Below, piece by piece: positions 1 to 64,000 of a DNA stretch of 64,000 nucleotides (position 1 is the stretch's first letter; each line of letters opens with the position of its first letter). The DNA is from Tribonema minus (Eukaryota; Sar; Xanthophyceae; Tribonematales; Tribonemataceae): assembly GCA_017506865.1 (NCBI GenBank), contig JAFCMP010000357.1, positions 873,001-937,000 of the forward strand, written 5' to 3'. The position numbers and the translations under genes were made by a program. A model generated the notes under the pieces. It was not told the DNA's origin. It saw only the letters and a program-made list of their open reading frames with translations, and did no database searches.

Positions 1-1042
1 CAGTTTAAGATGGCACCAACAGAGAGCAACAGCACACTGTAACATCTGTGCTCACCAGACGCAAGTCGAAAGCACAGAGGAACCATAACGACAAATGCAA
101 TGGCGGGCATGAGAAGCAGCAGGCCGCACATGGATGCACTCTGTGCCCAAGTCACGAAGGCCTGGCGACGCATTCGCATGCTGCAAATCATGTCCGCCGC
201 ACCCTTGCAATGAGAGTGTCTTTGTCCAGGCAGTGATGATGGCACAAACAGAGAGCAACAGCACAATGCAAGATCTGTGCACACTTCTTGAAGTACTTTA
301 TTCAATGACTGGTGCGGAAGCAACGACCTTGCAGGTGTCTTGGCAATCTTGCAAAGTGCTGAACAGATGAACAGCTGTTGCCGAAACAATGCACTCCTAC
401 AATCTGAATGTATACACACTGCCAACATGGTGATTGCTAAGTGAACCATGAGGTTGCAACACTGCGCCTATGTGAAAGTAACAACTCTAGCACAATGTCT
501 ACTGGTGCCACTAGCTCAGGCTTACTGCTGCCCTGTGAGCCTGATCGTCTACCACAGCGCTAGCTGTACTTCTGCAATGTGATGCCATGTGACACTTGTC
601 AACCAAGCTTCACCTGGTTGCTCAAGGTGCAGCGTACATACTACCGCTGATGCTGCTGCGTGGACCAGTTGCCATTACACGACGTTGTGCAGGCCTGCCG
701 CAACCATTCCCGTTGCAGGAGTCACAGCACACACAAAGCAGTAGCGGTACCCCCGCAAGCGCTGCTCATGCATGCTCACTAGGAGTAGGCCAGTGCCACG
801 CCTCCAGTCACACTGTCTGCGCCATTCGTGCCCTTGCCGAAATGCACCTGCTCGCTGCTGCTGCTGCTGCGGCCGCCGCCATCGCTGCTGCTACCGCCGC
901 CGCCGCCGCAATGTCGTCGCTATGCGCTGTCCAGTGTCGCGTTGAACGCACGATGACGCAGCCACACCAAAGCCAAGGACTGCAGCTCTGATCTGGAGCC
1001 GCCGCCTCCGCACTCTGAAACCTGCGGCATTCTGTCAGTCTC
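1..1042. other. no gene recognised; direct repeat and GCT/GCC runs
   Basis: I see no convincing coding region. Bases 10-54 and 239-285 are a diverged direct repeat about 230 bp apart (both contain cagagagcaacagcaca). Bases 856-912 are a GCT/GCC trinucleotide run that makes an open alanine frame, which I do not regard as a gene. Confidence 0.5.
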
Positions 1043-2047
1043 TCAGTCCGCAGCGCGCTGCGCCATCAGTATGCGGCCCACAAGCTCCTCCTTTCGCCCG
1101 GCGACGCGCACCTTCAGGTCCCGAGCCACGGCCCGCAGCTCGCGCAGCGTGAGCGCGCGCAGCGCGACCGCGTCCGCACATGCATCTCCAGCCTCCTCTG
1201 CCGCCACCTGCGCTGCTGCCACAGTGCTCAATGTCGCCGTGCTCGCAGCAGCGGTGGTGGCGTCCAGCAGCGGCGCGGTTGCCGCTAGCAGCGCCACGTT
1301 CTCGCGCGCCAGCGCAGCGGCGCCGGCGTCCGGCGGCAGCAGCGGCGGCGGCGGAGGGCGGCCGCCCTGGCTGCAGACGCGCGCGTACAGCACGGCGTTG
1401 CTCTTCCGCAGCAGTCGGCACGCTTCCGCAGCCTCTTCTTCATGCGCTGAGAACCGCAACTTCGGCTGCTCCTCAGGCACCACTGTGGGCGTCGGCGGCG
1501 ACTCGAGCAGGCCCTGCGCGCTGCCGCCGCCGCCGCCGCCTGCTGCGCTGCCTCCGTCACCGCCGAGCAGCAGCGCCTCCACCATGACGCGGCTCGCTGT
1601 GGCAGCGGCCTTGGCGCCGGTCACAACTGCGCGGCCCGTGCGGCGCGCGACGCCGTACTCGCGCTCCGCCTGAGCGCTGCTCTTGCCGAGCGCGAGCGCG
1701 GCGCCGGCGACCGCGCGAACTGCCGCCGCGGGGCCTCCGGGACGCGTTGCCAGGTCCATCGCCAGCAGCGCGCCGATGAGGGGAAGTGCGGACTCCAGGG
1801 GGCGAGCGAGGTTTTGGACGGCCCAGTAGGTGGCGAGCGCGCCGATCGCGCCGGAGGCTAGTAGAAGCGGGAGCGACCTGCGCGTTGTGGCATGAGGATT
1901 TTGCGTTTCGAGGTCTGGGGCTGCTGGCAAGTTTAAGATGTGAATTTTGAAAGCGCGGTTTGCGGCAGCAGCTAAGAATGCGTTTGAATGGAATGGCCAG
2001 CAACTCAGCAGGAGCAGAAAGGAGTGCCATGATGAGGCGCACAGCAC
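1043..2047 (-). CDS. SAP-motif protein with plastid-type leader (5' end uncertain)
   Basis: The open frame covers about 334 residues. The N-terminus is a hydrophobic stretch ending in HSNAF, resembling a signal peptide with Phe after the cleavage site, as in complex-plastid presequences. A second hydrophobic segment follows (LPLLLASGAIGALATYW), then an Ala-rich middle. The last 35 residues resemble a SAP motif (LRALTLRELRAVARDLKVRV, then GRKEELVGRIL), a short helix-extended-loop-helix often seen in nucleic-acid binding proteins. The frame has no ATG at its start: it opens after a taa near 2063 and the first candidate is GTG at 2047. Either an upstream exon supplies the start, or translation begins at an ATG in another frame (2042 or 2030) and a splice or sequencing error joins the frames. 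The SAP end and stop at 1043 are firmer than the start. Function unknown. Confidence 0.5.
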   Translation of the reverse strand: MLCASSWHSFLLLLSCWPFHSNAFLAAAANRAFKIHILNLPAAPDLETQNPHATTRRSLPLLLASGAIGALATYWAVQNLARPLESALPLIGALLAMDLATRPGGPAAAVRAVAGAALALGKSSAQAEREYGVARRTGRAVVTGAKAAATASRVMVEALLLGGDGGSAAGGGGGGSAQGLLESPPTPTVVPEEQPKLRFSAHEEEAAEACRLLRKSNAVLYARVCSQGGRPPPPPLLPPDAGAAALARENVALLAATAPLLDATTAAASTATLSTVAAAQVAAEEAGDACADAVALRALTLRELRAVARDLKVRVAGRKEELVGRILMAQRAAD

Positions 2048-2279
2048 GGATGGCGGGCTATATTACACACACACTCGACGACCATCAGAGTTGCAGTGCC
2101 AAAGCAGAGAGGTTGATAGCAGCCACCTATGGTGGCCATGTGAATACAGAGCTACTGCGTGCACCTTCGACTGTGACGATCATGCATGCCTGTGTGCTGC
2201 ATATCACAGCTGCAAGGTCGCAAGAGGAGTATTTGCAGGGGCATCAGAGCGCAGTGCAGCTTTGACGAGCATATAGAGT

Positions 2280-2663
2280 TTACCTGGTATTGGTGGGTGT
2301 CACAGTTACAACTGTGCTTTCCTCGTCCTCATACTGCATCTCTCTCGCCACCGTTGCATAAACGTCCTGCTCCATGGCATAAATCTTCGCAGCCAGAGTT
2401 CGGTCAGCCGACACGGCCTGAGGCACCTCAGGACGCCCGAGTACTTTTGCCGCCAGCACCGTGACCGAGCGACTGTGCCGTCGAGCACTTGGCTGATTGA
2501 TGATGTTTGCTTCCGTGCCGCTCCAAGAAGCACTGCAGCTGCGTGAAGGCGAGCACAGCAAGCCTTCGCAACATGTTGCTAGGCATAGCCAGCATAGCTT
2601 CGCGCAGAACCCTCCAACGGTCATCTTAGGATCATGCGAAACAAGAGCGCCTCTCTGGCTCAT
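2280..2663 (-). CDS. small hypothetical protein, possibly targeted
   Basis: This is a 127-residue frame with a true ATG and a taa stop. An inner Met is followed by a Cys/Leu-rich hydrophobic stretch (MTVGGFCAKLCWLCLATCCE) and then a basic Ser/Arg-rich segment, so a targeting peptide is plausible. The last 55 residues look like a folded acidic helix (AAKIYAMEQDVYATVAREMQ, then YEDEES). I do not recognise the family. It lies head to head with the TEX10-like gene, 307 bp away, which fits the divergent-pair layout of this window and is the main reason for keeping it. Confidence 0.38.
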   Translation of the reverse strand: MSQRGALVSHDPKMTVGGFCAKLCWLCLATCCEGLLCSPSRSCSASWSGTEANIINQPSARRHSRSVTVLAAKVLGRPEVPQAVSADRTLAAKIYAMEQDVYATVAREMQYEDEESTVVTVTPTNTR

Positions 2664-2970
2664 ACAGGTTCAACCTTCAAGCAGCCGAGCTCCACACAGC
2701 AGAGCTATACACAACTTCACTTCAAACAGACTGAAAACTCACTTCAAGTAAGGCGAGTCGAAAGTTGAGCCAAAATGGCGATTCATGTGGCTGGCTGGCT
2801 GGGCCTAGCAGCGAGGACTGTAGCTCGGAATGGCAGAAGGAAGGAAGGTGTACTAGTATCATAGCGAGCACGGCGCACCAGCCTGGTACAGTGAGGAGGG
2901 TTTCGACTCAAACTTGCAAGTGAAGGTCAAGGCGACCCCACAGCTGTTCACCTGGTTTAGAGGTGACGCC
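2664..2970. promoter_or_regulatory. divergent intergenic promoter region
   Basis: This is the 307-bp gap between the ATGs of the hypothetical protein (minus) and the TEX10-like gene (plus). It holds several copies of a word family also seen in other 5' gaps: cacttcaa at 2710 and 2740, gcgagtcgaaagttgag near 2752, and gactcaaacttg near 2891. No TATA box is obvious. Confidence 0.45.
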
Positions 2971-5900
2971 ATGGTGAAGAGCAAAGGCTTTCTGCAGAAG
3001 GCCTCCAAATCCAAGTCCACTGCAGACTTTAAACACCTCAAAAGCAAGGTCGGCAAGAAGGCAGCCAAACCACTCAGCCATACAGACACCTCCTTCAAGT
3101 CCAAGAAGCTCTTCGTAGCGAAGCAGAGCATCCTTGCCGACAAAGAGGAGGGAGAGCCTACCAGTGCGCGTGGACACACTCTGAGCGAGCTTCAAATTCA
3201 GTTAAAGCACTACGCCACCGCCACCAAGAAGGATGCTCTGCTGGGTTTGCGGAGCCTGCTTGCTCGCCACCCAGGGATCGCTCAGCAGCGCTTCGCTGCG
3301 CTGTCGGAGGGTGCTCTGGACTGCCTGAAGTGCGAGGAGGGAAGCGTGAGGTCACTGCTGCTGGAGTACATGTACGAACTGCTCAGGGACGTCAGCACTT
3401 CAACTTTGGCGCCATTTGGGGACATCATGCTGGCGTACACAATCAGTGCCATCACTCAATTAGACAGGTGAATTCGGTCAAATGAAATCAACGCCAACAG
3501 CAGACTGCTTGACATTGCAGGTTCCCAATATCAAGTGTGCATCATTGCCTGTCTGCGGTGTTGCAACACAGCGCTGCACAATGCGCGTGCTACGAAGGCG
3601 TTACCTCAGCCAAGCACTCATTACAAATCCAGAGGAATCCCGTGCTGTGATCCCTTACACAGTTGGCCAAGCCTTTATGGCTGCATTTTCATTGATGTAG
3701 ACATGCAAAAGTGGTCCTGGCACCCTCACTCCAAGAAGGAATAGCAATAAGTAATGGCCTGAAAACGCTTCTGCTCGTCAAGGTTGGTGCGCGGTGTTGC
3801 CTTGCCCCTGCACGCATGGCTAGTGCCCCATATAGAGCTGACGTAGCGCTGAGCGTCTCAATCTGACAATCAAAGCTCATCCTGACACGTGCGCAGCACT
3901 TTAATGTACAGCTAACGCAGTGCTGCTGCTGCCGGAGCTGTGCCGCTGCTGCTGCCGGCATTGCTGTTGCTGGTGCCATGCTGGTGGTGCGGATGCTGTG
4001 ACGGCCGAACCGCCACCCCGGGGCGTGCCACCGCACGTGCGTGTAAGCGCTGCTTTGCGCCACACTTTGATTAAGTGATATTCATGTCAATAAAGAAGGG
4101 CAATGCACCCCTGAAACTGCTCTCTGGCTGCAGGCAGGCGCATGCCGTGTGCAATGACAGTGCGTCAACAAATGCTAACACAGCCGCGGGCGCGCTGCCG
4201 GGCACTTTGTGCCGCGCGCATGCGCCGGGCCGCTGAGCTGTGACACCAGCTGCCGTCAGCTGCCTTCCGCCCGCTCGCATGCACAACACACCCACACCTC
4301 TACCCCCTCTCACGCTGGCTGACGGCGACCATCGTGCGCTCGCTCGCGCGCAGGGGCGTGCGCAAGGACGGCCTGTCGATGCTGGCGCTGCTGCTAGCGC
4401 GCTGCCCCGCGCTCGTCGCCGCGCGCGCGCACAAGCTCTGGCCCATCTACCCCCCCCTCCTCGCCTCCGACCCCGCCGGCAAGAAGCAGACCATCCGCTC
4501 CAGCGCGACCGCGTCGCTGGTCGCACTGCTGCAAGCCACAACGCAAAATGGCAAGGGTTCGCCTGCCCCGGGGGCGGCGGCGGCGGCAGCGCCGGAGCTG
4601 GTGTGGCAGGCGCGCTCCAGTCAAAACGCGGTGCTGCTGCTGCGCGCGTTCGCACCGGTGCCTGCGACCCTCGGCTCGCAGGTCGGCGATGCAGGCGACG
4701 CTCAGTCAGCGGCGCTGCTCGGCGTGCTGCCGGAAGTCCTCGACCGGCTGCTGGAGGTGTGGGTGGATGCGTCGGGCCTGGCGGAGGCGGCGGCGGGCGG
4801 CGGCAGCGGCAGCAGCGGCATCGCAAGCGCCGCGTCGGATCCTGCGCAGCTGCAGCTGGTTGCCGATGCGGCGCTGCTGCTGCTGCGACATCCCGCGGTC
4901 ACTGCTGCTGCCGCTGACGCTCAAGATAGCAGCAGCACCGGCAGCGCCGCGGCAGCAGCGGTCGCCACATTCCACGCATGGCTGGAACGCCAGTACTTCC
5001 CGGCGGCGATGGCAGCATTTCCACTGCGCGCGGAGGGCAGTGCCGCTGCTGCCGCGGCAGCAGCGCTCAACACCACGCTCTGCGAGCTGACGGTCGCGGC
5101 CGGCTCGAGCGCACACACCCCCGCAGCAGTCGCCTACATGCGCGATATGCTGGAGCGGGGGGGCGGCGGCGGCGGCAGCGCGCCCGCGGCGGCGGGCGGC
5201 CTGAAGCGCCTGCTGACGGTGCTGCGCGCGGTGCTGCTGCAGCAGCAGCAGCGCGCGGCGCCGGGCGCGGCGCGGGACGCGCGCGCGCCCCTGCTGCAGG
5301 CCTTCGGCGGTTACTGTGAGGGGCTGCACGGCGGCAAGGAGGCCAAGGCCGCGTGCGCGCAGTTCGTGTGTGAGCTCGTGCGCACGGAGCTCAACGCGGC
5401 GCGCCCCGGCGCCGCTGCCGCCGCCGCCGTTGCGTCGACGGTCACGGGCGCAACCATGGCGCAGCTGTGCGGCTGGCTGCGCGCGCTGCCGCCGCTGCTG
5501 CCCGCATGGTGCGCGAGCCGCGCCGCGCTCGCGGGCGACGTGCTGGCGACGCTGCTTGAGGTGGCGCGCCGCACGCCTCCCACGCCAGCCGCCACCGACG
5601 ACGGCGCTGGGCACGAGGAGCAGCAGCGCAGAGCCGCCGCAGCAGCGACGGCGCAGCTGTGCGCGTGGCTCCCCAGCGCGCTGCGGCCAACATACGCCGC
5701 TGGCGCGCTGCTGGCGCTGCCGCCGCGCTCGCAGCGCACCGCCGCGGCGCTGCTGCACCACCTGCCGCTCAGCGCCGCGGCAGCAGCGGCGCTGCTGCCG
5801 GTGCTGTCAGCGACGTGCGGCGACCCGGCGACGCCTGCCGCCACGCGCAGCCTGCTGCTGGAAGCCGCGCATCACCATCGCCGCGTGCTGACGCCAAGCG

Positions 5901-6706
5901 TTTACCTCACGTTCCTCATGGGCGTGCTGCTGGGGGCTGATGTTGGCGCTGACAGCGGCGGCGGCAGCGCCAGCAGCGCTGGCGCTGGCGGCGCATCGCG
6001 TAAGTGCAGCGCGCCTGGGTTCGCGACACCAGCAGATGCGTCGCCTGCGGAGAGCGGCGCGGAGGCAGCTTGGGGGGCGGCGACGGCGCGCGATGCCATC
6101 GCGGCGGATGTGTGCTTGCGGCTCAGCGATGTGGCCAGCGCGGCGCGTGGCGCGGCAGTGCTTGCTGCCCTCGTGCCGCAGCTGTCCGCGCTGCTCGGCG
6201 GTGCTTATGCGGGCAGCGGCAACAGCGGCGGCGGCGGCAGCAGCGCGCGCGGCCTGCGGATCGCCGCTGCCGTCGCGCTGGCGCTGCTGCACGCGACGCC
6301 GCCGGACGCGCGCGACGCTGCGCTGCTGCCGCTGCTGCCGCGGTTTACGGCAGCAGCAGCAGCGCTGCTGGGCCGCGGCGAGGCTGCCGCCGCGCCCATT
6401 CACGCGCCGATAGCACAACTCGTGCGCGTGCGCCCGTCGCTGCTGGCAGCTCTCGCTGAGGCGGCGGCGGCGCAAGCGGCGGCGGCGGCGGCAGCGGGCA
6501 ATGCGCGCTCTGTGGAGCCGCTGATGCTGGCGCTGCAGGAGCTTGTGCGGCGAGACACCGCGGCGGCGCGTGCAGCTGGTCAGGGGTTGGTTTTGGCTGT
6601 GAGCCAGTTAGCGGAGTGTCTGCGGGGGTCGCCCGTGGCAGCGCTCGCACAGCAGCTGCAGGCGGATTTGGAGCTAGCTGTAGCGGCGGAAGGCGATGTC
6701 AATTGA
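2971..6706 (+). CDS. TEX10: TEX10/Ipi1-like ribosome biogenesis factor
   Basis: Two exons, 2971-3467 and 4354-6706, are joined by a phase-2 intron (donor AG|GTGAAT, acceptor GCGCAG|G) and give 949 residues; human TEX10 has about 930. The N-terminus has the family hallmark: a Lys-rich start, then HTDTSFKSKKLFVAKQSIL (about residues 37-55), then the Ipi1 N-terminal helical repeats. The splice restores a continuous helix-repeat block (AITQLDR joined to GVRKDGLSMLALLLARCP). The remainder is Ala/Leu-rich HEAT-like helices with Gly/Ser insertions. Ipi1/TEX10 works in the nucleus in the Rix1 (PELP1-TEX10-WDR18) complex, which supports ITS2 processing and late 60S assembly. The ATG at 2971 is chosen because the in-frame extension upstream to 2914 has no ATG. 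An unspliced second intron inside the long second exon is possible but not needed. Confidence 0.9.
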
Positions 6707-8102
6707 TTGTTGGCTCAACAGCCGTTGCATTGTACCGCCTGTCAGATGCGTACGTGTCAGGCTGAGTAGCAACATTGCAATTTTTCTGAAAGTGGACATT
6801 TGGTCTGCTCCTGGTGTACATGGCCATACTGGTCTCAGGACCGCAGTGCCGCCTGCAAGTATACTGTGCAAGTATACCGTGGGACTGGCCGTGCGTTACA
6901 CTTCAAGACTTGACTCCTGACTGCCTTGCTTCCTTGATCAGCATCATCTCTGGCTGATGTTGTTGATGTGTCGAAAAGAGTGTTGAGTTTTAGGGATGCA
7001 CAATGGCTTGGAAGGTACTCAAAACGGCAGTGTTGAAAATGACCTAGCATGGTCAAGCACGGCGTTGAATGCTGCAGCGAGGTATGCACAAGTTGCTGCT
7101 GTGCAACCTTCAAGTGCCTCCTCCCATTCCATTGTATGCATATTAGCCATGCCCCCAGAAGGCATCATCAAGCATACTCATGTGTGAAGTAGCTGCCTGC
7201 ACGGCATAATATGCACTCATCCGCCTACAGTAACCGTGCGCTTCACAGTACACGTCAACTTTTCTCCCTTTTGTGAGGTTCCAATGCTGTAGCCACGGGT
7301 TGGCTTGTGTGTTTGCGTTGAAGTCCACCATGCAGTAGTACCCTTGTGACTTTCAGAGCGCACATGGCCACATGGTTTCTGGAGCAGCATGCGCAGCTCA
7401 CAAGCCCTGCCACACCGTTTGAACAGCGCGGCCAGTGGCCAGGACCGCACCTGGTGTAGTTAAATGCGTGCAGCGCACTCCTCAACTGCGGCACTGCTGC
7501 GCCAGTACACAGTGCAGTACGAGCTGCTGAGGACTGCAGCATGCACCCTGCATGCGAGCTGAGTGGCGTACAACATCATGAGTGACCTACTGAAATGTGC
7601 ACTACGGTGAGTGCCAAGAGAACTACATAACTATTGCACAACGGGCGCCACCAGGCTGTCGAAAGCGGCCCAGCGAGTTGTAGTCGTTGGGCTACAAACG
7701 CCGTATGTGAGAGGCAGATCATATGTGCAAAGCTGAGTGCTCAATAGCTCACAGGCTGGTCATACCTGGTGCCAAGCGTACCTGGTGGTTCCTATCGCAG
7801 ACTCCCCTTTACAGCGTCCCGCATTGGCTGGGTGCGGTTGCTCCAGCAGCAGCACGCTGCCCCGTCCTCGCGGCTGATAGGTTGTGATGCCATTCAGCAG
7901 TGAGGATGCCTCGCTGCTGGCCATATTCAGAAATAATAATACACGATGCATGCACTGCAGTGTCATTGACTCATGTCACAGTGAGGGGGAACAACAACCG
8001 CAGTGCCACTGTGTCACATCCAACTGGAGAAGAGAGACAAAGGGAACGCAGACTCGCTTTGTTGATTTGCGTTCTTGTGTATATATTGTACATTGTGAAC
8101 TG
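6707..8102. other. convergent intergenic region, no gene seen
   Basis: This is the gap between the 3' ends of the TEX10-like gene and RPB8. It is less GC-rich than the genes around it. Its short open frames have no recognisable motifs or splice-consistent continuation. Confidence 0.5.
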
Positions 8103-8549
8103 CTATGCTCCTCGGTTCTGCCGGATGAGCAGGTATATGCGCTGATCGATGCTGATGTGGACCAAATGCCGTTGCTCGCCTGTGAGACGCATCAACAGTC
8201 CCCCAAAGCTCGCAGACACCTGAACCTGCGTCCCAGTGAGCTGCTCGTACTTGAACACCCTCCCGTGCATCACGTATTCGTACCGTGAGGCTAGCGTTTC
8301 CTCGTGTTCAATAGGCCTATATGTGCCGTCGTCGGGAGCGCCATCCAACGCCAGCGTCGATGACAGCACCAGCGACAGCTTGTCATTCTGCCGCACTGTG
8401 TATATTTCAGAGTTGATGTCCAGGAGCAGGTCCATCTCGAAGGTGACCGCCTTGCACGCCAGCCTGTTGACCCTGTCAAACTTCTTGCCTGTCGGATTGA
8501 GCTGAGTGACCTGGAACAGATCCTCAAAAAGGATGCCTGTCGACGACAT
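8103..8549 (-). CDS. RPB8: RNA polymerase I/II/III subunit RPABC3 (Rpb8)
   Basis: This is an intronless 148-residue frame of normal family length (about 145-150). It shows the Rpb8 pattern throughout: an N-terminal GILFEDLFQV, then GKKFDRVNRLACK, the MDLLLDINSEIY strand, SLVLSSTLALDG, RYEYVMHGRVFKYE and the C-terminal SASFGGLLMRLTGEQ. Rpb8 is a small OB-fold subunit shared by all three nuclear RNA polymerases and sits on the Rpb1 side of the enzyme. The start is ATG and the stop TAG. It is one of only two confidently identified genes here without introns; the other is the IGFBP-like gene. Confidence 0.97.
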   Translation of the reverse strand: MSSTGILFEDLFQVTQLNPTGKKFDRVNRLACKAVTFEMDLLLDINSEIYTVRQNDKLSLVLSSTLALDGAPDDGTYRPIEHEETLASRYEYVMHGRVFKYEQLTGTQVQVSASFGGLLMRLTGEQRHLVHISIDQRIYLLIRQNRGA

Positions 8550-10176
8550 GGCTCTGGTTGCTCCTCCTGCTGCTTATCGCGGTTGAAAAAGTTCGCCTGC
8601 GGCTTTCCTGGCAAACTGGACTTATCGACTCCTGTTGCTGATCTACAATTCTGTCCTGCTGTTCATACGATTGCCCTCCCACCTCTGTTTTCACTGCAAG
8701 ATGGACTTGAAGTGACTGGAAGATCGAGTTGAAGTGGGGCACAAATTCGAATGTTCCCCTCCTCCTCGCAGGATACTCTACTCTAGCAGCACAGCGGGCG
8801 CGTCTAGGCTGGTTGCTGCGCAAGCCGCGGCGCGTGGTCCGCGCCGGCGACGTGTTGGTGATCGACGTTGGTCGAACATCCCCTCCAACGCCCGTCGCCG
8901 CAGCAGCAGCCACCGCGCCGCTGCCACAGCAGCCACACAGCTGTGCGCCTGGCTCCCAGGCTCTCATCCGAGCAAAAGAACTTGGTTGCAACTGCATCGC
9001 CTGAACCGGTCTGAACAGGGAACTCATTCGAATTGTCGTGAGCGTCATGGGGGGAGGGGCTGCAAGCGCGCAGACGTTCCCTCAGAATAGCAGCGTCATC
9101 AAGAATGATGAGACTCAGATTACTGAGCCGGTGCAATTCACACAATAGCACCAGTGCCTCCAACGCCTTCCTCTGGCAGCTGCAGGCTACTGAGCTGAGC
9201 CAGGTGTGATCTGCAAACTGGGCCGTCAGCTATCCAAACCTTCCGTGCATGGCACCTGCAGCCTTCGAGTTCCGTTGACGTGCAACATCAAGCACTTGCA
9301 AAATACATGGGCGAAGACAAGAAATCCATATTGTCGCTCATCAATTCACCAGGAGGCTGCAAGCAGACGAACACTACTTGCAGTATGTAGCTCATTATCG
9401 GAAAGTGGTGCCACAGCTGCAGCCGTGTGCAGCCCTGACAAATTCCCCTTCTTGCCCTTCAGCTGCGCTGCCACCGCTGCACCACCATCACTGCCACGCC
9501 AACGAAGCCTTAAGAGCAGCACGGCCTATCCCTGACCTAAGCAATGCTCACTCGCTAACACCCTCCGGCAACTAAGCAGCGGGCGGCAATCTGCAGGCAG
9601 CACTGCATGCGGGCAGCGCAGAAACGCACATGCTGCCACGTGGCAGCCTTCTTGGGCTTGGCAGCGGTACTGCAACCGCGCGGGTGACCGGCAGTGAAGG
9701 GGAGCGCCGAGCATTGTCCTGCAGACCCAGACGTGCACAAGGGGCTGTCGCGCCTGGAGGCAGCATGGTGCCTGTGCGCACGGTCCACGTGGACTACTGC
9801 TTGTGCGCCTGTGGATCCTGCTCACGCCGCTGTGTGTGCGCGCTTGCGCCTGGCGCCCCTGGCTGCTGCCATGAACGTTGCGCGCTGCCACCTCTGCAGC
9901 GACCGGGCTCAGCGCCGGTCTGCACGTGGCGCGGCTGGAGGCAGCAAGACACGCTGCTGCTGCTGCTGCGTCTGCAACTGTTGCCGCCGCATCCCAGCTC
10001 ACCGACGCGTGGCTTGCACGACCATATCCGCTTTTGCGCTGCTCAGCTAGAGGCAGGCGGCTGAGGTCTGCACAACAGCACAACTGCAGTCTCTACAGCC
10101 GCTCATCTGCAGTCGACTCTACGCGATGGGCCATCATGTCGGGCCCGCACGCAGCAGCTGGCAGCATTTGCACTGA

Positions 10177-10209
<33 letters not shown>

Positions 10210-10436
10210 TGTGGCTGCCGCCAGCTCCGCTGTGCATGTGCTGCTGTACGTCTTCTCGCGCAGCTGAACAAACTCGCGCTCGCGCTGCACGTCAAGCAGC
10301 CGCCGCCGCAATCCCTACAGCGTCAGCAGCCTCGAGCGCTCTGTGCCTTACACGACCAAGACAGTGGCCAGCAGGCGCCGCTGCATCCATGCCCGTTGCT
10401 GCCGCTGCTGCCGTGCGCTCGCTGGCGCTGCCCGGT
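8550..10436. other. region without a confident gene
   Basis: A possible plus-strand exon starts after a cag at 8771. It reads RARLGWLLRKPRRVVRAGDV and continues LVID up to about 8972, but I could not connect it to a start, a stop or other exons. Alanine-rich frames at 9600-10270 on both strands look like composition effects. A (CTG)n run lies at 10178-10208. Confidence 0.4.
10178..10208. repeat. (CTG)10 trinucleotide repeat
   Basis: About ten uninterrupted CTG units lie about 230 bp beyond the stop codon of the pseudouridine synthase gene. The repeat is in presumed non-coding DNA. Confidence 0.9.
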
Positions 10437-13400
10437 TCACCCGCGCTGCTCCACAGATGGAGCCGCTGTGACGTCCACATTCTGCTCAGGCAGCAGCGCT
10501 GGCGCACCGGCGGCACTGGCTGCCGGCGGCGCATCGCGCTGCGCCGCCTCCCGCAGCGCCCTGTTGATGAGCTTGACCTCCTTGACGTTTAGCGGCTTCC
10601 ACTCGCCTTCACGCATGCCGTTGAGCTGTGGCAGCAAAGCAGGGCAAGGCAGAGGGGCGTGAGTCGAATTCATGAGTCGTCATCGTCGCGCAAAGCGCGC
10701 GGCAGCGGCGGCGGAGGCTCGTGAGACATCCACAGCAGCAAGCGCTGTGGCGGCACTGGTGCGCGTCAGAGGTCTTCCTGGGGTGCAGTTGTCGTCATTT
10801 CCGCGTCATTTCCTCCACCAGAAAATTGCTGCAATGCCGGCCACAGTGAGTCTCACAACATGAACCAGCAAGCATGCCATCCACCGAGTCAAGTCAAGAC
10901 TCACCGTGATCCCCATGAACGACGCGCGGTGGAGGAACTTCACCTTGTGCCCCACCTCCTCGCACATGCGGCGGATCTGGCGGTTGCGCCCCTCCTTCAA
11001 CGTGATCTCAAAGACGCGGCCATCGGTGCCCACACGTCGCACCTGCATCACGGCGTAGCGCAAATGTGCATTGCGAGAGGGACATTTCAAACTCATGAAT
11101 TAATAAGCGCACAACTGCGTCACAGCGCCGCGCGAATGTGCATTGCGAGAGGGGGCATGCATGAATTCATGTGCGCGCAACACACCGATGATGCGCTGCG
11201 TTGTAGTGGCATGGTGGCTCATTATGGCGCGGGCCTGTGCAAAACACATGAGCTGAGCGCTGCGTGCAGCAGTTACCGTAACTGCCAGGCAAAAGACCAC
11301 ATTGTTGTCGGACGTGTTTTGCCTCATGAGTGAGGCGTAGGTAGGTGGCATAGGTTCGGGGTATGATGGCAGCTTGCAAGCCGCGCCTTGCAAGGCAGCA
11401 TCTTGGCCTTTGCTCCTTGCTGCTGTGCTGCACAGGCGCAACAATTGTATACAGCATGTCTTGTACTTTGACGCTGTACCCTTCAATGGCATTTCATAGG
11501 CCCTGCCTTGGACTTGGCTGTCACCGCATCACCTCGTTGGTGTGCCGCATCGTCGCCCTTCCTGCAGCAGTGAATGAATTTAGCATAACCACCACTTCAA
11601 AGTGGAGGTTCAATGGCAACAGTCGCAGGGCCCTGCCTGGCAGGGCAGCGTCTTGGCCGTGACCGCCTTGCCGCTGTGCTGCACCGGCGCGGTGATGGTG
11701 ACGCCGCTGCGCATGCGCTCCAGCGCCGCGTCGGAGATGCGCCGCTCCACCGTTACAGTGTACACCTGTACACACGGGGAGTTCGGGCAAGTTCAGGGGA
11801 AGTTCGCCGTGTACACCTGTGTGCAGAATGCAGACCTGTTCTGGGAAAACACAGCGGTACGTGCTGGTGTCAATGCAGTGCACTGAGGCATCAGGCCGGG
11901 CGATGTGGCTGTGCGCAGCCTCGCAGAGCGCATTGCTCTGTCTTCGCATAGTACAGAGCGTGCCCGGCGTACTGCTGCTGTCAGTCTAGTGGCGTCACAT
12001 CTGAGTCAGGCGGATGAGTATAATGTAAACTGCACTTTTATGCAAATGCTGCGCAGACAACATTGGCGACATCATTTGCCCGCCAGGAAGGTGGAATAAG
12101 TTTTCACCATTCCAATGTGCAGGCTTGTGTCGTACGCATTATCAAAGGGCAGCAGTGCAGGCTTTGGGGGGGGGTATGCGCATATAGGTATGACTGCACG
12201 CGCCTGCTGCTTGGTTTCAGCACAACGCGCTACAAAAAGCCTCGTGCAGTGATGGCTGCGCTGAATGGGCGCTGCACGGCTCGTGTGGTCGGGAACACCA
12301 CACGTTGGAACAGAAGTGTTGTCACCAGCTGTCCCCTTCTTCTGATGCCCTTCTACTGGTGTTTCCTGGAGCGTTCCCCCGGTCAAGACAGCCTCGCGCA
12401 GCGAGCTCCTCCGCATGCGCATGCATACCTACATACCTTCTCCTGGTGCGCCTCCGCGCTGAGCGCCGCCCCCGGCAGCCGCCCGTCGCTTGTCAGCAGC
12501 AGCGCGCCGCTGCTGTCCTTGTCCAGGCGCCCCACGTTGAACAGCCGCTGCCCGCGGTACGCGCGCTCCGCGCCGCTCGCGTTGAGCACATTGGTCGCGT
12601 CGCCGCGGTCCGTCGTGCTCGTGACCCCCACCGGCTTCCAGTACTTGATGTAGACGAACTCCTGCGCCGCCGCCGTTGCTGTTGCGGTGACACCAGCAGC
12701 AGCAGCGGTGGTGCCTGCGCCGGGACGAGCGCGAAGTCAAAGAGCAGAGCACGCCACGTAATGAGGTGGGCGTGATGGTATGGCAACCGGCGGAGAATGC
12801 AGCGGTCGAGCGTCGGAAGGGCAGGGCGTTGTTGAGCGCTGACACGTGCCTGACTGAATGGTGTGCCAATTCAGCGGTACCGGCCAGCATGTCAAGCTTT
12901 GGCCAATGCCTCATTCGTGAGATCACCCGTACAGAAAATGCACGAGAGTGCCCCTCTGCCCATGCAGCACTGCGCTGCGCCATCAAATCAAACTGGTGCA
13001 TGCGCAATCACGGGCAGAACGGGGCGTGGACGGCGCAGCCGCATGACACACTCCATGTCTTGCCCACAATGACACTTGCAGGTGGTGCCAGTACAAGACA
13101 GAATCCATGCAGGTGGTGCCACGCATGACATAATCCATGCCTCGTCGTGGCGAAGAACCCTGCGTGCGCACTCACTTGCCACAGCCCCCCCCTTGTACGA
13201 CCCCCCAGCAGCAGCGCGGCCGGCAGCCCCCGCAGCAGCAGCGCGTGCCTCCGCCAGCAGCCCCGGTATGGCCTCCCAGCGCACGAGCTTTCCGTCCAGG
13301 GTCACCCGATCGCCGGGAAGGACGCGCGCGCCAGTTGTGGCCGTCCTCTTGTTGACACGCACCCTGCCCTCCTCCAAGAATTTATCGGCTTCGCGCCGCG

Positions 13401-14171
13401 AGGCCACGTTCTTGAAGCACTTGTTTATGCGGACCTGTCATTGGCGGTTCCGGCGGAGCGGGGCGGGGCAGGCAGGAGATGTGAATGCGCCGGGTGGCGA
13501 TGGATCATGAGCCTTGCGGAAAAGGCATGCACCACCTGAGAGTGATCGGATGCTCAACGACGTCCGCAGCTGACGACGCGGGCTTCTCTGCCAGCAAGAG
13601 ACTCGCTGTAATTTACAACGAGCTGTCGTGCTGGATTGCTGGTGACAGTTTACAGGATCTGCTGTCAAAGCTGGGTGATATGACAGTTGAGAGACTTGGA
13701 GAGCACGCACATGCGATGTCATGGATCACACCGTGTACACGGCCATGTAGCCTGGTACTGTGTCGGGACAGAAGTGTCTCCTCAACATGTGAGTGCATAT
13801 GCATTCTCTGCCTACTTCAAGGCGACCTTTCTTTCCTATAACATTGTCTACATACTCACTCCCACGGCACTCTTGTTGTCGTCTGCAGCGGATTCCCGCC
13901 GCCGCGAATGGACAGCCGAAGTTTTAGGTTTGTCGCCGTTCCCCTTGTTGACTCCAGCATCCTCTAGCACTGTTTGCTGATTCCCTGACTGCTGCTCTTC
14001 TTCTACAAAGTCATCATACCAGGCCTCGAATGCAGGCTTCTGCTGTGCATGCCGCAGGCTCAGCGTCAGGCGCTTCATTGCAAGGTGACGGCCGAGACCA
14101 GTGAATGCGTCAACACTCCACCAGCCCCAGTGACCTGCACATAACAGCACCACCAACAGCACGCGGCTCAT
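10437..14171 (-). CDS. plastid-targeted RsuA/RluB-type rRNA pseudouridine synthase
   Basis: Six exons, read on the minus strand: 14171-13860, 13434-13176, 12714-12437, 11765-11637, 11042-10905 and 10625-10437. Together they give 434 residues in frame. Residues 1-22 are a signal peptide ending WWSVDA, followed by Phe and a basic segment: a bipartite complex-plastid presequence. Residues 105-150 form an S4 RNA-binding domain (NVASRREADKFLEEGRVRVN). The catalytic domain follows, with YIKYWKPVGVTST and the motif NVGRLDKDSSGALLLTSDG (catalytic Asp about 255), then VTVERRISDAALERMRSG and TLKEGRNRQIRRMCEEVGH. The family isomerises specific uridines in small- or large-subunit rRNA; plastid ribosomes are the likely target. 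Intron 4 uses a GC donor (CAG|GCAGGG). The gene is head to head with the ankyrin-phosphatase gene, 144 bp away. Confidence 0.92.
11043..11170 (-). repeat. tandem copies at the acceptor of PSUS exon 5
   Basis: Just upstream of the acceptor at 11043, a segment ending caaatgtgcattgcgagaggg (11061-11081) recurs as cgaatgtgcattgcgagaggg about 71 bp further into the intron, with flanking similarity around gcgtagcgc/gcgccgcgc. The repeat is short and lies entirely inside intron 4. Confidence 0.7.
11363..11712 (-). repeat. decayed intronic copy of the PSUS exon 4 end
   Basis: The genuine exon 4 end with its GC donor lies at 11637-11700. A copy about 250 bp downstream in intron 4 (11363-11455) preserves the order of exon end and donor region (gcagcatcttggcc versus gcagcgtcttggcc, and gctgtgctgcac in both) but carries many substitutions. 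It is one instance of a duplication pattern seen across the window. Confidence 0.75.
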
Positions 14172-14315
14172 TGCGTATCCACCAGCACAGGCTTTAGCCA
14201 GCTGCCGTCGATAACTGAGTTGAAGTTGAACAGAAGGAGTTGAAGTATGTAACGGCAGGCGTTGCGGGGGTAGAAAACAGAGAGGTGATCTGAAATCCCC
14301 GCCAAGCTGCTGCTA
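14172..14315. promoter_or_regulatory. 144-bp bidirectional promoter
   Basis: This is the very short gap between the ATGs of the pseudouridine synthase (minus) and the ankyrin-phosphatase gene (plus). It contains gagttgaagttgaac near 14217 and gagttgaagtatg near 14238, a word family repeated in other 5' gaps here. The distance leaves no room for two independent promoters. Confidence 0.6.
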
Positions 14316-17300
14316 ATGCCACACAAGAAGGGCACCAAAGACAATGACGGGCTATTGTCTAGCCAACTTCCTGAGAATCAGCCCAGGCGACCTGTGCTAG
14401 CGACATTTGCCGACGCTCTGCTCATCTTGCGACTGGAGCCAGGGGCCAACGGCATAGGAGCTGTGGTCACAGGCTGGTCGGACCCCATCAAACACCATGA
14501 CGATGCTGTGGCGGATGTGGAGGCAGCGCTAGCAGAGGAGAAGCGACTGAGGCGGGAGCTGCGTGACAAGGAAAGGGTTGCTGTGAATTGGAAGCATGCC
14601 TACGCCCTGATCAACGAGTTCCCTCCTGCTCTGGAGGACTACAGGAAGCTCAAGCATGACATGGCCAGCTTTGCTACCAGATACAAGGCAAGTCAATTGA
14701 AGCGCTTGTTGAGATTGTCCATGGGTTTGACATTCGAAGTAGGCTATGTTCAAAATGCGTTCGCATTGTACACCAGTGCTGAAGCGCACCGCATGACAGT
14801 CACGTTGGTTGTCCGGTGTTCATGTCATGATCAATGGCAGCAATACACTGTTGTGTGCCCAGGTGTTGTGGATACAAAGCATATCGGTACCTGTACAACA
14901 CTGTCATACAGGTATCGCACATGCATGCATCACATTGCATCGCATCGACAACATCTGGACGCACACACTGCCATCTGCGGCTCTAGGAGAACACCGCCAT
15001 CGTAAGCAGCGGCTGCAGGTCATTCACCACATGCCGCAGCAGCTACACACGCCGCATCACACCAACGCCACGCCCGCTACTGTACGCACCAGCAGCGCAG
15101 CGTGTCCCGCATCTGTGCCCTCACGCTCTCGCCAAACCACATCAGTACATGCGCCACCATTGACACGCCACATCCCCCCCCCCCTTCCATTTTGATTAAA
15201 ATGTCATAGTCGTTGTCTCAGGTCACCGTGTATCTACAGCTGCAATGAACATTAACAAAACCGTGAATCTACAGCGCATTGAACATCAATACGCGCACAT
15301 ACATGCAGGTCCTCGACGACGTCGAAGCCAAGATGCGCCTCGAGCTCGACTGGCAGCGCTACTGCGCGGCGCGCCCCAAGTTCGAGCGCGTCCTCGCGGC
15401 AGAGGCGGAGGCCGACCGTGCCGTCGCCGCGCGCGACAGCGCTCAGCGCGCGCTCCTTGCGCACGGCCGCGTTCTTGCGGAGCGGCGCCAGCGCGAGCGC
15501 GCCGCGGCGGCGGCAGTTACAGATGACCACGTGACGGCGGCGGAGCGCGTGCAGGGGGTGGGGAATTTGTTTCCCGCGGTGCAGATGGGGTTTGTGGTCG
15601 CGCAGCTGTTTGATGGCGGCGGCGGCGGCGGAGAGGCGGCGGTGGCGCTGGAGGCGCTGCCATTTCAGGCGGTGCTCGACAGGATAGGTGAGGGGCGCTA
15701 GGGTTGTGTGAGGTGTGCGCACGGTCGGATGCGCGACGGACTGGTGATGGATGTCGGGATGGCAGAACGTATGCATGAAGGCAAGCGAGGGGTTTCGTTT
15801 GGCCTTCTCGCGTGCGCAGCGCATGCGGCACCGTTGTCTACCATTGCCCATAGTGCGACTGACTGTCACTGAACTAAATGCGCAAACAGTGCTGCCTCGT
15901 CTGTTAATGCACAGCTGAGCTGCTCGCAGCCCGCAGGAGCGTCGTAGTTGGCACAGTGACTCATCGACACATGCCGCTGCTGCTGCGCCACCGCCACCGG
16001 CCATGCGCCTCGTGCCCGCCAAAAACACTAACGTCACCATGCCATTCACACCGCGGCTCCGACAATCTGCTGCATGCGTGCGCTGCATCTTACGTCGCCC
16101 CGCAACAGGCGCGGCGCCGCGGCCGCACACGCTCGCGCTGGCGCGCTACGACTACCGCCGCAGCGGCCTCACGGGCGCGTGGGAGTCGCTGGCGGCGCTG
16201 CGGCGGCGCGGCTGCCTGCTGGCGGACCCGCGCCTCGATGCGCAGAACTTCGTCGACGCGTGCCGCGAAGGTGAGGGGGGGCGAGTTCCGGCGAGACAGC
16301 GCTCAGCGCTGTGCCAAAGTGCACTGTATGTGCACAATGGTGTTACATGCAAGGAGTCCTCAGAGTTGTAGTGAGCAGTCCCGTGCAGGGGCCGCGGCAG
16401 GCGGTGTGTATTGCCAGCGCCGACAGTGGCGGCGGCGGCGGCAGCGGCAGCACGTGAGGGGGGGCCAGTACGGGCAAGGCAGCGCTCAGCGCTGTGCCAA
16501 TGCGGCATTGTGTGCATGTGACGGTGTTGTGTTTCTGCTTCATGAGCTTGGTGCGCAGTTCTGTACAGGGGCCGTGGCGTGCCGCATGTCATATGGCCAG
16601 TGCTGACGGTGGTGGTAGACGCAGTGGCAGCGCGCGTGTGACGCCTCGTCGGCATGCGCTGAGAGGGATGGTAATGTCATACTGAGGGGACAGTGCCCGC
16701 AAGTCTGCATTGTGAGCGAGAGGGGCGGCTGTACCTGAGGCATGGAACCCTGCCTTGGAATGCTCCGCAGAGGACCGTTTGCTGAACGCTGCCTGCGCTT
16801 CAAGGTTTGTAGGTCTTCTTCTCAGGCATGGGGCAGCGCAATGGAACCTGTGCCAGCGTGCGCCATGCGCGTGCGCAGAGCTCATCAACGCTCGCAAGAT
16901 TTGTTTTCAGATGGAGTCAGGACGGCGCTCGCTTTCAATGACCCCGCTGAGGTCACTCTGTTTGTGGAGCTTGGAGACGTGAGCGACGCAATCACCACTG
17001 ACGTGCGGCAGCACGCGCCGGTCATCAGGCGTGCAGCCCCTCGCCAACCTGGCCCTCTCATCCCCCCCTCCCCCCCGCGCAGGTGACATTGCTCAGGTGC
17101 AGCGCCGCCTGCTGCAGGGCGCGGACCCCGACGCCGTGGACGCGCAGGGCAACACAGGCGCGCACGCCGCGGCGGCGGAAGCGCGCCTCGACGTGCTGGC
17201 GGCGCTCGCGGCCGCGGGCGCGGCGGCGGAGGCGCGCAATGCGCGCATGGAGACGCCGCTGCTGCACGCCGTGCGCCGCGGCAGGTGCGCTTTCTGTTCC

Positions 17301-20300
17301 AACAGTGGTTGTGTTGTGCCCTCCGTTCCGACAGGCGATGAGCGCACACAAACACGGTCGCCGTTTTACCGCGTTGTGAGGCGTGCCATCACAGCTGCGC
17401 ACGTAGGCAGGTGCGCCCTCTGTTCAGACAGTCGATGAGCGCACGCGAACACGGTCGCCGTTTTACCACTCTGTGAGGCGTGCCGTCACAGCTGCGCGCG
17501 TACTTCAAGTGTATCTCCGCGTCGGTGCGTCGGCGCTCTGTGCATGTGAGCCCGCCCGCGTACGCTGGCACTACGCAGCGGAAGCTGACTCTCATGTCCT
17601 GTGGGTGACTTGTCGTTCCGTTTGTGGCAGCGCGAGCGGCGCAGCGGCGCTGCTGCTGCCGCCGTGGCGCGCGGCGCTGGGCGCGCTGGACAGGGGGCGC
17701 AGGGGGGTGGTGGCGCTTGCGGTGATGGCGGGGAGCATGGAGTGCCTGGCGCTGGTGAGCCATGTGCGCGCATGTGTGGAAGTGTTTTGGGGAGAATGGA
17801 GAGAATTAGTGGGTGGGGCAGTGCGTGGAGAGGTGTCGGGAACGGCAGCGCGGCATGCGGTGTTGTTGCCGTGGCGCGTGAGCTGAGTGGCGCGCAGGAA
17901 CGCATCTAAGCAGGTGAGGCATGCAAGGCTTACGGTTACATTTAAATGCACACACACACGGGCACACACATATGTTCATCTTCAAAGTACTTCAAGACGC
18001 ACATGTACAACATGTAGTAGATACACATACATGCACATGCTCTGGTTATGCCCGGTGCGCAGGCAGGCTTGCAGCCAATGCACGTGCTGCCGCAATCTCA
18101 CGCCCGCCGCCGTCACTTGCACCCCGCAGGCACTGGACAATGGCGCGAGCGTTCACAAGAAGGACGCGCAATGGGGCTGGACACCGCTGGTGAGTGGCAT
18201 TGCTCAGTAAGAACAGGCACGACACAAATTCGTGTTCTATGGTACTTGTTGATGTTGACCTGCTCGTATTGGACGGCGCTAGTGAGGCGCTGCGCATACT
18301 GATGGTGCCCATGTAGGGTGTGGGGTTAGGGTTGTTTGCTGGCGCATCGCGCGCGCAAGAGGGTCTGAACGCTCTTAGGGGTTTGGGGTTAGTGACATGC
18401 CATTGCTCCGCACAAAGAGGTGCTCTTCACTTACCGAACCTCTATGATGTAAACTACTTCAAAACACAGGAGCAACACGGCTTAAGTTGACCGCCTCAAC
18501 CTCAATCGAAGCCACACCTCGTGACATGAGGTTTGTTCTGCCTAATGCTGCTGGTCACCGTGATGCCAGCACTACGTCCCAGACAGGCGAATGCATCAAT
18601 GCTGACCTTGTGATGCACTGCTGGACAATGGTATTCGTGCTGCGGCCGAAAACGAGCTGCCCTCACATGCTCATGGCGGCTCGCGCATCATCAGAGCCTC
18701 TATTGAGAGCTTGGGCACCAATGACGCTGCAGCAGACTGCGTCTGTACCGTCGCGCAACACGTAGAGGCTCAGGGCCGCTCTTGTCGCACAGCTGCCTGC
18801 CAATCCATGATCGCACACATCACGGCACGGGCAACTTCACTTCAAGTTCAAGCACGGGCTGCAGATTGAGACAACAGGACCCCACATTGCTCCACCAGAG
18901 AGAAAAATCCGCCTTGTGCCCAGCATGTGTTTTTGGAAGCATGCCATTCAAGTATGACCCCCACGTGCATCTCAGCACCACCCACGATCCATGAGTCATG
19001 GCAGTCGCCTCAACCCTTTCCATGCCTGCCTGCGCCCCTTGTGACGATGCACAGCATCACGCGGCGCACAGCGGCGCCCTGCAGGCCATCTCGCTGCTGC
19101 TGTCGCGGCGCGCAAGCATCTACGCGCTGAGCGATGAGGGGCAAACGCCACTTCAGGTGTGACACTCCCCGCCCCCCCACATGTTGCAGTGGTTCCCCCC
19201 CCCGTTTGTGGTCCCCCCTTGAGGCGGTCGTGATGAGAGCATTGCGTGCTGGTGACACGATTTCTTCCATGTACTTGGGGGATTGTGTGTCTGCTTCGAT
19301 GCGTCATTTCGCTGCATGCGCGTTAGCAGCAGTACTGTAGCGATCACTGCATTAGGGTGGGGTGCGATATGCCTAGGCGCTCCCTGGCACTGAAAGCCAG
19401 TCGCCAACAGTGTTGTGTGTGTAGTGTACGATACTGCACATAGTTTATGCTTCAAAGTATCATAGAGGGGGTGTCGCCCCTCAAGCGAGAGTAAACAAAG
19501 TACAGGCGCGGGAGGCGGACGATGAGAGGCCGGCACATGGTCATTGCTGTGTTAAATGCAGTGCGGTGGGACATGCTGCGCAGCCGCGAGTGCAGGCGCG
19601 CGTGAGTGCCAACAGTGTGGTGTGCATACTCTACATACTCTGTGTATGCTGCAAAGTGTCCTACAGGGGTTTTCGCCCCTCAATCAAGAGTACATGAAGT
19701 GCAAGTACGGGAGAAGGACAGTGGTGGGCCGGCACATGGTCACTACTGAGTTCAGTGGAGTGCAGTGGTAGCTGCGCAGCCATGAGTGCAGGTGCGCGTG
19801 AGTGCGCGACGACACGCTTCATGAGCGCCCAGGTGATGTCGATATGACGCACTGTCATACAGGAACCGACATGCATTGTATCGACAACACCTGGGCGCAC
19901 GCTCAACAAAGGCGCGCTCCATTGCCTCGGCCTGCCCCGATAGGCGGCAAAGGTCGACAACCAGGAAGCAGTGGCACAAGCGCACAATTCCGCCGTCAGA
20001 AATGCTTGCAGGCCACAGCGACACGTCAGATGAAATCAAGTATTCCATGTACGAATTTCATGTGCGCGGTACATCGCCACCTGCTGTGCCAGGTGGCGGA
20101 GGGAGCGACGACCAACTGCATAATACAAAAGAAGTAGTTTGAACTTGAAGTACTTGAACAAGAGCTTCAAATTCAGCTAACTTCAAGCGAAACGCCAGTT
20201 ACCAATCTGTGACATGGCCGCGCATGTAAAAATCATGAGTTCCATGCGCGACCTTCATACACAGCACGTGTGATCTTGCACTGCCTACCCTATCAGGTGG

Positions 20301-22230
20301 CAGAGGGCGCCAAGCAGGAAGCGGCGGCACGGCTGCTGCGCGCGCGCGCCGCCGACGAGCCCGCGCACGTCGTCATGGTGCTGGACAACAGCACGGAGAT
20401 CTGGTGAGTCGCGCTGCCGCAATCGCTGGGCACAGCCAGGCGTACTGGTTGTTTACTGCTGAAGTAAAGTACTTTTTATTAATTCTCGCTCAGGGCGCGA
20501 AAAAGCCCAGATGATTGGCATCTAGCTGTAAGGAATCTAAATGTCGTAAAGTACTTGTGATATGTGTGTACTTCGCAAGAATGCTTCAAATTACAGCGAT
20601 GCGATCACGTCACGTCGTTACGAGTTTCATCTGCATGAGGAGCATCGTGCTCCATGCACATTCCATGCGCTGCGAATCACTGCTCAACCCGCTGACATCA
20701 TCATTACCATCTGCATGTGGTAGCAATCATTCATGAGTCGACGACACGGAGCTCAGCATCAGCAAGGCAGCTTGCTACACGTGTACACGTCTCACAAACA
20801 AAATACACAGCCAGAATCCGCGCCGCGCTACCTGCACTGCACTGTCCCACGACTCACTCACCCCCGCCCACCCCCCCCGCTCCCTACACACCGCCCCCTG
20901 ACACCCGGGAGCAGGCTCGGCAGCTGCGCGGCGGCGCGCGCCGGCTGGGCGCAGGACCGCGGCTTCACGGCAGTGCTCAGCGTAAACGACGGCGGCGAGG
21001 AGTGGTCGCAGCGCGCCGTCGCGTGGCTCGCGGAGCCCGACTGTAGCACGGCTCATCTGCTCATCGAGGCGCCGCTGGGGGGGGCGGGGGGCGCAAAGGG
21101 GGGGCGCGCGTGGGGCGGCGTGTGCGGCAGCGCTCAGGGCTTGGCGAGCGCTGTGGCGTTCATCGACGCGGCGCGGCGGCGGCGCGCGCGCGTGCTGCTG
21201 CACTGCTCCGACGGGCGGTGCGCGTGCGCGGGCGTGTGGGCCGCGTACAGGTGGGTTTTTCGTTTTTGTGTGTCCGTGTCTGAGGATGAGCGCTGCTGCA
21301 GATTGCGGATGGGCGCGCCACGCTGACGTGGCAGCCCTGCGTGCTCTGCAACGTCGGCGGTGGCCAAGGCGGACTGTTGCGGAATGACGCAATGATTTGC
21401 AAGCTGGAGTATGGTGCAGTTGCAAGCACGTGAGGCGAAGCGTGAATCCAAGAAGAGCATCACTGCTATGAAGGAGGCACTGCAGGCATGGAAGGCGGGC
21501 AACAACCATCGTGAGCACCAGGTTGCAGTAGGCAAGCCCCCAAGGTCGACATTCAGAATCAACTATCTGAGAAGCAGTAGTTCCATTAGTGGCGGGATCT
21601 GCTGTTGCGCCATGACAACGCAACAGCCCTCCAAACCCCCTGATCTTGTGTCCCAGCATATGTGCTCCTTTACCGGCAATTGGCTGACTGAGCTCCTGTT
21701 GCACTGCTGCTGCTGTCGCTGCTGCTGCTGCCGCCACTGCTTGCGCTGCCGCCACCACCACTGCTGCCACCGCTGCCGCCACCGCCACCGCTGCCGCCGT
21801 CGCTGCCGCTGCCGCTGCCGCCGCCGCCGCCGCTGCCGGCACCGCTGCCGCCGTCGCTGCCGCTGCTTCCTGCGCTGCCGCCGCCGCCACCGCTGCCGCC
21901 GTCGCTGCCGCTGCCGCCGCCGCCGCCGCTGCCGGCACCGCTGCCGCCGTCGCTGCCGCCGCTGCCGCCGTCGCTGCCGCTGCTTCCTGCGCTGCCGCCG
22001 CCGCTGCCTGCGCTGCCACCGCACCGCGCTTGCGCCGCGGCAGGCTGCTGCGCGACGGCATGCACGTGCGCGACACGCTCGCCAAGGTGCGCGCCGCGCG
22101 GCCGTGCACGGCGGTGACGCGCGCCGTCGCCGCCGCGCTGCAGGCGCTGCAGGACGACTTTGTGGCGGAGCGCAACCGCCGCCTCGAGGCGCGCGTGCGT
22201 AACGCCCCGATTCTCTCCATCGGCTTCTGA
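14316..22230 (+). CDS. ankyrin-repeat / dual-specificity pseudophosphatase fusion
   Basis: Ten exons: 14316-14687, 15309-15687, 16109-16270, 17083-17284, 17631-17754, 18130-18189, 19055-19156, 20297-20403, 20915-21250 and 22044-22230. They give 676 residues in frame. Residues 1-240 are mostly charged helix with likely coiled coil (AALAEEKRLRRELRDKE). Exons 3-8 encode ankyrin repeats, for example ACREGDIAQVQRRLLQGADP and LDNGASVHKKDAQWGWTPL. Exons 8-10 encode a DSP fold: VLDNSTEIWLGSCAAARAGW, FTAVLSVND, an insertion, then VLLHCSDGRCACAGVWAAY and a C-terminal helix with VRAARP. The signature is HC-x2-G-x-S-R in active enzymes. Here Cys 600 is kept but the Arg position is Ala 606, and the usual general-acid Asp region reads IEAPLGG. 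It is therefore probably a phospho-residue or protein-binding pseudophosphatase, not an enzyme. Intron 1 has a GC donor (AAG|GCAAGT). Confidence 0.88.
16271..16640 (+). repeat. tandem duplication starting at the exon 3 donor
   Basis: Intron 3 begins with a unit of about 183 bp that is repeated at once: gtgaggggggg followed by cagcgctcagcgctgtgcc at 16271, and again at 16454. Both copies keep a GTGAGG donor-like start. Later parts also match (gtgcaggggccgcggc versus gtacaggggccgtggc). Confidence 0.8.
17281..17505 (+). repeat. tandem duplication of the exon 4 donor region
   Basis: The exon 4 end and donor ggcaggtgcgc (17281) recurs at 17408. The following intron sequence is also doubled (acacggtcgccgttttacc and gaggcgtgcc...tcacagctgcgc in both copies), with a period of about 110-127 bp. 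Confidence 0.85.
19402..19810. repeat. two-copy tandem repeat in intron 7 of the ankyrin gene
   Basis: A unit of about 205 bp starting gccaacagtgt occurs at 19402 and 19606. Both copies share a cgcccctcaa core, a pair of ccggcacatggtca blocks and gctgcgcagcc...gagtgcagg. A partial third copy of the end of the unit runs to about 19810. Confidence 0.85.
21695..22043. repeat. GCC/GCT minisatellite in intron 9 of the ankyrin gene
   Basis: About 350 bp consists almost only of ctgccgccg-type triplets. A longer unit containing tgccggcaccgctgccgcc and ctgctgcttcctgcgctgcc-like blocks occurs twice, near 21835 and 21930. It ends at the acceptor of the last exon. On the minus strand it reads as Gly/Ser repeats, which explains a very long but spurious antisense frame. 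Confidence 0.85.
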
Positions 22231-23347
22231 AGGGAGCTGCGGTTTGCTTTAGGAAGGGGACATGGCGCGCCGCAGGGGTGTTTGCGCCGGTGCTGCGCGC
22301 ACGCATGCGCGCAAAGACTGCATGGCGGATACTGCACGGGTACGCTGCAGCATGCCAGCTCAGCTATAGCAGCAGCACTGCACGTCACGATGCTGTGGCT
22401 GAACAAATCCTGTGAGGCGGAGCCGGAAGCATGCGCGCTGCTGCGGCCTGCGAACCGCGGCTGCTCGTAATGCAAGCCCCAAGTAAACAAAGCGCCCTGC
22501 GCCGGCTGCGAGAGCGCCCACGGTTGAGCACTGCTGGCGAAGTGGCGGCCTTCAGCACTTGTACGCGAGGTCTTTGCGCATCGCGGGCGCGCAGTCGCGG
22601 GACGCGTCGCGCACAGGGGATGGTGTGCGCCTCGCACGTGCGCGCCGCCGCCGCAGCCACACCGCCGTTCGCGCACTCGCGCACCGCCGCGGCGCCGCAC
22701 GCAAGCCCCCGCAGCGACGCTGCAGCTGCCATCGACCGCCGCAACAGCGCTGCAACTCTGTCTATGCGAGGTCCTCTGTGCGTAAACCGCCGCCGCACAG
22801 CGCAGGCGTGCAACGCAACGCACCATCCGCATGCCTGGAACTGATCCACGCACGGCAGCGTCTAACAGGTCCCGAAGCATGCGCGTGAGCGCTGCCGCAG
22901 CAGCCATGCGCGGCTCGCATCTGTTGCCGCGCGCACGCTGCCCGAGATGGTGATGGCGTAGTGCCGCGCTGTGAGTGACGCAGCACAATGGCGGCGCAGC
23001 GGCGCTGCGCCACAAGCTAGCGCAATCAGTGCACGCACCAGCGAGACAAAGCAGCGTGCAACACTCAGCAGCGGTCGCACCGCACGACGCCGCTGCTGCG
23101 CAGAGAGCGGCGCCGCCCTCGCAGCGGCAGATGCGCCACTGCCGATACGCTGCGACCGCAGCAGCGGCCGCTGCCGGGATGCTGCGCCGCGCAGCAGCAG
23201 CTGCGGCATGACCTCTAGCAGCAGCAGCAGGCAACCGCCGCCGCGGCGCTGGTGCACTATGCCTCAGTGCCGACGTCACCGCTACCGCCACCGCCGTTCT
23301 GCGCTGCCGCCGCCGCAGCAGGCGACCGCCGCCGTGGCGCTGGCGCA
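22231..23347. other. convergent intergenic region with tandem repeats
   Basis: This is the gap between the 3' ends of the ankyrin-phosphatase gene and the kinase gene. It is rich in gcgcaccgc/gccgcc words. A piece matching the kinase stop region (gcgctggtgcactatgcctc, about 23244-23263) repeats the genuine one at 23336-23355, a period of 92 bp. I see no gene. Confidence 0.6.
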
Positions 23348-25098
23348 CTATGCCTCAGCACCGGCGCCGCCGCCGCCGCCACCGCCGCCATTCTCCATCG
23401 CTGGCGCCGCTGCTGCTGCTGCTGCGGGCACGGGCGGCTCCGGCACATCCTTGAGCCACGCGTGGCTGAGGCACTGCTGCAGCGTGATGCGCGAGCGCGG
23501 GTCCTTGTCTAGCAAACGCGCGAGCAGGTCCAGCAAGTCAGCGCTCAGCGCCTCGCCCAGCTCCACAGGGTCGTTGCGGATCGCCTCGTACAGGGGCTCG
23601 GGGCTGTCGCCTGCACGGCGCAGCGGGGGGGGGGAAGGGGGGAGTGAGGGAGGTGATGCGGGGGGCGCACAAGTGCTGTATACATGCATGAGGGGCTGAA
23701 TGCACGTGTGTGTGTAGGGGCCGCTGGGAGACACTGTGGGAGATGTGGCGTCGCGGCCGAAGGGGACAGCAAGAGCATTCATGGCAGCGTGGAGCAACTC
23801 AAGTGCAAATCACAGCAACTTCAAGCTTCATTTGGCTGGAACGTCCAGCAAACGGCATCGTAACACACTGCGTTGTGCCGTGGTAAATCTTGTTGGTGCC
23901 AGGAATTGCGTTGCTGCATTGCTCAGTCGTAGTAATGTCAACTTCAACTTTGCTCGCTGGGGTGACAAGGTACAAGCCAGCACGGGCATGATGCCACCGC
24001 ATCTCTGCCTGCCTTTTGATATGCTGTGGCTTGCTGAGGGCAGTATGTCCTGCATTGCCAGCAATGACTCACTTCTGCTGTTGCGAACGGCGCACATCCG
24101 ACCAACGCAAGGATGGCAAAGACACAAAACCTACTGCTTTTGCACTCACTGTAAAACGGCACCTCGCCAAAAATCCACGTGTATAGCGTCACGCCCGCCG
24201 ACCAAATATCCGCTCCGTATCCACAGTAAGGATCGGCCTTCAAGTTGATGCATTCCGGCGCCAGGAAAGTGTAGGCCCCGGCGGTGTCGCGCAGCAGTGC
24301 AGCATCCCGCGCAGGGCCCGGGGGGAAGTAGACCGCGCAGCCAAAGTCCGTGATGCGCAAAGTGCCGTTCTCATAGATCATGAGGTTGTCAGGCTTGATG
24401 TCTCTATGGCAGATGCCCCTGCCGTGCAGATATTGCATCCCCCTCACGAGGTCGGCAAACATGAGCTGCGCGGCGGCCTCGGGCCAGACACCTGCCTCCC
24501 CCCTCTCCGCTACGAAAGTCCCATCCGCACCGCACACCATGGTGGGGCCTCGCTCCATGAGCTCTAGCACCATGCAGATGTGGCTGTCGTCATCGTACGT
24601 GTCCGCGCTCTCTAGGACCTCGAAGAGCAGCACCACGTTGCGGTGGTAGAGATGCCTCATGATGTCGATCTCGCGGCGCACCTTGTCCTCCGCGGTCACC
24701 TTCCTCATCCCCGTCCCCACATTCACGTACTCCGCCATCTTGCGCAGCCGAGGCTTGGACATGATCTTCATGGCAAACTGCCTTCCCTGGGCATCCCCCC
24801 TGCGTTTGCAGGCGCGCACACGCCCGAAGCTGCCGCGCCCCAGCTCCTCCCCCAGCTCGTACTCGTTGATGCACTGCGCGCCGGTGTCGTCCTTGTACCA
24901 CATGACCTCGTGTGTGAACTTGCAGTCCCATCGCTTGCCTGCAGCAGCCTCAGGTATTGCTTCTTCCTCGCTCTCCTGCTGCTGCACCACTGAAGGCGGC
25001 GGCGCATCGACCAGGAGCTGCTCGAGGGAGGCTCCAGCGGAGCCAGGCCCCATGTTCGGCATGGGGCCGAGATCATGGTTGCTGAAGCAGTCTCCCAT
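23348..25098 (-). CDS. CaMKK/SnRK1-activating-type Ser/Thr protein kinase
   Basis: Two exons, 25098-24150 and 23610-23348, are joined by a phase-1 intron and give 403 residues. The kinase domain runs from about 80 to 365. It has glycine loop GRGSFGRV (87-94), Lys 111 (FAMKIM), Glu 143, HRDIKPDN (231-238), DFG (Asp 251) and APE (280-282), and ends with the KDPRSRI and HAWL elements of lobe C. The long insert between Lys 111 and the C-helix and the hinge motif MVLELMERGPTM match the CaMKK group (CaMKK, yeast Sak1/Tos3/Elm1, plant SnAK), the upstream kinases of AMPK/SnRK1. The activation segment reads DTAGAYTFLAPE, without the usual GTPAFMAPE. The N-terminus MGDCFS suggests myristoylation at Gly 2 and palmitoylation at Cys 4, hence membrane attachment. 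The tail is Ala/Gly-rich. The gene is head to head with the response regulator. Confidence 0.92.
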
Positions 25099-25454
25099 GG
25101 CAGGTGTATAGCTTGCTCTCTCCTTATCAACCTACAGTACTTCACGTGTCCTTTCATTTGCCGCGAACTTGAACTAGACTCGAAGCGGCTCTCGCATGCA
25201 CATCGCCGCGCGGTGAGGGGGAAAAGCCCGTGCTCGAGCTCACTCTGCGTTCGGCTACAACATCCTGTTTACCGTTGACGTCGTTCGTCTTAGTTCTGCC
25301 TGGCAGTGTCGACTCGGCCCGCTGGTTGAAGGTACAGTAGATCAGACAGACCGAGAGCAGCTTGCAGAGTAAACGGGACACCGCGACCTGATTGGGAGCC
25401 TGTAGGTCGTTTACCTTCTCTGCAGCAGCCGTCCCCGGCATCGCCGCCCTCGCG
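25099..25454. promoter_or_regulatory. divergent promoter between kinase and response regulator
   Basis: This 356-bp gap separates the two ATGs. Near the kinase side it has cttgaactagactcgaagc (about 25167). Near the response-regulator side it has gtcgactcgg followed by ggttgaagg (about 25305-25330). These combine the ACTCGA and TTGAA words found in the other 5' gaps. Confidence 0.45.
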
Positions 25455-26629
25455 ATGCCTATTGATGCCTACGAGGAGAGCAGCGAGCCCGGGGAAGCCA
25501 AGCCGAGGCGACCTGTATGCATAGTCGCCGAAGACTCGGAGGTGACAGCCAAGATGCTGACCAAAATGGTAAAGCAGCTCTCTGATTTCGAGGTGGTACT
25601 TGCGCGCGACGGAGACCAGGCTTTTGAGGCAAGTACTCGCAGCTGCTATTGACATCTCCGCCATCGGAGTGCAAAAGTAACTCTGTTCAACGTGCAGGGG
25701 AGATGTTGACCGAAGTCAGTCTATGCGCCGCAAGTGCGCGTGTATGTCACAATGCAACATGCTCGCGGTACGTCTGCGTCGAGTGCGCTGCTTTGACGCG
25801 GTTTCGGCAGAACTCCGCTTGGCGGGCGTGGGCCTTATGAACAGCAGCACCGGGTCGGCCAACTCAATGTCAATCCCCTAGTCGAGCGCTGATGTGGCAA
25901 GGGCAGTACGTTGGACTAGATCCAGTCGCACAGCCAGACGCAAGGCTTTCTTGAGTTAACGCATTCATCACCGTCCCCTTCGGATACGTCGAATAAACTT
26001 GACTCAGACGCACGTCCAAGTGGATTCGAATTCGAAGTGACACTGATGCTCGTCAGCTGCGAGGCCTTCACGTTTGTGCTGCTTTCAGCATCACGCTGTA
26101 GACCATATCAAAAAAGCACTATCGCAACACAGATGCGTCAAAGGTCTCTCCTGAGCTGCCATTGCATCACGCGCGCCGCAGCTTCCGCCCTCTGGCCGGG
26201 CCATGCGCGCCACGGCCGCCAAAAAGCACGACGACATGCTCATTACAGCAGCTGTGCCAGCTCATCGCCAGCAGCGCCACGCTAACGCGCCCGCCGTCGC
26301 CGCTCGTCGCCCCGCATACATGCATACCCCCCCCCCCCCCCCCCCAGGCCGTGCGCGACCACAGCGGCCACATCGTGTGCGCGCTCATGGACGTCAACAT
26401 GCCCAACACAGGCGGCATCGACGCGACGCGCAAGATCCGCTTCTGGGAGACGAGCTCGCGCGGCACGGGCTTCCGCGTCCCGATCATCGGCCTCACGGGC
26501 AGCCTCTCGCGCGCGGTCGAGGAGGAGTGCTTCGCCGCGGGCATGGACGCGTTCATCGCGAAGCCGTTCCAGATCGCCGACCTGCGGCAGCTGCTCAAGC
26601 AGTACAGCATGACGACCGCCAGCCTGTGA
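25455..26629 (+). CDS. single-domain response regulator (receiver only)
   Basis: Two exons, 25455-25628 and 26348-26629, give 151 residues that are essentially one CheY-like receiver domain. The acidic pair is Glu 26-Asp 27 (CIVAEDSEV), the phospho-acceptor is Asp 73 (ALMDVNMPNTGG), the switch Thr is 108 (IIGLTG) and the conserved Lys is 130 (AFIAKPF). All key residues are present, so phosphotransfer is likely intact. There is no output domain, so it should act by protein contacts or as a phosphorelay intermediate; a histidine kinase partner is not in the window. The intron has a GC donor (GAG|GCAAGT), and its acceptor follows an unbroken run of 19 C (26327-26345). The ATG at 25455 is chosen because the frame upstream has only a TTG. 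Confidence 0.9.
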
Positions 26630-27759
26630 GCGCTGGCGGCTGATGCGCTCCGTCAACTTAAAGTTGAAAGCGCCGCTGGCGCGCGCTTACCTACCGCGCA
26701 CGGCACGGCTGCTGTAGGTTAGCAGCTTGCGGCTTTTGACACTTTATAGATGTCCCCGCCCCCCTCAAAAGGGGAATGGTTCCCCCTCCCTCCCCCCGCG
26801 ACACTTGGCGCGTGCGGGATGCCCCCCAGGCAGCGTGTTCATGTCCATAGTAGTGCGTGTGCTAGCCTCGGCGCCTGCACAAGTGACGCCTGTACATGCT
26901 GTAGCCAGTGCGGAGTGCGAATTTGCGCACAGCCTGGCAGTGTAGGTATCGCAGTAGGTGATGATACTGATACTTATTATGTACAGATATACTCTAAGCT
27001 CCCCATCCCCTGCGTGCCAGCATCGTTTGCATGCTTTGCGTTACCCCCCCCCAGGTTCCCCCCGCTGCTCTCTGTCACTGCGTGCCAAAGTGCATGATGT
27101 CCAGCGATGTGTGCAACAGTTGTTGGCTGGTGAGGTCTCCAACATCGCACAGTGTGAGAGCATGAGCGTTCACGACTGGCTACGCCTGCCTGCAGCTGGG
27201 GCACTTGCACCATCAGTTGGCGCTGCTTTTGCAGGAATCTGGTACGATCGGAACAGCTCAACCGTGCGAGACGCACCGTGATCTCAACTGCCCCATGACT
27301 CATGAGTGGGTGGTCATGCTTTTTTTTCTAGCTAGTCAGGAGTATCACCACACATGCGCTGCTCCCTCTTGACTCTTCAACTGAGCCTTTGTGTTGACGA
27401 ATAGGGTACTTCTGAAGTAGGTTGTATTCCAATCATCTGATGTTGGTGCCATCACATTCGATTGCCGTGCAAGAAGCCCTCTCCCGTGCATTGCACATTG
27501 GTCAACCCTCTGAAGGAGAGAAAAAGAAGGCTGCCACTCCCCCCCCCTCCACAAAATCCACAGCAATTGTTCCAGTTTCTGGGTGCATCGATCAATGCAC
27601 ATGTCAGTGAGTGACAAAGCTTGTGACAGCATCATTGCAATGCTTGGATGAGAAACTCGACAAGTTCAAGTCGAGACTTAAACTTGAAACTGGGGTGTTT
27701 CTGAACAAAAACAGCTCGTGTTTGCACCAGTGCTATTATTTACCCAAAGAGAAGATGCA
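26630..27759. other. intergenic region; promoter-like words at its end
   Basis: I see no gene. Near the downstream ATG, 27652-27695 carries a dense cluster of the recurrent 5' words (actcgacaagttcaagtcga and cttaaacttgaaact), 65-110 bp before the start codon. Long C tracts and a T8 run at 27320 are the only other marked features. Confidence 0.5.
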
Positions 27760-28614
27760 ATGAAGAGCAGCCGGCTCCCGCTTCTGGGCATTGTCGCCCT
27801 GCTGGTGATATGCCAGCAGGCAGCACTGGCGCTTTTGTGCGCTCCCTGCAGGGGGGAGGGGTGTAGAACAGACTTAGGCGAGGGAGAGCTCTGCGGTGGA
27901 GCATGCCAGCCGCATGGCGTGTGTGCTCCTGGCCTGTACTGCAAGCTCGATGCTGTTCGAGATGAGGTCGGTCCTGGGACGGGAAAGCTGCCTTTAGCAA
28001 GCCCCAGTGCCACACAAAACGGCGGCGCGCAGTTCAAGTTCTTGAACCCTTTCCATACTGTTCCGTTGGGGCGCTGTGCGTCTCTCGCTGCTGAAGCCCA
28101 GCCCGCCACACCAGCCTCAGAAGTGGCAGCGACGTCAGCGGAGCAGCACACACAAGAACGAGAGCAACGCGGTGGCCGCCCAGCACAACCTGAGCAGCCC
28201 GAAGCAGCATCACGCCTGCTACAGACCGATGCGCAGGTGGCAGCAGCAGCAGCTCCCATAGGCCTCGCCGCAACCCTCGATCATCCATCCGGCGCCTCAG
28301 CGGGCCTCGCGGCGGCGCTCGCCCCGCCGCTGGCGCTGCAGATGCCCAGCGCGCGGCTGCGCACGGCGGGCGCCGCGGCGGCGGCGGCGGCGCTGCTCGC
28401 CGTCGCCGCCGCGACGCGCGCCGCGCGCAAGCGCTCCAGCGACAGGCGCCTGCGCAACCTGCGGCGCCGCGCCAGCAGGCACCTTACGCACCTGCTGCCG
28501 TCGACTGCCGCCGACGGCGCCCCCAGCCCCACCGGCAAGGGGCACAGCGGCAGTGGCAGCGGCGGTGGCGGCGCTGCTGCCGCGGCGGACGACGGCGTGG
28601 CGGAGATGGCGTGA
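27760..28614 (+). CDS. signal-peptide protein with IGFBP-like cysteine region and C-terminal membrane segment
   Basis: This is an intronless 284-residue frame. The ATG at 27760 is chosen because it starts a clear signal peptide (residues 1-24, ending QQAALA); the open frame upstream has only a GTG. Residues 26-65 contain spaced cysteines with a GG-x-C and CAPGLYC pattern (GELCGGACQPHGVCAPGLYC), resembling the N-terminal cysteine module of IGF-binding-protein-like domains. A low-complexity Pro/Ala/Gln stretch follows. Around residues 216-235 there is an Ala/Leu hydrophobic segment flanked by Arg/Lys (TRAARKRSSDRRLRNLRRR), consistent with a single-pass membrane protein with a short basic cytoplasmic tail that ends in Gly/Ser. 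Ligand and function are unknown. The cysteine spacing is suggestive only. Confidence 0.72.
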   Translation: MKSSRLPLLGIVALLVICQQAALALLCAPCRGEGCRTDLGEGELCGGACQPHGVCAPGLYCKLDAVRDEVGPGTGKLPLASPSATQNGGAQFKFLNPFHTVPLGRCASLAAEAQPATPASEVAATSAEQHTQEREQRGGRPAQPEQPEAASRLLQTDAQVAAAAAPIGLAATLDHPSGASAGLAAALAPPLALQMPSARLRTAGAAAAAAALLAVAAATRAARKRSSDRRLRNLRRRASRHLTHLLPSTAADGAPSPTGKGHSGSGSGGGGAAAAADDGVAEMA

Positions 28615-30410
28615 GGGCGCTGCGCGCTGGCGAGGAGGGAGCGCACACAGGGAGGGGAGAGAGGGAGGCTGGTGGAGGCAGGGGGGAAGGGGGAGGGGAA
28701 GGAGGAAAACCGACATGATGGCCCTGTTGCGCCAGCATCGCTGCGGTGGTGCAGGAATGACGTGCTAGTCTCCTGCGCACCTCTTGTAATTTATGATTGG
28801 TGCTGGCGCGCTTGTATTCTGGCGCGTACTTTGAAGTAGCCGTAGAGGTAGGCACGGGCCATGCACGCCTGCCAGTGTGCAGTGTGCTCCGCTGCTGCAT
28901 GTTGCTGTCGCTGCTGTTTGTAACATGGATGAGTGGGGGGGGCGTAGCCGACAGTAGAGCGGTGGTGCCGCGGGGGGGCGTAGCACGGCCAGAAGCACGG
29001 CTCACTTTGTGTGCTGCAGCCACCTGCCTTTTGAAAGAATCCTTTGCAGCAAGACCTAGACCGGACACCACTGCACACGGCCCAATCCACAGCACCAGCC
29101 GCTTCTGCTCACCGCCTGGACACACCGCCCGCATGCGGTTGCCTGCAGCAGTGCTCAATGGGATTGTGTGCTTTGGTGCCAGAGTGTAATATCACAGACT
29201 TATTTTTTTCCAGCTTTCATTGATCTGAGGTCTGGTGCTGTGCCTTGGTGTCTGTTCGCTGTGCTTAAACGTTAGTAAACCCTAAAAGGCACGAAGGCTC
29301 TGCAGATGCACCATGCTTGACCCAGGATGGCATTGACCACCCGCTTCGCAATCGATTGATTTTTTGATCTCTGTACATGAAGTTTTGTGGATGCATGTTT
29401 CACTACGCAGGTTGTGCTGTGCATGGGTACCACCGATGGTGGTAATTGCGACCTCCTCTTGAACGCCAGTGAACCATGTGTTGTTGCGCTTGTGTCAGTG
29501 TGCCAGATGAACAATCGTAGAACCCTGATGGCGAGGCCCTGGTGCTCTGCCATTCGTGGTGACAGGGCACCCCACATTACAAGGCATACATTCAACTGCC
29601 CGCCCCTGTTGGACTCTGCCCCATGTGTGTCATCATCACCAGGAAAGAGTGCGCCATGTGGAGCGCCGCAGACAGAGTGGAGCGTATCAGAACGGTGCAG
29701 GCGCAAATTGGGCTAGCCCCGCTTCCTTCAAAAGGCACTTGAACGATGCTAATCATCAGATGCGCAATGCCGAGACAATCAGAAATATGCCAGCTGCAAC
29801 CTGCTGCATTGGGATGCTCTGAGCCTTCATACTGAGGCCCACGATTGGCCCCCATGTCTCGGCGCTCCCCCAGAGCTGCGGGCAAGGCTGGCCAGTGCAC
29901 AAGGCCACAGCCACTATTTAGCCAGGAGAGCACTATGTAGGCAGGCGTGCGTAAGGTGCTGAGCATCTACATTGTATCAAGGGGCGAGGGTATGCATCAA
30001 CACAACCATGCCGTGAAATTGACAGGGCAAAGTGGGCCTGGGCACATGAGATCGCAGCCGCTGTTCGCCCGCAGATGCTGGGGATGTTGAGCGCTGACGC
30101 GCCCAAAAAAGAGGCCGACACATTGCATATGCGCGCAATGCATCCACATGCATCCACATGGGAACTACTGCAGTGATTTGATCAGCATCATGAGCAGCAG
30201 ACAACGCGCAGGGGGAAATGCGCGCGAGCGCGCGCAACGCGGCCATCGATCACCATGAAACACGCACCCATGTGTATATATACATATCCCGCGCCACATG
30301 CAATCTGTTTGTGTTTTGCTGCCTCTCCTGCCGACGACACACACGATCAGTCCGCTTCTGCTGCCCCCCCCCCCCCCTTGCGGACGCACACACACCACCA
30401 CAAGACCGCG
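28615..30410. other. intergenic region, no gene recognised
   Basis: This is the gap between the IGFBP-like gene and the 3' end of the cullin gene. Open frames of up to about 130 codons exist but lack motifs, ATG starts or splice-consistent partners. A C14-15 run (about 30364-30378) and G runs near 30492-30545 flank the cullin terminal exon. Confidence 0.5.
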
Positions 30411-33400
30411 TCACGCGCAGTACGTATACATGTCCTTGCCCTCCACGCGCCCCAGGTAGTCTTTGTCTATAAGCTCCTCGATGCACTGCGTGGGGGGGGG
30501 GGGCAAAGGGCAATGGGCAGTAAGGGGGGGGGGGAAGGGGGGGGCACGTCAGACACAGAGGGTTGGAAGCAGAAGTTGAAGATCACAAATGCTTCAAGCT
30601 GCTCTGAAGAAGACGACAGCAGCTGACCGGTGTTTCAACCTCCAGCACCGTGGGTGTTGCAGCTGCAATACCCCAACCAACCAGCACCGCATCAGGCGCA
30701 GAGTGGCGCATAACATTGTCTTCCCACCAGCCTCAGGCCGCGCCACGTGAGCTTCCGCACCACACTCACGCGCTCCATGCCTTGCAGATGCGCATTTCTT
30801 CACTTTGAAACAGGTGCCTGGGTGTGTGTGGACCCTCGGGCACCTGCCACCTCGGCCTGTTCTCACAGCAGCGCTCGCCTTCTCGATGAACGGCACGCCG
30901 CGTATACGATCAGGTATGCCACGTCACAGCAGCGTGTGCTTCAAGGTGCATGTGTGGAAGATGCACAAGGAGGCACCTGCCGAGTCCACTGCCTGCACAG
31001 CAGCGCTCAGGCAGCGCGCGCTCACTTTTTTTATGTAGCACACATCCTGTACAAAAACGGTGCGCGAGCTGCGCCTGGTCCTCCGTGCATACTACGTCGC
31101 GGTGCAAACATACTTCTGAAATACGAAGAATACGCTTTGAAGTACTTGCAAGACGTGAACTTCAGGGCATGAGAGAGGCGCTAACTCTCGGGCACCCCAC
31201 CAACCTTCGATCCGCTCTCTCGCAGCGCGGCGCTCACCTTCTTGATGAACGGCACATTGGGCATAGAATCACTGGCACGTAAGAGTGAACATACACGTTC
31301 TTTCTGTTGCATGAAAGTAGGCCGCTGCCCTTCAATCTGCTTGCACAGCAGTGCTGAGGCGGCGGCGGCAGCAGCGCTCACCTTCTTGATGAACGGCACG
31401 TCCGGCGCGAAGAGGTGCACCAGCTGCGCCTTGACATCCAAAGGATACGCTATTGAAGTACTTGAAACAATGTGAACTTCAAAGCATGAGAGATGTGCAA
31501 ACTCTCGGGGCTTCCGCCAAACTTCAACTTCCTCCTGCAATGGCGCTCACCTTCTTGATGAACGGCACGTCCGGCACGAAGAGGTGCACCAGCTGCGCCT
31601 TGACCTCCGTGCAGAGGTCGCGGTGCGCGAGCTCGCGGCGTGCCTTCATGATGCGGCACACGGCCGCCTGCACCGATGCCTTGCGGTCCGAGATGAGCTC
31701 CACAGGGGGCACGTCACCCTTCACGGGCTGCCGCGAGTGGTCCACAATGTTGATCTGCAGGGTGAGCGCACAGGGGGGGGGGGGGGGGGAGGGAAAGGGG
31801 GGGGCGGGTCAGCACACGGGGTAAAGCGCAGGGGGGGTAAGGGGGGGGGGGGGGGGGGGCAAGAGGGGACACATGGATTGACAACATCCTCATGAGAGAA
31901 TTTCTTGGTGGTTTCAGCTCGTGGTTCATTGCTGCGCTGACGCTTTGTGGCTCGACCTGACTCAACGGGCAAGCAGTGCCTCTTGAGAAGAGCAGCTATA
32001 CCTTGATGCAGCTGCGCTTGCTGGTGAAGGCGGCGTTAATGGCAATGACAATGCTACCCGTGCCTGTCAGCTTTGACTGCAAGCTCAAGCATGTCAGCTT
32101 TGACTGCAAGCTCAAGCATGACCAAAAAATCCAAGCGACAATTCAACCAACAGGCAACGAGCAAACCATACCTTGATGCGGCTGCGCTTGCTGGTGTCCG
32201 CCGTGTTGATTGCGATGATATGTTGCTCAACACCTTCACGTACTACGCACACAAACTTGGCATCCAATTATGACCAACACGCAATGAGCAAGCCGTACCT
32301 TGATGCGGCTGCCCTTGCTGGTGAACGCAGCGTTGATGGCGATGACATGCTACTCGCCAATGTCAACTTTTGCTGCAATTGCTGCAAGTTTTTTAGCACT
32401 GTCTCCACAAAACCGGAATCCAATTGTAATAAACTGGCAATGGGCAGCCGTACCTAGATGCGGCTGCGCTTGCTGGTGAAGGCCATGTTGATAGCCATTG
32501 CGTGCTGGTCACCAAATTCACGTACTTATGCTTACAAATTTGGCACCCAATCACGATTTAATTGGCCGTACCTTGATGCGACTGCGCTTGCTGGTGAAGG
32601 CGGTGTTGATGGCGATGACGTGCTGCGGAATGATGTCGTCGCACGACTGCATCTGCGCGCCGCGCACGTCCTGCCCCGCCGCGTCGCGCACCACCAGCAG
32701 GCCTGCCTTGATAAGCGGGTACAGGTGGCGCGACAGCTCCGTCTCGCTGCGCGCAAGGGGCACGTTGAGGGGGGGTGGGTGGGGGGGGGGAGCGCAGTGA
32801 CGTGGCCGTTTTGGAGACGCATGCGGGGTGGGGGACAGCGGAGTGACGTGGCAGGTTTGGAGACGCACGGCGATATAGCGGACACTGTCGGCTGTCTAAT
32901 AGGAGCGGGTACAGGTTCTGTGACAGCTCCGTCTCGCGGCGCGCGAGGGCCACGTTGAGGGGGGGGGCAGCAAAGTACAGCGGCGGGTTTAGAGATGCAT
33001 GCAATACAAATGGACACTGTCGGCAGTCAATAGGGTACAGGTGGCGAGACAGCTCCGTCTCGCTGCGCTCAAGGGGCACACTGAGGGGCGGGGGGGACAG
33101 CGGACGTTGAGGGGCGGGGGGGGGGGGGGGGACAGCGGACTGTCGTGGCAAGTTTAGAGAGGCATGCAATAAAAAATGGGCACTGTCAGAAGTCAATGGG
33201 AGCGGTTACAGTTTCCGTGACACCTCCGTCTCGCTGCGCGAGAGGGTTACGTTGAGGGGCAGGGAGGGGACAGCGCAGTGACGTGGCCGGTTTGAAGATG
33301 CATGTAATAAAACGGACACTGTCGGCGGTGAATAGGGTACCGGTTGTGTGACAGCTCCGTCTCGCTGCACGCAAGGGGCACATTGAAAGGCGGGGGGAGG

Positions 33401-36400
33401 GGGGGGGGGGGGGGCAGCGGAGCGACGTGGCGCGTTTAGAGACGCATTTAATAAAAACGGATACTGTCGGCGGTCCAATGAGTGCGGGTACAGGTTCTGT
33501 GCCAGCTCCGTCTTGCTGCAGGGGGGGGAGGGGGGAAGGGGGGGGGGTGACTCAGATGCGTGCGCCGAAGTGCATGCAAGTGTGCCTGCACAGCAATTCG
33601 TCGCCACGAGCGCAATGCTGCGCAGGCTCACCTGATGGCAACGCCCTTGGCTATGTCGGATACGCCTATCAGAATGTCTTCTTCACCTTTGGAAGTACAC
33701 GCGGCGAATGCAGCGCCGTGCAGGCTCACCTGATGGCGATGCCCTTTGCGATATCCGAAACGCCAATCGCGTCGCGCGCATTGAACTGGTACAGCACGCC
33801 CATCTGGAAGGTGCTGCTGTAGACGCGGTACGGCTTGTCAAAGCAGCGCGCCGACATCTCGCCGTGTCCGAGGTGGTACAGCCACTCGAGCTTGCGCCGG
33901 CTGTGCACCTCGTTGTAGAACTCGAGGAACCTGCGGAGGGGAGGCGACAAGTCACATGTTACAGTTACTGCATGCTCTTTGCGATTGTTGAAGGTTGAAG
34001 TAGCTCAGAAGTGGTGAGTTGAACTGGTGAGTCAGAGTCAATGTCACAATCACCGTTACTGGATGCTCTGCGATTGATTCGTCGTGGTGAAGGTTGAAGT
34101 AGCTCAGAAGTTGTGAGTTGAAGTGGTAAGTCAACAGCAGCGCTCGTATTCGACTGTCAGAGCACGTGGGTGGAGTGCTGCACGACCGACGGCAGCATCG
34201 TGCTGCAAACTGCAAAATGTCACGCTACATACAGAGGCACTCTCGCGTGTGCCAGCTCCTTACTGTAAGACACAAAGAGCCCACACCTTGCGGCAATGGC
34301 CGACGGCGGATCCCAGGAGTGTCAGCCAGCACAGCACTCCGAAATTCTGATGTCCTACGCCGTGTCTGTTGGCAGAATACGCCAGTTAAAACCTACTCTG
34401 AAGACAAGGGGGGTGTAGGGTTATGTGATGCACTGCCATTCCGTCTCAAGGAGGGCACTACGCTGTGCCACGACCGCCCCCACATGCACTCCCCCGCCAC
34501 GTCCGGCTACCTACAGAGGCGAATCACACCTGCAGCGGCGGCGAACCGCAGCAGCATCGGCCAGCCAACACTCAGGAGAATACACAAAAATTCATGAACA
34601 TGCCGCCGGCACGCGCACGTCGGGCAGCCAGCACGCACCTCTGCACGTAGGTGTGTATCGGCGCGGGCGGCTGAAACGTCGAGTTGACGCTCTGCAGCGG
34701 CCAGCACCCCGCCGTGAGCACGAACGTGAACGCCTCAAAGCCGCTGCCGCTGCTGAGCACGGACGCGCCGCCGGCTGCGCTGCCGCTGCCGCCGTTTTCG
34801 AGCAGGCTGCGGCGCGACGGCGTGGCGCCCTGCAGTGCCGCGCGCGCGCCCTGCGGGTGCTGCCGCCGTTGCTGCACGGCGCACAATCGCGGCGGAGGGT
34901 TGGGGATTGCAGCGGGCGGATGAGGCGAGCCGGGCGTGGGCAGTTTTGTGTTGCAATGGTGGAGCTGGTGCACACGGTGATCTTGACCTCTCTCGTGTGC
35001 GTTATGCAAATGGGCACCACTTGCGCTGTTGAGCGCCAGGCAGGCATTGCCGCATCAGCGCTGCTGGTGGCGGTGCTGCCGCCACCCCCGCTGCTGCCGC
35101 TGCTGCTCCGCCACTCAGGCGTAGCCACATGGGCGGGGCCACTGCTGCTGCTGCTGCTGCAGAGAGCGCACGAGGACGGCAGGAATGCGGCGCAGTCGAC
35201 AGCGCTGCGTGCAGCGCCGCCAGCCAGGCAATGTCTAGGAAGCGGTTTCATACACTCCAGGTATGTCTCGCCCTGCTCGGCAACGGCATCTTATGAACGT
35301 CCCCTTGTGGAACGTGCGTGGCCGGGACACATGCGCAAGTGTCTGCAAGCGCTGCGTCCATCAACTTCTACTTCAACACGGAGCATGACAGCGCCCGTGC
35401 AACATGCTCGCGCCCTCCCGCAACGACACTTCAGAACAAGGCCACGACGGTGACGCGTCCGTACCATGCAGTTACATCTCACTTATTGCAGCTCGCTACA
35501 CCGCGCGCGCGTTTACCGGTGGTCCCCCTCACCACGCTCAGCAGCAGCGTCTCGCCCCGCACGCGGACGGCGGCGCGGCGCAGCACGCGCTCATACAACT
35601 TCAACACTCATCACGTCAACTTCCACCACCATGTGACCACGCCCCGCCGCCGACACCCCCTCTCACCATGTTCCGCGGGAGCGTGATGCCCCACGCAAAG
35701 CTCGCCGAGCCCGCATTCATCTTACTTCAATATGCCCTACTTCAACTCGAGCCACATGCACGACCGCGCGCTGAGCCCTCCCTCCCCTCACCATGCTCCG
35801 CAGCAGCGTCTTGCCCCGCGGTAAGCTTGCCGAGCACGCGTCTATCCAACTTCAACAAGTATAACTTTAACTTCAACTCGAGCCGACTGCAAAGCCGCGC
35901 GCTGAGCCCTCCCTTCCCTCACCATGCTCCGCAACAGCGTCTTGCCCCACGCGAAGCTCGGCAGCATGTTCGTCCTTGGGCTCACGCCCTTCGGCGAGAA
36001 GTACATGGGCGACTGCGGCGGCGACGCCCCCATGTCCCCCCCCCCCGCCCCCGCCGCCCCCGCAGGCCTCCCCCCCCCCCCCGTCCCAGGCCCCCCCCCT
36101 GTGGCAGCGAGCTGCGCCGCTGAGCCGCTGACGCTCATCTCCTCTAGCATGCGGCTGGCGCGCTCCTCGTCGTCGGTAAAGGTGAAGCACGTGCCGCCGC
36201 CGCCGCCGCTGCCGGGCCCGAAGCCCTGCGCGCTCAGCAGCGCCTGCTGGAGCTGCCGGTTGCGGGCCTGCAGGGGGGAGGGGGGCGGGGGGGGGGGGGG
36301 GGGGGGTGTTTGGTGTGAAGCGAGGTTTGCGGTGACTGCGATGGTGGGGGGGGGGCCTTTTGACGACAGCGGTTGCCTTCAACCGTCAGTCAGCAGCGAT

Positions 36401-39400
36401 CTGAGAGGGATGACTACAGCAGTGCTGGCGGGGATGCGTGCCCCACGCAGCATGCGCCTCCCTCACCAACCTCACTGATGGCTAGGGTCAGGGTTAGGTT
36501 TAGGTGACTCTCGGGCCTCCACGCAGCTGACCCTGAGCGTAGCTGCAGTCACTCCACGACATACGGCAATAACCGCGTAGCCCGTGTGCAGGCCGCATTC
36601 GTACCTGTGATACCAACGTAGCTCCAGCTTCTCTACATAGCGAACAACGGCGCGTGATACTACATCAGCAGCCCTCCAAAGCTTGCAAGCAGGTCGCGGC
36701 TGAACGTCTGAAACCTACAAGCCCTTAGGGTTAGGGTTAGGGTGACCACTCCACACAGCAAACCGTAGGTAAATATACACGCACCCCTATACACATGTCG
36801 CAACACAGAGAGCTGTTGCCCACTACCCTGTTGCTCCACACCGGCAAGGATGGACATTAAGGTGACCTATGCAACAGGAACCCCGACGCGAGTCGTGTGC
36901 TGTCAGAAGTGAATGTGCTGTAGTCTCGTCTACCGACAAGTGTAACTGCCGTAACCGTCAAGCGTGCAAACAGCAATGAGCATGTAACTGCCATATGCTC
37001 CAACAACATACGTACATACCCCCAGGCACTCCACATGGCCCGTGTGCAGGTTACGGCTGAGCGTCTGACACCTGCACATCTAGCCGCTCCATGTAAGCAC
37101 AGCATAGGGCGAGCATAGGTCGGTTTGTAATTGCAGTCACTCCACAGCGTGTGTAGCACACCAAGTACCCGATGTACCTACAGCCGTGCAGGCCCCGGCT
37201 GAGTGTCACATACCCACAAGCCCCTGACCACACCTCACAGCAAGTCGTAGATAGGTATACAAGTATCCCTATGCATACATACATACCTCCAGCCACTCCA
37301 CGTAGCCCGTGTGCAGGTCGCGGCTGAGCGGTTTGTCGACGAACATACGCTGCAGCAAAACCGCAGGTATGTATTCAAATACCCCTATACATACATGCAT
37401 ACATACATACATACCTCCAGCCACTCCATGTAGCCCGTGTGCAGGTCGCGGCTGAGCGTCTTGTCGACGAACATTCGCTGCAGCTTGGACGTGAACTCGA
37501 AGCCGCTGATGCGGCGCATGTTGTCCAGCATGCGCTCCTCTGCGTCGTTGCTCACGCTCGTCAGCTGAATGATGCGCTTGCTCAGCAGCTTGGCGTAGTA
37601 CTTGTGGAACACGTCCTGCGCAGCGTTTGGGGGATTAGAATAAGGGTTTAGGGTTAGGGATCAGGGTTATGGTTTAAAATTAGAGTGTAGGGTTATCTAG
37701 CGTCAGGGGCTGGATGATGCGCTTGCTCAGCAGTTTGGCGTAGTACTTGTGGATCACGTCCTGTGCAGCGTTCGGAGGTTCAGAATCAGGACCTTAGGTG
37801 AGGGTCAAGGGGTACGGTTTAGGCCAACGGTTTAGGATTAGAATCAGCTGGATGATGCGCTTGCTCAGCAGCTTGGCGTAGCACTTGTGGAACACATCCC
37901 ATGTACTCCCGGAATTCATAAATTAGGTTGTACAGCTAGGGTCAGGACGACGCACCTTGTCCGCAATGTACGCAAAGCCGACGCGGTCGAGCGCCTCGCT
38001 GAGCACACGCTAACCCTACGTAGCACTGTGTAACCACGACCCTGGGCCCACTGCCGACGCGACAACGACACGCGAGCACGAAACCGACAGACAGACAGCA
38101 TACCCACCCACCCGCCTTGTCCGCGATGTACGCAAAGAGGAAGCCGACGCGGTCCAGCGCCTTGCGGCGCGTGCTCCGAAACACGTAACACTGTTTAATC
38201 ACAACCCACACAAGCAACACATCGCTGGCACCGACAGACACAACACCCACACACACACACCTTGTCGGCGATGTACGCAAAGAGGAAGCCGACGCGGTCG
38301 AGCGCCTCGCGACGCGCGTCCTCCTCGATGCGCGACTCGCGGAACGAGCGGTCCAGGAGGCAGTGCGCGTGGCGCGCGAGCCACTCGGGCGCGCTGGGCA
38401 TGGCGTTGACAAACGCCTTGCACGCCTCGTCGAGCACGCCGCGGAACGCTGCGGCGTTCATGAAGGACTCCCCGACGAGGCCGCGGTAGTGCTGGTAGAC
38501 GCGCAGCATCTGGGGAGGGGCGGGGGGGGGGCGCGTGGGGGGGCAAAGGAGGAAGCGTCAGAACGCCGCGGTGGTGGTGGCACACACGCAGCAACTGGGG
38601 GGGACTGGGGGGGGGGGGGGGGGTTGAAGGGGGGAATGTGGGTTTTGACGCCCAGGGTGCGAGAGAGCGCAGCTGGTTTTGATGTGATATTCGATCGAGG
38701 GCTGGTGATGTCGACACTAAAACGATGGAAAGGAAAGTCGTCCCCTCAAAGCGCCTCACCCTGCACGCATGGGCGGTGCTGATGCGTGAGCAACGGAGCG
38801 CACGCCACCTGATGCGCGCGCCAAAAGTTTTCCATCAATATGAATCCATGCATCCATCACGACTATTTTCATGCCAGCTCGCGACCGCCGCCGCGGCCCC
38901 TCCGCACAGCAGCGCTCCACACAACAAACATCACCTGAGCAGTGCTGGCGCCTCTCTGATGAATTCACGCATCGCGATGGATGAACTCATACAGCACGCA
39001 GCCACCGCAGCGCATTACACAAATCACATCGCCTGAGCACTGCAGTCGCCGCCGCAACCCCTCCACACCGCAGCCCTCCACACAAACACACATCGCCTCA
39101 GCGCTGCTGCTGCTGCCTCTTACCGCCGCCACCACCTCATCCGACGTCGCCGCCGTCGGCTTGCCCTCCGCAGCGGCGCCGCCGCCGCCCATGGCGCTGG
39201 CGTCGTCGCCGTTGTCGCCGTCGCCGCCGCCGCCCGCCGCCGCCGCCGCCGCCGCCACCGTCGCCTGCGCGTCGCGGACGGCGAGCAGGCCCTGCGCGCG
39301 AATGTGCTCCTGCACGACGTGCTGCAGCGCCGCCATGCTGGGGTTGTCGATGAGGACGAGGGGGCCGCCGCCCGCGAGGACGCCCGCGCCTGCGGAATAG

Positions 39401-42400
39401 GGGAGAGAGGGGGGGGGGGGGGGGTAAGTGTCAGGAATGAAATGAGGATAGAGGTTAAGAAAGGGGAGGGGAGGGGGGGGGGGGGGGGTGTTAGGAATGC
39501 AATGAGGTTAGAAGTCAGAAGCGCGGGGGGGGAGGGGGGGGAAGTGCCAATCGCTGTGAGCTCGACGGGCCGTGTGGTGGGGTGCGGCTTTGCCGGGCCT
39601 CTGCCCTGGTAGCGGCGCTGTGCAAGGCTAAGAACCGCCAGCAGCGGTACCGCCGCCCCCCCCCCTGCGCCTGCAGTAGAGCAGACGACGAAAGAGAGCC
39701 GATTATCCGTTGTTGAGAGGTCGACGCAGCGTGTGATGGCGCGGTACGGCAAGCGAGGACGAGCGAGCTATGAAAAGTGCGAAACGCCGTGAGCTTGACA
39801 GAGCGTTCAAGTGCGCCAGAGGTGCTGCTTCACTGTTGAAACATCCTGCCGAGGTTGCGGAGCGGGAAGTGGCACTGAGCAATACTGAGCACTGCGAGCA
39901 CGCGCGCGGTGGCGGCAAGTCACCTCTGCCAGTTGCACGAGCTGGCAATCCGTGCGCCTCAACCAGAAAAACAACCTCAATAACCTCTAAAGCAAGACAC
40001 AACGCCATAGCTGGAGTACATGCTAGACTTGTAGTTGAAGTCAAGTTACAATTTGTCACCAAGGGTCGAAGTTGACATAGGGTTTGAACAACAAAAGCTG
40101 AGGCGTGGAGCGGCAAGGCGGCGGCGCGCACGTACCTGTGCCGATGCCCCCGGGGGGCGCGCCGGGATTGCCGGGGGACGGGCGCGGCTGAGCCGTGCCG
40201 ATGCCTATGCCGCTGCTCATGCCTGCGCGCGAGCGACGCGGCGCGCAGCACACACACAAACAGCAGTGGGCACGCGTCAGCCGCAGTCTTAGCGTCGCTG
40301 CGCGGCGGCGGCGGACGCGAGCGAGACAGCGCGCAAGGCCGCGCGAGAGACGGCGCCGTGGGCCGCTCCGCGCAAGCCCGCAGCGCCGCTCGCAACGGGT
40401 GACCTGCGGCGTGGGACCTGTGAGGCGCGCATATGCACGCGGTCGCTGCTGCCGCGCGCGGCGCACGAGGGTGTCGCTGCAACCGCTCCTGAACGGAGCT
40501 CCGCCCCGTGCGCTGCGCCGCCGTGGCCCCCGCGCCATCGTCCCCCGCATGCCAGGCGGGCGTGCGCATGGGCTGCAGGTGAGCGCGGAGGGTGGATCGC
40601 ATGCGCAGCAGCGCATTGCAGCGCAGCGCCAGCCAGCAACAGCGCGCCGTCAGCTCCATCTCCTGAGCGGTGCCCCATGAGCACATGCTCTATACAACAC
40701 GCGCCGCGCCTGCGTGTGCCCCCGCATACCCCCCCCCCCCCCCCCCCCCCCCCCTCGCGCCATACAAGTAGCAACTGCGGCTGCGGCCGTGAGGCACGCC
40801 CCTGCTGCGCAGGCGCGTCAGCGGCAGCGACTGTGACAGCGGTGGCACGCCGCTGCGCAAGGGCGTCAGCGGCAGCGCCTGTAACCGTGGCGGCGCGGCG
40901 GCGGCGCACGTGAAAAGAGCACGAGGACACGGGGTTGCGACGAGGAGAGGGGGAGGGGGGGTATATATGTAGGGTACGCACCTGGCGTCTCGGCGTCGTC
41001 GTCCAGGTACGAGATGAGCGTGTAGAGGCGCCTCAGGTCGTCGCGCTGCTCCGGGACAGCGCTCAGCATGCGCTTGGCCTCCTCCACCAGCCGCTCCGAG
41101 TGCTGCCCTATCAGCGCCACCTGGAGGGGGGGGGGTGAGGGGGGGCAGATGTGAGGGCGCTGGTGCGACACCGTTCTGCATCGAGCGTCGTGCAGGCTGC
41201 AAGGTTTTACTTACTACTAGGAGCTTGGCATGCTCACGTACGTGGCGTTGCTTGTGAGCTGGCGGAGGGCGCCAGCCTTGGAGCTCGCTGCAACTAGCTC
41301 CATCGCGCGCATCACGCATCCTCACTCACACGCCCAGGACGAACAACGCGAGCAGGTGGTGCGCAAATCGGGTGCTGCGGGTCCTGCGAGCACCAGCAAA
41401 GCGCGCGCGTGCATGCGCACACGCACCTGCGCGGAGATGAGGATGCGGCGCGCCGTGAGCGGCCCGAACGCGCACGCGCAGCGCCCGCCCTCCGCCGCCA
41501 GGAACCCCTCCACGGCGCGCAGGTACGCCGCGACGGGCGCCGCCGCCAGCAGCGCCGTGCCACGCCGCGCAAAGTAGCGCTTCGCGTCCGCGACGAGGTG
41601 GTCCTCGAGCTCGCGCTGGAAGAGCGCGGAGCGGTCGCGGCGCTCCATGCCGAGGGCCTCGTACGTGGCGAGGACGCCGCGCACGGCGCCGCCGTCGTCG
41701 AGCGACGGCGCGTCGCGCTCGCGCGCCGCGTTGAGCACCGCCATGATGTGGTTGCGCAGCTTGACCTGGCGCGCGGGGGGTTGGGGGGGGGGTTGGGGAT
41801 AAGGGGGGGGGGGGGGGGGGTTGAGCATTGCTGAACTACGCGGAGCTGCAGACAGCGACCAGGACTTGAAAGAGGCCTGCTGGGGGGAGTGAAAACGAAC
41901 ACGGCGCTGTCGTCGTCGAGCGCGGGCGCGTCGCTGAGCACCGCCATGACGTGGTTGCGCAGCTTGACCTGCGCGGGTGGTGGTGTGGGGGGGGGGGGGG
42001 GGGAGCATTGGGGACACTGCGGTGCGATGTGTCGAATGGCACAACGTGCTTATACACCGCCCTGCTGTTGCACCAGCGGCAGCTGCTCAACCAGTGTCCT
42101 GCCGTGCCGGCAACCCGTGCCCTGCTGCGCATGCATCACAGCCCCGTCACAGCGCCAGCGCCGCATCACAGGCGCAGTGACACACAACGGCAGCTCCGCT
42201 TCTGACCGCCGCCGGCAGTTGCCACTATGACTCACTCAGTTACTTGCTTACTTGCAGCAATGCGATTCTCAAGGGCGTGTGCACGCGCCTCGGGGCACTC
42301 ACATACCGCACCCCTACCCCACCACCCGCGCCATCTCGTATACCGCGGAAACGCAGCATGGCGCAACAACACCCCGGTACACGCGACGCACCGTGAGGCT

Positions 42401-43585
42401 CTCAAACGCGCGGACCTTCCACGCCGCAAACGCCATCTCATGCGCACGGCACCGCGCGGCACTGCTAAGCCATGCACCGTCCATCAAAACACATGCAGAC
42501 AGACATGCAGCGCGCGCGCGCGAAACACGCACCTCGAGGCTCTCAAACGCGAGCTCCTTCCACACCACTAGCGCCATCTTGTACACACGACGCCGTGCAG
42601 CAGTGCTCAGTCACGCATATTCTTGCAAAGAGACGTACAGCGCGCTCGTGACCACGCACCTTGAGGCTCTCGAACGCGAGCTCCTTCCACACCACGAGCG
42701 CCATCTCGTACACCGTGTACACGCCGTCCTGCGGCGAGCGCCCCGTCTCGCAGTGGTTCGTCGCGACCCAGTGGCGGTCGAGGTACGAGAAGATGTCCGC
42801 GGCGTAGCCCATGCCGGTGGCGTAGTTGTCAAAGGCGCCGCGGTAGCGCGCGAGCAGGTCCAGCGAGCAGTGCGCCGTGCACGCCTCGTAGGCGAGCAGG
42901 CCCTGCAGGACGCCGTCCACGTAGTCCTCCAGCACCTCCTTGAGCTTGAAGTAGAGCTTGCCGGGCTGCGCGTCCATGGGCTTGGTGCACAGCTTTGGAG
43001 GGGGGCGGGGGGGGGGAGGGGGAGCGGTGGGTTGAGGTTAGGTTGCGCGGTGTGTTCTTGAAGGGGGGGGGGGGAGGCTATGCGCTTCAGCACAAGCGGA
43101 TGCCGGGGGTGGCGTGCTCTGGCAATAGCAGACAGTGTGAGAGAGAGAGAGGTGAGGGAAGGGGGTCTCACCTTGTACACGCCCGTGTAGAGAGTCATCC
43201 AGAGGTCATTGGGGAAGTTCTTGTTGGGGAAGTCCATGAGAATGGTCAGCAGGGACGACTCCAGCAGCCTGCGCAGCGATGGTCGCAGAAGCGGGCAGTT
43301 GCGGAGAAAACATCAGTTGAATTTTTATGGGGAAATTGCACAGGTGCTCAGGGCTATATATCAGGGGGTGCTATCTGTCAACTAGTGAGTGCGACGGGAG
43401 CGGCGGCATGGCGCGGGCGAAGCCTGCCTCACAAGCAGTTATGCGAGCAGGAAGAGACAGGTTTGGCATCAGCAAGACTTGAAGCTAGCAAATCACCCTT
43501 GCCCATTGTTCAGCCGACTGAGGTTCTGCGATGCTTACCCCCATGTTTCGTCGAAGTCTATGGGCTCTGGAGACAGCAGCGACAT
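30411..43585 (-). CDS. CUL1: CUL1-type cullin, scaffold of an SCF-like ubiquitin ligase
   Basis: Fifteen exons, 5' to 3' on the minus strand: 43585-43539, 43268-43172, 42992-42660, 41765-41427, 41120-40982, 40222-40136, 39389-39124, 38509-38261, 37615-37415, 36267-35923, 34871-34639, 33930-33730, 32746-32572, 31754-31551 and 30485-30411. They total 996 residues in frame; animal CUL1 has about 776. The start is MSLLSPEPIDFDETWG. Cullin repeats include LYFKLKEVLEDYVDGVL and YLDRHWV. The cullin homology core has FHKYYAKLLSKRIIQ, GFEFTSKLQRMFVDK, FVLTAGCWPLQS, RKLEWLYHLGHGEM and STFQMGVLYQFN. The neddylation segment is AAVCRIMKARRELAH (acceptor Lys about 941). The C-terminus is IDKDYLGRVEGKDMYTYCA. 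Extra length comes from Gly/Ala/Pro-rich insertions (exons 6, 7, 10 and 11). Cullins bind adaptor-substrate receptors at the N-terminus and RBX1 at the C-terminus. Confidence 0.95.
30868..31612 (-). repeat. ladder of exon 14 end copies in cullin intron 14
   Basis: The genuine exon 14 end and donor lie at 31541-31612 (ctcaccttcttgatgaacgg on plus). Copies follow into the intron at 31376-31441 (nearly perfect, same donor), 31226-31262, 31010-31090 (heavily decayed) and 30868-30905. The intron sequence between copies is also repeated: gaagtacttg...gtgaacttca...gcatgagaga occurs at 31138 and 31455. Confidence 0.85.
31996..32640 (-). repeat. five-copy ladder of exon 13 end and donor in cullin intron 13
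   Basis: The genuine exon 13 end starts at 32566 (ccgtaccttgatgcgactgc on plus). Similar blocks start at 32448, 32293, 32166 and 31996, spacing 118-171 bp. Each has cgcttgctggtg or cccttgctggtg and a readable donor (GTACGG, GTATGG or GTATAG). Spacer sequences are related as well. Confidence 0.9.
32709..33525 (-). repeat. six-copy ladder of exon 13 acceptor region in cullin intron 12
   Basis: The genuine exon 13 start is at 32731-32750 (gacagctccgtctcgctgcg on plus). Related blocks occur at 32921, 33046, 33216, 33346 and 33501. They alternate with a second shared block (gtttagagacgcat, then aataaaa, then ggacactgtcgg) and G tracts. Nearly the whole intron is built of these units. Confidence 0.9.
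33620..33770 (-). repeat. copy of exon 12 donor region in cullin intron 12
   Basis: The genuine exon 12 end with donor (gcaggctcacctgatggc on plus, 33720-33737) recurs at 33627-33644, about 93 bp further into the intron, with matching flanks (atgccctttgcgatatcc versus acgcccttggctatgtcg). Confidence 0.85.
33956..34135. repeat. two-copy tandem repeat in cullin intron 11
   Basis: A unit of about 95 bp with gttactgcatgctct, ttgaaggttgaagtagctca and a gaagtggtgagttgaa-like tail occurs at 33963 and again at 34054. It lies near the acceptor of exon 12. Confidence 0.8.
35501..35950 (-). repeat. four-copy ladder of exon 10 end in cullin intron 10
   Basis: The genuine exon 10 end and donor (ccctcaccatgctccgcaac on plus, 35916-35935) has related blocks near 35788, 35660 and 35540, spacing about 125 bp. 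Each has ctcacca, a cagcagcgtc-type block and gccccac/gccccgc. Confidence 0.85.
36550..37490 (-). repeat. ladder of exon 9 end copies in cullin intron 9
   Basis: The genuine exon 9 end lies at 37411-37490 (cctccagccactccatgtag on plus). A near-perfect copy is at 37285-37352, and weaker ones are at about 37181, 37017, 36690 and 36560. Each has cgtgtgcaggtcgcggctga or a decayed form. A (CATA)n run marks the genuine donor (37387-37414). Confidence 0.85.
36722..36742. repeat. interstitial TTAGGG-like repeat
   Basis: The sequence cccttagggttagggttagg lies inside cullin intron 9. Looser runs of the same type occur at 36487-36506 and 37640-37700. This is the sense of a TTAGGG telomere repeat, but far from any visible chromosome end. 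Confidence 0.8.
37708..38300 (-). repeat. double ladder in cullin intron 8 (both exon edges copied)
   Basis: From the donor side, the exon 8 end (cgatgtacgcaaagaggaag, genuine at 38269-38288) is copied at about 38122 and 37962. From the acceptor side, the exon 9 start (gatgatgcgcttgctcagca, genuine at 37569-37588) is copied at about 37712 and 37850. The two ladders meet in the middle of the intron. Confidence 0.88.
40729..40754. repeat. 26-base C run
   Basis: An uninterrupted run of about 26 C on plus lies in cullin intron 5. Most other homopolymer runs in this gene are C on the coding strand (G on plus); this one is the opposite. Confidence 0.9.
41834..41985 (-). repeat. decayed copy of exon 4 start in cullin intron 3
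   Basis: The genuine exon 4 start with acceptor is at 41700-41770. A copy at 41900-41980 keeps the cag acceptor and reads VKLRNHVMAVL against the genuine VKLRNHIMAVL, then LDDDSAV against LDDGGAV. It has lost frame and length. Confidence 0.88.
42376..42705 (-). repeat. three-copy ladder of exon 3 end in cullin intron 3
   Basis: The genuine exon 3 end (gaggctctcgaacgcgagct on plus, 42663-42682) is copied at 42539 and 42391, spacing 124-148 bp. The copies continue with ccttccac and gcgccatct. A fainter copy is near 42290. Confidence 0.88.
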
Positions 43586-44090
43586 GCCCCCCTGGTGGCC
43601 GAATGGTGCCCGTGCCACCTGAATAGTGCCCGACTGGCGCTACTGCGCTGCGTGGGGCAAGGCTGCTGTTTTCTAGCAGGACAGTGCACCGGTCGTCGGG
43701 TGCTGGGTTTCACTGCAGAACCCTCTGTGCGTTTTGCCTTGTCCGTGCTGTTTGCGCTGTGAGCCTGGCCTGTCGCACTAGGAGAGATCCGAGGCTGCTG
43801 GCTTGATACCAGGACAAGTAAAGCTAGGTAGCAGCTGGCGAGCTCTGTGTGTATAACCCTCAGCTCAGCAGAAGCTGCACGTTACTACTCGCATTTAAAA
43901 AGTTCACCAGCTGTTGGCAGGTTCAGGAAGTTGACATTCATCGAGAGCGTGCGTAGCGCGACGGCAGTAAAGGCGCGGGCGCTGGCGAGCAAAATTTTTA
44001 TGCCTGGCCACAGCAGCACCTGATTGGTACTGCAGCGATCCTTGCATCGATCAGTTTGACTCGAGTTTGAAGTTGGTGTTGAAGACCGCG
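43586..44090. promoter_or_regulatory. divergent promoter between cullin and ZFC3H1-like gene
   Basis: This 505-bp gap separates the two ATGs. The segment gactcgagtttgaagttggt followed by gttgaag at 44059-44084 ends just before the plus-strand ATG and matches the word family in other 5' gaps. Nothing comparable is clear close to the cullin ATG. Confidence 0.45.
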
Positions 44091-47000
44091 ATGGCGCATG
44101 GAGACCGCCTCGCTGCAGCTCAAAAAGCCTACGAGGATGCTAGAGATCTCATCGTGCTGCTGCAGCAGCACCGTGACCGCCTGCAGGAGCTGCTGAAAGG
44201 TGAGCCTGCAAGGATCCATTGTCTGATTTAAAGATGTGTGTACGAATCACAGTCACGTTTATCATCATGTATGTGGATGTGAATTCACCAGATGACTTCG
44301 TGTATTGCGGTGTATGCAGCTGATGGCGCCAAGCTGGCCAAGGCGACAAAGGCACACAACCGCAAGCGGAAGGCGGTAAACGAACTTCGACGCGAGCCTG
44401 GTAAGCGCTGCCTCATCATTTCTCAGGCTAGCAGGCACAGTCTATATACGTTTTCGAGTAATGAGTGACAAGGCTTGTAAGCAGTATTTTTGACGGGGTG
44501 TTCTGAAGCAACCATAGATGAGCTATTCTGTGATTTGCTGATCATGACGGGTGCACTCGGGGCCGCATGGCAGGTCTGTTAGCGACTGCCTCTGGCTTGT
44601 GTGGTTATCAAACCTTTCTGCAGGCGGGCTCCGACGTGATGATCCATTTTCAGCAGCTACCGTCATCTCGACTAGTCAGACGTGGCACTACAGTACACCA
44701 CATCTGTGTCGATGTACACTGGTCGCACTCGACCGCAGACCAGTTGAGGCATGAGGGTCTTGTTTGTGCATCTCTGAAATGTATGAGGGCTTTCCCCTTG
44801 GCATCTTGCATATTTCACCCACAACCAATAAACAACAGCAGCACAAGCACGCCCATGCCATCCGCTCTGCCTTTGCCGGTTCGCTTGCAGCTGCGGCGGC
44901 AGAGGATGGCAGTGGTACAGCGCCGCCACAGGCAAGTCATTCGTCGCGCACGCTGCTGCACCACCACTCCTGCCGCGCATGCACGCGTAGGCATCAGCTG
45001 AATGAGCTGACCCACATCTGGTTTACAACAACAGCACGGGGGGGGGGGAAGCCTGGCATCATGACGCGCCTGCTTAGAGCCTGTCACTCACGGCTACCAA
45101 CTGCTATGTATGCGTACATACATACACTCAGCCTGCCCTGCACCGCTCTGTGGTGATAACAGCGCCTGTACTGGGAATGCAGCGTGCGCTCGGCGATGCA
45201 GCTTGAATGGCGTATGGTTATACAAGTGGTCGGTGTCTGCAAAGCCGCTTGTGATTGAGTTTTGTTGTGTACTGCGCTCAAAAGGCGTGCCAGTCAGCAG
45301 CAGCCGCGATGACGCCCCGCCTTCGCAGCAGTATGACAAGCGTGTCTTCAGCAGCTCTCGGCGCAGCTCTCCAAAGTATTGAATTACCTCTCTAATTCCA
45401 GCTGTTGCGGTCTTCATGTCAATGAACTGATGAGCTCATAATCACACTTCATCTTTCCTTGCAGGCCGGCGCGGAGACCCGTGCTTCCGCGCCGGCTCGG
45501 GACATCGCTGCTGAGCAGAGCGATGCCACACGCGCTGCGCGGGGCACAACGTGCGCTGCGACAGCGACGGAGTCTGGTCCTACGCACGCCGCCACAGCCG
45601 CAAGCGAAAACGGTGGCAGCGGCATCGGCGGCGATGCTGCCGGAGCAGGCGCGCTCGCCGGCAGCGGCGGCGGCGGCGGCGACAGCGGCGTTCTCAACGA
45701 GAAGCTGCCGTGGGCGCTGGAGTTCGAAGGCGTGCTGGTGGTGGCACGCGACGCGCGGACGGTGGGCGCGCTGGCGGAGGCGCAGCGGCGGTGCGCAGTA
45801 GCGCGCGCGCAGCAGCGGCGCGTGCCCGAGGTGAGAGTTGAAGTTGGGTGACGCTCCGCTGCGCTGCAGCACGGCTCAGTTGTGCGCCCCCTTGTCGCGC
45901 GCACGCGGCTGCGGCGCGTGCTTGAGGTGAGGGTCGAAGGGTTGGGTGACACTCCGCTGCACTGCGGCACGGCTCAGTTAAGCGGTTTCCGCGCTCGCGC
46001 GCGCGCGCGCAGCGGCGCGGCGTGTGGGAGGTGAGGGTTGAGGTTGGGTGAGCGTTGCGCTGCGCTGGGGGTAAGGGCGTGGCCGTGCGTGTTGCAGCTG
46101 CAATGCGGACGGACTGTTCTGCGCGACGGAGCACGGAAGGGGGAGCACGGGGCAGGGAAGCGTGGCACGTCGCCGAGCTTGGCGAGCAGAGAGCAGAACG
46201 AATGCGGCGGGGCGCGCGTGTGAGGAATTTAAGTGCAAGCAGGAGACGGCTGTGAAGCCCGCACTTTACGCTGTTGTGGCAAGCACGCGCGCACCAGCGG
46301 ATTGTACAAAGTGCGCGGCCCTCTCCCTATTGTTGCAATCGCATGCGCTGGAGACAGCCTGCAGAGTCCGGTTCTCGTGACACTGCGTGTCAAGTGCCAC
46401 TCAAGTCAGAGTGTGTCGAGTATACAGCTATGCAGACTGTGAAAACCTGCCCGAGGCGCATACCGAGTTCGAACCGCATTTTTTACTTCAACTTTGATAC
46501 CCCCCGCCCCCCTCCTTCCATCCCCCCCGTACAGGAGGTGCCACGCGGCTGGGCATGGCTGGAGCCGGCGGGCGTCCTGGCGCAGGGCTGGCTTGACATT
46601 GGCGGCGTTGGCGGCGGACCCGCCGACGCGCTGCCGCTGGCGCAGCTGGCGCCGCTGCTGGGGGGGGCTGCGGCTGCCGCAGCTGGCGCCGCCGCCGCCG
46701 CGGAGGGCGTGAGTGGCGCAGGTGAGGGTGCACGTCCGCAGCGCGCCCTGCGCCGAATGCCGTGCTTGTGAGCGCAGCTTTCACATTAGTTATGGTGAAT
46801 CCATTGAATCAGCTCACTCTTCTGCTATAGCACTTAGAAGTGATGGACTGGCTGATTGCAGGCGGACAGAATCCTTGCGCAGTTGCGTCGCGGCTCCAGC
46901 GGCGCCGGCAGCGGCAGCGACGCCGCACACCCCGTGCTCGCCTCATCGCTTGCGGCCCGTGCTACTGGGCCATTGTGTGTCCAATTTCGGCCGGCTTCAT

Positions 47001-50000
47001 GCGGCGACGCTGCCGCTTGCCTGCCTTGCCTGTCCAAATGTCCACCTCGCCTCAAGGCACGATGCTGCGGCAGGGCTCCTGCTGCATGCTCGTGAGTGCC
47101 GTGCCCTTGCGTCGCTCGTTACGCAGCGGGCCTTGGGTGCCGACATTGCCGCTGCACATGCTGCAGGATGGCGTGGACTTGCCACGGCGCTTCGTCATGC
47201 GCACCTCGAATTTAGCCCACGGTAACGGCGTTTACGGGTAGGTTTGAGTGATTCACGCTACGAGTTTCTGTAGGCCAACAAGCCAGCATCACAAGCAAGT
47301 GCGCTCGTCTCACCCCAATTTCCGCTGCGCATGTCTACCTGCCGTGCAACACGCGCTACGCGTCGCCCATGCAGGATCCCCGCCGCCCGAGCCGCGCTGC
47401 AACAAGCGCAGGAAGGGCGGCGCCGCTGCCGCCGCCATCGACCCTATGGCCATCCTCTGCCCCTTCGAGCTGGACGGCGTGTGCAACGACCCGGGCTGCG
47501 CATACCAGCACCTCGCACGGCGCAGCTTCCGTCCGGAAGCCGCAGCAGCGGCGGCGGCGGCGGCAGCGGCGGCGGCGGCAGCGGCGGCGAAAGCGGGGCG
47601 CGGGGGCGCGAGCGCCGCAGCCGCGGGCGGTGGCGGCAGCGGCAGCGGCGGCGGCGGCAGCGGGATGCGCTTCCTGCACATCCCGCTGCGCAAGTATGGC
47701 CTCATGGCGCCGCGGAATATGGAGGGAGCGTCTCTGCCCGCGCTGGCCAAGCGGACTCCCGGGGGTCCCGGTAAACGGGGGCTAGCGGCGCCGGCTGCCG
47801 TGCAGGACGATGCGGCACCCGCCGCCGAGCCCCGTCCGCCTGCCCCCGAGCCTGCTGCAGGAACGGAGCCGGGGGGTGGCGGCGACGGCGGCGGCAGCAG
47901 CACCGGCGACGTCGACGGCGTTGCTGGCGGCGACAGCGGCGGCGGCGGCGGCGGCGCTGGCGGCGGCGTTGGCGACGGCGACGGCGGCGGCGGCGGCGGC
48001 GGCGGCAGCGTTGCTCGCGCTGGTGGTGGCAGCGCTGGCGGCGGCAACGGCGGCGACGGCAATGATGGCGATGCCGACGGCAGCGACGGCGGCGGCGGCG
48101 ATGGCGGTGGCGGCGGCAGCGGCAGCGACGGCGGCGGTGGTGGCAATGACGGCGACGGCGGCGACCACGCCTCACCCGCAGAGCTCTCCGCCCGCCTGGC
48201 GAGCCGCCAGGCTGCGGCGCTCGCCACCGCCGCCGATGAGGACAACGGCGGCGACGATGGCGGCGACGACGGCGGCGACATGGACAGCGGCGCGGACGCA
48301 TTCGTGTCGTACGGCATCGACAACCACGGCCCCGTGGAGGCGCGCGTGAAGCGCTGGCTCGCGCGCTTCACCTTTACGGCGGGCGCCCTGTTTGCGCGCC
48401 GCGCGGCCGAACGTGAGCACCTTTCACATGTTGCAGCTCGGCCTGAGATGCACGCTTGCGTACGGGACGTTTTGTGGATTGAATGCGCGCGCGCCCGTGT
48501 GTTTGCGCCACGGGCGCGGGTTGAGGTAGGGACGCTGCGTTGCGTGCTGAGCGCTGGTGGCGGTTGCCGGCGCGGCGCGCAGCACCGGCCGCATGCGCAA
48601 CATATTTGTGTGATGATTCGGTCGATCCGCATATACTGCAGACCATGCAGGTGCGAGGCAAACGAGGATTGCCATGGGCCGGCACGAGCAACGTGCGGCT
48701 GTGGTGTGTAAAGTATGAGCGCAGGCTCAGGGTCATAGGCAGGGTCGTACTGCAACGGATGCTGCGCGAGCCATTGTCTGAGTGGCGCAGCGTGTTGCAT
48801 GCGGTATGGCAGGGAGCCCTATGGCGTGTTGCGGGGGGGCTGTGTGGATTAGAGACAAGGGGGTCGGTTAACGTGGGTTAGGTTCAGTTTCAGGGGTCAG
48901 GGCTGGTAACTCTAGAGCCGCACCCACAACGATGTCACGCTGCAGCACCGTCAGCAGACACCACGAGGGCGTGCAGCCACGCACATTCGGCAGATGGAGC
49001 GCAGCGTTGATGCTTTTTCCAGCTCGTATTGCACCTCGACGCGCCGCCTGCGCCGCGACTGCCCCTGCGTGCACCCGCAGGCGCTCAGCCAAGCGCGCCG
49101 TCGCCGCCGCCTGCACATTGTGCAGCGCTGTACAGAATCCCTCATGGTCGCCTCCTGAACCGCCTGTAAGAGTCGCGCAACCATCGTGGCGCCGCACGCG
49201 CGCCGCCGCCTGCCCCCCCCCCCCCCCGCCTCCCCCGCGCAGCCCTCTACAAGATCGGCATGAAGAACAAGGCCTACCACGACGCCCTCCGCCCCTGGCG
49301 CCACGCCGAAAAGGCGCCCGGCCTGCGCGGCGAGGAGCGCGCCGCGCTGCGCGCCTACCTCACCACCACCGCCGCCGGCGCCGTCGACACAGAGGCGTGG
49401 CTGCTGCTGGCGCTGCACGACCTGCGCCCCGCGGCGGCGGCGGCGACGGCGGCGGCGGCGAAGGCGGCGGCGAGGGCGGCGGGCAGCGGGCCGGCGGCCG
49501 CGAAGGCGGCGGCGGCGGCGGCGGGCGCTGCGGAGCCGGCGGCGCTGGCGCTGCTGGAGGCGGCGCACAAGGCGCTGACGGCCAAATTGCCGGCGCTGCC
49601 GGACCCGATGGTGAGCGCTGCTGCCACCAGGGCGGGCAGGCGAATTGTTCTTGTGGTATGCGTGATGCTGCGAATGCGAGGGGTTTCTGTGAGGGCGGGG
49701 GGGGGGGGGGGGGGGTAATATATATAAAGGCATGCGTGCATCAGTGGTTCTGCGGAGGGAGGACGCGAGCGCTGGCGTCGGCAGCAGCATCACTTTGAGC
49801 GCTGGTGGAAGCCGCCATGCGGTGCTGACGGCGCGGAGGGGCGGTGCTGGGACCAGCCGAGGCAGCACAGCAGGCTGCGCGCATACCCCCCCAAAATGCC
49901 CCCTTCCAACCCCCCCTTCCCCTCCTCCTCACCTCACTCACGCGCTCCCCAGGTGGCGCGCGTCCGCCGGACGCTGCTTCGCATACCCCCATGCTTCCCC

Positions 50001-53000
50001 CTTCCAACCCCCCCCCCCCCCCCCCCCCCTTCCCCTCCCCAGGTCGCCCGCATCCTCAGGACCCTGTCGCAGCCGCTCAAGCTCGCCGCCAACTGGCGCT
50101 CTGAGGCGCTCTGGCTCACATACCTGGGCTTCGCGCGGCGCGGCCTGACGGTGCAGCAGCAGTGCGAGATGACGTATCAGGTAGCGCGTACGGGGCCCGC
50201 GACGCAGTCGCTGCGCGCGGCGTGCGGCGGTGGCGCCGCGGAGCTGCCGGGCGCTGACGGCGGCAGCCAGCCCCTGCAGGTGCGGATGATGTGTCAACCA
50301 ACGCTCAGTAGGGGGAAGGGGTGCAGTGTGTATCAGAAGCTGCTGATTCGCTGGCATTTTGGGCGGAGCTGCCGGGCGCCGACGGCGGCGGCCAGCCGCT
50401 GCAGGTGCGTGTCTTAGGGTTAGGATTGGGTGAAAGATGTGCTCGTGCTCAGCAGGGGGAAGGGGGGCAGTTTGTTGTTGTACAAGCTGCTGATTTGCTG
50501 CCTTGATTTGTGCGGAGCATGGGAGGGGGGGGGGGGGCACTAGCGAGTGGCGGCGGCAGCACTGCACCGCCGCGGGAGCGCATGGTGGAGCTGAGGAGCG
50601 CAGCGTCGGCGGGAGACAGCAAACTGATCACGCTGAATTGCGCAGTTTCGTCGGACGTGCAAGATGAGTGCCAGCGATCGTGTGACTGCCGCAGGCGAGG
50701 TGCGAGGAATGAATGGATTCATAAATGAATGACAGGCGCCTCAGCAGGCAAACCCCCCGGCTCTCACCAGCGCGTTGCGCTCATGCGCCCCCCCCCATGC
50801 ACCGTCGGACAAACCGCCGCGGCTGTGAATGAATGAATCCATGAATGAATGACGGGCGTCACGCACGCTTTCGGCTCTCACCCGCGCACTGCTGCGGTTG
50901 TGCACGGCCCCCATGCACCATAGAAATGTCACGGCTGCGAATGCGTGAGACACGTCAAGCAAGCACATCCGGCTCTCACCGCGCGCTGCGCTCGTGCGTG
51001 CGCCGTCGCAGCAGCGCATTGTGGCCGTAATCGTCAAGCGCGTAGACAAGCCCCCATGCACCTCCGGAACTCGTTGCGACGATGAATGCATGCGTTGTGC
51101 AATGAATAACAGGCGTTAAGCAAACATCCGTCTCTCACCCGCGCACTGCTGCCCTCGTTCGTGCGCCGTCGTAACAGGGCGTCGTGGCCGTGAACGCCGA
51201 GCGCGTGGGCAGGTTGCGCCAGCAGCTGAGCGCTGACGCGCTGCCGCCCGCGGCGCGCGCGCCCGTCGTGGAGGAGGCGGTGCAGCTGACGCTCCACAGC
51301 GCGCAGGCCTTGGTACGTACTTTGATGTGTGAATATCTGCAATGCCTCTGGGCAGTACTGTAATCTTGTGTTGTGGGTTAGGGTTAGCCCTAACCCTAAC
51401 CCTAACCCTAACCCAAAGCTGAGAACGGTCAGAAGCGGTTGAGAATTTCTCGTGCCATGCTTCGCTGCCGCCATCGTGCTCCGCAGTGGCGCTGTTCAGC
51501 CGCGTGTTACTGGTGGCACTTCGATCACCAGCTGGCAATGAGGAGGCTTGGCTAGCGGCGATAACCTTCTTTGAAACCACTCTTGCAGTGTCTTGCGACG
51601 CAATTTGCGTCCTTGTCCTGTTGCCTTGACAGCACTGAGGCCAAGGCCGCAAGCTTTGGGGCCACAAAGTTGGCCGTGCGTCTCTTGTCGCCATTGCGGC
51701 GCGCATGCCTTGTGTCCAGCGTCAGCACTAAGGCCACGTCCCTGTGCGCGGCGCCCACGCGCGCAGCGCAGTCGAGCACTGTTGCCTCGCCTTTTCTACA
51801 TACCTACCTTCATGTAAACGAATCAAGAGATTGTACCTGCTTTAATACCTGCCCGCGCACCAACCTCCTCTGCCCACGGTCCGCACGCACTCCCCCCCCC
51901 GCCCACTGCTGCACCGCGCTGCGCCGATTCCGCAGGCCGAGGCCGGCCACCTGAGCGATGCCCTCGCAGGACTGCTGGGGGCCCTCGGCCGCGCCGACCT
52001 CGCGCCGCCCAACCCCTTCCGCGCCGCCGCTGCTGCTGGGCGCGCCGCCGCCGCCGCGCTGCCGCTGACGCCGCCCGTCCGCGCGCTGCTGTGGCTGGCG
52101 GCGGCGCACCTGCTGGCGTTCGGCGCGTTTCCGGACGCGGCGGCGGCGCTGGCGCGCGACGCGGCGCTGCTGCCGTGCGGCGGCGGCGGCGCGGCAGCGG
52201 CGGCGCCGCCGCCGTCCGCGCACCTGCTGATGTGGTCGCCGGAGTCGCTGAGGTGAGCGAGCGCCGCCGCGGCGCTAGCTAGGGCTGGGGTTTGGGGTTG
52301 GGGTGTGAGCAGTACAGGGAGGGCGATGTGCGGCGGCGCGCATATGGCGCTGCGCTGCGGAGCACTGATGACAGTGAAGGGGCGCGCTGCCATGTGTGGT
52401 GCACGACGAGGGCGGCTGCGTCAGACTAAATGCTCTCGTGCGCAGCACCCATATGCGCCGCGCTCGCTCCAGCGTGGGCAGGGGTCTTTCACGGGTTAGG
52501 TTTGGGCTAGCCCTCACCCTAACCCGGTAACCCGTTGGTGTGTGATGCTATGGGCAGCGTGCCTGTGCCGTCGCTGTTGCTGCCACCCATGCGAGATCTT
52601 CGCCGTCAGCGGACACGCTCGACATTAGCACGGGAGGCGCGGCGTAGACGTACCATCGTGGCGCCCCTACACTAGAAGTGACAAGCACGCGCCTCAGGCG
52701 CTTCCTGCTGCGCTGCGCCTTGTCCTGCATTAAACATTATCAGAGCCATCAGCTGCCAGTCGCACCTGCAGCCCCCGCACTTTTGCCTCATGCGCCACCA
52801 CTCCCGCTGTCAGGGAGTGACCAATTATTTGCATCTGAGCCTGAGAAGCCACTTGTTTGTCATTCCTGCCGCCTGCGCGCGCATCGCAGCGGCGGCGCGG
52901 CGGCGGCGCGGCTGCGCGGCGACAGCGTGCTGCGGCGGCACCTCTGCGCTGTGCTGGCGGCGGCGGACTCGGACGTACGCGCGACGGCGATGCAGGTGAG

Positions 53001-56000
53001 GGCGCGCTGCTGCTGCCGCATCTGCTGCTGCCGCTGCGGCGGCGGTGGCGCGAGTGGTGCCGCTGCTGCCGCCGCGGCGGGGCTTGCGTGCGTGTCCATC
53101 AATGTGCAGCTTTTGTAGCTGCTGTGCCAGATGGTGACCAAGGAGTAGGCAGATGCTGCCGCATTTGCTGCTGCCGCTGCGGCGGCGGTGGCGATAATGG
53201 TGCCACTGCTGCCGCCGCGGCAGGGCTTGTGTGCTTGTTGATCAATGTGCAGCTTCATAGCTGCTGTGCGAGATGGTGACCAAGGAGTACGAAGCTGCTG
53301 CCGCCGCTGCTGCACTTATGCTAGGCACGGCTATCTTCTTCTTCCACGACCCTGAGTCACTCTTCAATGTATTGCGTCAGCTTCCCGCCGCCTGCACGAG
53401 ACCCCACCGCCCCCGCGCAACTGACAACCCCTAACCCATCCAGTCATGGCAAGGCGCCCTTCAATTGTAGGTCACACTTGAATTTACTGCGTCAACTTCC
53501 CGCTTACCCGCGCGCGACCCGCACCACCCCCGCGCAACTGTACAGACAACCCCTAACCCTAACCCCCCTAACAACATAGCGCGCGTCCGCAGGACCCCGC
53601 TATGGCGGAGGCGGCCCTGCCGCTCGCCCTCCTCGCCAACGCCATCGCCGCCGAGTCAGTGCTCGGCGGCAGCAGCGCTGCTGAGCGCTGCCTCGCGCTA
53701 GCCGGCGTCGTCGCGACGTCCGCCGCCGCTGCTGCCGCGCAGCCTCCGAAGCCGCTGCGGCGGCGCGGCTTCGTGTTTGAGGCCGATGACGCGCCGCCGC
53801 CGCTGCCGGACTTTGGCGACTGCGCGCCGCCGCTGGTGCTGCACGCGCTGCGCTGCTGCCCGGGGCTGCCGCAAGCATGTAAGAAATGAGGAGAACTTGC
53901 GGACGCAAAGGACAGCGCGTGTCACTGTAGTGCTCTGTCCAGGGTCAGCACGCCGAGTGAAGTTGAAGATCGTTGTTTGCCCGGGGGGGGGGGGGGGGGG
54001 GGGTACGTGTGGGCAACAGCGCCGCGTAATGGTGGCGGGCTGTTGGACGCCTGCGACTGGAAGCGGTACTTCAGTAGATGCAGTTGCACGCTGATGGCAC
54101 TTTTTTTTTGCACAGCCTCGCGCCCTTGCCATGGCGCGCAGAGACTCGCACCTCGCGCACTCCACAACAGGTCCATCGTCCCATGCATCGGCGCGCGTCG
54201 ACGCTCACAGCACCGCATTGCGTTCGGCCTCGCAGCCGCCATTGAAACAAACAACGACACTGAACCCCCCCCCTAGCCAACCATGTTGCCAACACTAACA
54301 GCACCGCAACGCGTGCGGCCTCAGAGTCGTCATTGAAACAAACATGGACACTGACCCGTGTTGACCCCGTGCGCCGCTTGCAGGCAACAACGCCATGTAA
54401 CAGCACCGCATTGCGTGCAGCCTCGCAGCCGCCATTTCAGCACACGTAGACCCTGACCCCCCCCCCCCCCCCGCTACCCCCCCATGTCGCCGACACTAAT
54501 AGCACTGCATTCAAACAAACACACACACTGACCCCCCCCCGGCCACCCCATGCACCCCCCCCCCAGGCAACGGCGCCGCCGCCATGGCTGAGGGCCTCGC
54601 TGCCGCGCTGCAAGAGAGCGCGTCGCCGGAGCTGCTGCTGTGCCTGCTGGCGCTGGACGCGCGCGAGCTGAGCGCTGCCGCGGTATCGGCGCGCAACGCC
54701 GCCGTCGCCGCGCACTGGGCGCTGCGCGGGGACGTGGAGGACTGGCACGGCGGCGGCGGCGGCGGCGTCGCGCGCCTGGGCGAGGCGATGGACGTCTTCA
54801 TGGCCGCCATGCGCACGTGAGTATGTATGTATGTATGTGTTGTACTAAGGCCCCCTCGCTGGCTGACGCGTGGGTTGTAGAGTCCAGGGTGAGGGTTAGG
54901 GTTAGGATTAGGCGTCGCGCGGCTGGGCGAGGCGACAGACGTCTTCATGGCTGCCATGCGCACGTGAGTATGTACGTATGTGCTAGTACGGCCCTTTCGC
55001 TGGCTGACACGTGGGTTTAGGGTTAGGGTTAGGCGTCGCGTGCCTCGGCGAGGCGATGGACGTCTTTATGGCCGCCATGCGCGCGTGGGTGTGTATATTA
55101 TGAAGTGCGGCCCCCTCAATTGCTGCTGGGGCTGACAAGTAATATCGCCACGTTCAACATACGATGCCATGTCAGCGCTGGCTGACATGTATGTATGTGT
55201 TAGTACGGCCCCCTCGCTGGCTGACTCATGCGTTTAGGGTTGAGGTTCGGGTGAGGCGCCTCGCCCTTTGGTCTGAGTCTGGGTCTGAGTGCGCACCCCC
55301 CCCCCTCTCGCACCCGTGCGCCTTGCCTCGTGCTCTTTCTGCGATGCCTGCCACTCCTATCTGCTGCATGCGCGTATCTGGACGTGATTAACCGCCCACG
55401 AAGCCGTCGTCGTGTGGCACAGCGCCGCGCCGGCTCATGGTCCTGCGAAGTGCCAAACCTTAACACTAGCCCTGCCTTGAGGCGGCGTCACCGCGGCTCT
55501 TGTCGCATAGCATCCGCCTGTGTATGTTGTGTCAGGCGCTTGTACACGCATACCTCAATGGAAGACGCCCCTAGAGCCCCCCCCCCCTTGCACCCCTCCC
55601 ATTAGCGCAATGTGGCAGCGATCAACGACAGATCTGAGCTCCCCCAGCCTTTATTTACGTCCCGAAGTGCGCACTTTAAAGAAAGTACACGCTCCCCCCC
55701 ACCCTGCGGCATTCCGCGTGCAGGCAGGCGCAGACGCCGCGCTAGCCCCTCAACGCCACCCCCCTGGCGGCCACCGTCGCGTGGGCCTACCCCCCTTTGG
55801 CCCCTCGCCTCACAAACCCCCGCATCTCCTCTTTGACGTCGCGAAGCGCGTACTTTATAGTACATTGAAGTGCTTGCCCCCCCCCCTCCCCTCGGCACGC
55901 TGCGCACAGGTGGGCGCAGTCGCCGCGGGAGCCCCTCAACGCCGCCCCGCTGGCAGCGATCGTCGCGTCCGCGGGCGCCATCGGCGGCCCCCCCGTGGCG

Positions 56001-59000
56001 CAGCAGCTGCTGGCCAAGGCGCTGCGCGCCGCGGCGTTCCGCCACGCGCCGCGCGGCAAGCGCCGCGCGCTGTGGCGCCTGCACCTCGAGGCCACGTGCG
56101 GCGAAGGTGAGGCGGCGCGTCACGGCGCGTCACAGTTGAAATCATAGTATGTAAAATTGAAGTTGTGGTAGTCTGGCCCTGTGGCGCCTGCACCTCGAGG
56201 CCACGTGCGGCGTAGGTGAGGCGGCGCCGCGGCACGTCACAGTTCAAGCATGTGTGGTTCAGATTAGAGGATTGAAATGCTGTTGAGCAATGATGCGCAT
56301 AGTGTAGCCTTTGAGTCTGGTATCTGACATGAACGCAACGTCCCTCACCTTACAATTGCAGTCTGGGGCGTGCAGCCCGTCGATTTGCAGCGCACGGAGA
56401 TGTGAAGGGTGTAGTTACAAGTGGAGTTTCGGTGGGCCGCCCCCGATGCGGCGTCGCGTGGAGATCTGACGCGACGTCCCGTTCTGTGCGGCAGTGGTAC
56501 TGTGCAGCGGCGCAGTGGGTGCGCGCTGCGTGCTCAGCATGGCATCGTGCGGCGTGCATTCCGCTGCTGCGCGCGCGCCCGAGGCGCGCGCGTTGACGCT
56601 CCGCCGCTGCCGCGTGCGTCACAGACGAACGGTACACTCAGTATTGAAGGCCTATTGTCTGAGGGGTGTATCGGTCCGACATTTATATACATCGAATCGT
56701 TGCCATGCGCAAGAGAAGCCTGCAGCTGAGCGAGGCAGTCGTAGCACGCGCGAGCGGCGGCAACAATTCCCGGCGCTGCGCCGTCGCCGGATTCTGGCGC
56801 GCGAACGGGCCCCCTGAAACGTCGCGACCCGCACCCGCTGCCAACGCCAGGCAATGGACTCTTGCTTCGCTGGTGCTGCGCAGCCCGCATTGCTTCGTTC
56901 GCGGCGATACTGGGCCCATGAGCACTTGCTCTGCCGCCTGTGCAACCTCGTGCACAGCGACACTCCGCCCCTTCAACCGCTCGCCTCCCGGCCGCCCGAA
57001 TTCGCCGCTGATCGCTGCTGCTCTGCGCCGTCCGCATCAACGCTCAGGCGAGAAGCTCGCCGCAGCGCGCAGCGTATCGGCGGCAGGCGCCGACCCCGCG
57101 GCGGCGGCGCGCGCGGTGCTGCTGGAGGCGCTGCGCGAGGAGGCGCACGCCGCCAGCAGCAGGGCGGCAGCAGCGCAGCCCGCTGCTGCTGCCGCCGCGC
57201 CGGCCGCGTGCGCGAGCCTCGGCGACGCGCTGGTGCGCATGCTGGGCGGCAGGGCCGGCGGGGCGGACAGGGTGACGGGTGAGTTAGAGCGCCGTGTGCG
57301 CTCGGTGATGCGTCTGCGGCGGCATGAGGTTTAGACGTCGAAGTGGAGGGGCCCGGATAACGGGAGCGGCGGCGGGTTCTGAGTGTTTCTGGCTGCTTGT
57401 TTGGATTTTGAACTTCGCAGTGACTGCCCTCGCCATGGTTGCCTACATAGCTGTCGGCAGCATGCATCCGACGCTTCTTGACTCTGCCTGGAGGTACCGC
57501 CACGACACTGCCACCATACGGACTGCAGCCGTTAACACACGTTTTTTGTCACCGCGCCTCTCTCATGATTGCATTATGGGCGCGACCGCCGCCGCGGACC
57601 CGGCGCTGATGCTCACGCATGATGGAATGCTGCTGTCCCTGTCTGCCCTCAACAGTTACGACAGTTGAGCGACCGCTTTTCCTCATGTGTGTGCGCACGC
57701 CGTTCCCCCGCTGCACGCCAGAACTGCTGATGGACTCGTTCCTGAGCGCGATGGTGTGGCGCTACGCACAGCACAGGGAGCGCGTCGGCGTCGCGCCGGC
57801 GGACTGGGAAGGTGAGCCCCATTACTCAACGCTGCATCAGCGTCATCGTCGTCATCACAGCAGTTTGAAGCAGTGAAACGTCGCAGAATGTAAGGTGCGC
57901 CCGACCAGTGAGCGAGACAGGGTTCTCACACCCAGAGTGCATCATGAAAACCACGCTGCGCCCGCAGACTGGGAAGGTGAGCCACCTTGCTCAATGCTGC
58001 ATCAGCATCATCGTCGTCATCAACAGCAGTTTAGAGCAGTAAATCGTTGTAGACTGTATTGATGAGTCCAACCATTCATGGATGCAGGGTATCAGCAGCA
58101 CCCAGAGTGATCATCACAAGCAGTTCATAGTCTAGCACTCGACCGTTGTGGACAGCCAAGGTGCGCCAAAGCATCAATACAGGGCAGCAGCACCCGCTGT
58201 TATAAGAGCACACGGAGGCTGACCCGTCAGGATGTGCTCCACTGTGATATACTCGTGCGTGTACGCGCACACTTTGCAGCATCAAGATTTGATGTTCGGT
58301 TTCTCAAGCATGGTAGGAGAAGTGTGGATCAGGGGGTCGCTGCCCTCGGCGATTGCACAATTGCGGTGCGTTCGTTCGCACGCTGCCCTCGCCTTTGCGC
58401 TCGTAACGCCGACAACCAGCCGCCGTCGCCAGCCACCACGTGACACCGCACCGCCCCAGCTTCAACTTCATTGCCACCGCCAACTTCAACGTCGCCGCCG
58501 CCGCCGCAGTCATGCACGAGCTCTTCGGCACCAAGCAGGAGGTCCTCGTGGCCCCCGCCTCCACGCGCGCGAGGGCGAAGGCGAAAAAACCTTCCGATGA
58601 GTTACCGCCGCTCAGCGGAGCGCGCCGCGTGCAGTGGACGGCGGTCGTGTGCGCGCTCGGCGGCAGCGGCGGCGGCGGCGGCGGCGGCGGCAGCAGCGCA
58701 CTGGCGGGCGACACGACGGAGGCGCGCGCGCGGCTGCAGGCGTGCGCGCGGTTGCTCGGCAGCGTGGTGGACCTGGGCGTCAACAAGGCGCTGCGGGGTG
58801 AGCTGCCTAGATCGAGCCTGCTATGAGCAGCCGCACCCCTGTCATCTCAGACACTCAGTACGAATGAGCAGCAAACGACGCGTATTTGCCTCAGAACGGC
58901 AATGACGACGAGCAGCGCCCCGTGACAGCTGACATTGAGTGTCTGGTAGGCGGAACTAGTTGAGGCGCGGAGCGAGTCAACAAGGCGCTGTGGGGTGAGC

Positions 59001-62000
59001 TGCCTGGATTGAGCCTGCTTTGAGCAGCCGCACCCCTGTCAGCTTGGCGGTGCCGTAAATGCCCGAGCAAACGCCCCCCTGGACCCGCGGATCCGGACCT
59101 GTGCTCATTGAGCCTCTTGTGAGCAGCCGCACGCCTGTCATCTTGGTGGTAGGTGCTCGAAACAGGAATGAGGAGAAATCGTTGGCAGGGAATGATGAGC
59201 ATCCGGTAGGTGAGGCTGGGTCGGGTGTGCAGCGAGGCCCCCTGTCGCGGGGCACACGCAGTGAAGCGCACAACCGCACTGCAAGTCGGGACCGTGCGTG
59301 GCTGCGGCCGTGCTGCCGGTTGCACGTCAGCTGCTGGATGCTTTCGGCAGCGGCAAAGCCTGAGTCTACTCGAGGCCAGGGCGTGGCGGGCCGGCAGGCA
59401 CGGTCAGGGCAAGCGGCAGCAGCGCTCGGAGGCTGCACGGCCTCAGTGCTCAGCGGCGCGCGCAGGCTTGGCGCGCGCGGATGCAGCGTCACACATGCCG
59501 TCGCTGGACAGCGCAGCGCATGGCAAGTTGAAGTCGACCGCTGCCACATGCTCAGCAAACGGACATGTTCTCTCCCCATCCACAAATGGTTGGGAAGCAT
59601 GAGCTCTTGCACACCATTGAGCACGGCTCTGACCGCCGTCACACCCTCATGTGTTTTTGCTGCTCACGCGGCAGGCACCGGCAGCAGCGGCGGCGGCGCC
59701 AGCGCTCCTTCCGGCAAGAAGAATGGTCCCGCAGCGAAAGCTGCTGGCAACGGTGGCGCTGGAAACGGGGTGAGAGTTTGCAGTCGCGCAGGTGTTGCCG
59801 ACCCTGCTCTGGAGCGCGGCACTGGCCACGGGCCACTGCAACTGGAAGTGCGTGGGATGAGGCAGCAGACTCGCTTGGTTGGCATCACGCAGGCGTTGCG
59901 TGTTGCCGAGCGCTGCCCTGTGTGTCGGCAAGAGTCTTGTTGTCTGTAAGGTCACCATGCAGGGTTACTAGTTCCTATTGTTAAGCGCTATCGACCTCAC
60001 TTTGTCCTGTCAGTGGCCCTTGGCTGGGGCCGGCGCTGCCTCACGTTGTGCCCAACCTACCGAAGCTCGAGTATCTGTACCTAGACAACCAGCCAGGACT
60101 CACTAGAGGTGAATTCCGCCGTACCTGCAGAATATCACTGTGCGTGCATGGAAAACTTTTGTGACACCTGCAAGTGGTCGTGTTGTCATCGTGTCATTGT
60201 TTTGTACTGCCCCCCCCCCCCCCCCCCCCCCTCCCCCCACCATGCAGAATCCTGCAGCTGCCGTGCGTCTCGCTTCCTTAATACAGCTCCCAATCCGTGC
60301 CGCCACCCTGAAAGCTGAAGGTGAGCAAGGGGAAACTCAATTCAATTTGCTTCTAAGCTCACGCTGGGTCAGTGAATGCACCTTCCTGGTCTTTGCCCCA
60401 TGCATTGGGCCCTCATTCTTTCCTCTGCAGTGTCACTAGTATTCGCTGGGCAAGTTCACATGTTGTGATGTTATGATGTCCACATCTAAGTGCCAATTCA
60501 CAAACGCTTGCGCACTTCAGTCCGCACACGCTTGCTGCATTGTTGAGGGTTGCGGTTTAGGGCTAGGGTTAGGAATTGGTTAGGGTTAGGATCAGGATTA
60601 GGGTTAAAGTTAGGTTGACCCTAAGGCGCCAGCACTCTGAAGGTAGAGGCGGCAACAAGGGCAGACGTGCCTGCTGATCACCGACGCGTACGCGCCTGCC
60701 ACATGAGCTTTGCACGCTTGACCGACGTTTGTCGAGCACAAGCTGCTTTCATTGACGGCGAGATGCGCACACACGAGAGCGAGAGCAGACACAGCTCTGA
60801 GCACTGCCACGGCCAGGCGCACACATGACGCCCGCTCTGAGAGCAACCACAGCTCTGAGTCCTTCCACGCTGGACCTTTATATGAAACAATACGCAAAGT
60901 ATCAAACAGTGCCACGAGGGATTTTGGCAGGCGAATGCGCTTTCAGAACGTGGCTCGCAAGCTGTGAGGAGCATGCAACATGCGCAAATGAAACAAAACT
61001 GCAACATCTTACCACAACATGGAGTTGAGGTCGAAACTGAAGTGCACTCAATGCGGTGATGTTCATTGCTGCTGAAATGTAGAAGATGCGAAATATTTGC
61101 AGCCCCGCTCAGGACCAGCAGCCATTCTGCAGGGCGCACAGCTCACGACACCTTCTGACGCCCTTCAGTACTTCATCAGCCCCCCTCCCTCATTACTCAG
61201 TGGGCACTTGCGGCATCCCCATGCACATTCTCCAATCACGCAGCACCCAACTCAGCGCTCAACTGCCATGTGCTGCTGCCGCCGCCACCTACTGCCAGCC
61301 GCATTTGCAGCGCCCGCGCCCTACATTGCCATCGCGCGCCTGCTGGCGTCCATAGAGGACGCGGGCGGCAGCCCCTCGGACGCCGCCACAGCGCTCTGCG
61401 CCGCCGCCGCGCGCCGCCCTCGCTGCGCGCGTCTCTGGGAGCACCTGGTCCTGCTGCAGGCGCGCTGCGCCGCCGGCGGCAGCAGCAGCGCCGCCGCCGC
61501 TGCAGGCAGCGGCCAGGGCGGCGGCGGCGGCGGCGGCGAGAGCGCCACGGCAGTGCGTGTCAAAGGCAAGGGTGCGACCCGCGGCGGTGGCGGCAGCAGC
61601 GCCGCCGCTGCTGCTGCAGGCAGCGGCGGCCAGGGCGGCGGCAGCGGCGGCGAGAGCGCCATGGCAGCTCGTACCAAAGGCAAGGGCGCGGCCCGCGGCG
61701 GCGGCAGCGGCGGCGGCAGCGGCGGCGACGGCGGCGCGGCAGCGGCTGCGGAGGTCGCGGCGGCGGCGTGCGCGCGCGGCGCCGCGCTGCGGCTGCGGTG
61801 CGGCGGCGACGAGGCGGTGCTGGCGCTACCGGCGGCGGCACTGGCTGCGGCGCGGCGCGCGCTGCTGCGCGGCACGGCGACAGCTACTGTGCGGCTGGGC
61901 GGCGTGCTGGCGGGCTGCGGGAGCGTGCCGACTTCGGTGCTGGTGTGCGTGGAGCGGGCCACGAAGATGGACCTGTCGGGGAATGCGTTGACTGCGCTGC

Positions 62001-63040
62001 CGCCGTGGCTGCACCTGTTCAACGTGAGCGACGCTGCTTCGGGTTGGCGCTGCTGGTGCCGATTGTTGTTCACGCATGCGCGTGTACGATGACGGTGATG
62101 GGCATTGTCCATGTCTCCACCGTCCTCTGGTGGGTGCCTTTCATTTAGTGCTGATGAGCACACACCGGCGCTGCTGAATGCGAACGTGCTCCACTGCATA
62201 CAACAGCTCACGTCAAGGCCTCGCCTCGGAGATGCTGGTGATGGAGGCTTCGTGTCGAGCGTCCACTGCTCGCTCATCTACCATGTGCTTCAAAAGACCA
62301 GGCAATCTTGGTGACAGCCAACTGCTAGGCGCAACCATGCCTCCTTATGCGTAGCCTGTTGCTTCTTGCGGTCACACCCAGGCAGCAGTCCGCTTGTCCA
62401 TGGCTGTACCCCATGGACGCAGATTGCACATGGCAGGCACTTGCAAAGCATCCCCGTCTGCTTCTGCCCAGAACCGCATCGTGCATATGGCACACCTTTG
62501 GTCCTCCTAGAGTAGATGATCATCGAAGCCGAGAACTGCCGCCAACACACCCCTCGAGCCCCCCCCCCGCCCCCCCGTTCTCCCCTGCCACAGGAGCTCG
62601 AGGCGCTGAACCTGTCCTCCAACCGCCTCGCCGCCATCCCGCTCGACAGCGCGCTGTGGCGCATGCCCCGCCTCCAGCTGCTCGTCCTGGACAACAACGC
62701 GCTCACAACGCTGCCGCGCGGCATAGGCGCGCACGCGCGCGCGCTGCGGCTGCTGTCGCTGGAGGGCAATGCGCTGAACGCTGTGCCTGAGGCGATTGCG
62801 GAGCTCACGCAGCTGCGCTCGCTCAAGCTCGCGCGCAACCCTATTAGCGCGCTGCCGCCGCGGCTGTTGGATGCGCTGCCAGATCTGGCGGAGTTGACGG
62901 TAGACGTGGAGCCGCAGCGCGACGCCGCAGGCGCAGCCGCTGCCGCTGCGTCGGCTGCAGCCGGTAGTGGTGGTGGCGATGGTGGTGGTGGTGGTGGTGG
63001 TAGTAGTGGTGGTGGTGGTGGTGAGGACATGTTGATCTGA
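44091..63040 (+). CDS. ZFC3H1-like zinc finger / HAT-repeat protein with C-terminal leucine-rich repeats
   Basis: There are 21 exons: 44091-44199, 44320-44400, 44891-44931, 45465-45830, 46535-46721, 47375-48412, 49243-49610, 50043-50279, 51178-51312, 51936-52252, 52890-52995, 53593-53878, 54567-54816, 55910-56106, 57066-57278 (or from 57087), 57722-57811, 58510-58797, 59675-59769, 60248-60320, 61299-62023 and 62594-63040. They total about 1882 residues in frame; human ZFC3H1 has about 1990. The N-terminus is coiled coil. A zf-C3H1 finger spans 290-307 (CPFELDGVCNDPGCAYQH: C-x7-C-x4-C-x3-H). Long Gly/Asp runs follow, then HAT-like helices (SEALWLTYLGFARRG, EAWLLLALHDL, ARLWEHLVLLQARC). The last two exons end in LRRs (MDLSGNALTALPPWLHLF, LEALNLSSNRLAAIP, LLVLDNNALTTLP). 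ZFC3H1/Red1 proteins link polyadenylated nuclear RNA to exosome decay. Exon 3 has a GC donor. Exons 2-3, 15, 18 and 19 are the least certain. Confidence 0.85.
45812..46070 (+). repeat. three-copy ladder of exon 4 end and donor
   Basis: The exon end cggcgcgtgcccgag with donor gtgaga, then gttgggtgac (45816-45852), recurs at about 45912 and 46014. The copies keep gaggtgagg and gttgggtga, with a period of about 100 bp. The copies lie in intron 4 of the ZFC3H1-like gene. Confidence 0.88.
49870..50060 (+). repeat. copies of the exon 8 acceptor region
   Basis: The C-rich acceptor of exon 8 and its first bases (ccccaggtcgcccgcatcct, 50038-50057) are copied at about 49948-49967 (ccccaggtggcgcgcgtccg). 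A partial further copy of the C-rich part is at 49878-49925. Confidence 0.8.
50236..50412 (+). repeat. copy of exon 8 end and donor
   Basis: The genuine exon end ggagctgccgggcgctgacg...ccctgcag with donor gtgcgg (50240-50285) recurs at 50366-50411 with few changes and an intact GTGCGT donor. Confidence 0.9.
50755..51195 (+). repeat. four-copy repeat leading into exon 9
   Basis: Blocks with ggctctcacc, gcgcactgct or gcgcgttgcg, gtgcgc, and a tail with cccatgcacc and gaatgaat recur at about 50758, 50872, 50970 and 51130. The third copy includes a weak copy of the exon 9 start (cgcattgtggccg versus ggcgtcgtggccg). Confidence 0.8.
51375..51414. repeat. inverted TTAGGG/CCCTAA telomere-like junction
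   Basis: Two GGGTTA units are directly followed by four CCCTAA units, a head-to-head palindromic arrangement inside intron 9 of the ZFC3H1-like gene. A weaker inverted pair occurs at 52494-52530. Confidence 0.9.
52996..53300 (+). repeat. recent tandem repeat after exon 11 donor
   Basis: A unit of about 138 bp (ctgctgctgccgcatctgct ... gatggtgaccaaggagta) occurs at about 53010 and 53150, with a third partial copy from 53288. Similarity is high, so the duplication is probably young. Confidence 0.92.
53355..53575. repeat. two-copy repeat ending in CCCTAA runs
   Basis: Blocks with ttgcgtcagcttcccgc and cccgcgcaact...caacccctaaccc occur at 53373-53440 and 53488-53565. Each ends in telomere-like CCCTAA sequence just before the acceptor of exon 12. 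Confidence 0.8.
54200..54566 (+). repeat. four-copy repeat upstream of exon 13
   Basis: Blocks with cagcaccgca, gcgtgcggcctc or cctcgcagccgccatt, and a caaacaacgacactgacccc-type tail recur at about 54210, 54297, 54398 and 54498. One copy includes a decayed version of the acceptor and exon 13 start (cttgcaggcaacaacgcc near 54380). Confidence 0.8.
54765..55100 (+). repeat. three-copy ladder of exon 13 end and donor
   Basis: The exon 13 end ggcgaggcgatggacgtctt...gccatgcgcac with donor gtgagtatgtatg (54779-54830) recurs at 54928 and 55047, spacing about 120-150 bp. Each copy is followed by a ccctcgctggctgac-like block and, in the first two, TTAGGG-like repeats. Confidence 0.92.
55700..55960 (+). 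repeat. copy of exon 14 start with acceptor
   Basis: The genuine acceptor and exon 14 start (cacaggtgggcgcagtcgcc, then gcccctcaacgccgcc; 55906-55950) is preceded at 55720-55765 by gcaggcaggcgcagacgccg and gcccctcaacgccacc. The spacing is about 185 bp. Confidence 0.88.
56070..56226 (+). repeat. near-perfect copy of exon 14 end and donor
   Basis: Bases 56070-56117 (ctgtggcgcctgcacctcga ... gaaggtgaggcggcg) recur at 56179-56226 with one mismatch in 48. The copy keeps the GTGAGG donor and lies 109 bp downstream in intron 14. Confidence 0.95.
57800..58045 (+). repeat. copy of exon 16 end and donor
   Basis: The exon end gactgggaag with donor gtgagcc and the following intron (ctcaacgctgcatcagcgtc, then agcagttt) at 57802-57870 recur at 57968-58035. 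The period is about 166 bp. Confidence 0.9.
58783..59150 (+). repeat. ladder of exon 17 end and donor
   Basis: The exon end caacaaggcgctgcggggtg with gagctgcctagatcgagcct (58781-58820) recurs at 58978-59017. A third weaker copy of the downstream part (gagcctcttgtgagcagccg, then cacgcctgtcatctt) is at 59109-59145. Confidence 0.9.
60014..60108 (+). other. orphan leucine-rich-repeat-like exon inside intron 18
   Basis: The segment is bounded by a good acceptor (cctgtcag) and donor (gag|gtgaat). One frame reads ALPHVVPNLPKLEYLYLDNQ, then PGLTR, a convincing LRR unit. Its phase (2 in, 1 out) does not fit the main exon chain between 59769 and 60248, so it is either an alternative exon, an exon used with other splice sites, or a relic. 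Confidence 0.45.
60545..60625. repeat. degenerate TTAGGG-like array
   Basis: About 80 bp of gttaggg/tttaggg/attaggg words lie in intron 19 of the ZFC3H1-like gene. It is the longest such stretch in the window, but imperfect. Confidence 0.8.
61490..61700 (+). repeat. in-frame tandem duplication inside coding exon 20
   Basis: Two units of about 33-36 codons encode AAAAGSGQGG...GESATAVRVKGKGATRGGG and AAAAGSGGQGG...GESAMAARTKGKGAARGGG. The duplication keeps the frame and lengthens the linker between the HAT-like and LRR parts. Confidence 0.9.
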
Positions 63041-64000
63041 TGAGGCGGGGTTGGGCTGAAGGGGGGGGGGGGGGGAGCAAGGGGAGGCAGCAGGGGCAGC
63101 TTGGGGGGAGGGAATGTGATGCTTCGTTGAGGCTCCGTGTCAGTGAGTGCGCCTGGTGCAGACAGGTTTCGTAAGCTTGTTGAAGTGTGACTGAACGCAC
63201 ACCCCGCTTGTGTGCGCTGCCATGGCTGAGCCGCAACTGGACGCAAGGCCGCAACGTTTGTGAGTCTGCCACCTCACGAACGTTATTGTAGGAGGGGGCG
63301 GGGGGCAGTCTGCAACACTCAGGAGAGTACCTAATTTGGTGTTGACGCTGCGTGCGACGAAGCAGGGCCACTGGCACGTTGCGGGCGGAGTGACAGGCCG
63401 TGCAAAGTTACTGCTTCGGAAACTGCTGCTCGCCGCTGCTCGAGTACTCTGAGCTGATGGCAGATGCGGTGTCCGCAGCAGCAGCAGGGGCTGGCTTCAG
63501 TGCAACAGCCTTCCTCCCCAAGTCCTGAGCAACCGCTTCCGGTTCACTGGACATGGCAGGGCCCCCACGCCGGCGGTGCCTCCTCTGCGCCAGACGCGGT
63601 AGCTGGCTCGGGAATCGGCTGCGGCTTCGTTTGCATCAGGTGCTGGTGTGCGAAGGGATCAGCTCATACCCCCATGCTGACTGCCCTCCTTGCAGTGTAT
63701 GGCACAGCAAGCCGCAAATCTGGGCTGGTGAAGTCGCTCACATCTCGGCATGTCCGTGCAGCGGTGAGCATCACCACCCTGCTAAGGCAGGTCGCCAGGG
63801 GCTCGCAACGTGGCCGCCGCTGTGTAGCTGCTGCTGTGCCTGGCTGGACGTCAATCATGTTATGTGGACATGGAAGCAGCGCAGTGTCGGCGTGCACCTC
63901 CTGCAGGGGCAGTCGTCGCAATCGGCGCACACACGCCCGCGACCTCCCTCCGTTGTGCCGTGGCTGCCATTCAGTCTGCCACCCACCCTACGGGGAATGG
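63041..64000. other. 3' flank and possible start of another gene
   Basis: After a G15 run at 63061 I find no complete gene. One plausible plus-strand exon lies at 63696-63763 (see its own entry). The rest of the segment shows nothing I can support. Confidence 0.4.
63696..63763 (+). CDS. possible internal exon of an unidentified gene (partial)
   Basis: This 68-base segment lies between ctccttgcag and a GTGAGC donor. With phase-1 entry it reads YGTASRKSGLVKSLTSRHVR, then AA, without a stop. No other exon of the gene could be placed with confidence, and it would continue beyond the window. The family is not recognised. Confidence 0.25.

What the first reader, a model, noticed from the sequence alone, without database searches (positions are those of the whole stretch)
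10905..59150. Introns built from tandem copies of their own exon edges and splice sites
In at least four unrelated genes (PSUS, ankyrin-phosphatase, cullin, ZFC3H1-like) the intron next to an exon carries one to five decayed copies of the exon's last or first 20-80 bases with the splice site, spaced about 70-250 bp. Copies always extend into the intron, from the donor side, the acceptor side or both. Preservation ranges from 47 of 48 bases to barely detectable, so the process looks continuous. Seen directly: the copies. Known: tandem genomic duplication across an AGGT-like site is a proposed route of intron gain. Inference: here repeated boundary duplication is the main way introns lengthen, and the active splice site may move between copies, which would change exon length over time.
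Basis: partly seen in the sequence, partly recalled or inferred. Interest (0 to 1): 0.9.

Follow-up and report, generated by a model that had tools for sequence, protein, structure and literature searches.

The report
Alga introns grown from exon-edge copies
In the yellow-green alga Tribonema minus, short head-to-tail duplications keep copying the edges of exons, splice sites included, into the neighbouring introns, much as was reported in 2026 for the tiny dot chromosomes of birds, so this may be a more general way for introns to grow.

Summary
The window belongs to Tribonema minus (Xanthophyceae). In its cullin gene (14 exons that join in frame), 11 of 26 intron-facing exon edges have a copy in their own intron that scores above 100 shuffles and above every other cullin intron. 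The pattern recurs elsewhere in the genome: 60 of 256 predicted exon edges, against 1 of 197 tested on another locus's flank, and 9 of 20 homology-defined TCP1 exons.

Best reading: frequent tandem duplication of roughly 70-230 bp units. A unit spanning one splice boundary survives, because the exon-proximal site still splices. The extra copy becomes intron and decays. Copies lack strong coding constraint, and cullin aligns gap-free to Chrysoparadoxa at the seven conserved copy-bearing junctions.

In predicted introns up to 1200 bp, arrays within 10 bp of an edge match uniform duplication (12 of 31, 12.6 expected); within 30 bp they exceed it 1.5-fold. A targeted mechanism is neither shown nor excluded.

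Closest known case: 'exon stuttering' on bird dot chromosomes (PMC12954441, 2026). This is the same kind of thing in a distant eukaryote, without an association with local GC.

The parts
30411..43585 (-). Cullin gene of Tribonema minus, 14 exons; host of most of the arrays in the window
   Evidence: Pfam Cullin and Cullin_Nedd8; NCBI T. minus cullin P0001; 14 exons join to one in-frame protein
42313..42659 (-). Donor-side copies of exon 3 (edge 42660): 42533-42586, 42394-42439, 42313-42345
   Evidence: 50/54, 38/46, 28/33 identical; above all shuffles
41914..41968 (-). Acceptor-side copy of exon 4 (edge 41765)
   Evidence: 48/55
37956..38171 (-). Donor-side copies of exon 7 (edge 38261): 38116-38171, 37956-37999
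   Evidence: 52/56, 42/44; three-frame view
37709..37898 (-). Acceptor-side copies of exon 8 (edge 37615): 37709-37760, 37844-37898
   Evidence: 49/52, 52/55; TRF period 145
37022..37346 (-). Donor-side copies of exon 8 (edge 37415): 37287-37346, 37022-37066
   Evidence: 57/60, 39/45
35533..35827 (-). Donor-side copies of exon 9 (edge 35923), three copies
   Evidence: 32/36, 31/38; third copy; TRF period 131
33632..33670 (-). Donor-side copy of exon 11 (edge 33730)
   Evidence: offset 98 self match
32904..33513 (-). Acceptor-side array of exon 12 (edge 32746), five copies
   Evidence: 29/33, 29/30, 26/30; TRF 32825-33397
32002..32507 (-). Donor-side array of exon 12 (edge 32572), four copies each followed by GTACGG, GTATGG or GTATAG
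   Evidence: 46/54, 47/53, 46/55, 43/48
30879..31439 (-). Donor-side array of exon 13 (edge 31551), best copy 31382-31439
   Evidence: 56/58; four copies
11394..11751 (+). Predicted exon 11644-11751 with acceptor-side copy 11394-11439
   Evidence: 39/46; exon predicted only
45590..46051 (-). Predicted exon 45590-45858 with acceptor-side copies 45897-45956 and 46001-46051
   Evidence: 50/58, 43/51; TRF period 98
50043..50404 (+). Predicted exon 50043-50279 with donor-side copy 50363-50404
   Evidence: 39/42
52890..53313 (+). Predicted exon 52890-53103 with donor-side copy 53187-53246; array of period 143
   Evidence: 51/60; TRF
54567..55082 (+). Predicted exon 54567-54816 with donor-side copies 54911-54963 and 55032-55082
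   Evidence: 49/53, 48/51; family D16
55727..56215 (+). Predicted exon 55910-56106 with a copy on the acceptor side (55727-55782) and on the donor side (56176-56215)
   Evidence: 48/56, 38/40
58779..59150 (+). Array spanning the end of predicted exon 58420-58797 and repeated twice beyond it
   Evidence: 69 nt at 93%, offset 197; 44 nt at 86%, offset 99; intron part 92%, exon part 75%; this edge is not among the 19

Best explanation
Tribonema minus gene regions suffer frequent short tandem duplications (detected offsets: median 131 bp, 5-95% 70-230 bp, with 40-450 searched). Shown: the copies are local, often head to tail over the whole unit, and mostly begin inside the exon and run through the splice site into the intron, from the donor or the acceptor side. 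Shown for cullin: joining the exons at the exon-proximal sites gives an intact protein with the same junctions as in Chrysoparadoxa. Inferred: a duplication that spans exactly one splice boundary is nearly harmless, because the splice site next to the intact exon still works, so the extra exon edge and splice site become intron and decay without selection. Repeated events build arrays and lengthen the intron. Duplications inside exons are mostly removed by selection, which makes the copies look as if they always ran into the intron. The molecular step (replication slippage, template switching or unequal exchange) is inferred, not shown.
For: Edges match their own flank in 60 of 256 tests, against 1 of 197 when the flank comes from another locus and 4 of 93 for exon interiors. 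All 34 TCP1 matches have their centre in the half of the exon hit that faces the flank, and 32 of 34 reach within 15 nt of that end. TRF sees head-to-tail arrays; several homologies found on intron sequence alone span a full unit, e.g. 146 nt at offset 145 and 142 at offset 125. Changes private to one copy fall on codon positions 37/32/51 of 664/668/665 curated sites, so no strong coding constraint. At seven conserved copy-bearing cullin junctions the Chrysoparadoxa protein aligns without a gap within 8 residues. Longer introns carry more arrays, though this is not corrected for target size. With intron length and unit size taken into account, arrays within 10 bp of an edge number 12 of 31 against 12.6 expected from uniform duplication (introns up to 1200 bp).
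Against: An excess remains by other criteria: in introns up to 1200 bp 21 of 31 arrays within 30 bp against 14.3 (P=0.012) and 25 against 15.9 within 50 bp; in introns up to 3000 bp 21 of 53 within 10 bp against 15.4 (P=0.065) and 30 against 17.6 within 30 bp; over all exon-near DNA 34 of 65 within 30 bp against 17.1. This may be a real edge preference or imprecise predicted edges. Third codon positions differ more: exon against copy 40 and 100 third-position changes against 10 and 28 at second positions (cullin, TCP1), and copy against copy 47 against 19 and 128 against 76; part of this is exon change and base composition, but some past constraint is not excluded. When copies are chosen by their exon part, the intron part is more diverged than simple decay predicts (mean 0.96 against 0.68, 21 copies). 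Chosen by the intron part, 10 of 29 pairs show no exon homology at all, and the 16 of 29 with exon identity of at least 0.7 average 0.837 exon against 0.784 intron. Arrays are rarer more than 1 kb from predicted exons (1.4 against 5.3 per 10 kb), which uniform duplication does not explain by itself.
Confidence: 0.75

Rival explanations
1. Exon edges are true hot spots: something tied to transcription, splicing or chromatin at exon borders starts the duplications there.
For: Exon-masked test over all exon-near DNA: 34 of 65 arrays within 30 bp of an edge, 17.1 expected, P=7e-6; in introns up to 3000 bp 30 of 53 against 17.6. Arrays denser in predicted introns than more than 1 kb from exons.
Against: The strictest test in introns up to 1200 bp shows none (12 of 31 against 12.6). 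Sequence far from exons may be younger or mobile, which would lower its count without any hot spot; this was not settled.
Confidence: 0.2
2. The copies are used: cassette exons or alternative splice sites that change the protein.
For: In cullin many copies keep a donor GT or acceptor AG; 83 of 106 copies have no frame-shifting indel and only 5 of those 83 have a stop. Third-position excess in copies.
Against: Donor-side copies start mid-exon, so the duplicated piece brings no acceptor of its own; the cullin protein without any copy aligns gap-free to Chrysoparadoxa at the conserved junctions; in the cullin introns viewed with donor copies (7, 8, 9, 11, 12, 13) a stop lies in frame between the exon and the first copy; the NCBI cullin protein contains no repeated edge.
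Confidence: 0.06
3. The repeats are dispersed introner-like elements inserted near splice sites.
For: One dispersed repeat of about 210 bp does lie in cullin intron 8.
Against: Edges do not match flanks at other loci (1 of 197) or other cullin introns. In a genome search with 8.2 kb of the cullin gene the scored list held only the 210-bp repeat besides the window itself (40 of 478 candidates were scored, so weaker relatives could be missed).
Confidence: 0.02
4. Assembly artefact: false local duplication of sequence.
For: None found; read data were not available.
Against: Copies differ from the exon by a few to about 30% with changes of their own, form graded series, and occur in many genes and contigs.
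Confidence: 0.02

Closest known systems
Sequence stuttering (exon stuttering) on avian dot chromosomes, PMC12954441, Genome Biol Evol 2026 (passages, and first parts of sections 7, 8 and 9, seen)
   Same: Part of an exon next to its border, with the donor or acceptor site, is copied many times into the adjoining intron as imperfect local tandems; the exon stays intact. Birds: more than 90% of sources within 1 base of the border, exon part 20-187 bp, median 36.
   Different: Another supergroup (stramenopile). Seen on many contigs, not shown to be tied to a chromosome class. No association with local GC (P=0.15; 4 of 14 edges at GC 0.45-0.52, 15 of 65 at 0.64-0.75), whereas the bird authors stress GC-rich genes. 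Length polymorphism, a main feature in birds, could not be tested at exon edges here.
[quoted passage not shown] potato RdRp case, PMC4974935, abstract and introduction read)
   Same: Tandem duplication across an intron-exon boundary that supplies ready splice signals.
   Different: In potato one duplication made a new intron; here existing introns grow and no new intron was shown.
Direct repeats near intron splice sites (PMC11782384, abstract and outline only)
   Same: Repeats near intron borders.
   Different: Those are 4-30 bp repeats read as insertion scars, not arrays of exon edges.
Introners (PMC9860276, search listing only)
   Same: Repeated sequence in introns.
   Different: Introners insert copies into many genes; these copies are local.

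Membership tests
Exon stuttering (birds) | Copied segment touches the exon border and includes the splice site | tested here: met
   76 of 123 copies within 1 nt and 101 of 123 within 10 nt of the edge; cullin 15 of 19 within 1 nt and 17 of 19 within 3 nt; sites printed
Exon stuttering (birds) | Copies local (proximal intron), not in distal introns | tested here: met
   60 of 256 own flank, 1 of 197 other locus; cullin own intron beats all other cullin introns at 11 of 26 edges
Exon stuttering (birds) | Imperfect tandem structure, units of tens to hundreds of bases, also purely intronic arrays | tested here: met
Exon stuttering (birds) | Exon itself left intact | tested here: met
   cullin CDS in frame, gap-free to Chrysoparadoxa at seven conserved copy-bearing junctions
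Exon stuttering (birds) | Strong intron-length polymorphism within the species | not testable with these tools
   No strain data. Two stretches of one homologous contig pair were compared; the duplication differences seen are not at exon edges
Exon stuttering (birds) | Link to GC-rich genes or regions | tested here: not met
   No association with local GC, P=0.15. The bird authors report this as an association, not as one of the three main features they list
Intron gain by tandem duplication (AGGT model) | New intron absent from relatives, bounded by duplicated exon sequence | tested here: inconclusive
   Intron positions of relatives not available; cullin copies lie inside introns and do not bound a new one
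Introner | Same element in introns of many genes | tested here: not met
   with the limit that 40 of 478 candidates were scored (one 210-bp dispersed repeat inside cullin intron 8 is a separate matter)
Tandem exon duplication / cassette exons | Whole exon with both splice sites duplicated, coding constraint on copies | tested here: not met
   copies are one-sided exon edges; changes private to a copy spread over all codon positions with a mild third-position excess

The most novel reading that the evidence does not exclude
Exon borders themselves are mutational hot spots for tandem duplication in this alga, through a process tied to transcription or splicing. Bird dot chromosomes and Tribonema would then show one general, recurrent engine of intron growth that acts at splice sites and not uniformly on DNA.
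Probability: 0.2. Interest if true: 0.88.

Novelty: new member of a known kind. Interest (0 to 1): 0.6.

Why it matters
How introns get longer is mostly told through mobile elements (general knowledge). Here a visible series of duplicated, decaying exon edges shows introns growing from their own borders, in ordinary genes such as cullin and TCP1 chaperonins. The bird report called the phenomenon novel and saw it in no other vertebrate except GC-rich gerbil genes. Finding it in a stramenopile, without an association with local GC, would make it general and testable. It also poses a splicing question: how the machinery keeps choosing the exon-proximal site when several near-perfect copies of the same site lie within a few hundred bases.

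Tried and rejected
First taken for a chlamydomonad green alga because of GC and TTAGGG-type repeats; two Haematococcus papers were searched for passages and led nowhere. Overturned by the protein search.

A first count of duplication coverage around predicted exons and a first placement null (24 of 65 against 2.5) overstate the edge effect, because they ignore that a unit overlapping an edge must appear to abut it. They were replaced.

The idea that copies are kept up by gene conversion from the exon came from the strong exon-intron contrast. It was not kept, because choosing pairs by intron similarity narrows the contrast, though that comparison uses only the 16 of 29 pairs with exon identity of at least 0.7 (over all 29: exon 0.713, intron 0.788). 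The intron-part figures printed are not used, since their aligner left most bases unaligned. The third-position excess in exon-versus-copy counts mixes exon change with copy change; the changes private to one copy show a smaller excess.

Comparing two stretches of a homologous contig pair for array polymorphism: in L041/L042 a tandem pair of offset 93 is present in one and not in the other (net 72 bp), and a roughly 20-bp repeat differs by 41 bp, but in sequence with little host-like coding signal and not at an exon edge; L043/L044 show no such difference.

Pfam on ten open frames of array-poor or other loci did not settle whether far sequence is mobile DNA.

Limits of the counts: rest mainly on ab initio exons (474 predicted; 142 pass, 159 including 14 curated cullin exons). 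Some predicted exons may be decayed copies. Low-complexity edges and matches were dropped. In the wrong-flank control 59 of 256 same-locus pairings were dropped. TCP1 exon ends are homology-hit ends, not proven splice sites; 20 of 56 hits were fetched, some loci overlap, and the match list stops at seven per flank (reached once, in L038).

Literature searches (open-access library only) listed no report of this in Tribonema or another stramenopile; the Ectocarpus transposon paper was searched for passages and the passages shown do not mention it.


Full report
WHAT WAS CHECKED. The window is part of a 158-Mb genome in 554 contigs. The contig holding it is 991,993 bases long. A protein search with the draft cullin found a protein that is 97% identical over its best local alignment (46% of the query), named as cullin of Tribonema minus and lying on a contig of exactly that length. 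Tribonema minus is a xanthophyte of the PX clade of stramenopiles.

THE OBSERVATION. Local direct repeats are frequent: 61 matches of at least 45 bits with offsets of 30-700 bp in the window, and 0 to 36 per 10 kb in twenty 10-kb stretches whose places were chosen beforehand. A three-frame view of the cullin gene shows what many of them are: the last 20-70 nt of an exon, with the donor, recurs downstream, or the first nucleotides of an exon, with the acceptor, recur upstream, one to five times. The cullin gene was rebuilt by homology: Pfam Cullin and Cullin_Nedd8, the NCBI protein and proteins of Chrysoparadoxa, Ascophyllum and others. Its 14 exons join into one open frame.

TEST IN CULLIN. 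For each of 26 intron-facing edges the terminal 50 nt was aligned to the adjoining intron, to all other cullin introns and to 100 dinucleotide shuffles. Eleven edges beat everything. They lie in 8 of the 10 introns of 600 bp or more and in none of the 3 short ones. One row (donor of exon 4) used a wrong edge; the corrected edge also shows no copy. At a lower threshold thirty copies were listed, 3 with a frame-shifting indel and 3 with a stop in the entry frame. 3,854 of 10,292 cullin intron bases lie in local duplications.

TEST OUTSIDE THE WINDOW. An exon model trained on the window and the 20 stretches gave 142 exons above threshold. Of 256 usable edges, window included, 60 match their own 1-kb flank at score 36 or more (34 of 128 donors, 26 of 128 acceptors); the rates are alike in the 20 stretches (27% of donors, 22% of acceptors) and in the window (26%, 18%). 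The controls are 1 of 197 edges against the flank of another locus (same-locus pairings dropped), 4 of 93 exon interiors, 93 of 1153 noncoding 50-mers near exons and 41 of 1329 far from exons (Fisher P=1.7e-15 against the wrong-flank control). A second, homology-defined set was the 20 best of 56 TCP1/Cpn60 exon hits: 9 of 20 have flank copies, 34 matches in all. All 34 have their centre in the half of the hit that faces the flank, and 32 of 34 reach within 15 nt of that end (my reading of its list, which stops at seven per flank). Copies also appear in protein-level hit lists as repeated hits sharing one profile end, e.g. three at C51 near profile position 51 and two kinesin pairs.

IS IT MORE THAN DUPLICATION ANYWHERE? 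Exon-anchored pairs diverge more slowly because mainly the copy decays, so exons were masked and arrays were detected on noncoding sequence alone: 76 arrays, unit median 131 bp. A uniform model that lets a unit overlap an edge predicts 14.8 of 65 exon-near arrays within 10 bp of an edge and 17.1 within 30 bp; observed are 24 (P=0.007) and 34 (P=7e-6); the 11 arrays more than 1 kb from an edge were left out. Restricted to predicted introns of up to 1200 bp, observed and expected are 12 and 12.6 of 31 within 10 bp, 21 and 14.3 within 30 bp (P=0.012), 25 and 15.9 within 50 bp; up to 3000 bp they are 21 and 15.4 of 53 within 10 bp (P=0.065) and 30 and 17.6 within 30 bp. After a crude correction for slower divergence, edges exceed near-exon noncoding DNA only slightly (18 of 256 against 46 of 1153, P=0.045) and far DNA clearly (22 of 1329, counts). 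So much of the pattern follows from frequent duplication plus survival of harmless ones; a modest preference for edges is not excluded. Arrays are also denser in predicted introns (53 in 100 kb) than more than 1 kb from any exon (11 in 79 kb, P=7e-6). I cannot say how much of that reflects younger or mobile DNA.

DO THE COPIES WORK AS EXONS? Changes private to one copy were counted by codon position: 37, 32 and 51 of 664, 668 and 665 sites in the curated genes, 74, 77 and 123 over all. C-to-T and G-to-A are the commonest changes (127 of 274). A conserved exon would be expected to show far fewer changes at the first two positions. Against this reading, exon-copy and copy-copy differences show a larger third-position excess, part of which must come from change in the exon. 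Of 106 copies, 23 have a frame-shifting indel, and 5 of the other 83 contain a stop. The NCBI protein contains no repeated edge. In cullin introns 7, 8, 9, 11, 12 and 13 a stop lies in frame between the exon and the first donor copy. At the seven conserved junctions that carry copies (3, 6, 7, 8, 11, 12, 13) Chrysoparadoxa aligns without a gap within 8 residues; Ascophyllum has gaps near 8 and 13 and the fungal cullin near 3, 8 and 13; junction 9 is in a variable linker. The splice sites have therefore not visibly moved since the split from Chrysoparadoxa. Donor copies mostly keep GT, sometimes GC, so they are near-perfect decoys.

HOW IT PROBABLY WORKS. In several arrays homology covers whole units (TRF periods 131, 143, 145 and others; 146 nt at offset 145 on intron bases alone), and spacing has a median of 153 bp. 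One case, cullin intron 8, has a possible short direct repeat (GCTGCAG and a near match) at unit ends; this was not tested further. This fits short tandem duplication by slippage, template switching or unequal exchange. The step is inferred. A duplication across one border leaves exon and proximal splice site intact, so it can drift, decay and be repeated. The exon-derived part looks much better kept than the intron-derived part when pairs are picked by exon similarity. Picked by intron similarity, 10 of 29 pairs show no exon homology and the 16 with exon identity of at least 0.7 are only slightly better kept in the exon part. I read the contrast as largely ascertainment, but it is not settled.

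COMPARISON WITH THE LITERATURE. A 2026 paper on birds (PMC12954441; passages, first parts of sections 7-9) describes the same thing as exon stuttering: 236 introns of 115 chicken genes, 190 of them on dot chromosomes, sources within one base of the border in more than 90% of cases, exon part 20-187 bp (median 36), and introns highly variable in length. In Tribonema 66 of 315 edges have copies; 76 of 123 copies lie within 1 nt of the edge (15 of 19 in cullin) and the exon part has a median of 57 bp. There is no association with local GC (P=0.15), unlike the GC-rich setting the bird authors stress. The potato RdRp case (PMC4974935; abstract and introduction) shows one such duplication creating an intron. 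Searches of the open-access library listed no report for Tribonema or other stramenopiles; subscription papers and preprints are not held.

LIMITS. No RNA-seq, no strain data, no DNA of close relatives, 64 kb of window plus some 290 kb of partly overlapping genome stretches, and ab initio exons for most counts.

VERDICT. A real and striking pattern, best explained by recurrent short tandem duplication with survival at splice borders. It is a new, phylogenetically distant member of a kind first described in birds.

Noticed in passing
window 36793-37006: Interspersed repeat of about 210 bp inside cullin intron 8: 41 further matches in the scored list at 80-89% identity, both orientations (40 of 478 candidates scored). 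No other part of the 8.2-kb query appeared in that list.
   Followed up: partly
window 36500-37900, 54893-55033, 51388-51414 and many loci: Interstitial TTAGGG/CCCTAA-like runs in introns, 1 to 27 per 10 kb in the twenty stretches; in one array (54.9-55.0 kb) such a run stands where the exon's GGC repeat stands in the true copy (family D16).
   Followed up: no
L041 and L042; L043 and L044: Contigs C90 and C179 carry homologous stretches (about 96% and 92% identical at the two places). L041 has a tandem pair of offset 93 that L042 lacks (net 72 bp); L042 has 41 bp more in a roughly 20-bp repeat. They could be haplotypes, a segmental duplication or viral/mobile sequence; little host-like coding signal.
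   Followed up: partly
window 35923-37415: The NCBI cullin model P0001 runs 9 nt past the donor of exon 8 and reads part of exon 9 in another frame; the frame used here matches Chrysoparadoxa.
   Followed up: yes
window, 42 runs: Long poly-C/poly-G tracts (10 or more) are about 2.8 times as dense in this GC-rich window (42 in 64 kb) as in the twenty stretches (47 in 200 kb), often as the pyrimidine tract before acceptors.
   Followed up: no
TCP1 loci L021-L040: Differences between contigs: exons with copies number 4 of 5 on C135, 1 of 2 on C5, 1 of 1 on C51 and on C544, but 1 of 6 on C235, 1 of 4 on C279 and 0 of 1 on C511.
   Followed up: no
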